From contig NC_134427.1 in NCBI RefSeq assembly GCF_030867145.1, forward strand, positions 11,493,001 through 11,557,000: a stretch of DNA of 64,000 nt, written 5' to 3'. The position numbers and the translations under genes were made by a program. The notes under the pieces are model-generated. The model was not told the origin of the DNA, did no database searches, and worked only from the letters and a program-made list of their open reading frames with translations. This document shows, one piece after another, positions 1 to 64,000 of the stretch. Positions within the stretch are counted from its first letter, which is position 1, and each line of letters begins with the position of its first letter. Source of the stretch: Opisthocomus hoazin. Taxonomy: Eukaryota > Chordata > Aves > Opisthocomiformes > Opisthocomidae.

Positions 1-9
1 GGCACTCAC

Positions 10-5019
<5,010 letters not shown>

Positions 5020-5395
5020 GGCCGCGCCGCGTGGTGCCGCCGCCGCGCACGGGCGGAAAGGCCGCCCCTTCCCGACAAGCCCCGCGCCGGCACCTGACCG
5101 CTCCCCGCCCAGCGCGGCGCGGGCCGAGCCCGCCCCTGCCGGGGGCGGCAGTGACCGAAGGCGCCGCCCGCCCGCCCGCGGGGACGCGCCCCCTGCCGGC
5201 AGCGCGGCCGGTCTGCCCCGCGGGTGCTCTCTCCCCGGGCCCGGAGCCGCCGGACCGCGCCTGCGGCGCAGCGCGCGCCCTGCGCTGGGCCGGGCGGGAA
5301 GCGCGGCGGCAACGGGCAGCCGGCAGCGGAGCTTCACGGGTGAGCGGTGAGTCCGGTCGTCCTTTGCTGCAGCCGCTATAGCAGCGTCCTGTCCC

Positions 5396-5480
5396 GCAGC
5401 GTCTCTGTCGGGGACCTCTTGCCCCTCTTCCTCCGGGTCCTCCAGAGCAGCGCCGCTGGTGACGGGGCCAACGCGGCCGC
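5396..5480 (-). repeat. Outlying acidic-repeat unit next to the F8A fragment
   Basis: On the minus strand this reads [20 protein letters not shown], followed by AAGQ. It matches, at base and protein level, the units inside the palindrome arms around 6411-6495 and 6852-6930 (LEDLEEEWEEVPGRDAAGE and LGDLEEEREEVPDKDAAGE). It lies outside the left arm and has no partner at the far end of the right arm, so it is a separate, earlier or independent duplicate. Confidence 0.7.
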
Positions 5481-5503
5481 TGGCCCCCGCCCCGCTGCCG
5501 CCA

Positions 5504-5727
5504 GCTGCAGCAGGTGGCTCTGCTCGGCGCTGAGCAGCGGCCACAGCTCGGCCTGCAGCGCCTCTGCGTCCTTGTCCTGGCACGCCAGCACGGCCGACTG
5601 CAGCAGCAGGAAGAGCTCGCCGCCCGCTCCGGGGCCGGCCTCCCACGCCTCCCAGCAGCACTGCTTCAGCGGCCGGGCGCGCTCGGGCAGCAGCAGCAGC
5701 AACAGCAGCACCCGCCACACCTCGCAG
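5504..5727 (-). pseudogene. Truncated third copy of F8A (C-terminal portion)
   Basis: The minus strand encodes [20 protein letters not shown] and then [20 protein letters not shown] and [19 protein letters not shown]. This is the C-terminal third of F8A, corresponding to about 18,873-19,180 of the left-arm gene. Base identity is high by eye, but it lacks the N-terminal two thirds, has lost short internal segments (the QPPPAK part of the Leu-rich motif and one of the two LQAL repeats), and changes frame into the acidic repeat at its 3' side. It has no start region of its own. It is best read as a partial gene duplicate left at the palindrome edge, about 0.5 kb upstream of the DKC1 start codon. 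Inclusion in an unannotated transcript cannot be excluded. Confidence 0.8.
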
Positions 5728-6039
5728 CTGACCTCCCGCGGCCGACCCTCCGTGCTCTCCCCGCTGGAGACACCCGGGGTCTCTCACACCCGGGCTGCCC
5801 CTCAGACACCCGCTCAGCCCCTTGCTCCCAGGCCACGTCATCTGCTCACCGCCTCGTGCTGCTTGATCTTTGCCGGCCATCACACTCGTGCACACACCCG
5901 CGCTCGCTCCAGTCCCTGCCCCAGGAGCACAGGGACCCTCCGCGCCGTGGGCTGAGCCCAGCTGCCGTACTCACAGCCCCGCACACACACACACGTGCAC
6001 GTGGGACCGACAGCCCGCACCCAGGACAGAGCCAAGAAG

Positions 6040-7640
6040 GAATTTAATACGGACACAGGGCAGGCTGCACCGGTCAGGCGCAGGGCACGGCCAGGCAAGC
6101 GCACCGGCAAGGCGCTGGCTGCTGGGCACCCCTGCTCTCACTTTCCCGTGAGGCAGCTGCAGCGGAAAGCCCTGCGCAGAGCCCGACGAGCTGTCCTGAG
6201 GATGGACGACCATCGTTGGCGAGCTGGGGCACGCGGGAGGGCAGCGATGCCTACGAGGGAAGGAGAGCTGTAGGCGAGAGGCTGGGCGGGGACAGGTGCT
6301 CTGTGCCCCTTGTGCCCGGGACCTCCGGCCAGGGGAGAAGCCGCTGCCTCTGTGCCGGCGTCCTCTGATGGGGCGAGGGACGCGCTCTGTGTGTCGCCGT
6401 CTTCCTCTCCTGCAGCGTCTTTGTCAGGGACCTCTTCCCGCTCCTCCTCCGAGTCTCCCAGATCAGCATCAGAGGCTATGGGGCTGACAGGGACAGGAAG
6501 CCCTTGGCTCTCCACCCTTGCTGCCAAGCCCCGGTCGCTCAGGACGCCCTCAGCAGCGCCCACAGATTTGGCACCAGCACCGGCCAGCTGGGGCACGGCT
6601 GCAGGCAGGGGAGGAGCCACTGACTGAGCATCTGGGGGCGCTGGTGCAGGGACAGTCACGCTGTGCCCCTCTTCGCAGGGAGCTCCAGGAGAGGGACCAG
6701 TTGCAAAGCTGGTGTCCTCAGGCATTGCTGCGGGGAGAGGCTCGCTGCGTCCCTGGGCCCTCCAGCCAGGCAAGACTCTGCTGCTGGCACTGCATCTTCA
6801 TCTGCTAATGGGGCAAGAGACGCGCTCTTTATGTCGCTTGCTGCCTCTCCTGCAGCGTCTCTGCCAGGCACCTCTTCCCACTCTTCCTCCAGGTCCTCCA
6901 GAGCAGTGCCACTGGTAAGGGGGCCAAACGCTGGCAGGCCCCTGGCTCTCCACGCCCGCTGCCAAGTCCTGGTCACCCAGGATGCCCTCAGCAGTGCCCG
7001 CAGCATTGGCACTATCATCTGCTGCCTGGAGCACGGCCGCAGGCAAGGGAGGAGCCCACGACTGTCCATCTTCAGGCGCTGATGTGGGCAGAGGCTCGCT
7101 GTGCCCCTGCTCCGCGGGGCCTCCGGCCAGGCAAAAGGCTGCTGGCTCTCTGTCTGAGTGCGCTGGCGGGGCAGGAGATGCGCGCCGAGGGTGGTCGTCT
7201 GCCTCTCCTGCGGTGTCTCTGGCCATGCTGCTGGGTGCTGCCTGCGTGTGGCTCCTGGCTGAGTCTCGCCGGACTAGGGCTGGCCCAGAGGCTATGGATG
7301 GAGATGTCTTCCTCCAGCTGACTCTGCCCCAACAGGCGTTCAGATGTTTTGTGGTCATCCTCTTCTTCCAGCTCCTCCCGACTCTCCATCTTGATGTGTA
7401 CGACCACAAGATGCTTTGGGGCATCTGCAGGCCATGTGCACAGCGGCTTGCCAGGGACAAGTCACAAGGGTGGCAGCCGATGGCCCTGCCGTGCCACCAG
7501 CCGTGCCCTGTGCACTTTGCTGGTGTGTCTCCCTGGGGAAACTGGTGCATGGGCCTTGCCAGCAGTCCTGGTTCCCGCCGGAACATGGAGATGAGGTCCT
7601 GGCTGAGCTGCAGGTGCTTCGCCACCCATGGCGGCCTGCC
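6040..7640 (-). repeat. Tandem acidic-protein repeats, left arm
   Basis: This is the mirror of 35,250-36,845. Degenerate tandem units of about 440 bases read on the minus strand. Each has recognisable blocks: an acidic block (EDLEEEWEEVPGRDAAGE), a SASLAP block, LAGGP, then SEPLP..PED, APPLPAAV and LAA.VESQG. Neighbouring units differ in reading frame. The final unit enters the ORF 6773-6138. The function is unknown. Confidence 0.6.
6138..6773 (-). CDS. Uncharacterised acidic-repeat protein, terminal ORF (left-arm copy)
   Basis: This 211-residue open frame is the left-arm counterpart of 36114-36749 and differs from it by a handful of substitutions (for example GLPVPVSP here against GPPVPVSP there). 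It holds one full acidic repeat unit (LGDSEEEREEVPDKDAAGEE) and a basic, cysteine-containing C-terminus, RALRRAFRCSCLTGK. A poly(A) signal ATTAAA lies on the minus strand near 6048. The first Met of the open frame need not be the real start: the reading probably continues from upstream repeat units or exons. I recognise no domain. It could be the last exon of a lineage-specific gene or a decayed copy of one. Confidence 0.35.
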   Translation of the reverse strand: MPGWRAQGRSEPLPAAMPEDTSFATGPSPGAPCEEGHSVTVPAPAPPDAQSVAPPLPAAVPQLAGAGAKSVGAAEGVLSDRGLAARVESQGLPVPVSPIASDADLGDSEEEREEVPDKDAAGEEDGDTQSASLAPSEDAGTEAAASPLAGGPGHKGHRAPVPAQPLAYSSPSLVGIAALPRAPARQRWSSILRTARRALRRAFRCSCLTGK

Positions 7641-9735
7641 CCTGGGCTATCCTTGCAGGTTCTGCCAGACCAGTGGTGTGCCCAAGGTGTCCAAGCTGCT
7701 GGCCGGGTCCCTGGCTTGAGGCTAGGATGTGACTCAGGTACCCTGATACCAATGACCGGAGTGCTGACTCCAGAGCTGCATTACAGGCTGGGCGGCCGTG
7801 TGGGGCAGGCCCCCACTTCTGAGCACTCCCTGCCATGGCTCGGTCACCAAGGATGCCGCGAGTAGGTGGGACCACCTCTCAGTGGCCGCTGGCTGCAGGG
7901 CCCACAGCATGTGCTCTGCCTCTCGCAGAAGATCTGGAGGTTGCTGCTGCTGGCAGAGTGGGCAGCTTGGTGACATCCGTGGCTCCTGCTGTTGGAGCTG
8001 CAAGTGCATACCGGGCTGCAGCTGCCTGCGCCGCTTCAAGCCTGGGGACAGGCGGCAAGGCTGGCGTGGGCACTCTTTGTCCCCGTGCGGCCCTGCTGCG
8101 GGGTCGTGCCTCCCAGCCCTCCAGCCTGTCCGTCTGCAAGAGAAGACGTGGAGAAAGGCCACGTGGCTGTGGTCCTCTCACCCTCACGTCCCCGGGGCAA
8201 ACCCCCTGCAGCCGGGCTGTCCTGCCAGCCCTGAGGGCACGGCTCAGTGCCGCAGGCGGCTGCTGCCCTGTTCCCAGAGCCGGCTGGGGAGACGGCTGCT
8301 CCATGCGTGGCTGCCCCCCACGCCTCGGGAGCACCCCCGGCATGCCCGTGCAGCCTGCCGGGCACAGCACAGGGGTCTCAGCTTGCTGGGGGGCCGGTCG
8401 CACTGTCCCCTCCAGCGCCTGCCGCCTTCCCATCGGCACCTCCCAGGGCCGGGGAGGCGGTCGGCCCTGCCTCCCCCAAGGTCCTTACCTGTGTGCCACG
8501 GCTGCAAGAGCTCTGTCAGCTGGCCGGGAAGGGGAGCGGTGGCAGCTCGTCCCCGTGGAGGGACGAGGCTGTGGTCCGGCTGCGCTGCCCCTCGGCCTGG
8601 GGCTGCCTGCGGAGCACCTGTGGGGAGGAGGAGGAGGCGCGGGATGGAGGCCGCTGCGTCCGCACAGTGACCCCCGCGGTGCCGGCAAGCCCGGCCCCGG
8701 CTTCAAGGCCGCTCCCGGCCACTACAGCCAGGGTGAGCTCGGCTCTGCGCTGCTCTCTGCCTCCGGGCCATGGCTGCGGGGCTGCGCGGGCCACGACCCT
8801 CCCACAGCCGGCCCTGCGCCGCACAGACCTCTTGCGGCCCAGCATGGCTGCGCCCAGGCCGCAGGTGCTCAGGGCTGGCTGTCTCGCCCCCGGCTGTCCC
8901 TGTGTCCCGCCGCCCGACTGCCCCTCGAGCCCCGTCCCTCGCCTGCCGGCCCTCCTGCAGGCTGCGCAGCCCCTGGCTGGGCTGGCAGTGAGTGTTCGCC
9001 TCCTGCTTCTCGGGCATCTCTGGGGTCCTGTGCTGGGCACCTGCAGCGGGCACCCAGGGGAGATGCTGCCTCCTGACGGAGCCGCTCTCCTGGGACTGGG
9101 CACCCTGCGGCGTCCCCCAGTCCGGCCCCCTCTCTCGCCCCTGGACCCTTCGCTGGACGTTCTCCCAGAGGCACCCCCCGCCTCGCTGACGGGCTGAGCT
9201 GGGGCTGCGCTGAGCCCTCGCAGAGCCGGCTGGCACCGGCCGTGTGTGCCACAGGGCAGCCCCCGCACTCCTCACACAGAGCCCCGGCCCTGCAGCCCCC
9301 CGCACCCAGCTGCCAGCACCAAGTGCACCCAGGCCAAGCGGCCCCTGCAGACCACAGTCCGCTGTCCATTCAGTGACCCTCGGTGTCAGCGCCAGGGCCT
9401 TTCCCCCCAGGAAGGCCACCAGTGACACTCAGTGTACCCGTGTGGGCAAAGTGGACCCCTCCAGCAGCTGGGCTCAGACACTGCGCCTGCCCAGTAGCCG
9501 GCCCCTGGATTCCAGTCTCCCCAGTTGCTGGACCCTGCAGGTGGGAACCCCCAAGGCCGCAGCCCTTGTGCAGCGCCTGGGACAGACTGTCCCACACCCC
9601 CTGAGCCTGGTGCCACAGCTGACCCTCGGCGGGAGGGATCGCTTTGTGGCAGCCGTTTCATGGGAGAGTGGTGAATCTGGTTATCCTTTTCTGCAATCCT
9701 TACAGCAAAGAAAGAAGTTCGTAACACAGCGTACA
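7640..9735. other. GC-rich part of the arm, candidate exons, unidentified (left)
   Basis: This is the mirror of 33,160-35,250. It is GC-rich, low-complexity sequence with long open frames on both strands, most of which are composition artefacts. On the minus strand it contains splice-like pairs described under the right-arm copy. No family is recognised. Confidence 0.4.
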
Positions 9736-9736
9736 G

Positions 9737-12700
9737 ACCCTCTTATTTAGATTGCAACGTTTTTTGCAAGAGTGGTCTTTTACCATCACTGCATCTCCAG
9801 ACCACATACCATGTACTTGCATTCCCACTGGTACTGGCTGAAACCACTGAGCTTCTGCCCTGTTTTCTTGTAGATGTTTTCCTGTCCCCAGTACAAATCA
9901 GGTAACTCACTCGCTTCGTTCCGGTCTCACGCTCTTCTTGCAGACTCCTTATCTCTGTAGTTTGCGCATCTGCTCTCCCAAGGCCGAGCCACCTAAAGGG
10001 ATTATTCAGGAGTCTCTTATCTTACAACCGTCCCCATTCTTCACAAAGAACCAAGACTTCCTTTGGCTGTGCAATGGTTCTGAGGACCTAAAGTGATAAT
10101 TGTTATCTACATCCGCTACATCTGTTACATTTCCTACAGTCACTGGTATCAATTTCAAACTTGCCTGACTACGAGTTTGAGCCATTGCTCTTTGAGAGTC
10201 CCGTTCATTCTTTCCACCTTTCCTGAGGACTGTGGATGATATGGAATACGTAGCTGTTGCTGTATCCCTAAACATTTATAAGTGTTTAATACTCCCCCTG
10301 AAAAAAATGAGAACCCCTATTGGATTCTATGGTTTCAGGTATTCCGTGTCTGGGAATGGTTTCCTGCAGAAGTGCTTTGACCTCTCCCGCAGTACAAGCT
10401 TTCCTGGTGGGAAAAGCTTCTACCCATCCTGAGAGTTGGTCCATGCTTACCAGCAGGTGCTGAAACCTGCTCACAGAAGGCACATTAGCATAACCAATTT
10501 GCAGTCTTTGGAATGGCAAGTATGTCCATGGTTGTTCTCCAGCTTCCTGTTTGGGTTTTGCATCAGAAAACTTTATCTTTCACAGCCTCCCAGCTTTGCC
10601 GAGGAGCCTGTTCTTCCTGAAGTGATGGCTGCGTATATTTGGGCTGGGTTGATTGATGTCTGGCCAGTCATCAGCAGAGGGAGTTGTTACGGTGGTCCAC
10701 TCATGTAGAGGTTGGAGGGCAGCAGTGTTAGCTGCTGTGGGATAGGATAGTAAACATGCTCAAGTGGCTTGCAGCTGGAGTGTAGAAAAATAAATATATC
10801 ATATTGATTGTTGTTTAGTCTTGTGTGCTTGAAAAGTACAACATCTGTGTTTAGATAATAAATGGCAGATGGTAGACTTAGAGGCACCCTATCAGACATG
10901 TGTGAAATTCCTGCCCTGCTATGCACATCAGTGGCACAGTGTAAATTACACCTGTCCAAATCCTGGATAAACCAGCAAAAACAGCAGGGTTGGTGATCCT
11001 TTAGCATGGCCCGAGCTCAGCAGTCCTTGTGTCCCCGCTTGTGTGCCTCCGTCCCAGGTGCTGCTTCGGAGATCCCCCGGTTGGCGAGGTGACGAAAATA
11101 AATTGACTCTTTGCATTTCATCCATGGCTTTGTGGTTGTTCCTGTGTTCTGCCTGTACGGACTCATACAGCTGCTTTATCTGCCAATTCATTATTTCTTT
11201 CGGTTTTGCTGGATCCTTTGGTATGAGCTGGACAGTGTACTGCAGTAGTTTCCCTTGGAAGCTTAATAGCTTCCAACAGCATTCAGATTTCAGTTGCATC
11301 AGAAATACTTTTTCCCACCAAGGTACGGAACCTCGTTCTTTCCATAGCGTACCCATTGCATGACACACTCCAAAAGCAGTATAAATAGTTACCCACTGAT
11401 AACGTCCCCACCAGGCTGCTCTTGCTCATGCAGTTAATTCAGCCCTTGGGCACTCCTTGAGAGTTCTGGACGTTCTGCTTCAAGTACCTCTAAGTTTCTC
11501 ACCACTGCACAGCCCATGTGTCATTCTCCATTCACACATACCACGCCGACCCATTGGTAAAAAGGGATAGATCCGAGTTCTCTAGAGGTTGATCCTGCAG
11601 ATCTTCCCGTAGGTGGCTGGAGAGGAACACTACCTTAGCACAATCACGATGCAGCTCACCATTGGAGCGAACAGGCACTAAAGCTGCTGGATTCAAAACA
11701 TGACATCCTTTTAAAGTAACATTATCTGCATTTAAAATCATTAACTCACAACAATGTGCTCTTGATGGGGACAATACTTGGGTAGCACATTGCTTCAGAA
11801 TCAGTTCCCGCTTCATGCGGGACATACACCATTGTCGGGTGACCCAGGACTAGTAGTGTCCTTCTTTTCATGACAGTCACCGTTGCCGCTACCACTCTAA
11901 CATGGAGATTATTCCCTGCCACTACAGGATCCAGCTGAGTTGAGTAATGAGCCACAGGGTGGTGGTGCGGACATAGCTTTTGAATGAGGACTCCGCTGGC
12001 TACTCCTTGGTTCTAATGCACAAATAGTTCAAAGGACTTGGAGTAATCTGGCAATCCCAGTGATGGAGCAGGAGCTAAAGCTCCTTCCATAGCTTGAAAA
12101 GCCTTTTCTCTCTCTGGACCCCACCGTATACACACCAATTCCTCTGCCTTTGTAGCTTCTGTCCACGGCTTACTTAACTCCCCTGGCCCTGGTATCCAGG
12201 CTCTGCAGTATCCTACTGCACCCAAAAATCCTTGCAATTGCTTCTTTGTTACCAGTCCAGGTATTTCTACAATAGCCTGGACCTGTTCTGGGTCTGCTAA
12301 TCTTTGTCCTTCTTTTAATATCAATCCTAAATATTTTACTTCCTGCTGACACACCTGAAGCTTAGAAAGAGATCCACAGTTATGTTTTCCTGCTAAAGCA
12401 GTACACAGACAAGTAATATCAAGTATAAATAAATAGATTTCCAGCAATCTTCGTACGTCTTGCTGGCAACTAACAAATGATCTACATATTCTACAAGCAC
12501 AGACCTCCAGGTAAGATAATATCTTTCAGTTTTTCTCCTTGCCACCCTGGCATGCGATTGTTAAAATAGTTCTGGATGTCAGAGGCAGCTTGGGCCACAA
12601 ACACACCTGCTGCCACTTCATTATCAAAATTCTGGAGAGTCATTCCCCCAGACCTCAACAAAGCCTGACACGCTCTTCCCCAGTAGTCGCTGGGGTGTTC

Positions 12701-13297
12701 CTATGGCCTCTGTCTACATTCCTGTGCTTTACTTCAATTTACTCTCATCTCCTCCAAAGCTCTAATCACATTTATCAGATTTCTAACCACCGTTTGGCAA
12801 TTCTCGCTATCCGTTTGATTATTATAACCCCAAGTGGGATCACCCTGAGTCCAGGCGGCCCAATTTCGACCTCCCTGTAGCGTTAATTCCACATTCTTTT
12901 GAACTATCTTTCTGTCTGGACAGAACAATTCTCTCAATAACAGATTCGGGAAATTAATTCTGGTGGAATCTTCTTTAAGATAATCACTGAAAGGATTCTT
13001 CATGCCAGCCCTGGGATCCTGGAGCAGCTCGAGCTGTGTGCCTCCATAGAGGGATTCCGAAAAAAGAAACCCCTGAGCAATTCTACCCTTACAATCTAAG
13101 TTGCCCACTCCTCACGTGACGGTTCTGACCAGTAGTAGTCTTAGGGTCCGGGGTCTTCCTGTCCTTCATTGAATCCCTTCACTACCTCCAGGCGGGCCGT
13201 TTCTTCTCTTATCTCTAAGGTTAGCGTGTCAGCTGCTGATGGTAGCGGCCTTCCTTGCTTCCTTACCTTCCAGCTCAAACTGACTCTGGGGCCGCCT
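9737..13297 (-). mobile_element. Broken ERV1 (gamma-like) endogenous retrovirus, left arm
   Basis: This is the mirror copy of 29,590-33,150, read on the minus strand. A gag-like ORF (13108-12734), reverse transcriptase/connection homology (12447-12013), an RNase H-proximal stretch (11825-11532) and integrase homology (10519-10286) lie in gag-pol order. The element is a fossil with many breaks. No LTR pair was recognised. It shares nearly all differences with the right-arm copy, so it inserted and decayed before the arms were duplicated or last homogenised. Confidence 0.75.
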
Positions 13298-14962
13298 TCT
13301 ACTTGGCTAGGTAAAAGTCCAGCATACCCAGGTAAAAGTTCACAGCTTGCAGCCTAAGGGTTCAGCAAACTTAGCTGCTAATGCTAAGCAAGTTACGCTA
13401 AGCAAGCTCAGCATAAGCAGTACAGCAAATCACACAACGGGCTTGCAGTGAGTGGAGAAGATCAGGGCAGTCAGCACCAGAAGCAGAAGAGAGCCAGCTA
13501 GGAGGACCATGTTTTGCAGCTGCACACAGTGGGACCTGTGGCCCAGATTTCTTCGGTGGGAATCCCTGGGAAGCCTGTAAATTCAGATTAGGATGAGAAA
13601 ATAATGGACTAGGTCGGGGGCCTAGAAGATCACGGGGTGCCTCACTGCATTCAGCACCAACAGACGTGCCCATTCAGCACCAACAGATGTCCCTGCTCAG
13701 GTGCTCTCTTCAGCATGCTGCTGCCCATTTCTGTTATGTGCTGGCAACTTTTTCAGAGAGTGGTGCCCGTCTGCCCAGCTGCAATACCTGCATACATCCC
13801 CCATGTCTAGCTCAGGGTGGGGGCTGCGTGCTGGGGGCTCTCCATCCGGCACGGGAGAAGCCGGAATTAGAACCAGCCCTGGCCCACGGCTTCTCTGGCT
13901 GGAGATCAGCATCGAAGCACCTCGCACACATTGGACTGCAAAATAACCTGTTTGGGCTATACTAGAAAGGGGTGGCAGGGATGTGTTTTGTCTTCCTGGA
14001 GTCCCCAGATAGCTGCGTGATCACTGGATCACCCAGCCCAGGCAATCCTGGCAACTGAGCCATGAAAAAGAGTAAGATCTGCGATGCCCGGGAGGATTCG
14101 GCCAGGCAGCCCCGGCCACAGCAGGGCTCTTTGCATGGTGGTGACGAGGCAGGCCATCCCCTGGCCGAGAGGCAGACGGCTTTGTGCTGGTCCAGCCCTT
14201 TCCTGCACAGGTCTGTCTGTGGCTTGGGGGAGGCTGCGATGCATCTCAGATCCGTGTCGCACTGGGAGGAAACAGCGTCCGGTCTCCATTCCCCACAAGA
14301 TAAAGGTCAAGAGATGCTTCCAGTAATGGATGCCAGAGCTTGGCAGCTCTGCCACATCTGCCCACAGCCCCTTCCTTCCCAGTGCTCTCGCTCAGCACAG
14401 CCCCTTCACTGCTTCCTGGGTGGCTGGAGAACATCCAGAGCTGCTCAGGGCTGGTTGGTGAAGGCTGCTCAGTCGCCTGCAGAGATTTCAGCCGTTTCTC
14501 TTTGAAAAGGATGCAGAGGGGGCTCTGGTGCACACAGCTTCTTCTCTGATGTAACCCTGTGTCACTGGACAACTGTGCCACAACACACACCCTGTTTCTG
14601 GAGGCAGGATGAGCCTGAGCATCCACTGGCAGAGGCAGGGACTGTGTCCCAGCTTCACCAAGCAGAGCTGGGTAGCAGCCCTGAGAGAGAAGGCAGCCAG
14701 GACCATACAGAGCAGCCAGTCCTGTACGACTGACCACACCCGCATCTCAGTCAGCTCCTGGGCAGGCTTGTGGTCCTCACCAATTTTGTGTTGCCAAAAC
14801 CCCCTGCTCTTGACTAAACCCCATCAGTCCCTCACCCTGAGAGGTATTTAAGCTTCTGCTAGTCAGGCCCAGCCTGGCGTGCCGTGGTAGCCACGGGCAG
14901 AGGGTGCAGACGTCTGCCCTTGTCCAAGGGCATCAACATGGGGGACTGGGCCAGTTCCTCTG
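13297..14962. other. Unidentified segment between the two retroviral fossils (left)
   Basis: This is the mirror of 27,925-29,590. It has mixed composition and several mid-size open frames on both strands, none of which I recognise. It may include a retroviral LTR or untranslated parts of the ERV1 element (a TATA-like AAGCTTAAATACC context lies near 14,845), but no terminal repeat pair was found. Confidence 0.4.
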
Positions 14963-15369
14963 TGTTATAGTTTGGCTGTGGCCGGCAATAAAAGGGCCAC
15001 GCGGCCGCTCTGCCGTCCCTCCCCCCGCTGGGGTGGGGAAGAGAATGGAAAGAAACAGGCAAAAACTGGTGGGTCGGGATAACGGCAGTTTAACAGAACA
15101 GCAAACAAAGGGAACAGGAACAACAACAACGATACCGATAAGGAGAATACACAACACAAACCACAGAACGCAGAGAGCCGCTCTCACCACCCGCTGCACG
15201 TGCTCCGGAGCCGTGACTGCCTTCCTGCCGCCCAGCTCCCCCCAACCAGAACACAGCATGACAGCACATGGTATGGAACACCCTGCTCTGTTTGGCCAGG
15301 TTGGGTCAGCCCGCCCAGCTGTGTTCCCTCCTGGCGAAAATTAACCCTGTCCTGGCCGAACCCAGGACA
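14963..15369 (-). repeat. ERVL-type LTR, left arm
   Basis: On the minus strand it starts TGTCCTGGGTTCGGCCAGGA and ends ..AACTATAACA, giving the TG..CA termini of an LTR. It is 407 bases long; the right-arm LTR is 414, and this accounts for the whole 7-base length difference between the arms. It is distantly similar to the solo LTR at 45,842-46,406. Confidence 0.8.
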
Positions 15370-18300
15370 TTATCCACCCATTATTCTATACCATCTACGT
15401 CATGCCCAGGTCCCCCATTTCACCGTTGATCACCACCACTTCTCCTGTCTCCAGATATCATTCCCTTAGTCTATGGATCATCACTCGAAAGTGTCCATTG
15501 AGGTCATTTAATCCATGACTTCGGGCTCCATCTGTCGTAATGGTCTTCCATGGCAGGAGAGGTGATGTGTGGCGATGGGCGGTCGCTTGCTGCATCCGGA
15601 GCTCACGGCTGATGTATCTGGTGCGGCCCGTGCCCACAGTCTGCAGGCTGGAGATGTCGATCTTGATGAAGGTGCTGGGTGCCAGTTGTTGAAAACCAGG
15701 TCCAGTCCCATCATCGCTGTGCTCTGCTAGGTTTCATCAGAAAGTCCATCCTTCTTTAGTCTGGGCGATTCTTACTATGATACTACTGATACAACATACA
15801 ACAATTATAGCAGTAATAACACACAGTGACAGGGTTATTTAACAGTTAACTTTATACATTTTATTTCTTGACTATTCTCACCCAAAACCAAATCCCCATG
15901 AGGTACACATTGGACTTCCCCATCCTTCTGCATTACCCACCAGTTACACCCAGGTCCTTGAGCAAAAGCAATCCCGCGGACGGGCTTACCTTTGCCCAAG
16001 GCAGGGCTAACCCAGACTGTCTTCCCTAACATGTTCCGCATGTGCACTACGGGGACTTTATCCCCTTCTGCAGGGTGCTGAGGTTTTCACTGGGCAGAAC
16101 CAGCCCGGTTGGTGGATCCTCTGGTGTTCACCAACCAGGTGGCCTTTGCTAAATGAGTATCCCAATTTTTGAAAGTCCCACCCCCCATTGCTCTCAAGGT
16201 GGTTTTTAGCAGCCCATTGTACCGTTTGATTTTTCCAGAGGCTGGTGCATGATAGGGGATGTGAGTCCCATTGTCCGACTCGGTCCTTTCGGGAGTGCCA
16301 TGTCGCCACAGGACTTGCTTTTCAAGGCGCAGGAGTCCAAGTCTCCACTCTCCAGTAGATTTTCTCACTGGCCATATGCGACTATTAAAGGCTGAGCGAG
16401 TTTTGCTGATCACTCCTTGACTCTCCAGTTGACGGATCAGCTGATGAATGGGGAGAAGGGAGTCTCGGTTGGTACGATACTGTCGCCGGTGCACCGTTGT
16501 GGTCGCGATTGGCACCTGTTGTTCTTCAACCCTCAGCAACCCCACAACGGAAGGATCCTCCAAGAGACCAGGCAAAATAGACAGCTCTTTGATTTCTTCT
16601 GTCTCCAAAGCAGCTATGCCAAAAGCCCACCGATACCCCCTTGCGTCCTTGAAATACCCTCTCCTGAGATAGTCTATCCCAAGGAAGCACGGAGCCTCGG
16701 GGCCGGTTACAATGGGGTGCCACTCCTGCCCAGTGAGGCTCACTTCAGCCTCCAATACACTCAGCTCTTGGGACCCCCCTGTCACTCCAGAAATGCAAAT
16801 GGACTCTGACCCTTTGAAATCTGATGGCATTAAAGTACACTGGGCACCGGTGTCCACTAGAGCTTTATACTCTTGTCGATCTGACGTGCCAGGCGATCAA
16901 ATCCACACCGTCCAATAAATGCGGTTGTCCCTTTCCTCCACCTGGCTGGAGGCAGGGCCCCTCTAATCCTGGTCAGAGAATTTGCTGCTCACCTGCTGTA
17001 AAAATGACTTGGAGGTCCCTCCAGAGGATCAGAATCAAGATCAAACTGTCTACCTGGTCTGGAGAGCTGACTGCTGGAAAGCGGAACGGCATTTTTCCTA
17101 GCAGAATCCCCTTTTGTGCTTGTTTTACCTTGCAGCTCACGCACTCCTGCCTCTAGGGTTGAGGTAGGTTTTCCATCCCACTTCGTCATGTCCTCTCCGT
17201 GGTCACGCAGGTAGAACCACAGGGTGCCCTGTGGTGTGTAGCCTCTGTATCCTCTCTCCTGAGCAGAGGAACGCTTGCCCCTAATAGCTGAGATGCTGGC
17301 TCAAACAGGTGGGGAGTAGGACATATGCTCTTTGAATTGCTGGAACTCCTGGGACAGTTTCTTCACAGCTGAGACGAGGGAGGGAGAGAGACTTTCTTCA
17401 TATTGCCAGAGTCAGACAGCCACCTCATCCACTGCTGCTGCCTCTTCACCTCTCCAGTACACTACTGCCAGTGAGTTGGCATACGAGGATGGTGCGCTCC
17501 GCACAAACTTCCTCCACATGGATCGTGTGCACTGGATTTCATCTGGGTCTGGGGGTAACTGCTCATTGTCCGGGTCATAGCAAACCAGCTCCCGCACAGC
17601 TAATTCCCTCAGGTACTGAATACCCCTTTCCATATTGGTCCACTTGCCAGGATAACATACAACATCCTCACTGAAGGGGTACCTCTCCCTCACGCCTGAC
17701 GGAAGTCTCCTCCAGAGGCTGAGGACTTGTGCCTTTTTTCCAATGGCCTTGGCAATGCCCCCTTCCCTGGCCAGGGATCCCAGCTGCTTGGCTTCCTTGC
17801 CCTCTAACTCCAAGCTGCTGGCCCCGTTATCCCAGCACCGCAGCAGCCAGGTGACAATGTGTTCGCCAGGGTGGCAGCTGAAATCTTTCCGCATGTCTCG
17901 CAGCTCGCTCAGGGACAGGGTGATGATCTCTATCTCCTGCGATGACCCTGGCTCATTGTCATCCCTCCCAGAGCGATCCGATTTCTTTGCATCTTTCTTT
18001 AGTTTTACAGGAGCAACTGCTGCCGGCACAGGTTGGTTTTGGGGCTCAGCTGCAGTCCCTGCTGCCGGAGCTGGAGCAGCCGCCATGCCCGCCGGGGAAG
18101 CCGGGGCAGCCCCATTAGTTGCAGCAGCAGCAGTGGCGGTGCCGGGTGGGGGGGCTGTGACTGCTTGCTGGGCTGGAGCAGCTGCAGGGCCGGCTGGGGG
18201 GGCAGCGCCAGTCGCAGTGCCTGCCGCTTCATTTCCCCCCACCTTTTCCCCTTTAGAGCCCTGAATCATGTTGAAAAGGGCTCGGTAGGTGTGGGCCAGA

Positions 18301-18560
18301 CCCCAGCACGTGGTGGTGATTTGTGTCTCTCTGGAGTTCCCAGGGTGGCGGCACACTTTTTGCAGATATTTTACTAGTTTGTCGGGATTCTGCACTTGCT
18401 CAGGGGTGAGTTTCAAAAACACCGGGGGTGCCCACTGCCCTAGATACTTACCCATGCTATCCCACACCCCCAGCCACTCTCGCACGTGCCCCAGATGATA
18501 CCCTCCTACCAACAGTCTTCCTCTCCACAAAGCCCAGCCAGTTCTTTAAGAACAGTCTGG
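14963..18560 (-). mobile_element. Broken ERVL-type endogenous retrovirus with one LTR, left arm
   Basis: This is the mirror copy of 24,320-27,924, on the minus strand. It consists of a gag ORF (18530-17412), a pol-derived ORF with a retroviral protease motif and remnants of later pol (16857-16087), spacer, and a 3' LTR (15369-14963). No 5' LTR is visible: the element begins abruptly about 270 bases after the F8A stop codon. It is incomplete and broken in several places. Confidence 0.8.
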
Positions 18561-18829
18561 TTCTACCTCAAATGGGCCCTTTCGCTTTGGGATGACACTT
18601 TTTGAGCACGGCAACTTTCAAGACGCACAGCGCGTAGTTTACTACACCGCCAGATAAATGAGGAGATGCACACATTCGCTCAGCAATTATTACTGGCTTC
18701 TGTTACAGAATTCAGACCACAAAGAAGTACCAGACTAGAGGATGCGCTGACACAGGCTGTGGCTTCAACAACAAGTCCCCGCCCGGCCCAGTGGAAGCAC
18801 GCCCAGGCCCCTCCATGCCGGCGCAGCGC

Positions 18830-19900
18830 TCAGAGGCCCTGTCCGGCGGGGCTGAGCATCTCTTGCAGCACCAGGTGCAGCAGGTGGTTCTGCTCGGCGC
18901 TGAGCAGCGGCCACAGCTCGGCCTGCAGCGCCTGCAGCGCCTCCGCGTCCTTCTCCTGGCACGCCAGCACGGCCGACTGCAGCAGCAGGAAGAGCTCGCC
19001 CGGCAGGTAGCTCGCCGCCGGCGGCAGCCCGCCGCCCGCCCCGGGGCCGGCCCCGGGCCCCGGCCCCGCGCCACCCTCCGGCGCCTCCCAGCAGTACTGC
19101 TCCAGCGTCCGGGCGTGCTCGGGCAGCAGCTTGGCGGGCGGCGGCTGCAGCAGCAGCAACAGCAGCACCCGCGACACCTCGCAGCGCGCCAGCACGTCCA
19201 GAAAGGCGCCGCCAGGCGCGCCCCCGACGCCGCCCGGCCCGGCCCCGGCCAGCGCCTGCGCCCGCGTCAGCGCCGCCAGCGCGCCGGCGTAGTCGCGGCC
19301 CAGCAGCAGGCAGGAGGCGCGCTCGGCCAGGCAGCGCAGCGCCTCCAGCGGCAGCCGCGCCGCCGCCAGCAGCTCGGCCGCCCGCTGCAGGTGCGCGGCG
19401 GCGCGGGCGGGCCGGCCCGTGTCGCGCAGCGCCGCCGCCAGCTCCAGGCACAGCCCGGCCGCCAGCGCCGGCTGCCCCCGCTCCAGGTGCAGGCGGGCGG
19501 CGAAGGCGCCGCAGCTCTGCGCCGCCGCCACGTGCTCGCCGAAGCCGCCGCGCAGCCCCAGGCGCTGCCGCAGGTCCCGCTCCTGGCGCAGGAAGAGCCG
19601 CGCCGCCTCGGCCAGGGCGGCCGCCTCGGCGGGCCCGTGGAAGAGGCTCTGCGCGCAGCGCGCCACGGCCAGCTGGCACCAGGCCGCGTAGGGCAGGCTC
19701 TCCTGGGCGCGCAGCTCCCGCGCCAGCGCCGCGAACTGCTCCGCCGCCTCCGCCACGTTCGGCTTCCGCAGGAACCGCCGCCGCAGCTTGGCCGACACCA
19801 GCCGGTACCGCGACAGGAAGTCCCCGTCCCCGCCGAGGCCCGGCCCGGCGCCGGAGCCGCCCGCCCCGCTGGCGCCGGAGCCGCCCGCCGCCGACAGCAT
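18830..19900 (-). CDS. F8A1: F8A / HAP40, huntingtin-associated 40 kDa protein (left copy)
   Basis: HAP40 binds and stabilises huntingtin and links it to Rab5 endosomes. The gene is intronless, as in mammals. It encodes 356 residues (human 371). After a Gly/Ala/Ser-rich start come [20 protein letters not shown], then [37 protein letters not shown], and helical TPR-like repeats rich in Ala/Leu. The conserved C-terminal part follows: [54 protein letters not shown] and [20 protein letters not shown]. The open frame extends upstream to 20233, but that part is CpG-island sequence without F8A homology, so I chose the Met at 19900 (MLSAAGG). The ORF is intact. It differs from the right-arm copy at residues 18 (Ala), 227 (Gly) and 234 (Leu). 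It is transcribed away from the palindrome centre. No AATAAA appears before the retroviral sequence that begins about 270 bases past the stop. Confidence 0.95.
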
Positions 19901-20210
19901 CGCGCGCCGCCCGGAACTGACGGGCCGGGCCGCGCCGCGCCGCGCTTCGCTCTGCTTCGCCTCGCGTGCCGCCGCCCAATCGGCGCCCGCTCCGGGGTCA
20001 CGCGGACGGCGGGGCGGGCACCGAGAGCTGACCGTGCAGACGCCGTGGGCGCGGTCGGGGCGGTGCTGTGGGCGCCGCGGCCATGGCGGCTCCGCCCCGT
20101 CGGTGTCCGGTCTGCCCCGCGGCCCGGGCCGACCCCGCCCGAGCCCTCCCCTCCGGGCGGCACCGGGGGGGCGGTGTGCGTGCCCGTAGGGGTGCGTGTG
20201 AGACCTGCCG
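19901..20210 (-). promoter_or_regulatory. CpG-island promoter region of the left F8A copy
   Basis: Very CpG-rich sequence upstream of the F8A start codon, identical in the other arm by eye. It continues into the coding region, so the island covers the whole gene. No TATA box is evident. Beyond about 20,300 the composition falls toward the palindrome centre. Confidence 0.6.
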
Positions 20211-21261
20211 ACGCCAGGCACCTGGTGCTGCACAGATGCGCGTTCAGATCTCCTGGCCTCTCTCAGGTTACAGTTCCTGCTCTGCCTGCCGGCCGGTGGG
20301 TCTGCTTAGGGGTCTTTTTCCTAATTCCTCACGGCAAGGGCTAGAGGTGAAGCCGATGCAGCGCAAGACTCTAGGACAAGCCAGAGAAGTTAGGGGTTCC
20401 ACAGCCTCCAACCTCCGTTCTTTCAGACTTTAGTGTTTCCACAGCTGGAACAAACCCCCCTCCCTTACTCATCTCCCACGCTGACCCTGCAGGGAAGCCG
20501 TGGTTTCTCTCTGGAGGGAAGCAGCACCTTGAGCTTACCCAGGTCGTGGACACTATTGGAGCGCGGGGTGTCTGAGGAACACAGCCAAGCTGAGAAGCAC
20601 CCCGTGGATCTGGATTTCATTCCTGTTTCCCAGAGCCGCTAGGTTGGCATGTGACAGTGCCTTCTGGTGGAACAGAGGATGGCAGGTGACCCAGCCCGTC
20701 CCCAGGTGTGGGTGAGGCTTCAGGGTCAAGCCTGAGGCTGCTGATCCCGGGAAGGCAGCCTGGCGGCTGGGGTCTCCCACCGAGCAGAGGCAGACGAGCA
20801 GCAGATTTCCGCTGGCCTGGGAAGCGGCATCGCTGCACTAGGGCAGCCGGTGCTGACGCAAGCCCAGGCAGTGCAGCGCCTGCCCAAAGGCCTCCTGTGT
20901 GAGTGCCTGCCAAGGGGCAGGAGCACAGGCAGGTACAGGCAGGGGTTTCTCTCCAGCCCATGTGAATGGTGACTTGACCTACCTTTGAGGGGTCTGAATG
21001 CGGCTGGACCTAAAGCCTCTCGCAGGGTGGCTGCAGGGTGGGAAGCAGGAGGGTAGGGTGTAGACACATTGCCTGCACCAAGCATCTGGCTGGGGTAGCG
21101 TGGAGACGGACGAGCACTGCCAGGGCAGCTCCTCTGAGCATGGGAATTGCGCAGAGAGGGGACAGGTGTCTCGTCCCCCAGCCCTCATCCCAGACACTGA
21201 AAGCACAACAGCCACATGTGTGGAGCAGATTGTTAGGCAAACTGTTTTCACATTACCGGAT
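20211..21261. other. Inner arm between left F8A promoter and palindrome centre, no gene seen
   Basis: About 1 kb of moderate-GC sequence, mirrored at 21,619-22,670. Open frames here are short and present on both strands. I see no recognisable gene or repeat family. Confidence 0.5.
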
Positions 21262-21618
21262 GTCAGTCATATTTGCAGGAAGAGGGGCTGCAGCTCTTGC
21301 CATGCGCCTGGGAGGATGCTGGGCTTGACTCTGAGCTCTGCCCAGCTCTGCCCAGCCGCCTTGGCTGTTGGTGCCATCCCATTCCCCAGGTATACAGCAG
21401 TGCTACAGCATGGAGGGTGCTGCCCCATATTCGGTTAGGACAGCTGTGTACAGCTCCATTTGCTGTCTCAGGCCCAGCCAGACACAGCTGCAGCAGCCAG
21501 TGGAGAGCAGCATACAAAAGGATTTCTTCTTTCCACTGCCTTTATCTGCCCATTCCTCCCCTGCCTACTGGGCTATTTGCATCTCTGTGGGCGCATCTCA
21601 CACTGGTCTGCGGGCTAA
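21262..21618. other. Unique spacer at the palindrome centre (357 bases)
   Basis: Between the inner arm ends (…CCGGAT at 21261 and ATCCGG… from 21619) the sequence is not self-complementary. It has no long open frame of interest. The spacer is short relative to the 15.5 kb arms, so the locus can in principle extrude or mispair as a giant hairpin. Confidence 0.9.
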
Positions 21619-22669
21619 ATCCGGTAATGTGAAAACAGTTTGCCTAACAATCTGCTCCACACATGTGGCTGTTGTGCTTTCAGTGTCTGGGATGAGGGCT
21701 GGGGGACGAGACACCTGTCCCCTCTCTGCGCAATTCCCATGCTCAGAGGAGCTGCCCTGGCAGTGCTCGTCCGTCTCCACGCTACCCCAGCCAGATGCTT
21801 GGTGCAGGCAATGTGTCTACACCCTACCCTCCTGCTTCCCACCCTGCAGCCACCCTGCGAGAGGCTTTAGGTCCAGCCGCATTCAGACCCCTCAAAGGTA
21901 GGTCAAGTCACCATTCACATGGGCTGGAGAGAAACCCCTGCCTGTACCTGCCTGTGCTCCTGCCCCTTGGCAGGCACTCACACAGGAGGCCTTTGGGCAG
22001 GCGCTGCACTGCCTGGGCTTGCGTCAGCACCGGCTGCCCTAGTGCAGCGATGCCGCTTCCCAGGCCAGCGGAAATCTGCTGCTCGTCTGCCTCTGCTCGG
22101 TGGGAGACCCCAGCCGCCAGGCTGCCTTCCCGGGATCAGCAGCCTCAGGCTTGACCCTGAAGCCTCACCCACACCTGGGGACGGGCTGGGTCACCTGCCA
22201 TCCTCTGTTCCACCAGAAGGCACTGTCACATGCCAACCTAGCGGCTCTGGGAAACAGGAATGAAATCCAGATCCACGGGGTGCTTCTCAGCTTGGCTGTG
22301 TTCCTCAGACACCCCGCGCTCCAATAGTGTCCACGACCTGGGTAAGCTCAAGGTGCTGCTTCCCTCCAGAGAGAAACCACGGCTTCCCTGCAGGGTCAGC
22401 GTGGGAGATGAGTAAGGGAGGGGGGTTTGTTCCAGCTGTGGAAACACTAAAGTCTGAAAGAACGGAGGTTGGAGGCTGTGGAACCCCTAACTTCTCTGGC
22501 TTGTCCTAGAGTCTTGCGCTGCATCGGCTTCACCTCTAGCCCTTGCCGTGAGGAATTAGGAAAAAGACCCCTAAGCAGACCCACCGGCCGGCAGGCAGAG
22601 CAGGAACTGTAACCTGAGAGAGGCCAGGAGATCTGAACGCGCATCTGTGCAGCACCAGGTGCCTGGCGT

Positions 22670-22979
22670 CGGCAGGTCTCACACGCACCCCTACGGGCAC
22701 GCACACCGCCCCCCCGGTGCCGCCCGGAGGGGAGGGCTCGGGCGGGGTCGGCCCGGGCCGCGGGGCAGACCGGACACCGACGGGGCGGAGCCGCCATGGC
22801 CGCGGCGCCCACAGCACCGCCCCGACCGCGCCCACGGCGTCTGCACGGTCAGCTCTCGGTGCCCGCCCCGCCGTCCGCGTGACCCCGGAGCGGGCGCCGA
22901 TTGGGCGGCGGCACGCGAGGCGAAGCAGAGCGAAGCGCGGCGCGGCGCGGCCCGGCCCGTCAGTTCCGGGCGGCGCGCG
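22670..22979 (+). promoter_or_regulatory. CpG-island promoter region of the right F8A copy
   Basis: Mirror of 19,901-20,210. With that copy it forms a divergent, symmetrical promoter pair whose start codons are about 3.1 kb apart across the palindrome centre. Confidence 0.6.
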
Positions 22980-24050
22980 ATGCTGTCGGCGGCGGGCGGC
23001 TCCGGCGCCAGCGGGGCGGGCGGCTCCGGCCCCGGGCCGGGCCTCGGCGGGGACGGGGACTTCCTGTCGCGGTACCGGCTGGTGTCGGCCAAGCTGCGGC
23101 GGCGGTTCCTGCGGAAGCCGAACGTGGCGGAGGCGGCGGAGCAGTTCGCGGCGCTGGCGCGGGAGCTGCGCGCCCAGGAGAGCCTGCCCTACGCGGCCTG
23201 GTGCCAGCTGGCCGTGGCGCGCTGCGCGCAGAGCCTCTTCCACGGGCCCGCCGAGGCGGCCGCCCTGGCCGAGGCGGCGCGGCTCTTCCTGCGCCAGGAG
23301 CGGGACCTGCGGCAGCGCCTGGGGCTGCGCGGCGGCTTCGGCGAGCACGTGGCGGCGGCGCAGAGCTGCGGCGCCTTCGCCGCCCGCCTGCACCTGGAGC
23401 GGGGGCAGCCGGCGCTGGCGGCCGGGCTGTGCCTGGAGCTGGCGGCGGCGCTGCGCGACACGGGCCGGCCCGCCCGCGCCGCCGCGCACCTGCAGCGGGC
23501 GGCCGAGCTGCTGGCGGCGGCGCGGCTGCCGCTGGAGGCGCTGCGCTGCCTGGCCGAGCGCGCCTCCTGCCTGCTGCTGGGCCGCGACTACGCCGGCGCG
23601 CTGGCGGCGCTGACGCGGGCGCAGGCGCTGGCCGGGGCCGGGCCGGGCGGCGTCGGGTGCGCGCCTGGCGGCGCCTTTGTGGACGTGCTGGCGCGCTGCG
23701 AGGTGTCGCGGGTGCTGCTGTTGCTGCTGCTGCAGCCGCCGCCCGCCAAGCTGCTGCCCGAGCACGCCCGGACGCTGGAGCAGTACTGCTGGGAGGCGCC
23801 GGAGGGTGGCGCGGGGCCGGGGCCCGGGGCCGGCCCCGGGGCGGGCGGCGGGCTGCCGCCGGCGGCGAGCTACCTGCCGGGCGAGCTCTTCCTGCTGCTG
23901 CAGTCGGCCGTGCTGGCGTGCCAGGAGAAGGACGCGGAGGCGCTGCAGGCGCTGCAGGCCGAGCTGTGGCCGCTGCTCAGCGCCGAGCAGAACCACCTGC
24001 TGCACCTGGTGCTGCAAGAGATGCTCAGCCCCGCCGGACAGGGCCTCTGA
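22980..24050 (+). CDS. F8A1: F8A / HAP40, huntingtin-associated 40 kDa protein (right copy)
   Basis: Second intact, single-exon F8A gene of 356 residues, head to head with the left copy. It has the same N-terminal [20 protein letters not shown] block, TPR-like helical middle and conserved C-terminus. Compared with the left copy I see three protein differences: Pro18, Cys227 and Val234. The differences fall in the Gly-rich leader and in the poorly conserved Gly/Ala linker that precedes [12 protein letters not shown], so both copies should be functional on sequence grounds. The start Met at 22980 was chosen over the upstream in-frame Met at 22647 because homology to mammalian F8A begins just after it. 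The numbering of the symbol (F8A1, 2, 3) has no meaning across lineages. Confidence 0.95.
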
Positions 24051-24319
24051 GCGCTGCGCCGGCATGGAGGGGCCTGGGCGTGCTTCCACTGGGCCGGGCG
24101 GGGACTTGTTGTTGAAGCCACAGCCTGTGTCAGCGCATCCTCTAGTCTGGTACTTCTTTGTGGTCTGAATTCTGTAACAGAAGCCAGTAATAATTGCTGA
24201 GCGAATGTGTGCATCTCCTCATTTATCTGGCGGTGTAGTAAACTACGCGCTGTGCGTCTTGAAAGTTGCCGTGCTCAAAAAGTGTCATCCCAAAGCGAAA
24301 GGGCCCATTTGAGGTAGAA
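24051..24319 (+). other. F8A 3' flank up to the retroviral remnant (right arm)
   Basis: The 270 bases after the F8A stop contain no AATAAA; a weak AATAAT lies near 24,189. The ERVL fossil begins directly afterwards. The F8A transcript may therefore end at a non-canonical site or inside the retroviral remnant. The left arm is the mirror image (18,561-18,829). Confidence 0.5.
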
Positions 24320-27300
24320 CCAGACTGTTCTTAAAGAACTGGCTGGGCTTTGTGGAGAGGAAGACTGTTGGTAGGAGGGTATCATCTGGGGCACGTGCGT
24401 GAGTGGCTGGGGGTGTGGGATAGCATGGGTAAGTATCTAGGGCAGTGGGCACCCCCGGTGTTTTTGAAACTCACCCCTGAGCAAGTGCAGAATCCCGACA
24501 AACTAGTAAAATATCTGCAAAAAGTGTGCCGCCACCCTGGGAACTCCAGAGAGACACAAATCACCACCACGTGCTGGGGTCTGGCCCACACCTACCGAGC
24601 CCTTTTCAACATGATTCAGGGCTCTAAAGGGGAAAAGGTGGGGGGAAATGAAGCGGCAGGCACTGCGACTGGCGCTGCCCCCCCAGCCGGCCCTGCAGCT
24701 GCTCCAGCCCAGCAAGCAGTCACAGCCCCCCCACCCGGCACCGCCACTGCTGCTGCTGCAACTAATGGGGCTGCCCCGGCTTCCCCGGCGGGCATGGCGG
24801 CTGCTCCAGCTCCGGCAGCAGGGACTGCAGCTGAGCCCCAAAACCAACCTGTGCCGGCAGCAGTTGCTCCTGTAAAACTAAAGAAAGATGCAAAGAAATC
24901 GGATCGCTCTGGGAGGGATGACAATGAGCCAGGGTCATCGCAGGAGATAGAGATCATCACCCTGTCCCTGAGCGAGCTGCGAGACATGCGGAAAGATTTC
25001 AGCTGCCACCCTGGCGAACACATTGTCACCTGGCTGCTGCGGTGCTGGGATAACGGGGCCAGCAGCTTGGAGTTAGAGGGCAAGGAAGCCAAGCAGCTGG
25101 GATCCCTGGCCAGGGAAGGGGGCATTGCCAAGGCCATTGGAAAAAAGGCACAAGTCCTCAGCCTCTGGAGGAGACTTCCGTCAGGCGTGAGGGAGAGGTA
25201 CCCCTTCAGTGAGGATGTTGTATGTTATCCTGGCAAGTGGACCAATATGGAAAGGGGTATTCAGTACCTGAGGGAATTAGCTGTGCGGGAGCTGGTTTGC
25301 TATGACCCGGACAATGAGCAGTTACCCCCAGACCCAGATGAAATCCAGTGCACACGATCCATGTGGAGGAAGTTTGTGCGGAGCGCACCATCCTCGTATG
25401 CCAACTCACTGGCAGTAGTGTACTGGAGAGGTGAAGAGGCAGCAGCAGTGGATGAGGTGGCTGTCTGACTCTGGCAATATGAAGAAAGTCTCTCTCCCTC
25501 CCTCGTCTCAGCTGTGAAGAAACTGTCCCAGGAGTTCCAGCAATTCAAAGAGCATATGTCCTACTCCCCACCTGTTTGAGCCAGCATCTCAGCTATTAGG
25601 GGCAAGCGTTCCTCTGCTCAGGAGAGAGGATACAGAGGCTACACACCACAGGGCACCCTGTGGTTCTACCTGCGTGACCACGGAGAGGACATGACGAAGT
25701 GGGATGGAAAACCTACCTCAACCCTAGAGGCAGGAGTGCGTGAGCTGCAAGGTAAAACAAGCACAAAAGGGGATTCTGCTAGGAAAAATGCCGTTCCGCT
25801 TTCCAGCAGTCAGCTCTCCAGACCAGGTAGACAGTTTGATCTTGATTCTGATCCTCTGGAGGGACCTCCAAGTCATTTTTACAGCAGGTGAGCAGCAAAT
25901 TCTCTGACCAGGATTAGAGGGGCCCTGCCTCCAGCCAGGTGGAGGAAAGGGACAACCGCATTTATTGGACGGTGTGGATTTGATCGCCTGGCACGTCAGA
26001 TCGACAAGAGTATAAAGCTCTAGTGGACACCGGTGCCCAGTGTACTTTAATGCCATCAGATTTCAAAGGGTCAGAGTCCATTTGCATTTCTGGAGTGACA
26101 GGGGGGTCCCAAGAGCTGAGTGTATTGGAGGCTGAAGTGAGCCTCACTGGGCAGGAGTGGCACCCCATTGTAACCGGCCCCGAGGCTCCGTGCTTCCTTG
26201 GGATAGACTATCTCAGGAGAGGGTATTTCAAGGACGCAAGGGGGTATCGGTGGGCTTTTGGCATAGCTGCTTTGGAGACAGAAGAAATCAAAGAGCTGTC
26301 TATTTTGCCTGGTCTCTTGGAGGATCCTTCCGTTGTGGGGTTGCTGAGGGTTGAAGAACAACAGGTGCCAATCGCGACCACAACGGTGCACCGGCGACAG
26401 TATCGTACCAACCGAGACTCCCTTCTCCCCATTCATCAGCTGATCCGTCAACTGGAGAGTCAAGGAGTGATCAGCAAAACTCGCTCAGCCTTTAATAGTC
26501 GCATATGGCCAGTGAGAAAATCTACTGGAGAGTGGAGACTTGGACTCCTGCGCCTTGAAAAGCAAGTCCTGTGGCGACATGGCACTCCCGAAAGGACCGA
26601 GTCGGACAATGGGACTCACATCCCCTATCATGCACCAGCCTCTGGAAAAATCAAACGGTACAATGGGCTGCTAAAAACCACCTTGAGAGCAATGGGGGGT
26701 GGGACTTTCAAAAATTGGGATACTCATTTAGCAAAGGCCACCTGGTTGGTGAACACCAGAGGATCCACCAACCGGGCTGGTTCTGCCCAGTGAAAACCTC
26801 AGCACCCTGCAGAAGGGGATAAAGTCCCCGTAGTGCACATGCGGAACATGTTAGGGAAGACAGTCTGGGTTAGCCCTGCCTTGGGCAAAGGTAAGCCCAT
26901 CCGCGGGATTGCTTTTGCTCAAGGACCTGGGTGTAACTGGTGGGTAATGCAGAAGGATGGGGAAGTCCAATGTGTACCTCATGGGGATTTGGTTTTGGGT
27001 GAGAATAGTCAAGAAATAAAATGTATAAAGTTAACTGTTAAATAACCCTGTCACTGTGTGTTATTACTGCTATAATTGTTGTATGTTGTATCAGTAGTAT
27101 CATAGTAAGAATCGCCCAGACTAAAGAAGGATGGACTTTCTGATGAAACCTAGCAGAGCACAGCGATGATGGGACTGGACCTGGTTTTCAACAACTGGCA
27201 CCCAGCACCTTCATCAAGATCGACATCTCCAGCCTGCAGACTGTGGGCACGGGCCGCACCAGATACATCAGCCGTGAGCTCCGGATGCAGCAAGCGACCG

Positions 27301-27924
27301 CCCATCGCCACACATCACCTCTCCTGCCATGGAAGACCATTACGACAGATGGAGCCCGAAGTCATGGATTAAATGACCTCAATGGACACTTTCGAGTGAT
27401 GATCCATAGACTAAGGGAATGATATCTGGAGACAGGAGAAGTGGTGGTGATCAACGGTGAAATGGGGGACCTGGGCATGACGTAGATGGTATAGAATAAT
27501 GGGTGGATAATGTCCTGGGTTCGGCCAGGACAGGGTTAATTTTCACCAGGAGCCAGGAGGGAACACAGCTGGGCGGGCTGACCCAACCTGGCCAAACAGA
27601 GCAGGGTGTTCCATACCATGTGCTGTCATGCTGTGTTCTGGTTGGGGGGAGCTGGGCGGCAGGAAGGCAGTCACGGCTCCGGAGCACGTGCAGCGGGTGG
27701 TGAGAGCGGCTCTCTGCGTTCTGTGGTTTGTGTTGTGTATTCTCCTTATCGGTATCGTTGTTGTTGTTCCTGTTCCCTTTGTTTGCTGTTCTGTTAAACT
27801 GCCGTTATCCCGACCCACCAGTTTTTGCCTGTTTCTTTCCATTCTCTTCCCCACCCCAGCGGGGGGAGGGACGGCAGAGCGGCCGCGTGGCCCTTTTATT
27901 GCCGGCCACAGCCAAACTATAACA
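24320..27924 (+). mobile_element. Broken ERVL-type endogenous retrovirus with one LTR, right arm
   Basis: A gag ORF at 24350-25468 (372 residues) has the avian ERVL-like capsid region (VTWLLRCWDNGASSLELEG, LREMAVRELV-like block, FVRSAPSSYANSLAVVYW) and a Pro/Ala-rich linker. A further gag-derived stretch follows at 25.5-25.9 kb. A pol-derived ORF at 26023-26793 opens with the protease motif DTGAQCTL and contains remnants of later pol domains. A 3' LTR (27511-27924) ends the element. No 5' LTR was found. It is a fossil, incomplete and broken in several places. Its family is inferred from gag/pol resemblance and LTR ends. Confidence 0.8.
27511..27924 (+). repeat. ERVL-type LTR, right arm
   Basis: Begins TGTCCTGGGTTCGGCCAGGA, preceded by a purine-rich stretch, and ends CAAACTATAACA. 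It is 414 bases long. A TTTATTG/AATAAA-containing R-like part is visible near the end. It shares the general plan of the 45.8 kb solo LTR but with clearly lower identity. Confidence 0.8.
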
Positions 27925-29590
27925 CAGAGGAACTGGCCCAGTCCCCCATGTTGATGCCCTTGGACAAGGGCAGACGTCTGCACCCTCTGCCCGTGGCTAC
28001 CACGGCACGCCAGGCTGGGCCTGACTAGCAGAAGCTTAAATACCTCTCAGGGTGAGGGACTGATGGGGTTTAGTCAAGAGCAGGGGGTTTTGGCAACACA
28101 AAATTGGTGAGGACCACAAGCCTGCCCAGGAGCTGACTGAGATGCGGGTGTGGTCAGTCGTACAGGACTGGCTGCTCTGTATGGTCCTGGCTGCCTTCTC
28201 TCTCAGGGCTGCTACCCAGCTCTGCTTGGTGAAGCTGGGACACAGTCCCTGCCTCTGCCAGTGGATGCTCAGGCTCATCCTGCCTCCAGAAACAGGGTGT
28301 GTGTTGTGGCACAGTTGTCCAGTGACACAGGGTTACATCAGAGAAGAAGCTGTGTGCACCAGAGCCCCCTCTGCATCCTTTTCAAAGAGAAACGGCTGAA
28401 ATCTCTGCAGGCGACTGAGCAGCCTTCACCAACCAGCCCTGAGCAGCTCTGGATGTTCTCCAGCCACCCAGGAAGCAGTGAAGGGGCTGTGCTGAGCGAG
28501 AGCACTGGGAAGGAAGGGGCTGTGGGCAGATGTGGCAGAGCTGCCAAGCTCTGGCATCCATTACTGGAAGCATCTCTTGACCTTTATCTTGTGGGGAATG
28601 GAGACCGGACGCTGTTTCCTCCCAGTGCGACACGGATCTGAGATGCATCGCAGCCTCCCCCAAGCCACAGACAGACCTGTGCAGGAAAGGGCTGGACCAG
28701 CACAAAGCCGTCTGCCTCTCGGCCAGGGGATGGCCTGCCTCGTCACCACCCTGCAAAGAGCCCTGCTGTGGCCGGGGCTGCCTGGCCGAATCCTCCCGGG
28801 CATCGCAGATCTTACTCTTTTTCATGGCTCAGTCGCCAGGATTGCCTGGGCTGGGTGATCCAGTGATCACGCAGCTATCTGGTGACTCCAGGAAGACAAA
28901 ACACATCCCTGCCACCCCTTTCTAGTATAGCCCAAACAGGTTATTTTGCAGTCCAATGTGTGCGAGGTGCTTCGATGCTGATCTCCAGCCAGAGAAGCCG
29001 TGGGCCAGGGCTGGTTCTAATTCCGGCTTCTCCCGTGCCGGATGGAGAGCCCCCAGCATGCAGCCCCCACCCTGAGCTAGACATGGGGGATGTATGCAGG
29101 TATTGCAGCTGGGCAGACGGGCACCACTCTCTGAAAAAGTTGCCAGCACATAACAGAAATGGGCAGCAGCATGCTGAAGAGAGCACCTGAGCAGGGACAT
29201 CTGTTGGTGCTGAATGGGCACGTCTGTTGGTGCTGAATGCAGTGAGGCACCCCGTGATCTTCTAGGCCCCCGACCTAGTCCATTGTTTTCTCATCCTAAT
29301 CTGAATTTACAGGCTCCCCAGGGATTCCCACCGAAGAAATCTGGGCCACAGGTCCCACTGTGTGCAGCTGCAAAACATGGTCCTCCTAGCTGGCTCTCTT
29401 CTGCTTCTGGTGCTGACTGCCCTGATCTTCTCCACTCACTGCAAGCCCGTTGTGTGATTTGCTGTACTGCTTATGCTGAGCTTGCTTAGCGTAACTTGCT
29501 TAGCATTAGCAGCTAAGTTTGCTGAACCCTTAGGCTGCAAGCTGTGAACTTTTACCTGGGTATGCTGGACTTTTACCTAGCCAAGTAGAA
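27925..29590. other. Unidentified segment between the two retroviral fossils (right)
   Basis: Mirror of 13,297-14,962. The longest open frame is 163 codons (28150-28641 +), with no recognised similarity and competing frames on both strands. It is possibly derived from untranslated or terminal parts of the ERV1 element, or an older unique insert. Confidence 0.4.
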
Positions 29591-32500
29591 GGCGGCCCCA
29601 GAGTCAGTTTGAGCTGGAAGATAAGGAAGCAAGGAAGGCCGCTACCATCAGCAGCTGACACGCTAACCTTAGAGATAAGAGAAGAAACGGCCCGCCTGGA
29701 GGTAGTGAAGGGATTCAATGAAGGACAGGAAGACCCCGGACCCTAAGACTACTACTGGTCAGAACCGTCACGTGAGGAGTGGGCAACTTAGATTGTAAGG
29801 GTAGAATTGCTCAGGGGTTTCTTTTTTCGGAATCCCTCTATGGAGGCACACAGCTCGAGCTGCTCCAGGATCCCAGGGTTGGCATGAAGAATCCTTTCAG
29901 TGATTATCTTAAAGAAGATTCCACCAGAATTAATTTCCCGAATCTGTTATTGAGAGAATTGTTCTGTCCAGACAGAAAGATAGTTCAAAAGAATATGGAA
30001 TTAACGCTACAGGGAGGTCGAAATTGGGCCGCCTGGACTCAGGGTGATCCCACTTGGGGTTATAATAATCGAACGGATAGCGAGAATTGCCAAACGGTGG
30101 TTAGAAATCTGATAAATGTGATTAGAGCTTTGGAGGAGATGAGAGTAAATTGAAGTAAAGCACAGGAATGTAGACAGAGGCCATAGGAACACCCCAGCGA
30201 CTACTGGGGAAGAGCGTGTCAGGCTTTGTTGAGGTCTGGGGGAATGACTCTCCAGAATTTTGATAATGAAGTGGCAGCAGGTGTGTTTGTGGCCCAAGCT
30301 GCCTTTGACATCCAGAACTATTTTAACAATCGCATGCCAGGGTGGCAAGGAGAAAAACTGAAAGATATTATCTTACCTGGAGGTCTGTGCTTGTAGAATA
30401 TGTAGATCATTTGTTAGTTGCCAGCAAGACGTACGAAGATTGCTGGAAATCTATTTATTTATACTTGATATTACTTGTCTGTGTACTGCTTTAGCAGGAA
30501 AACATAACTGTGGATCTCTTTCTAAGCTTCAGGTGTGTCAGCAGGAAGTAAAATATTTAGGATTGATATTAAAAGAAGGACAAAGATTAGCAGACCCAGA
30601 ACGGGTCCAGGCTATTGTAGAAATACCTGGACTGGTAACAAAGAAGCAATTGCAAGGATTTTTGGGTGCAGTAGGATACTGCAGAGCCTGGATACCAGGG
30701 CCAGGGGAGTTAAGTAAGCCGTGGACAGAAGCTACAAAGGCAGAGGAATTGGTGTGTATACGGTGGGGTCCAGAGAGAGAAAAGGCTTTTCAAGCTATGG
30801 AAGGAGCTTTAGCTCCTGCTCCATCACTGGGATTGCCAGATTACTCCAAGTCCTTTGAACTATTTGTGCATTAGAACCAAGGAGTAGCCAGCGGAGTCCT
30901 CATTCAAAAGCTATGTCCGCACCACCACCCTGTGGCTCATTACTCAACTCAGCTGGATCCTGTAGTGGCAGGGAATAATCTCCATGTTAGAGTGGTAGCG
31001 GCAACGGTGACTGTCATGAAAAGAAGGACACTACTAGTCCTGGGTCACCCGACAATGGTGTATGTCCCGCATGAAGCGGGAACTGATTCTGAAGCAATGT
31101 GCTACCCAAGTATTGTCCCCATCAAGAGCACATTGTTGTGAGTTAATGATTTTAAATGCAGATAATGTTACTTTAAAAGGATGTCATGTTTTGAATCCAG
31201 CAGCTTTAGTGCCTGTTCGCTCCAATGGTGAGCTGCATCGTGATTGTGCTAAGGTAGTGTTCCTCTCCAGCCACCTACGGGAAGATCTGCAGGATCAACC
31301 TCTAGAGAACTCGGATCTATCCCTTTTTACCAATGGGTCGGCGTGGTATGTGTGAATGGAGAATGACACATGGGCTGTGCAGTGGTGAGAAACTTAGAGG
31401 TACTTGAAGCAGAACGTCCAGAACTCTCAAGGAGTGCCCAAGGGCTGAATTAACTGCATGAGCAAGAGCAGCCTGGTGGGGACGTTATCAGTGGGTAACT
31501 ATTTATACTGCTTTTGGAGTGTGTCATGCAATGGGTACGCTATGGAAAGAACGAGGTTCCGTACCTTGGTGGGAAAAAGTATTTCTGATGCAACTGAAAT
31601 CTGAATGCTGTTGGAAGCTATTAAGCTTCCAAGGGAAACTACTGCAGTACACTGTCCAGCTCATACCAAAGGATCCAGCAAAACCGAAAGAAATAATGAA
31701 TTGGCAGATAAAGCAGCTGTATGAGTCCGTACAGGCAGAACACAGGAACAACCACAAAGCCATGGATGAAATGCAAAGAGTCAATTTATTTTCGTCACCT
31801 CGCCAACCGGGGGATCTCCGAAGCAGCACCTGGGACGGAGGCACACAAGCGGGGACACAAGGACTGCTGAGCTCGGGCCATGCTAAAGGATCACCAACCC
31901 TGCTGTTTTTGCTGGTTTATCCAGGATTTGGACAGGTGTAATTTACACTGTGCCACTGATGTGCATAGCAGGGCAGGAATTTCACACATGTCTGATAGGG
32001 TGCCTCTAAGTCTACCATCTGCCATTTATTATCTAAACACAGATGTTGTACTTTTCAAGCACACAAGACTAAACAACAATCAATATGATATATTTATTTT
32101 TCTACACTCCAGCTGCAAGCCACTTGAGCATGTTTACTATCCTATCCCACAGCAGCTAACACTGCTGCCCTCCAACCTCTACATGAGTGGACCACCGTAA
32201 CAACTCCCTCTGCTGATGACTGGCCAGACATCAATCAACCCAGCCCAAATATACGCAGCCATCACTTCAGGAAGAACAGGCTCCTCGGCAAAGCTGGGAG
32301 GCTGTGAAAGATAAAGTTTTCTGATGCAAAACCCAAACAGGAAGCTGGAGAACAACCATGGACATACTTGCCATTCCAAAGACTGCAAATTGGTTATGCT
32401 AATGTGCCTTCTGTGAGCAGGTTTCAGCACCTGCTGGTAAGCATGGACCAACTCTCAGGATGGGTAGAAGCTTTTCCCACCAGGAAAGCTTGTACTGCGG

Positions 32501-33150
32501 GAGAGGTCAAAGCACTTCTGCAGGAAACCATTCCCAGACACGGAATACCTGAAACCATAGAATCCAATAGGGGTTCTCATTTTTTTCAGGGGGAGTATTA
32601 AACACTTATAAATGTTTAGGGATACAGCAACAGCTACGTATTCCATATCATCCACAGTCCTCAGGAAAGGTGGAAAGAATGAACGGGACTCTCAAAGAGC
32701 AATGGCTCAAACTCGTAGTCAGGCAAGTTTGAAATTGATACCAGTGACTGTAGGAAATGTAACAGATGTAGCGGATGTAGATAACAATTATCACTTTAGG
32801 TCCTCAGAACCATTGCACAGCCAAAGGAAGTCTTGGTTCTTTGTGAAGAATGGGGACGGTTGTAAGATAAGAGACTCCTGAATAATCCCTTTAGGTGGCT
32901 CGGCCTTGGGAGAGCAGATGCGCAAACTACAGAGATAAGGAGTCTGCAAGAAGAGCGTGAGACCGGAACGAAGCGAGTGAGTTACCTGATTTGTACTGGG
33001 GACAGGAAAACATCTACAAGAAAACAGGGCAGAAGCTCAGTGGTTTCAGCCAGTACCAGTGGGAATGCAAGTACATGGTATGTGGTCTGGAGATGCAGTG
33101 ATGGTAAAAGACCACTCTTGCAAAAAACGTTGCAATCTAAATAAGAGGGT
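29590..33150 (+). mobile_element. Broken ERV1 (gamma-like) endogenous retrovirus, right arm
   Basis: A gag-like ORF lies at 29779-30153. Reverse transcriptase thumb/connection homology at 30440-30874 shows the gamma-retroviral signature YLGLILKEGQRLADPE, then GFLGAVGYCRAWIPG and LGLPDYSKSFELF. Connection/RNase H-proximal homology lies at 30932-31355, and an integrase core fragment at 32368-32601 (SGWVEAFPTRKA, RHGIPETIESNRGSHF). The order gag-pol is preserved; env was not recognised. The element is old and has many breaks. The ends are approximate because no LTR pair was found. Confidence 0.75.
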
Positions 33151-33159
33151 CTGTACGCT

Positions 33160-35250
33160 GTGTTACGAACTTCTTTCTTTGCTGTAAGGATTGCAGAAAA
33201 GGATAACCAGATTCACCACTCTCCCATGAAACGGCTGCCACAAAGCGATCCCTCCCGCCGAGGGTCAGCTGTGGCACCAGGCTCAGGGGGTGTGGGACAG
33301 TCTGTCCCAGGCGCTGCACAAGGGCTGCGGCCTTGGGGGTTCCCACCTGCAGGGTCCAGCAACTGGGGAGACTGGAATCCAGGGGCCGGCTACTGGGCAG
33401 GCGCAGTGTCTGAGCCCAGCTGCTGGAGGGGTCCACTTTGCCCACACGGGTACACTGAGTGTCACTGGTGGCCTTCCTGGGGGGAAAGGCCCTGGCGCTG
33501 ACACCGAGGGTCACTGAATGGACAGCGGACTGTGGTCTGCAGGGGCCGCTTGGCCTGGGTGCACTTGGTGCTGGCAGCTGGGTGCGGGGGGCTGCAGGGC
33601 CGGGGCTCTGTGTGAGGAGTGCGGGGGCTGCCCTGTGGCACACACGGCCGGTGCCAGCCGGCTCTGCGAGGGCTCAGCGCAGCCCCAGCTCAGCCCGTCA
33701 GCGAGGCGGGGGGTGCCTCTGGGAGAACGTCCAGCGAAGGGTCCAGGGGCGAGAGAGGGGGCCGGACTGGGGGACGCCGCAGGGTGCCCAGTCCCAGGAG
33801 AGCGGCTCCGTCAGGAGGCAGCATCTCCCCTGGGTGCCCGCTGCAGGTGCCCAGCACAGGACCCCAGAGATGCCCGAGAAGCAGGAGGCGAACACTCACT
33901 GCCAGCCCAGCCAGGGGCTGCGCAGCCTGCAGGAGGGCCGGCAGGCGAGGGACGGGGCTCGAGGGGCAGTCGGGCGGCGGGACACAGGGACAGCCGGGGG
34001 CGAGACAGCCAGCCCTGAGCACCTGCGGCCTGGGCGCAGCCATGCTGGGCCGCAAGAGGTCTGTGCGGCGCAGGGCCGGCTGTGGGAGGGTCGTGGCCCG
34101 CGCAGCCCCGCAGCCATGGCCCGGAGGCAGAGAGCAGCGCAGAGCCGAGCTCACCCTGGCTGTAGTGGCCGGGAGCGGCCTTGAAGCCGGGGCCGGGCTT
34201 GCCGGCACCGCGGGGGTCACTGTGCGGACGCAGCGGCCTCCATCCCGCACCTCCTCCTCCTCCCCACAGGTGCTCCGCAGGCAGCCCCAGGCCGAGGGGC
34301 AGCGCAGCCGGACCACAGCCTCGTCCCTCCACGGGGACGAGCTGCCACCGCTCCCCTTCCCGGCCAGCTGACAGAGCTCTTGCAGCCGTGGCACACAGGT
34401 AAGGACCTTGGGGGAGGCAGGGCCGACCACCTCCCCGGCCCTGGGAGGTGCCGATGGGAAGGCGGCAGGCGCTGGAGGGGACAGTGCGACCGGCCCCCCA
34501 GCAAGCTGAGACCCCTGTGCTGTGCCCGGCAGGCTGCACGGGCATGCCGGGGGTGCTCCCGAGGCGTGGGGGGCAGCCACGCATGGAGCAGCCGTCTCCC
34601 CAGCCGGCTCTGGGAACAGGGCAGCAGCCGCCTGCGGCGCTGAGCCGTGCCCTCAGGGCTGGCAGGACAGCCCGGCTGCAGGGGGTTTGCCCCGGGGACG
34701 TGAGGGTGAGAGGACCACAGCCACGTGGCCTTTCTCCACGTCTTCTCTTGCAGACAGACAGGCTGGAGGGCTGGGAGGCACGACCCCGCAGCAGGGCCGC
34801 ACGGGGACAAAGAGTGCCCACGCCAGCCTTGCCGCCTGTCCCCAGGCTTGAAGCGGCGCAGGCAGCTGCAGCCCGGTATGCACTTGCAGCTCCAACAGCA
34901 GGAGCCACGGATGTCACCAAGCTGCCCACTCTGCCAGCAGCAGCAACCTCCAGATCTTCTGCGAGAGGCAGAGCACATGCTGTGGGCCCTGCAGCCAGCG
35001 GCCACTGAGAGGTGGTCCAACCTACTCGGGGCATCCTTGGTGACCGAGCCATGGCAGGGAGTGCTCAGAGGTGGGGGCCTGCCCCACACGGCCGCCCAGC
35101 CTGTAATGCAGCTCTGGAGTCAGCACTCCGGTCATTGGTATCAGGGTACCTGAGTCACATCCTAGCCTCAAGCCAGGGACCCGGCCAGCAGCTTGGACAC
35201 CTTGGGCACACCACTGGTCTGGCAGAACCTGCAAGGATAGCCCAGGGGCA
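33160..35250 (+). other. GC-rich part of the arm with candidate exons, unidentified (right)
   Basis: GC-rich sequence with splice-like signals on the plus strand. A polypyrimidine acceptor CTCCTCCTCCTCCCCACAG is followed by a possible exon 34270-34398 ending CACACAG|GTAAGG. A second acceptor TCTTCTCTTGCAG precedes a possible exon from 34754. One frame of the latter contains a CPLC motif and a Gln-rich stretch (CPLCQQQQPPDLL) followed by EAEHMLWALQPAATERW. These could be upstream exons of the acidic-repeat gene. I recognise no family and cannot choose a frame with confidence. Confidence 0.35.
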
Positions 35251-36845
35251 GGCCGCCATGGGTGGCGAAGCGCCTGCAGCTCAGCCAGGACCTCATCTCC
35301 ATGTTCCGGCGGGAACCAGGACTGCTGGCAAGGCCCATGCACCAGTTTCCCCAGGGAGACACACCAGCAAAGTGCACAGGGCACGGCTGGTGGCACGGCA
35401 GGGCCATCGGCTGCCACCCTTGTGACTTGTCCCTGGCAAGCCGCTGTGCACATGGCCTGCAGATGCCCCAAAGCATCTTGTGGTCGTGCACATCAAGATG
35501 GAGAGTCGGGAGGAGCTGGAAGAAGAGGATGACCACAAAACATCTGAACGCCTGTTGGGGCAGAGTCAGCTGGAGGAAGACATCTCCATCCATAGCCTCT
35601 GGGCCAGCCCTAGTCCGGCGAGACTCAGCCAGGAGCCACACGCAGGCAGCACCCAGCAGCATGGCCAGAGACACCGCAGGAGAGGCAGACGACCACCCTC
35701 GGCGCGCATCTCCTGCCCCGCCAGCGCACTCAGACAGAGAGCCAGCAGCCTTTTGCCTGGCCGGAGGCCCCGCGGAGCAGGGGCACAGCGAGCCTCTGCC
35801 CACATCAGCGCCTGAAGATGGACAGTCGTGGGCTCCTCCCTTGCCTGCGGCCGTGCTCCAGGCAGCAGATGATAGTGCCAATGCTGCGGGCACTGCTGAG
35901 GGCATCCTGGGTGACCAGGACTTGGCAGCGGGCGTGGAGAGCCAGGGGCCTGCCAGCATTTGGCCCCCTTACCAGTGGCACTGCTCTGGAGGACCTGGAG
36001 GAAGAGTGGGAAGAGGTGCCTGGCAGAGACGCTGCAGGAGAGGCAGCAAGCGACATAAAGAGCGCGTCTCTTGCCCCATTAGCAGATGAAGATGCAGTGC
36101 CAGCAGCAGAGTCTTGCCTGGCTGGAGGGCCCAGGGACGCAGCGAGCCTCTCCCCTCAGCAATGCCTGAGGACACCAGCTTTGCAACTGGTCCCTCTCCT
36201 GGAGCTCCCTGCGAAGAGGGGCACAGCGTGACTGTCCCTGCACCAGCGCCCCCAGATGCTCAGTCAGTGGCTCCTCCCCTGCCTGCAGCCGTGCCCCAGC
36301 TGGCCGGTGCTGGTGCCAAATCTGTGGGCGCTGCTGAGGGCGTCCTGAGAGACCGGGGCTTGGCAGCGAGGGTGGAGAGCCAAGGGCCTCCTGTCCCTGT
36401 CAGCCCCATAGCCTCTGATGCTGATCTGGGAGACTTGGAGGAGGAGCGGGAAGAGGTCCCTGACAAAGACGCTGCAGGAGAGGAAGACGGCGACACACAG
36501 AGCGCGTCCCTCGCCCCATCAGAGGACGCCGGCACAGAGGCAGCGGCTTCTCCCCTGGCCGGAGGTCCCGGGCACGAGGGGCACAGAGCACCTGTCCCCG
36601 CCCAGCCTCTCGCCTACAGCTCTCCTTCCCTCGTAGGCATCGCTGCCCTCCCGCGTGCCCCAGCTCGCCAACGATGGTCGTCCATCCTCAGGACAGCTCG
36701 TCGGGCTCTGCGCAGGGCTTTCCGCTGCAGCTGCCTCACGGGAAAGTGAGAGCAGGGGTGCCCAGCAGCCAGCGCCTTGCCGGTGCGCTTGCCTGGCCGT
36801 GCCCTGCGCCTGACCGGTGCAGCCTGCCCTGTGTCCGTATTAAAT
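35250..36845 (+). repeat. Tandem acidic-protein repeats, right arm
   Basis: At least three degenerate units of about 440 bases read on the plus strand, with blocks in the order acidic (SREELEEEDD; LEDLEEEWEEVPGRDAAGE; LGDLEEEREEVPDKDAAGE), SASLAP-like, LAGGP, (H)SEPLP, PED, APPLPAAV, AEG.L, LAA.VESQG. The coding-like frame changes between units, near 35,950 and near 36,130. These are either boundaries of degenerate repeats or exon edges I cannot resolve. Confidence 0.6.
36114..36749 (+). CDS. Uncharacterised acidic-repeat protein, terminal ORF (right-arm copy)
   Basis: This open frame of 211 residues ends at a stop 90 bases before an ATTAAA poly(A) signal (36839-36844). It contains one full acidic unit and ends with the basic, cysteine-bearing tail RALRRAFRCSCLTGK. 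The tail resembles a membrane-proximal or lipid-modified C-terminus, but that is only a guess. The paired arm keeps the frame open despite several substitutions, which slightly favours coding. The true start is probably upstream. No known domain is recognised, and it might be a decayed gene. Confidence 0.4.
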   Translation: MPGWRAQGRSEPLPSAMPEDTSFATGPSPGAPCEEGHSVTVPAPAPPDAQSVAPPLPAAVPQLAGAGAKSVGAAEGVLRDRGLAARVESQGPPVPVSPIASDADLGDLEEEREEVPDKDAAGEEDGDTQSASLAPSEDAGTEAAASPLAGGPGHEGHRAPVPAQPLAYSSPSLVGIAALPRAPARQRWSSILRTARRALRRAFRCSCLTGK

Positions 36846-37154
36846 TCCTTCTTGGCTCTGTCCTGGGTGCGGGCTGTCGGTCCCACGTGCACGTGTGTGT
36901 GTGTGCGGGGCTGTGAGTACGGCAGCTGGGCTCAGCCCACGGCGCGGAGGGTCCCTGTGCTCCTGGGGCAGGGACTGGAGCGAGCGCGGGTGTGTGCGTG
37001 AGCGTGATGGCCGGCAAAGATCAAGCAGCACGAGGCGGTGAGCAGGTGACGTGGCCTGGGAGCAAGGGGCTGAGCGGGTGTCTGAGGGGCAGCCCGGGTG
37101 TGAGAGACCCCGGGTGTCTCCAGCGGGGAGAGCAGGGAGGGTCGGCCGCCGCAC

Positions 37155-37240
37155 CATGCTCAGTGGGTGCGGGACAGTCTGTGCCGGCAGCTGGACAAGG
37201 GCTGCAGCCTTGGGGGTCCCTCCATGCTGACCAGGGTTCG
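37155..37240 (+). repeat. Direct repeat of arm sequence just outside the right arm
   Basis: GTGCGGGACAGTCTGTGCCG, GCTGGACAAGGGCTGCAG and CCTTGGGGGTCCC closely match the arm segment around 33,285-33,360 (GTGTGGGACAGTCTGTCCCA … CTTGGGGGTTCCC), in the same orientation. It is a short segmental duplicate flanking the palindrome edge. Confidence 0.7.
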
Positions 37241-37826
37241 CTGCCCTGGTGCGGCGAGGACCGTGGGTCGGGCACCGCAGCCGCCCCATTGCCGCCGACG
37301 GACCCAGAGAGCGCAGCTGCCGGGCCGGGAGGCTGCAGCAGCGCCGGGGCACCGTGCCCGGAGGTGCTGCGCGGGCCCCGGAGCACGGCGGGTCTCCCAC
37401 CGAGCAGAGGTGCCCGTGGGGTGCGGGGAGCGGGCCCTTGCTCCCCTGCCGGGGGCTCTTCCACCTGGCGGCGCAACGGGGAAGCCGCGGCCTGGGCCGT
37501 TGCCTCAGCCCGAAACCCGGTACGGGGCTGCGGCGCTGACCGCCCCCGGCCCGCGCGGGAGGCCCGGGCGCGCGGCGGGCGGGGGAGGGGGGGAGCGCCC
37601 TTCATCCCGCGAGACGCGAGCTGAGCCGCGCGCCGCTGGGCCGGCAGCGGGCGGGGCCGCCTCCCGCGGGCGCGGGTGAGGGGGGGGCGCAGGCCGAGCC
37701 GCCGCTGCCTGCAGCAGGGCTGGCCCCGGCGCGGTGGGCTTTCCCGGGTGCGTAGCTGATGTTCCGGGGGCCTGACAGGGGGCTCGCTCCGCTGCTGGCA
37801 GGGGCGCAGCCCCTCTCCTTCCCACC
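37241..37826 (+). promoter_or_regulatory. CpG-island promoter of TRMT2B
   Basis: Strongly CpG-rich, with G-runs near 37,580-37,690. It ends about 100 bases before the TRMT2B start codon. The palindrome edge lies 0.7 kb upstream of that codon. Confidence 0.6.
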
Positions 37827-40800
37827 ATGGCTCTGTCCTGTGCATTGAGGCTGCCGCGCCAGCACCTTCGCCCTCCCAGTGCTCACCTGAGCAGCTTGCC
37901 CAGTCGGGACCGCAGCCTGCCGGCGCAGAAAAAGACAGCAGAAGAGTGGAAGGAGAATAAAAAGGCCAGAGAGGGCTGCAGCCTGCCAGGTTCCTGCTGG
38001 GAGGAGAGGTATGGCGGTTCCAAAATGACCACGCGTTCTTCCAAACCACCGAGCACCTGAAGCAGTTGGAGCAGTGGGTTGGGTTTTCACCTTCACCCAG
38101 CTCTCCACGGTAGGAATAGAGGAACCAGGGCTCAGCTGGCTTCCATGGAGCTTGGCCTGGACGTAGTAATAATGGAAAAGGTAAATGAAAAGGTCCAGGA
38201 TGAAAGGATCGGGAGCAGAGCAGGTGCCATACTGGCAAGCAAGAAGTAGTAGTCCATTTGATTTGCAGTTCTGTGCCTGAAAGTAGTTGACACTGAGCAC
38301 TTTGGAAGCAGCTCCAAAAATCTCGGTAGACAATAACAGCAGTTTATCCACCTGTGGGGCGAGGTTCTGCATGCGCTCAGTGAGTCAGTAGTTGATGGAT
38401 AGTTAGGATGCTTTGGATCATATCCACTACACCCCTTACTCTGTCATTTTTTTAATTTAAATCAGCTTTTGTGTATTTTGTTGCTCACCCTGCCTCAAAT
38501 ACAAGTAGTGGCAAGTTCTAAGGTTTATCTCTAAAATGATGCTGCGTGGGTGGCCAGGTCAGTGAGGGTGGGCAGCCTGTAATTCCCTGCCTGCTACACA
38601 CAAACTGTGCATTTCACTGTGGTGGATTTAATCTAGTACAGCATTATCAAAAAAAGATGTAGTAGTGGCTGGAAATGTGAGCAGGTAGATGATGTAGGAT
38701 GGATGCATCGAGTGATGAGAGAAGCGTCTTGCTCTTTTAGGGGAAAACTCCAGGGAGACAAGACTCGAGCTGTCCTCAGAGCAGCAAGGGATGGCCAAAG
38801 CCTTTGATTCAGTGGGAGAAAGCAACTGAGCCCATCTGAAGCTACAACATGATCTGTTTGGTTTTTTCGTCCCCTTTCTCTGCCTGCACTTCAGTGATTG
38901 TTTTTCGCCTCTGACACCAGTAACATTTGAATACTTATTCGCCTGGCTTGAGCAGCCTGGAGTCAGATCTCACCCAGGGCTCAGCAGGGCCTCTCTGTGT
39001 CCCTGTGCAGAGGAAATGTTGTTCCTGGCCCTGCCCTCTAAAGGGGGATCAGAAAGATACCTGGGTTACCCCAGATACCCAGGCATCACTGGTCAGTCTT
39101 CTGCCAAAGGCTCAGCCTGTCCTCTGGAGAGCTGGTCGTTGTGGTTTCTGGGCCCCTCTTCCAGCCACAAGTGTTGTGCACCATGAAGGTGCCATGAAAA
39201 TGGAGTTTGGATGTTCACAGCCAGCTCTGGTGCAGAGCACTTACCAGAATGGTCCTGCCCACGAAGCAGCTGGTGGGGGTGTTATGCCATAACTATCAGG
39301 AGGCAAGTAGCTCTGGGCCCTACCGCAATGTTGTGCTTCCCAGGTTAGCGAATGTGGCAACTCCACTGTGGAGACTTCCCTATCAAGAGCAGCTGCAGGT
39401 AAGATGTGCTTACATGGACTTTTCTCTGTCACGTTGCCCCAGCTGTCCTTCCTGTCCCCCTTGAGCAACAGCCCCTAGCATCTTGGTCACTAAATGCTGT
39501 AAACTTTTCAGACCCCATTTACTGCTGCTCTAATTCTTCTGTTATTGTGAACGGTAGAACTGGGAGGTTCCCTGTGAGTGGTGTGTATGATCACCAACAG
39601 AGAGAATGGACGCTTGCACAGTGATCCTCTTCAGTGTGGGACAGCTGGTTCACTGGGGCTTCAGGCTGGACCAGGTGCTCCAGGCCAGTGCTTGGAGACC
39701 ACAGACACAGAATTTCTCTCTCTCCCCGTTGCTCTAAGTGGCTGTGGTGATGACAAAGGCAGAGTTCCTCGGGGACTATGTCCCACTTGCAGTATTTCCT
39801 TCTGTTGGGCTTCCCAGAGGTGGGTGATGAGGAGGTGCCCGCTGTTGTGTGGTCCTTTGAGAGTGTTTCTGGCTTAGGACTCCTCTGCAGGTGAAGTATG
39901 AAAGCCAGAGGAAGATTTTGCAGACACTGGCATCTCGTCTTGAGGAGCTGGGCATAGATGCGCAGAAACCTGGTGGACTCTGCTGTTCTCTCCAGCCTGT
40001 AGTCGCCTCAGTGAGTATCCCATGGGAATGCTGTCCCCTCTGAATCACTAACAGTCTCTCACACGACTCCCGAAGGGTCTCATGGTGGGCATTACTTGGT
40101 GACGGAGAATATCTCTGTGGCAGTCCTTGCTAACTTCTGCTTTGCAGCCTGTGACTGCTGGAGAGTGAAACAAGCCCAGTGATTAGGAACCCTTTTTGGT
40201 GCCCAAGCCTTCCCTGATAAACCTGTCACCGTTCTGTCACAGAGAGGCATTTCTTCTTCCCAAGGGGAAGTACTGGGCATCTCGCTCACAGGTTCTGTTT
40301 CTGCATTTTGCACATTCATGTGTACCTCCCCCTGTTGCCAACAGAACAGCCAGGCTGGATTTTGGCTTTCCTCCACTACTTTTTCTTTTAATCTAAGGCT
40401 TTACTTCTCCTTCTTTTCTTTCGCAGCCCGTCATTAATGGCTACCGAAACAAATCTACTTTCTCTGTGAACCGAGGACCAGATGGGAACCCCAAAACTGT
40501 GGGGTTGTATGTGGGAACTGGCAGAGGTCAGTGCATGACAAGAAGCTGCGTAAACTGCTGGCCTGGGCTGGGTTAGACCAAGGCTTTGCTGTGACAGCCT
40601 CCAGCTGAGTTAAAGCCTGAATCCTGGGGGATGCCACCAGAAACACCACCAAGTCCGGGGCAGTGGTTTTAAAACCTCAGTTCGTTAGCTTTGTAAGATA
40701 CAGCAGCTTCTGGTTTGCTAAATTGGGATGCGTGAGGCAGTCTGGTTTTCTGCAACAAATATGTGACCTGTGTACTCCTTGCAACCTGCTCAGTGGTGAA

Positions 40801-43800
40801 CTCTTTCACACCTTTGATACTAGGTTTTGCTTCTCAACATCGACAGCAAGAGATGCTGGGGTGGTTGCTGTGTACTTTTCTCACTGAAAAAACAATTCCA
40901 TGGATGCATTTTACCTCTGACAGAAGCAGCTCAGCATTTAAATTGAAGTGGGAATGCTGTCTTCCAGGCAACCTAAACTGTGTTGCTGCTGTAGGCCCAC
41001 AACATTATCCTCCAGTTAGAAAACCACCTTGCTCTGCTCTGGCTCCCTTAGTTTCAGAACGGTGCAGCAGCTCCTGTGGGAATTGCTGGAGGACATTTAA
41101 AAAGCTCCAGGAGCTCCAACCCCTTCATGGAAGTTAGTGACTATAATCACTGGCAACAGGTCCTGCAGACTGCAGGTACCCAGAACATCACAGGATTTAG
41201 TGGGACACTTAGATGCCAGTGTTTTCTTTTTTTTTTTTTTTCCTGTTTTTTTTTGTACAATGGGAGAATTCAGGGGAAAGGCCTCTCCACAGTTTATCAT
41301 GTCAGATGCTACAGTGGTTTACAGGCCCTGAAACAAAGCAATGAAATACCTTTCTGTCTCTCTCCAGCAAGAAATATTGTCTGTGTGAAAGCCAACCACC
41401 TGGAGAACATACCCCCAAAACACAAACAAGTAGCCCAGGTAAAGAATAAGTCATGTCTGTCTCTAGACTCTGGAATAGAGGGACTGCCATAACTCTTATT
41501 TGGAAGAGGACTGCACTTTTAGTTACTTACTTTAGTCAAGTCCATTTTTGTGTACTGAAAAGTTTCAGGCCTGACTCTGATAGGTAAATATTTTTTTTTA
41601 AACTTGCGTGTTAATATCGCAGCCTCTAAACTGCCTCAAAGAACAAAGTTAATCAAGTGACAAGGAATTCCTGCCAATCTATTAAAATACATAAGACTCA
41701 CAAATTGAAATTATTAAAATGTCTTGTCTGCCAAGAACTTGCAAAGAGCTATCACTCAGTGTGTTGAAATCAAACAGAAAAAAACACGATACTGGTGGAA
41801 GGGCCACCCATTTGGGTGCACAGTTATGCTAAGATCATGGCAGTTGCCTTCGCTGTCCTACAAGTGCCATTTCCTCTCCGCTCAGTGCTATGAGGAGTTC
41901 ATCCGTTGCTCCCCCCTGGACCCCTGCCTCCTCTTCCACGAAGGTGGACACTGGCGGGAGCTCGTGGTACGCACAACCAACTGTGGCCACACCATGGCTA
42001 TCATCACCTTCCACCCCCAGGAGCTGGGCCAGGTGAGTGCGTGGAGGACAGGGCCCCTGGCAAGAGGTACATCAGGTCTCTGGCTGACCTGAGCTTGCCG
42101 AGTGTGTTGCTGGGGAGAGGTGTCTGGTATTACCCAAACAGCCATGTTTTCCTTTCTTGCTCTTGACAGAAGGCACTGGCTACTCAGAAAGCATTGCTTA
42201 AGGAGTTCTTCACATGTGGATCTGGAACAGTCTGTGCCTTAACTTCACTTTATTTCCAAGAGAGGTATATTTCTTGACACAGGGAAAGAGTGGAAACAAA
42301 GCCACCTCCTTTTTCTCCCCACTCTGATCAAATTCAAATTCTGCCAGTTCAGGGAGCGCTTGAAGAGAATGACAGATGTTTGGATGCCCCTTGCAGATGT
42401 GGTGTTCTAAGATGGCCGCATCTTGTTTTTCCAGACCTGAAATACTTGAATTACACTATGGCTCTACCTCATGGGAGTTATGAGCCTGGGAAACTAAAGA
42501 AAAAAAAACATTAGCAGAAGACTAGGGAACAGACCCTAGGGCTGCTGCCTTCTGCGAAGGCATTTTTGATCCTTTTAATGAATTTCAGTCTGTGCATGTT
42601 ACAGATGCCCTACAAAGAATCAGAATTCTTTGATCGTGTTGAAAGGCTCACATGAAATAAAAGTTGGTGGGGTGAGACCTATCCTGCCCTGTACATGAGC
42701 ACCCTGGGAATGGAAATCAGCTGCCTCTTTGCTGCCTTCCAACAGCTGTTTTTGTGTGCTTTGCTAGCACCATGACACGCTGCTTCCATGAGCAGTCCCC
42801 CTTCCAGCTCCTTCATGGAGAATCACACATCTTTGAAGAAGTGCTCGGCCTGAAGTTTCGCATCTCTCCAGATGCCTTTTTCCAAGTAAACACAGGTGGA
42901 GCCGAAGTTCTGTACCAGGTGGTTGGGGAGCTGAGTCAGGCTGGTGGGGACACTGTCCTCCTTGACATCTGCTGTGGAACAGGTGAGCAGTGGCCATGTG
43001 AGGGCTGGTGCTTTGCATGCCAAAACTGATCCCCACTATCTAAAGGCTTGTTTCTTCAGCATGGATGTACGGAGTATTTTGCATCCCTCGTTTCCAGGCA
43101 CAATTGGTCTCTCTCTGGCTCACCAAGTGTCCAAGATCATTGGTATTGAGATGGTGGAGAAGGCAGTAGAGGATGCCAGGTGGAATGCAGCATTCAATGG
43201 TGAGTTCAAATTTGCTGTGGCAGAAGGTTTCAAACTAACTGCTGAAAAAACAGAAGCAGAAGTGAGCAGAGGGATCCTAACAGCTTACCTCCATGCAACA
43301 AAGGGTGGTACTTCATGTTATACCTAACATCTGGTGAGACTGACTTTGCTCAGTTCGTGGGGTTGCATTTTGCTTCACAGGAATTTCAAACTGTGAGTTT
43401 CACAGTGGAAAGGCAGAGGCCGTGTTACCACAACTCCTGTCATCGTGGGAGGATGCACGACCCATTGTTGCTGTGGTGAACCCATCGCGGTCTGGGCTCC
43501 GTAAGTGAATATGCTATTTATTTTCATCTTGAAAACAGAGAATTTTGAACAAGTTCTGTGAGACTGGCTCCAAACCCTCTGCTCACTTAGTCTCTAGTTT
43601 CTTACCTTGTTGCTGACAGCAGCTAAAATCCCATAGTCTGCTGTTTTCAGTGCCTTTATCATGCTTTCTCTTTAAAGCAGGCAGCTCTAATCTTTTTTCC
43701 ATCTTTCATACGCTCACAGAATTATTTAGGAGAGAAGGAGCCTCTGGAGGTCTGTGGTGCAGTCTCCCACCTAAAGCAAGGCGACCTTCAGAGTTGTATA

Positions 43801-45503
43801 AGGTTGCACAGGGCTATAAAGCCCAGTTGAGGTTTGAATGTGCTGAAGGGTGGATACCCTCTCCTGAAAATGTTTTCCCTAATAATATTTAACTAGAATT
43901 TCCCCTTGCTGCAGTGCATCTGTTGCATCTCATCATCTTCTCATGCCCCTCTGAGAAGATTCTAGCTCCACCTTCTCTGTAATCCCCCATGAGACCCCTG
44001 AAGATAGCAAATGGATGCTTGCTCACCTTTTCTTCCCCAGGCTGAATAACCCCAGCCCTCACTCTCCTCATGCATGCTGTGCCCCAGCCCTCTGTCTTAG
44101 TGGTCTCTGCTGGACTCATTCCAGTGGGTACTGGGAAGTCCCAAACTGGTCCTGGTGCCCAGACGGGGTCTCACAGGAGTATATGGAAGGTTTTACGTGC
44201 CTCTGCTTGATTAAGTAACAATTTTTCTCTCATCCTTCATCCCCCTGGGAAGCAGGGGGATTTCTCCCACTGCTCTATCCTGCCAAATTGGCTGACCTGT
44301 TAGCAGCATGGGTCACATTCCTGGTCTTCTAAGACCCTGCATCTGAGACAGGACATAGCAAAACGTGTATATACTTTTTGCCCTGTATTTTTGACAGTTC
44401 AGTGTAGTTCTATGATGCTTGCTGTGCAATCATTCCTTCTGGAGAGCTCATGGTGGTGGTGGGTCACTGCAAAAGCACGGTATCTGTTTTTGCAGATTAC
44501 AGGGTTGTGCGAGCCATCCGAAACTGCAAGTCCATCCGAAGGCTGCTCTACATCTCCTGCAAGCCAGACGGTGAAGCCATGAGGAACTTTCTTGAGTGAG
44601 CACCCTCCTCTCTTCCTTTGCACTGACCTTAGTGACAGACCGTATTATGTCCTGACAAGGACATAAATATCTCACCTTGGCTTTGGAAGGATTTTATTGC
44701 AGTTGAATTTCAGTGGGTGAGTTCTGTTGGTGTGATCCAGGACTAGTCAGTGCATGGTCAGAAGTGGTTTACGCTTCTGCCTTTAGGTTTACCTGCAAGC
44801 TGCACTCGCTGGTTTAAGGTAGCAGATATTCTCTGGGTTTTATGTTGCAGCAGAATGCTTTCGCACATCAGTAAAGAATAGAAAATAACACAAACATGCT
44901 GTAATGGCATTGTGCATCCTTCCCCAACAAAACAGGGCATCTGGTTGTGGGATAGGGAGTCCACCAGGTTCACTGCAGGAAGGCTGGAAGTCACCTGCTT
45001 AGGGGTAATCATATAGCTAAGTCTTTATCTGAGGCAGGCCCTTTTGCAGGTGATAAATACGTCTGCAGGTAACCAATGGAGGCAGTGCAAAACTGAGTAT
45101 CATTTCCTAAGGGTTTTAAGTGTCTTTCAGCTGGGATGGCTTGTGAGAAAGGGAGCTTTAAACCTGCCACTGACTCTTCAGCTTGTCCATGAGGTTTTCA
45201 GAGCTGGTTTGGGATTCAGTATTAATGATTCCAGACCTCTGTCAGCTGCAGACTCTGAAGGATGTTAGCCAAACATATGAGACCTCCTTAGTGCATCCTG
45301 TATGCTATTGTGCTACCGATAATGGTGGGAAGGATTCTGCTACTGGTCTAAAGGATGCTCTCTTTGCTTTCCATAGGCTGTGCTGCCCACCCAACCCGGG
45401 GAAGAAGTTGGCAGGAGAGCCATTTGCCCCCACGTTGGCTATACCTTTTGACATGTTTCCTCATACTGTTCATTGTGAGCTGGTGCTGCTGTTTACCCGC
45501 TGA
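37827..45503 (+). CDS. TRMT2B: tRNA/12S rRNA (uracil-5-)-methyltransferase, mitochondrial (TRMT2B)
   Basis: TRMT2B makes m5U54 in mitochondrial tRNAs and m5U in 12S rRNA using S-adenosylmethionine. Coding exons: 37827-38008, 39344-39398, 39891-40010, 40427-40526, 41368-41438, 41886-42032, 42170-42264, 42768-42982, 43098-43199, 43381-43500, 44496-44595, 45377-45503. All junctions are GT-AG and phases agree, giving 477 residues (human about 504). The N-terminus is basic with Ser/Leu/Arg, suitable as a mitochondrial presequence. Landmarks are NGYRNKSTFSVNRGPDGNPK, the SAM-binding motif LLDICCGTGTIGL (about 321-333), VNPSRSGL, the presumed nucleophile Cys424 in YISCKP, and a general-base Glu470 in FPHTVHCELVLLF. 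VNPSRSGL replaces the DPPR.G of TrmA and TRMT2A, a TRMT2B trait. TRMT2A is excluded by lack of its RRM and by these motifs. The start exon rests on splice phase plus the human-like WEERLANVATPLW junction. Confidence 0.95.
38030..38372 (-). other. Coding-like antisense stretch in TRMT2B intron 1
   Basis: The minus strand is open from 38372 past 38030 and reads KLLLLSTEIFGAASKVLSVN, then YFQAQNCKSNGLLLLACQYG and DPFILDLFIYLFHYYYVQAK. The amino-acid composition is unlike the GC-driven shadow frames nearby. I recognise no family. It may be an exon of an overlapping minus-strand gene, a processed fragment, or chance. Confidence 0.3.
43705..44180 (-). mobile_element. Old CR1 LINE 3' fragment in TRMT2B intron 10
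   Basis: The plus strand shows the reverse complement of a CR1 3' end: TCACAGAATTATTTAGG…CCTCTGGAGGTC, then AAAGCAAGGC…CAGGGC, TTTGAATGTGCTGAAGG, and CTTCCCCAGGCTGAATAACC…CTCTGCTGGACTCATTCCAG. Divergence from the typical consensus is substantial, so it is an old insertion. Confidence 0.75.
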
Positions 45504-45614
45504 CAAGGAGGCAGGTGTGCCAGCTTTGAGAGCTTGAGAAGCAGCCTCCTGCTGTCCAGAAGTCTGGAGTCGATGTAGTTAGGATTTTAACTTATTTTCT
45601 TGAAGTTGTATAAC

Positions 45615-45620
45615 AATAAA
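45615..45620 (+). terminator. TRMT2B poly(A) signal
   Basis: AATAAA about 110 bases after the TRMT2B stop codon, followed by a T-rich stretch (TTTTTCTTTTGG). Confidence 0.75.
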
Positions 45621-45841
45621 TAATTTTTCTTTTGGATTGCCTACCTCTACTGTTCTGTAAGGAAATACTTGGATTTCTGGTGTGAAAAGGTTCTCTGTAG
45701 CATTTCATCACCCTTCTCTCCCCTGCAAACCTCTTCTTGGGCTGCTGGTTAAAGCAGCCTGGAAAATACCCTCTCCCTGGTATTACGGGTTTTCATTATC
45801 AACATATGAAGTACTAAAATCCACTGTATTTTCTAATACTG

Positions 45842-46406
45842 TGTCATAGTTTAACGTGGCAGCTGGGAACTAAGCACCACAGACCTCACTCCTCCCCTTA
45901 TCCCCCAGTGGGATGAGAAGGAGAAACAGACAAAAGGGGAAACTCGTGGGCTCAGATAAAGACAGTTTAATAAAACAACAAAATAAACAACAATAATGAT
46001 AATCATGAATATGCAAAACAAACTATATACAATACAATTTTTCTCACCACCTGACAACCAATTCACAGCCCCAAAAAAAGTTTGAACTCCCAGCCAAGAG
46101 AGGATTCAGACTCCCAGAAATCTGAAAAGCCAGTAGTTTCCTTCCCCCCAGCCAACCCCCATTCATAAACTGAGCATGACATCTGTAGTATGGAATATTT
46201 CCATTGGCTAGCTTGGCTATCTGTCTGTGCTCCCTCCCAGCTCCTGCACACCTGCTCATTAGCTGAATATGAGAAACTGGAAAAAGTCCTTGATTTCATA
46301 GCAACAACTAAAAACATCAGTGCTCACAATTTTCTTCTTGTACTAAATCCAAAACACAGCAGCTACTGGGAGGAAAATTAACTCTATGCCAGCCGAAACC
46401 AGGACA
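45842..46406 (-). mobile_element. Solo LTR, avian ERVL-type, with 5-base target-site duplication
   Basis: On the minus strand it begins TGTCCTGGTTTCGGCTGGCA and ends TTAAACTATGACA, with an internal AATAAT/TATTAAACTGTC poly(A)-type region. It is 565 bases long. TACTG directly precedes (45837-45841) and follows (46407-46411) the element, which is a perfect 5-base target-site duplication. There are no internal genes, so this is a recombination-derived solo LTR. Its well-preserved ends suggest moderate age. Confidence 0.88.
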
Positions 46407-46411
46407 TACTG

Positions 46412-47990
46412 CCATGCCATTAGTTCTCTGCTTCCTTCAAGAATATTTCAGGTGGTTTTCAAGTCCATAGTGAACTTGCTATGAAGAAACCATAGCAACT
46501 AGAAATCCTCACGCTTCACTGGGAAAATGTTGACTTTTGGGGTCAGGGAAATATTTCCTGTATAAACTTCCAAAACCAATATTGAATTGCTGTCAGTCAC
46601 GTGGATAAGTTGGAGGCAATGGGAAAGATTTTTCTATAAAATGGAGAACAGATTTCAGTGTCCTTCCTTCCACACCTGCCTCCCGCTTCTCCGCTAATGC
46701 TTGCTGACACCTAAATGTGAAGTCCCCTATGAAAATGTCAGCAGGAACAAATTATTTCCTCATCAGGTTGCTCTGCAATAGCCAGTTCAAAAATCTGATG
46801 TGTTTTGTATCTGTCCTGCCATGCTCACTGACTGGCAAGCTGTGAACCTCAATGTTATACGAAGTTCTCTCCAGCTCTTCAAAAGATGGAGCTGCTACAA
46901 CCTGGAGGTAGGTCTGAACGAGTAGAGTTCCCTTGTGTTTTGTGAACTCCACATTGTTTTAAGGGCTCCTTTTATTTCTGTTTTTTAATTTTTACTTTCA
47001 TGTTGTAATGAAGTTACCTTTGGTTTATCCTGGTCTTCTAGGCCAGTAGCAGAACACATTTCTACAGTCAGGCTGTGAAATTTGACTCTTTCCTCCAAAA
47101 GAGGAGTTCCCTATCTGATTTGGGTGAATAAAGACTGATAAACTCCCAAGGAAACAGGGAGAGCTGCCTGTATTTTTCAGACTTTTAACTCCAGTCTAAG
47201 GAAAAATGAGCTTGGAATAATAACAACAACCACCAGTTCTTAAGCCATGGGGGCTTAAAATACATGGGTTTAGGACCTGAGACTTACTACACCATAAAGG
47301 GAGGTGATGGGGAGATTCCTGACAGGCATAGGAAGCGTCGCTCTTGTACTGTCCCACGTGTGTGAGATTTTTGTACACTGTTACAGCCTCTTGTTTTCAG
47401 TTTCGAGTGAGGGATGCAGTTTTCCAGCAGTTCTGTCTTGTGTAATTACACCTTTGGTTCTTGCTGCAAGATCTGAATGGATTTCTGCTTAGCCTGGCTA
47501 TGCTTTTGTCAAAAGGAAATTTGTTGCAAACTAGAGGGGGAGAGATAATGACTTTAAATCAGAAAGTAATCGAGGACCAGGAAACCTTTCCACTAGTCTC
47601 TGGAGAGCTGAACATACAGGACAGGTTTTATCTGCAGTGGGGTTGGGTGGTACAGTGGCCCCACTGTCTCTTTTGGGCTTCAGGTTCCAGGAGAGCCACA
47701 GGGGCAAAACATCTTTTTTGCTTTTCTGGGGCAACTATAGTAAGCATTACGTTGTTTGCTGTGCATTAGTTCTGAGCATCTGAAACTGAAAGCCACCTAT
47801 ATACAAGAGACCTCCGACCACTCTTGCTCCATAGCAGGTTACTCATGAGCCCTCTGCTAACACGTCCTTGTTGTCCCACTAGTACTGAGGGACTAGCAGT
47901 AGCAACTGCGCTGTGCACTTGGCTGCCATCCCTCATCCCTAGAAATGGCTCACTTTCGGCTTTCTGGGGGTGATTTATGGAACGTGCAAG
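46412..47990. other. Intergenic sequence TRMT2B-TMEM35A, nothing recognised
   Basis: AT-rich, with only short open frames and no repeats or RNA genes that I can identify. Confidence 0.6.
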
Positions 47991-47999
47991 GAAACAGAG

Positions 48000-48253
48000 G
48001 ATGACTTAACGACAGGAGCTTGGCAATGCTCGTCGCTCAGCAGGTGCTGGAGCTGGCTGGCTCTGGCCGCGGGGCTGCAGGGCGCTAGGACCCAGAGGCT
48101 GCTCCGCGGAGGAGGCTGAATCCCCCTCCCGCTGTCATCCTCGCTGCCTCTGCAGCTTTATTCCTCATCCCCTTCAATGGTGAGTGGCTACCTCCCGCCC
48201 GGGCTGGCAGCCAGAGCGAGAAGGCCTCGCTAGGACCGGTTCCCGGAGGCTCC
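48000..48253 (+). promoter_or_regulatory. Probable TMEM35A promoter / 5' UTR
   Basis: Local rise in GC and CpG just upstream of the TMEM35A start codon, after 1.5 kb of AT-rich DNA. The leader immediately before the ATG is GCTCC. Confidence 0.45.
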
Positions 48254-51200
48254 ATGGCATCTCCCAGGACTGTCACTATCATCGCCCTCTCGGTGGCCCT
48301 GGGGCTCTTCTTCGTCTTTATGGGGACCATCAAACTGACCCCTCGGCTCAGCAGAGATGCCTACAATGAGATGGTGAGTACGGCAGTGGCAGCATGGAGG
48401 AAGACGCGTTAGGGCTCTCTCCCCTCAACCTTGCGGCAGCAGCAGTGTTTGCAGTGGGATGCACGGAGGGTGACTGCTCTGGAGCCCTGAGCGATGGGAG
48501 GGAGAGGGAAGAAGCTTATCTGTCTCCTTATTTGATGGGCATGGAGAAAACCAAACAGTACGCAGTTGTCGAGGTTATCCTGGTGGCCCTCGCCTGGGCT
48601 CCGCCTGAGCCTGTCCGTGGAGAAACCTTTTGTGGTTAAGGATGAGGAGGGGAGGCAAGGAGGATGGGGTAGCAGAGCACACTGATGCCTGCAGAAAGAT
48701 GGGTCTCTGAAAAGCAAAGCCTGAAGAAGTGCCAGGCATGTAGCCTGACTGTCCCTACCTCACCAGACTTGTGCAGGGATTAATTCATGACCCTGAAATG
48801 CTTTTGAGATTCTTAGCTGGGAGAAGGTGGTATTATTAATAGTCACCTTGTTATTCTCTTTAGCCTGGAAAATGAGCCGCTTCTCCTCTTGCCTAATGGG
48901 AAAGGGGTCAGGAGAGGAAGGAGAAGTCACCGTGTGCATTTCTCAGCTGGTGAGCAAGTCTGCTCCTCTCTGCCCAGGGCCAGCCCTGCTGCAGAGCTTG
49001 GCCGGCTGCGAGCTGCAGGCAGGCGAGGGACTGGCTGCCACGTTTTGCTTCCTTGTCTATGTTTGTTTATTCTGCCGCCACCCCCTCCCCCTATTATATT
49101 TATTGCAGGGGCTGAAAAGCATTGGTATAATTTTTGTGCCCCTAGAAAAGTCGTGCTGGAAGTTTCCAGCACATTCTGTTCTCTCCCTTTGCTCCACCTG
49201 CCCAGCTGCTTTTCCTTCACTCTCAAATAACATCTGAATTGCAGTGCCTTGTCTGCAGCCCAGCACAGGGATCTCACAGAGAAGATTCAACAAGAAGAAA
49301 CTCAGGAGCAAGAGACTGAGATAAAATGCCTGGAAAACAAAGCTGTTACATTTTTGCTACATAAGGGACAGAAAAAAGCACTGAGACTTTATAAGCACTG
49401 CAAAATCCTTGTTCTGTAAAATGTTTTGCTTTTCTGTCCCTTTGTGCTTTACCAAGAGTCAGGCCTATAGGTAGCGATGAAGTCTGTTTTTACAAAGACA
49501 AGGCAGAGGCTTTCAGACACCACACAGCACCATCATTCGTAATAGTCCATACTGTAACATGTTCATGGGTCATTAGGCTTTCCATGCTTTTGCTGTCTTG
49601 CATACCAGGGTGTCTGTCGTGATGGAGACAGCAGAAACCTGATCTTGCCAATCAATAAGCATGGCTTCTTGCCCTGAGCAGAGAACCTCCCATCTATGTA
49701 CAACACCATACTTGCAGTTTTTCATTCAGCAAAAAACAGACACACTAGTTTATGAAAATATTTAAAATACCAGAGTACTCTAGGACATGCTGATAGCACA
49801 ATTCTTCATAAAGCTATCTTTTACACAACTGTTTAAAAATACTCTGCTCTGAGGAGAGGTTTTATTCACTAAAGGTTTAAAATGCATCTTTACAATGCAT
49901 ACACCTAGCATAAATGTGTCATGAGAACTTCAGTTATTTAGTAGCAAAAATTACAATGCTGTATATTTTTAACCACATGCGAAATGTCAGCTCTTCTTAA
50001 AAGAAAGCAGCAAAATTTACAGAGAAGTGGGGAAGTTCTGTGTGCCTGTAGTGCACATTTCCAAAACCACATGGAAGTAAACCTACAATCTGAACAGCAC
50101 CTGTGAGAGCTGAACAACTCTGTGCCTGAGATTTGGCTTCCATTTCCCTCTCCCTGATTAGAAAACAGAGAGCACAATGGCAAGAATATCTGCAGGGATA
50201 ACATACTCACATGTAAGTGGAAATAATTTCAGTGCCTCCAATAACTAGGACCTTCATTAAAATATTAAAAAAAAGGAAATACTTGATTTAAAAAAACCCA
50301 AACAAATGGTAAGCCCACAAGCACCTAATGTTCAAATGCAAGAACTTGAACATGTGTAAGGACAGACGTGGTTTCTTTGCTGAAACAATGAGGCAGCTGT
50401 GTAAGGAGGCTGAGTCGTGCAACTTACGCTGCTTCTAAATCCAGCACAAACCAATGAGCAAAGGATGTCAAATGTCAGCTTGCTTTCGTCTGAGGAAAGA
50501 AAGTATCATCAAGGTATGTAAGCACAGGATAGGGCTGGTGAATCTCAGGTTTGATGTATAGTCCCGTGCTAAGATTGTACTGCCCATAAACACTGGGGTG
50601 TTGCAAGGTTCTTTGAGGTGGAAAGAGACTTCTGCCTTTACTTGCTGTGCCTTTGCTTTGCAGGGACTAGGTATGTTACTTAATTACAAAGGACAAGGTA
50701 CTCTTAGGTACTTTTTTTTAACAACATAGTTCTGCATTGCTAATTCTAGCAATTGTAACTTCAGATTTCAGGAGAAGGTACACCTGGCCACGTCCTAGCT
50801 CCAAAGATGGGTGCTAGATTGCAGAACTCTTTTTCCAGTGAGGAGACAACAGCTTATAGAGGGGGAATTGCAGGTTGATGGTGTTAATATCCCTCCAACT
50901 GAAGCTTTAGGGGTACAGATTTGATATTGTCCCAGAGGGGTCTGTGATGATTGAAGGGATCTTCAGGTCATATTGTACATCAGTCTGTTTCAATGGAAGT
51001 CACCTTTGCCTTTACTTTCTCACATTATGGCATTCTATGCTATTACTGCTTGATTTCAGAAACGAGCGTACAAAAGCTACGTGCGGGCCCTTCCCATGCT
51101 AAAGAAGATGGGAGTCAGCTCCATCCTTCTCCGCAAGACCATTGGTGCCCTAGAAGTCGCGTGTGGTATTGTCATGACATTGGTGCCTGGTCGCCCCAAA

Positions 51201-51446
51201 GATGTGGCCAACTTTGTCCTCCTCATCCTTGTGCTGGCTGTGCTCTTTTTCCACCAGCTAGTGGGGGATCCACTCAAGCGTTACGCCCATGCCCTAGTCT
51301 TTGGGATCCTGCTTACTTGTCGTCTGCTGATCGCCCGCCAGCCTGAGGAGCAGCCACCAGAAAGGAGGATCCTGTCAGTGAATGGGGATGAGCAGCCACT
51401 CATCCATGAAGCAGCTCCTGAGAAAGGCAAAATGAAGGTATCCTAG
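48254..51446 (+). CDS. TMEM35A: TMEM35A (NACHO), nicotinic acetylcholine receptor chaperone
   Basis: NACHO is a small ER membrane protein of neurons that promotes assembly of alpha7 and other nicotinic receptors. There are two coding exons, 48254-48373 (40 codons, donor ATG|GTGAGT) and 51060-51446, separated by a 2.7 kb intron, for a total of 168 residues (human 167). The start [20 protein letters not shown] is nearly identical to the mammalian protein and forms the first membrane segment (about 8-26). [20 protein letters not shown] (from about 57) and [20 protein letters not shown] with [20 protein letters not shown] form the remaining hydrophobic segments. The C-terminal tail is hydrophilic and ends KGKMKVS. 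The second exon begins [18 protein letters not shown]. Conservation is so high that the identification is firm. The large intron shows no other gene. Confidence 0.98.
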
Positions 51447-51545
51447 TTGAGTGCGAGTGAGAAATATGGACCCTCGAGGCAGCTCTCTCCAAAATTACCC
51501 AGAAAATTTGTTTTTTATTTACCTATTTATATTTTTGTCTGTCTA

Positions 51546-51551
51546 AATAAA
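51546..51551 (+). terminator. TMEM35A proximal poly(A) signal
   Basis: AATAAA (within GTCTAAATAAAGTTGC) 100 bases after the stop. A second AATAAA at 52574-52579 could serve a longer 3' UTR. Confidence 0.75.
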
Positions 51552-51599
51552 GTTGCACTTGGGGTCTGAGAGACACGTGGTATGTCTACACTGTAGTCT

Positions 51600-53780
51600 T
51601 GCTTTTGCTGCTGCCCTGTAACGTAGAAAAAGACAAGCTATCTTTCACCAGGACAGCGTGGAGGCAGTTAGCAGTCTGATTGGAGTAGCACCAGCCTCAG
51701 CAGGAGCTGCAAAACCAGCCTGAGAGCATGGGCAAGGACTTGGGCAGGTAGTCATGCTAACTGGGCACTGCTGCAGTGGGGACATTAGTCCCTGAGCATC
51801 AGCCCCAAGCCCCATGGCAGTTGAAACCTAGCCTGGATCCACTTCTGCTATGTGGCAGCTGGGTGGAACAGCGCCAGCGTGTTCCTGTGCTGGCTGGTGC
51901 AGCCCCATCCACAAATCTACATTTCCTTTTCCATAGTCAAGGGGGAAAGGCCCCTACCAAGCACAGAAGTGTTGTTTGTTGTGTCTGAGAGAGGGATCCC
52001 TTAGCCTTTGCTGCCTCTGTGCCCAGTCCTTTCTTTGGGTTGGTTCTCCAGGGAGAACATGGGATGCACTATTTGCATCTTCCTTCATTTCCACACTTTG
52101 CAGGTACTCTGAAACTGGGACAATGGCCTGATAACGGTAATTTTTTGCCTGCTTCACGCAAGGCAATGGCATCTCCTTACCCCTTTTGGCAGAGAGTAAG
52201 GATCCCTGGGGAGGGGATGGGGAGCAGAACTGCCCAAAGAACTCCAAAACATCTGTCTGCTGTTGGCAAATAGCATCGTGCTCCCTATTTCCTTGCAAGG
52301 AAAAATCCCTTTTTTTCCACAACTACTGCAACATTAATAGAATTGCCAGGTTTTGCTGCTAGATGAGGGTCTGAACGTGCCCAGGTACCTCACCGTTCAT
52401 CCCAAGCACAGCTTTGGTGAGCTGCGGAAAGTCTCGTCGCCAGAGCTTGAATCCCCGTGTGTTGTATCTGAAATCTTACAGAGTGTCATAAGAAGCTTGT
52501 GTTGCCTCTGAGTTTGTTTTTCTTCATGTTTGTCTGTTTCTAGTTTTTCCTTAATTTCTTAATTATTCATGAAAATAAACTTTGAAATTTGGAGAAAAAT
52601 GTCTTGACAGAAACAAATTTCTTTTTTGAGAGACATATCTGAAAATATTTTTCCTGTGCTCAAACACTGCACCTAAGATGGGCAGAATCACGTCAGGGGT
52701 ATCTCAGAGAAAGACAAGGTGATGCAGGATGGAAGCCATCTGAGCACTACTGGGCTCCACATTAATAACCACAGGCATTTAAAAGGGACATTTGAACATC
52801 TTCATGAAACAGATAAATTTTGGCTTCAGTACAATGTGGCAGCGAGAAAAGAAACTCCAGTAAAATTGTATTATATCTATAAAAATTGATGATGTTCATA
52901 TGCAGTATATCCAGTTTTCTTCTTATGTTAAATTTGCTGCTGCAACAGATGTAGTCCCAAATATACAGACACTGAAAAATCGTCCTCCAAAAGCCGCAAA
53001 TACTATCTCTTATCAGATGTGCAACCTAAACAAAGGAAACTACCAAGGCCACCTTTCTTAGACAATCTTGTCTTTACAGACTACCTCAAGGTCATCCCAA
53101 ATGTATACACAATTTCTTTACTTCGCTTAAGTCACTTAATCTGCCATGCGCTGACTGGAGTTATTAATCACTTTTTAATGCAAAATCAAATAAAAAGACC
53201 ACCAACTCAAAAGCGCATTGTAATGTGTATTCCTACACAAAGTACTCACAGCTGAATTGCTGCAACCTTTTGGCCAGCTGCCCCTCACACGTGCATCTAA
53301 CTCAGTACTCTTTTGGAAACAACGGTTTGTTTGTCTTTTGTAATGTTCTTCACCGAAACCTGTACAGATGCCATGATAATCAGTGTAAAACATTCTGCAT
53401 AGCAAAGCTTACCCCTGCAAAAGGACTAAGTGAATTCTGAAAAATGTCCCCACACTTTTGCCATTTGGAGCAGTATGAATTAGTGACCCACAGCAGTGGC
53501 TGCACGTTCCTTACCACTGAGGAAAACAAGACTCTTCTTGGAGTGCAGTAACAAGAATTCTGTATTTATCTACATTGGGTTGGCCTCCATCACTGCCCCC
53601 CAGCATTAGCAAGCTATTTTTGGAAGCTACCAGTTATCCCTGCTTGCTAGCGGTGGTGAGGTGCCAAGAACTGAATTAGTCCTTTTCTAAGATCACGATG
53701 CTAATTTACTCTATTATTTTTTTTTCCCTCGCGATTTTCTTTCTTATCTTCAAGCCCGTAATTTCATTCCTGCCAGCCCC
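51600..53780. other. TMEM35A-CENPI intergenic stretch
   Basis: Apart from the possible distal poly(A) site at 52574 I see no gene, repeat family or RNA here. The distal part is AT-rich. Confidence 0.55.
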
Positions 53781-53789
53781 CTCAAGATG

Positions 53790-54560
53790 CTGCCACGGCA
53801 GACACCCGCCAGCCCCAGCGACCTGCCCGCTGCAGCCTGCTGCGGAGGCAGGCTTCACCCGAGCTCAGGCGCCCGCAGCGCGGCCGGCCCGCGGCCTGCC
53901 GAAGGGCTCACCAGAGCCGCCCAGCCGTGGCACGGCGGGACCTGCCCAGGCACCTCTGCCCGCCCGTCAGTCGAGGGACGGAGAAGGCCGCAGCCCACCG
54001 CCCTCCTCCGAGCCCCCGCCCCTCAAGCCTGCCAGACCGCACCGCCCCCCTCCGCAGCCCTGCCCCGCGGCGCGCACGCCGAGGCCACCGCGCAGGCTCA
54101 GAACGGCCCGGGGCGGGGCGGAAGCGCCGCCGTTCCCCCCGGCAGCGCGCAGCGCGGCGCATGCGCGGCAAGAGAAGGGCGGTGCGCCCACCGCTCACCG
54201 CGGCCGTGCGTGGCGGCAGCGCGCATGCGCGGGATGTGGCGCGGAGGTTTGAACTGCGGGGCGGTTGGAGCCGGCGCTGGCGGGAGGTAACGGGGCTGCA
54301 GCCGTGGCAGCAGGCCCCGCGGCCGGGGCCTCCCCGGGCGGCGGCTTCTTCGCGCGGCGGTGGGGCCTCGCCGCCGCTCTTGGGGTCCCGGAGCGCGGCT
54401 TGGGGCTGGGCCGGGAGGGCCTCGGCTGCCTGCGTTCCCTCAGGGCCGCTCCCCGCGCCGGAGCATCGGAGGGCTCTGCGGGGCCGTCCGGGGGGAGCGG
54501 CAGGGAGCGGGGTGTGCGTGCGCCGGCTGGGGAGGAGGGAAGAGACCTTTGTGCCAGATG
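53790..54560 (+). promoter_or_regulatory. CpG island, probable CENPI promoter and noncoding first exon
   Basis: An abrupt CpG-rich block containing repeated GCGCATGCGC-type elements (CGCATGCGCGGCA near 54,157 and GCGCATGCGCGGG near 54,219; these resemble NRF1 sites). A donor-like CTGGCGGGAG|GTAACGG at about 54,288 could end a noncoding exon that splices to the acceptor TTTCTTTTCTTGCAG at 56,020. Confidence 0.6.
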
Positions 54561-56148
54561 TCCGTGTGGAAGCGTCGCGTACTGAAGGGGTGCGCGGTGG
54601 TGGGCTCGCTGTTAGTAAGAACGGGCGTTCAGCCTGCCTGGGAGTTCCGCGTTAAGGTCTGCTGGCGCTCTCTTCCCCACCAAACCTTTCTGGCAGAACT
54701 CCTGCAAGGCAAAATAAAAAAAAACCCGGTAGAGCAGGTGCTGTGGAATCTGTGAGAAAGCTGCTGTTGTACTGCGGAGCGTGGCAGCCGGGAACTGTTA
54801 GCTCGATCTGCTTTCTGAGCCACTTCCAGTGTGCTCCGGTGATTCCAGATGCAACAAGCAGGATTCCAGAGCGTTAGGAGTTTTCTGCAACTCTTACATC
54901 TCAGTCCAGCTCATGTCTATCTAACCACGCTCTGTGGTCGCTATCGCAAATTTTCACTGTCTTAAAGCATCTCAGTTGTCGTGAGTCACCATCAGGCAAA
55001 AAAGCATCGTTTGTGGGAGTTCTGATGGGCTTGGTGTTGTCGTTTAAAGCTGAGGGGGTCTGTTTCTCCTGAAGTCAGTAGATTTCATTTGTAAATGTGA
55101 ATGCCCTGTCTGTGCATATCAGTGTGTGCTTCAGAGGAGGTCTTCACGTAGCTAGCTGGACATCTGTTCTTGGTGTGCTGCACAGGGAGGTTAGTGACAA
55201 ACAAACAGGAAAATAAAGACGATTCTAACATCTTCAGGAAGCGAAAGCTGAAGAGGGAGTATGAATTGAAAATCATTCTGGTTTATTGTGTCAGGAAATC
55301 TAGGAAGCAAAAGATATGCTTGAACAATCCAGGGACGTGCATGAATGCTCTACCAAATCCAGGAAATTGTAGCAAAATTTCACATTTTGTGGGTAAAAGG
55401 TTGATCTCTTGAGCGTATTGGGGAGACAATGCCACTTTTCACGGTTGTGTTTCACCCAGAGCTAGGCAATTTGGCAGTGTTGGTAGCTCTTGTGCTTCAC
55501 TTGGAAGTATATCAAAATTCCTTTTTTTTTCCTTTCAATCCTAGCTGCTAGGTAGAAAGGCTAGAGAAGAATCTAGTTTTTGTAAAACAGGAAGATAAGT
55601 GTTACGATCCTCTAAGATCTGTGCACTACCTTGCAGGAAATCACGCCCTGTTGACTGATTGCATTGGTGTACACAATGCAAGTAATGAACTGATAATGCA
55701 CAAAATAAGCTCAGAATAAAATTGTTGATTATGTTTTGCTAGCTTTCAGGTTATTTTTTTGATCAAAAATCTATGCAAATTTATCAGATAATTTTTAAAG
55801 TGAAAGGAGTTTGTTCCTTTTAACTTGTGAATTTCTTTTCCCCTTTTTTAATGAAAGAAAGAATGGAGCTTTGATACAGTGTTGTCTGTGTATTTGAGTA
55901 TATTGTCTGATCTTTTTGGGGACAGGTGGCTCTAAATGACTTCTGAAGCTACTCTGTTACGTTATGCAGGATCCCTCTAAAATCTGTTTGTTAGGAAAAT
56001 AAATTTTTCTTTTCTTGCAGCGAATTGGCTCTCTAATGTTCTTCAGCTGTTGGAGGTTGACAAATTTTCTTGCCTTTTCGTAATGAAGGATTGGAACTCA
56101 CATGACAAATGAGTAAAATTCTCCAGTCTCAGCTGGGAGTCTGAAAAG

Positions 56149-59100
56149 ATGCAGCGAAGACAGAGCTCTAAGACCCCAAAGCAGCCTCTGCAAGGTCACC
56201 ATGAAAATCAAACTGATCTCTCTGCGTGGCGAAAAGGAGGGAGAATTGACCCTGGAAAAAGTGTTCAGAATATTCAGTCTCCTAACGATCAGAAAAATGA
56301 CAGCAAGCAAGACTCTCTTGAGCAAGCTTTAAGCTACTTTGCGAAAGGTGAGAACAGTCTTAAGGTTAGCTCCTTAGGATAGAAAAGATGATAACTACAT
56401 TCTTAATAATAATAATTAAAAATATATAGTTTTACCTTTTGTTTTCCCTCTTTAATGCCTGAACTCTGTAATATTTCTTTGATGTCTTAGAAGATTTTCC
56501 TCTTTCTGTTATTGTGTAAAGAGCCCAACTAAAAGGGATATATGTAGGGACAGTTTGGAGAAATTTAAAATAGCTCATTTCCAGTTCACAAGTTGTTTTG
56601 TCCTTATGCTTGTCGTCTGTCTTTTTTTTTTCCCTAGTTCAAGATCGTGTTTCACTGAAAAACAACAGTGTTCTGCAGAAACACTTGACTACTGTGGAAA
56701 GTATTGCCCTGCAAAGAGGGTTACCCCCTGAAGGATTTGATGTATTGCTAAACGTGGCACTAAGTGGCAAACTTGGTAAAATGTGTACAGCTAGCATGCC
56801 TTCTGTGAATGTCTCTTTCCACTCTAATGAAACCTGCTTGAAATAATGTGTTTATGGTGACTGTATTGTTACATTTAGTGTAAAATGAATGCTTCTGGCA
56901 CACTTCAGTGTAATTTCTGAATTCATGCCAAAAATAACCTCAGTTCTTGCTACAGGGGCATGATACCCAGAAAAATATTATGGCTTGTAACAAATATTGT
57001 TTGAAAAGCTTAGTTCCTTTGTTCGTAATTGCGGGTTTCTGAAAGGCTTAAAGTATGTGCTTAGCAGCCATTGTGTCTTTTCCTTGTTGTAAATGTGTAG
57101 GTTTCTTTTCCCCAGGATCAAAATAATTGAGCAAACTGATATAGTTGTATTAGTGAAACTTGCTAAAATTGTCATCCTAACAATCAATTCAGCAGTGTCA
57201 GTGCAGCCCTTACACTGCTTTCTTAGAAACAGTGGCCACCATTTATACTTCTAAATAATGAAATATTCAATGAAAAAACTCTGAACTTTTCCCTCCCTCT
57301 AACCAAAGAGGAGCATGCAGGATTCTTTCCCCATTATGCAATTAGTTTAGTGCTTTCCTTGATTTAGAATTACTAGCTGATCTCCAGGACACTAATCTGC
57401 TTGATGTTTGCCTGACAATCATGTATCCTTTTGCTGAAGGAATTGATAGTTTAATATTGCCAGAAATTTGTATTACTTTTGGTTGTCTTGCCAAGAACCT
57501 AAAGGCTATTTCAGTACTAAAATACTCGACATTCCATTTTCTTTAAGCTGGAAAGAAATATTTCTCATATTTTTTTGAGGTATAGGTAAATCCCTACTAG
57601 ATTCTTGTGCACTGTTACTTTAAGCAATGAAGTTCTGAATCATCTGGTCTGGAAAGAATTTTTACCTAAGCTGCAAAACCATATCAAAGAACCTGGTAGA
57701 ATCATAGAATCATTACAGTTTGAAAAGACCTCCAAGTCCATCAAGTCCAATCATCAACCCAACACCCCCACGCCTGCTAAACCATGTCCTGAAGTGCCAC
57801 ATCTACACATTTTTGAACACCTCCAGGGATGGTGACTCCACCACTTCCCTGGGCAGCCTGTTCCAATGCCTGACAACTCTTCCAGTAAAGAAATTTTTCC
57901 TAATATCCAATCTAAACCTCCCCTGACACAACATGAAGCCATTTTCTCTCTTCCTATCGCTAGTTACCTGGGAGAAGAGACCACATGAGCACTATCTTAT
58001 TTTAAATTGTTTATGTTCCAGCTGATACAGTGAATACTCGTTTATTGAAGAGTCTGGTTCCGGCCTCAGTAATACCAGAAACTTCCGTGATTTCATCTGT
58101 ATCTTGGCTCTGTGTCAGCAAATGCTCAGGCAACATCCAGGTAACTTAATAAATGTTTACAGTAGTTGTTGCTTCTGCACAAGAATGATGAGGATAGATT
58201 ATTTTCAGGAAGCAAAAATCCTGAGGTTTTAATCTACAAGGTTCATATGTAAAATACTGTCATTTAGAAAGACTGGCAGAGACACCCCTTGCTGGAGCAG
58301 CAGTGGGAACCGAGGAACACTTTTAAATAGTGTGAGTGGAAGTTTGCACAGTTCCTGCTTGTCTTGTATCTCTGAATTCCTTAGGAATGGTTTCTCTGCC
58401 AACATTTCTGTGAAATACTTCAGCTGTATGAGGCATTCTTCACCAACTTCAGCAAGGTTTTCCTTAGCTTCTGTGTACGTTGGCCGTGGCAAAATGACGT
58501 TAGCAAAACAGTCTTTTTTGTCTTCACGTGGTCTGCTCAGAGGTCAGACTCATAGAGTCATTTAGGTTGGGAAAGACCTCTAAGATCATTGAGTCCAACC
58601 ATTAACCTAACACCACTAAAGTACACCACTAAACCATGTCCTTAAGTGCCACATCTGCATGTGACTCAACCACGGCCCAAGGCAGCCTATTCCAGTGCTT
58701 GACAACCCTTTCAATGAAGAAAAACTTCCTAATATCCAATCTGAATCTCCCCTGGTGCAACTTGAGGCTGTTTCCTCTTGTTCTGTTACTTGGGAAAAAG
58801 AGATGGACACCCACCTTGCTACAACCTCCTTCCAGGTAGTTGTAGAGAGCGATAAGGTCTCCCCTGAACCTCCTTTTGTCCAGACTAAATAACCTCTGTT
58901 CCCTCAGCCACTCCTTATAAGTCTTGTTCTCTAGGTGCTTCACCAGCTTCGTTGCTCTGCTCTGGACATGCTCCAGCACCTCATTTTTTTTTCTTGTAGT
59001 GAGGGGCCCACAGATCGTATCTGAGGGGGCAGCACATATTCCAAACTGAGCTGCTTTTCTATTCTAAAATGGCAGTTGGTGCTCTTGGCAGGCTTTCTTC

Positions 59101-62100
59101 CACAGCTGAATTATCCCTGTGTACTGTTAGTTTGCAGCTATCTGGTTGTCCTTGACAGTGGGATGTATTCTTAATGTTTGTGTCTCTTAAATTCGCTAGT
59201 GACTGGTCTGTCTTGCTTTTGCCCATCACTTAATGTAATATAATCGGCTTTTTTCATACCTGCAGCTGCTTTTTTTAAGATGGCTGATCACAGTGTTTGA
59301 CTTCATTGATCGCAAGGAACAACTTCATGCCCTCTATGGTTTCTTCTTTTCCTTCCTGCAAGATGAGAAGATGGTAAGGAGAGCTGAAGAATATATGGAA
59401 TTGACAAAATAAGCCTAAATGTTCATTAGTACTATGCATATTAATGCTGGAATTAGTCTGGAGTAGCTGTTGGTTAGAAACCTTTTCTGATAGCTGATAG
59501 AATTTATTTTATTCATTTTGCATTTAAAGATTGCTGCGTAATTTAGATTCAGAAACCAGGAAGTACTATATGATTATTTTAGTTTCAGTGCTGTGGTCTG
59601 GTTGTTTAAGTGTGTTTCCAAGAATTGCTATTCTGCATCACGGAGTGATAGTATATTCTGTCTAAACTCCGAAGAGTAACTATGATGCTGCAGTCCCTGG
59701 GATTGCATCTGATGTCAGACTTCAGCAGGTGAAGTCTCCTGTTCTGGCGAGAAACTGATTTGCGTACCCTGGGCATAAAGAAAAAAACACTTTTAGAGCA
59801 ATGTTTATTTAAAGGTGAGAAACTAAATGCTGTTCAACTTAATTGAAGTGTAGCTGAAATGAGAACAAGCTATCAGGAGATTTCTGCTATATGGCAACAG
59901 TAAATCCAGGTGCTGAAATACTGAAGTGTTTGAATTCAGTTCATATTAAGATGATCTTGGCAGTCATGTTAGAGATGAAATTCTTAATATTCTTTCAGTT
60001 TAGGGTATTTTGTGGTTGAGACTTTTAAAGTTCACAAAGTTCCGAGTTATATTTCTTGCAAAGCTTTTAATGGTTTTAGGTTAACATTTGTTAGAATCTT
60101 TTTAAAAAACTGGGTTTAAGTTCTTACTGTTTAAAATAGCATTTTCAGGAACGATGGGCCAATTGGAAAGTGCAGCAGAGTCGAAGTGAAACTAATTTAA
60201 GACCCTTGCAGCCTCAATGGTAGTTAGAAGCTCTAATAAATTATTTTCATTCGAAGGTACCTTACTTTTTGAAAATGTAATTGTACTTTCACTGCTGACT
60301 CCTGAAATATCTAGACTGTGTTGCAAAAAACAAGATCCAGGCTCACCAAATCGCTTCATTACTGTAGGGACTGGTCATAATGCAGATAATATTTCTGAAG
60401 AAAATTGACATATGTGACTTAAAAAAATGTGCTACTTCTTAAGGGAAGTAAGGTATGCTCTGCTGCAATGGGCATGCAGTGATGACTTGAGGCAGCTAAC
60501 TGAATGAAACAGTATTAGCTTGTGAAGCCTGTATGTTGATTTTAGTGTATCCTTGTTAGTAGTCTGCACCAGCAGGATAATTCATTGCTGAACTTTCTTT
60601 GCAGTGCCCCTATGTCTGCCACCTACTCTACCTGCTGACCAGGAAAGAAAGTGGTGAGTCTGTCTAATTGTATGAGATGGAATACCATTTTGTTTCTTAT
60701 TCTGTTTGCTGGCACTACCTTTTCTTCTCATGGAGCTAATACAATGACTGGCAAATATATTGCTTTTAAGGCAAGGAAACATGGATGGTGTTTCAGCCTG
60801 ATTTGTGTAACACTTTCTGAATTGGAAACCTGTCTGTTAGCCTAGAAATAGGACTGATTGGTTCTGCCTGATTTGCCATGACTTTCTGTAATAAAAATGA
60901 TGTTGCATTTTTGCTTAAATGACTGGTACAGTGTTTTTTAAATCCATTATGTTCTTAATTGTATTTTCAGTCAAGCCGTTTCGGATTAGGAGACTGCTAG
61001 ACCTCCAAGCAAAAATGGTGAGTTTATTTCAAATCTTGTAGAGTTTGAACTGTGGTTAATAATGCAGTTCGTAAGACTAATGTCATTACAGGATGGAGAA
61101 GAGTGGATAGTGTCTCAGGACAGGGTTAGACTTGGAGTTGTAGGTTGTAGTCTTTGTAGCATCAGGGCTTGTCTATCTTGCATGTGCATCCTTAATTTTC
61201 ATTTGTGTTTTATGAGCACATGCAATGACATGCATAAAGCTATATGTTATGGCTAGGTGTGGTAAAATCTCTGAAGCAAGGGACAGCTTCATTTATCTGT
61301 TAACATCTTTAATTTTCTATTCATCTTCCTTTTTCAAGTAATATCGAAAATGACTGAGAAATGTAAGATTGTAGAGGATCTTGCTCCCTTTTTTGTAAGA
61401 AAAAACCTGTAGCTATGACAACGTGTTTTTTGGAGCATTTAGACAGCAGAAGACTGTTTTTCATAGTTTTGATTGTTAAATTCTTTTTTATTAGAGTTAT
61501 GACTACAGGAAGTTCTTTCTTCAGTCCCCTTCCTATGGTATATCATTGACACAGTTCCTGTTCTTACTTTGCTTTTCAGTTTTTCATCTGTGGTTACTTA
61601 CTAACATCTGGCTTTAGAAAGCTTTTAGCAATCACCGGGGTTTTTTTGTGTTTCTAGAATACAGTATTCAGTCTCTATATTGAAAACATACCCCACATGT
61701 TTTTCCACTCATTCTGTTATTTGACAGGGAATGCAGTCTCATCTGCAGGCTCTGCTATCACTTTACAAACTCTTCTGTCCTGAGCTGGTGACCATAACCC
61801 TTCCTGGGAAAATGAAGGTAAGGAATTAGATTTAATCTATTTGGAACCAGTGTTTACGACAGTATTTGTACCGAGCTTTCAGTGTAAGCTATAGCATGAT
61901 TTGATGGCGAAGATTAATTCTATTTCCTCTTTTCACTGAGTGAAGTCAGATTTAGATGGGGATTTCTTGCCTTGCGTTCTGTTTCCTCTTCAGGACAATG
62001 AGATAATTTGTTATGGCATCTACCTTTATACTTATGAGGGTTACTTTAATCCTACTTTTGCTGTTCTTACTGGTTTTGACTTGTTTCACACAATGTTAAG

Positions 62101-63829
62101 CTCTTCAAGAAACAAACTGTCTTATTGGTACAAGGCATTGTCCAAATTACTGACTTGCTCAAGTACAAAGAACAGTGGAAGTCAGTAAGTAACTTCACAC
62201 TTGGAAGGTCTATATCATAGGAGAGAGAAAGCAAGCATGGAAAAATGCAGTGAGCTGATTTCTCAGAGCCTCAAGGTAACAGCAAAAATACGACTCTGCT
62301 TTTAGACAGGGCTATGTGTATGCTTAGCCCTTTGTCCAAGTAGAATGTATGTAGCAGAAACTGAATGCATAACAGGAAATAGCAGCAGGTGAGACCTAAC
62401 TTCTGCAACAAATTTTCTTTTGGTACTTCAGTGGAATAGACTTAGGCCTTGTTGATTTTTTGTTTTTTTTAGATGATATGTTTAATTTATATGTAGACAA
62501 GTAGTGTTTCTATAAAAAGATATGTTTTGTTTCAGTCTGCTTGTGTACTGACATTGCTCTATAAATGTATACTTTGTATTGTGTTGCACAGTTATCTGTT
62601 GGAGAATTTACATTTTTTGGCATGTGCAGAGGTGAAGTAAATAACTAGCAATTAAAACCCAAATAGATCTTCAACTGTTTTAATGAGCACACTGTCTTAA
62701 CTTGTGTAATAAAGTCTTGATTACCTAGGCCCAAACCAATCTGAATACTTTTGTGATTGGTTTGGCACTTGATTAGGATTTAAAGACTGATTGTAATGGA
62801 AGTGACAAAAAAAAGTATTGTGCAGATGCTTATCAGACTGGAAACTGACCTTTCTGTCACTTTGTTTGAGTTTAGCTTCTTGGATAGATGTCTGATTTAT
62901 GTTTTCAGACTTACTTCAAGAGTTCAGAGGGCCCATGGAAAGCAGCAATCAACACAGTAAGGCGAAGAAACCAGGAAAACTCTCTAGTGTCCCAGCCACT
63001 GTTTTTAGGCACAGCTCAACCTCAGTCACGAAAAAGGGTAGGTTGCGAGCCTAAGGTAGACCCTCGGCGGTGCCGAGCAGCTGTTTTCATTATGAGTGTT
63101 GGCAAATAAGTCAGCACTGAGAAGGGTGGAGTTAGCTATGTAGAAATGCAGCATTCCTCTTATAATGAAAGCCTGGATACATTTTTTGCAAGTCGGGGTC
63201 CTTATGGGAACACTGGTACAAGTGCACTTAATTGCATTGGAAACAGTCACTGCTGTTCATTTGTGTTTCCTTTCTACAGAAATGGAATACCCAGTTGATT
63301 ATACCTGCAAGCAGTACAAACAAAAATAATTTAGAAGAGAACAGGGAAAAGAACCATGTTGATTTGTACAGTACGAGTGAGTCTTTTCCAGTGGAGCAGC
63401 TGCAGACGTTTCCTCAGCTCCTACAAAATATCCACTGTCTAGAGGTGAGTTTTGGGAAGGTATTGGTAAGCTCATGGAATATTTTAAGAGATCAAAGGAT
63501 ATTCCTTCATGCCCTGTCTATATGTGAATAGTGTGTGGGCTACCCAGTTCTGACAAAGCACCTAGTCCTACGTGAGGGTGATGGATGAGTCCTGGAGATG
63601 GTCTTTTTGCTGGTAAAAAGAATTAGACAGCTGTGATAGAATGAGAGTCTTTGGCAATTTGCTGATGTAAATACTGAATGACAATTTTTTTCTTGATTTC
63701 TCTTGCAGTTTCCTTCCCAGATGGGTTCAGTGCTAACAAACCCTTTATTGCTTCACTACATGAATTGCATCAAAGATGAATCTGTTTACCTGAGGCTCTA
63801 CTATTGGATGGGCCAGACTCTTCAGGAAG
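56149..63829 (+). CDS. CENPI: Centromere protein I (5' part, 10 coding exons)
   Basis: CENP-I is a helical-repeat subunit of the CCAN inner kinetochore (CENP-H/I/K/M module) needed for CENP-A chromatin and kinetochore assembly. Coding exons: 56149-56347 (5' UTR from 56021), 56638-56775, 58022-58140, 59266-59373, 60605-60653, 60971-61017, 61728-61817, 62909-63037, 63280-63444, 63709-63829, and the gene continues beyond the window. All introns are GT-AG and phases agree, giving 388 residues plus one base. Landmarks include [80 protein letters not shown] and [20 protein letters not shown]; the last two are near-identical to human. The first 60 residues are basic, polar and poorly conserved, as in other vertebrates. 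Introns 2 and 3 carry CR1 fragments. Confidence 0.96.
57698..57985 (-). mobile_element. CR1 LINE 3' fragment in CENPI intron 2
   Basis: The plus strand begins with the classic CR1 3'-end complement TAGAATCATAGAATCATTAC, then AGACCTCCAAGTCCATCAAG, GATGGTGACTCCACCACTTC and TTCCTAATATCCAATCTAAA. It is 5'-truncated, and its moderate divergence indicates a younger age than the TRMT2B copy. Confidence 0.9.
58549..58985 (-). mobile_element. CR1 LINE 3' fragment with ORF2 C-terminus in CENPI intron 3
   Basis: The plus strand starts GACTCATAGAGTCATTTAGG. The minus strand keeps 116 codons of the end of CR1 ORF2 open (58979-58629), including [20 protein letters not shown] and [13 protein letters not shown]. 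It is a 5'-truncated insertion, relatively young because the frame is still open, and its 5' end stops at an A/T run. Confidence 0.92.
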
Positions 63830-64000
63830 GTAGGAACTTAGTGTTACCTTGCATGGGAGTGAGGTAAAGGATGTCTGAGGCTTTTCACCTTTTAGTAATG
63901 GTACTTTGCTATTTGGATTTATAGTGACAATCACACAACGTTAAAACAACTGCTGGAGGAGAGCTGAATTGTGTTTCTCATTGTGCTTATTCTTGCCGTG

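Follow-up and report, generated by a model that had tools for sequence, protein, structure and literature searches.

The stretch of DNA analysed here, referred to as the window, comprises 64,000 bases from Opisthocomus hoazin with no N among them, and it contains a large palindrome that carries two genes for F8A (HAP40). The left arm of 15,524 bases (5738-21261, forward strand) and the right arm of 15,531 bases (21619-37149, reverse strand), which is an inverted copy of the left, are separated by a spacer of 357 bases (21262-21618). By self-BLAST, positions 5738-21261 align with 37149-21619 in inverted orientation at 99.71% identity over 15,531 columns, and the mismatches of this alignment are 38 substitutions and one 7-base indel. 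At the stricter BLAST settings, the arm pair is the only self-match of at least 150 bases in the window, and more permissive settings return many short GC-rich matches within it. The spacer occurs once in the window, has an observed-to-expected CpG ratio of 0.17, and contains no recognised gene. The initial annotation had described a near-perfect palindrome of about 31 kb with these arm and spacer lengths and with two F8A genes; self-BLAST recovered the arms, their orientation and the spacer, and one intact, full-length open reading frame for F8A was found in each arm. Inverted arms more than 99% identical around a unique spacer, the arrangement by which gene-converting palindromes are recognised, are present at this locus.

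The left copy of F8A (18830-19900, reverse strand) is an intact, single-exon reading frame of 356 codons plus a stop, and the right copy (22980-24050, forward strand) is likewise intact, with 353 of 356 residues the same. As read from the DNA alone, the coding of F8A by one exon follows from the single uninterrupted frame of 356 codons in each arm. The three residues that separate the copies (A18P, G227C and L234V) all result from transversions, there are no synonymous differences, and the 20 bases upstream of the start are identical in the two copies. Both starts lie 1,362 bases from the spacer, such that transcription is directed outward. The protein from the left copy matches the human HAP40 chain 6x9o_B with E=2.5e-117 and a further human HAP40 chain with E=6.8e-117. 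The alignment falls into two stretches, residues 21-230 and 253-389 of the chain, and homology to the solved HAP40 extends along the length of the left protein. Residues 231-252 of human HAP40 are unaligned and the part that follows aligns poorly, which by eye fits the absence of a proline-rich stretch; an internal proline-rich stretch of F8A has been reported to be missing outside mammals (PMC7725122). The SNAP/TPR-like family PF14938 matches F8A with E=0.001, weaker than its curated cut-off. A CpG-island-like stretch (18700-20500; GC content 0.753, CpG observed-to-expected ratio 0.96) covers the left gene and is mirrored in the right arm.

The remaining content of the arms consists in part of relics of endogenous retroviruses (10286-18545, reverse strand in the left arm), detected as Pfam matches below the cut-off and as open pieces recognised by eye. 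Integrase-core and RNase H matches, both sub-cut-off, lie at 10289-10579 and 12016-12525, and gag-like and protease-like open pieces further along the arm were recognised by eye. For the gag-like and protease-like pieces, and for two open reading frames of the outer arm, there was no Pfam match at E up to 0.1, and a search for tRNA genes found none. F8A is thus far the recognisable intact gene of the palindrome.

The sequences that flank the palindrome differ from one another. Exons of DKC1, identified by PDB and Pfam matches, occupy the left unique flank (1-5019, reverse strand), with a putative start codon assigned by eye at 5019 and with three snoRNAs among the exons. In the right unique flank, exons at 42676-43324 (forward strand) are labelled TRMT2B-like from a weak Pfam methyltransferase match under the cut-off and from motifs typical of RNA methyltransferases. 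A putative TMEM35A-like gene has a DoxX_2 Pfam match under the cut-off, and CENPI is confirmed. As to the flanks first proposed, DKC1 and TRMT2B, the former is therefore firmly supported and the latter weakly, by motifs and a sub-cut-off match. The placement of the F8A inverted repeat beside DKC1 rather than inside F8 agrees with a reading by eye of the open reading frames of the window, in which no F8 exon was recognised. In human, TRMT2B, TMEM35A and CENPI lie at Xq22 and DKC1 at Xq28, so that the palindrome may lie where two blocks adjoin that are apart in the human genome. The locus is likely autosomal, on the chromosome that corresponds to chicken chromosome 4, given the location reported for chicken F8A (PMC7725122). 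This location, and a single-exon F8A that seems to be without the proline-rich stretch of mammals, point to a bird, or perhaps another sauropsid, as the host.

Two features absent from the initial annotation are a third, truncated piece of F8A and the blockwise arrangement of the differences between the arms. The third piece (5501-5728, reverse strand) lies outside the left arm, and 227 of its 255 aligned codon bases (89%) are identical to F8A. Positions 5505-5726 on the reverse strand match F8A residues 240-342 by tblastn (E=3e-20) and nhmmer (E=3.5e-38), and the homology stops about 10 bases short of the left arm boundary. The alignment is interrupted by four gaps of 21, 24, 33 and 9 bases, every one of which keeps the frame, and the substitutions by codon position number 7, 10 and 11, overall without third-position bias. 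An age as great as a protein identity of 61% would imply was rejected for this piece, given that the figure reflects mostly gaps and that the aligned codons agree at the 227 of 255 bases noted above.

Repeat units accompany F8A on both sides of this boundary. A degenerate repeat in the outer left arm (6286-7228), which is mirrored in the right arm, consists of units at 6286-6680, 6730-7119 and 7086-7221, and a unit that adjoins the third F8A piece (5385-5480, forward strand) is related to outer-arm units at about 6402-6500 and 6843-6943. The order in the left flank is thus unit and then F8A, the same as in the left arm, but compressed and more diverged. Because the truncated piece lies at the left boundary beside a repeat unit related to those of the outer arm, F8A has likely been duplicated at least two times at this locus, with the inverted event last. 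The initial annotation had left a choice between convergent amplification and a locus that repeatedly attracts duplication; the third F8A piece and the related units on both sides of the boundary shift that choice toward a duplication-prone locus, within the lineage of the window. At the other end, an element on the forward strand (37137-37229) crosses the right arm boundary, overlapping the arm by 13 bases. It is related to 33260-33351 (nhmmer E of about 1e-12), and 10 of the 13 overlapping bases are identical. An element spans the outer boundary of the right arm, whereas the left boundary falls at the truncation of F8A, and this is a weak hint that of the two arms the right may be the older.

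Identity stops sharply at both outer ends of the palindrome, with agreement at 21 of 60 positions across the last 60 flank bases. Permissive BLAST joins 5107-5737 to 37150-37739, and the 800-base flanks align with a score of 65.1, higher than all of 200 dinucleotide-block shuffles (mean 46.3, maximum 64.5) and than the scores obtained on reversing either flank (46.4) or using the opposite strand (56.3). Shuffles that keep local composition, however, reach 65.1 in 22 of 500 and 18 of 500 cases, and as high a score is found for 7 of 40 GC-rich stretches elsewhere in the window, some of which are true repeats. A decayed continuation of the arms past their ends was therefore set aside, as the similarity of the flanks is mainly compositional, and a weak, old homology beyond the arms is possible.

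The differences between the arms are unevenly distributed. There are 21 substitutions (0.72%) in the outermost block (5738-8638), none at 8639-12283, 12 (0.65%) at 12284-14136, and 5 (0.07%) at 14137-21261, where the 7-base indel also lies. The variance-to-mean ratio is 4.26, a value matched in none of 20,000 uniform draws, and the longest difference-free gap, 3,646 bases, has p=0.00125; the clustering test was picked after the list of differences had been seen. The differences are also skewed outward, with 0.1% of circular shifts as extreme, by a test again picked with the list in view. Of the outer 33 differences, 26 are transitions and 7 are transversions; among the inner 5 substitutions there are 1 transition and 4 transversions. 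Across all arm differences, 17 of the 27 transitions touch a CpG. A count for GC bias gives 17 versus 16 sites, unpolarised in that it has no outgroup. The outer differences look like mutation over evolutionary time rather than read error. The inner substitutions may include consensus errors in the GC-rich core, given that four of the five, and all three of the F8A differences, are transversions.

Blockwise differences that crowd toward the outer end are what conversion between the arms would yield, and the arms have likely been homogenised by gene conversion. Selection on F8A alone would not be the cause of the low divergence, since retroviral relics lie in the same blocks: the clean block holds the integrase-core relic, and the nearly clean inner block holds presumed retroviral relics as well as F8A. 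In the human Y palindrome P6, conversion tracts have been reported with a mean minimum of 2,068 bp and a maximum of 9,023 bp, and both the clean block of 3.6 kb and the nearly clean block of 7.1 kb fall within these lengths (PMC3723533). A real but young inverted duplication that lacks ongoing conversion, with blocks produced by chance, by variation in mutation rate or by polymorphism, would account for the low overall divergence, and mutation rate could follow base composition and CpG content along the arm. Such a history is very unlikely, however, when set against the clustering and outward skew of the differences, the kilobase from 8738 that holds 60 CpGs and not one difference, and an inner arm that is nearly clean even where it contains presumed retroviral relics.

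The same pattern bears on whether the second arm exists at all. A mirror arm could be an assembly error, produced from a fold-back read or from a single-copy locus whose second haplotype was joined in reverse. The arm length of 15.5 kb is near that of a long read, the preponderance of transversions among the inner substitutions suits such an origin, and false duplications of read length at contig boundaries, as well as false duplications of haplotypes, have been described in the VGP paper (PMC8081667). The overall arm difference of 0.25% is plausible as heterozygosity, and that it lies within what two haplotypes could show also counts against conversion between real arms. The window has no N, however, and the transition bias and CpG involvement of the outer arm speak against plain read error, while haplotype variation gives no reason for differences that track the geometry of the palindrome. 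An error would also require two misjoins, one at the spacer and one at an outer end, because the F8A truncation falls at the left boundary, and the right flank has a sequence of its own and other genes. The pattern of differences makes a folded-read error less likely, and an artefact of either kind is regarded as unlikely.

Several known systems resemble the palindrome in part. The human repeats int22h-2 and int22h-3, which carry F8A2 and F8A3 at Xq28, form an imperfect palindrome with arms of 50 kb and a spacer of 67 kb (PMC3211038), and share with the present locus near-identical F8A genes that lie next to the spacer in the arms of an inverted repeat. The identity of the human F8A copies is said to be kept by conversion, and inversion of the spacer has been proposed (PMC3211038, PMC7725122). 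Here, in contrast, the arms are 15.5 kb, the spacer is 0.36 kb and the flanks are DKC1 and TRMT2B-like exons. Human int22h has a third copy in intron 22 of F8 (PMC3211038), whereas no counterpart of an F8 exon was seen by eye in the window. In mammals with multiple copies, the repeat is reported to carry F8A together with H2AFB1 (PMC7725122). F8A is present here, but four core motifs of histone H2A were absent from the six frames of the window, a result that is to be read as a motif test only. Because size and flanks differ, and neither an F8 exon nor an H2A motif was recognised, the palindrome is not classed as a member of int22h. On the X and Y chromosomes of mammals, palindromes that bear genes also have arms more than 99% identical around a unique spacer (PMC8981503, PMC3723533), but these often hold testis genes, and the present locus, unlike such palindromes of sex chromosomes, is likely autosomal. 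Human fold-back inverted duplications similarly combine an inverted copy with an unduplicated spacer (PMC3907307), but are reported from patients as large and beside chromosome ends or translocations, whereas the one here is interstitial and small. A bird F8A palindrome was not named in the title or abstract of any of the open-licence PMC papers among the matches listed.

Taken with the third F8A piece, the sequence makes it probable that the inverted duplication is real, that it was made at a locus with a prior duplication of F8A, and that the arms have been overwriting each other by gene conversion. A break would have left the truncated, older piece of F8A beside DKC1, and a fold-back or template-switch event would then have made the mirror copy and left the spacer unduplicated. 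An unduplicated spacer was reported at 21 of 21 sequenced junctions of human inverted duplications, although the spacers there range from 766 to 70,466 bp (PMC3907307), and the 357 bp found here fall below that range, which counts against the history proposed here. The arms would pair across the short spacer, with sequence passing recurrently between them, and transfer would be most complete in the inner 7 kb that hold F8A, such that the two HAP40 genes would evolve together. Crossing over between the arms would invert just the 357-base spacer and arm sequence, and is predicted to break no gene, unlike the human F8 inversions.

A sub-case of gene conversion between real arms, with which it shares part of its probability, is an old palindrome common to many birds, in which conversion would have maintained the identity of F8A from an early avian ancestor onward and whose arms would be collapsed in other assemblies. 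The third F8A piece, at which 28 of 255 aligned bases differ, attests to an earlier duplication at the same place, and arms of this kind would presumably be collapsed in assemblies made from short reads. One F8A each is reported for chicken and for zebra finch (PMC7725122), which argues against an old, shared palindrome and implies that the palindrome either is specific to a lineage or was overlooked or collapsed when those genomes were assembled. An early avian origin is considered rather doubtful.

The reason that F8A sits in inverted repeats is an unsettled question on which this locus bears. About half of the patients who have severe haemophilia A are reported to carry an inversion between F8A-bearing repeats (PMC3211038), and the linked histone gene H2AFB1 has been raised as an explanation for the repeats (PMC7725122). 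If F8A also occupies a palindrome that is separate from F8 and probably not on a sex chromosome, explanations that invoke the X chromosome or H2AFB1 could be told apart from those that invoke F8A itself or its CpG island. A broader proposal, which is put forward tentatively and as somewhat less probable than its negation, is that large palindromes have repeatedly come to carry F8A in amniote lineages that are unrelated, with an autosomal location in birds and an X-linked one in primates, with conversion keeping the two HAP40 genes in step and with the bird locus duplicating F8A at least two times at one spot. HAP40 partners huntingtin, the protein of Huntington's disease, and its level is reported to depend on huntingtin (PMC8654980); a second gene therefore need not bring twice as much protein. 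A lineage with two kept copies of HAP40 would be a natural test of HAP40 dosage.

Relics of endogenous retroviruses, probably two, lie in each arm of the palindrome (10286-18545 on the minus strand, with the mirror copy at about 24335-32601 on the plus strand). A gag-like reading frame of 372 codons, its likeness to gag judged by eye, starts about 300 bases beyond the F8A stop and found no match in a Pfam search. A degenerate GC-rich repeat region (5379-9430), mirrored in the right arm, holds long ORFs in several reading frames, and a Pfam search with two of these ORFs found no match for either.

Interspersed with the DKC1 exons of the left flank are SNORA36 (852-986), SNORD83 (1394-1469) and SNORD17 (2019-2266), all on the minus strand. 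Human DKC1 likewise hosts SNORA36; SNORD83 and SNORD17 have other host genes in humans. In the right flank, close to a CENPI exon, is a plus-strand direct repeat of about 280 bases (57698-57980 and 58546-58803), whose copies are 69% alike.

The palindrome, with outer boundaries at 5738 and 37149, is flanked by DKC1 on one side and by TRMT2B-like, TMEM35A-like and CENPI genes on the other. In humans, DKC1 is located at Xq28, and TRMT2B, TMEM35A and CENPI at Xq22. Given these human positions of the genes on its two sides, the palindrome may sit where a chromosome was rearranged long ago.
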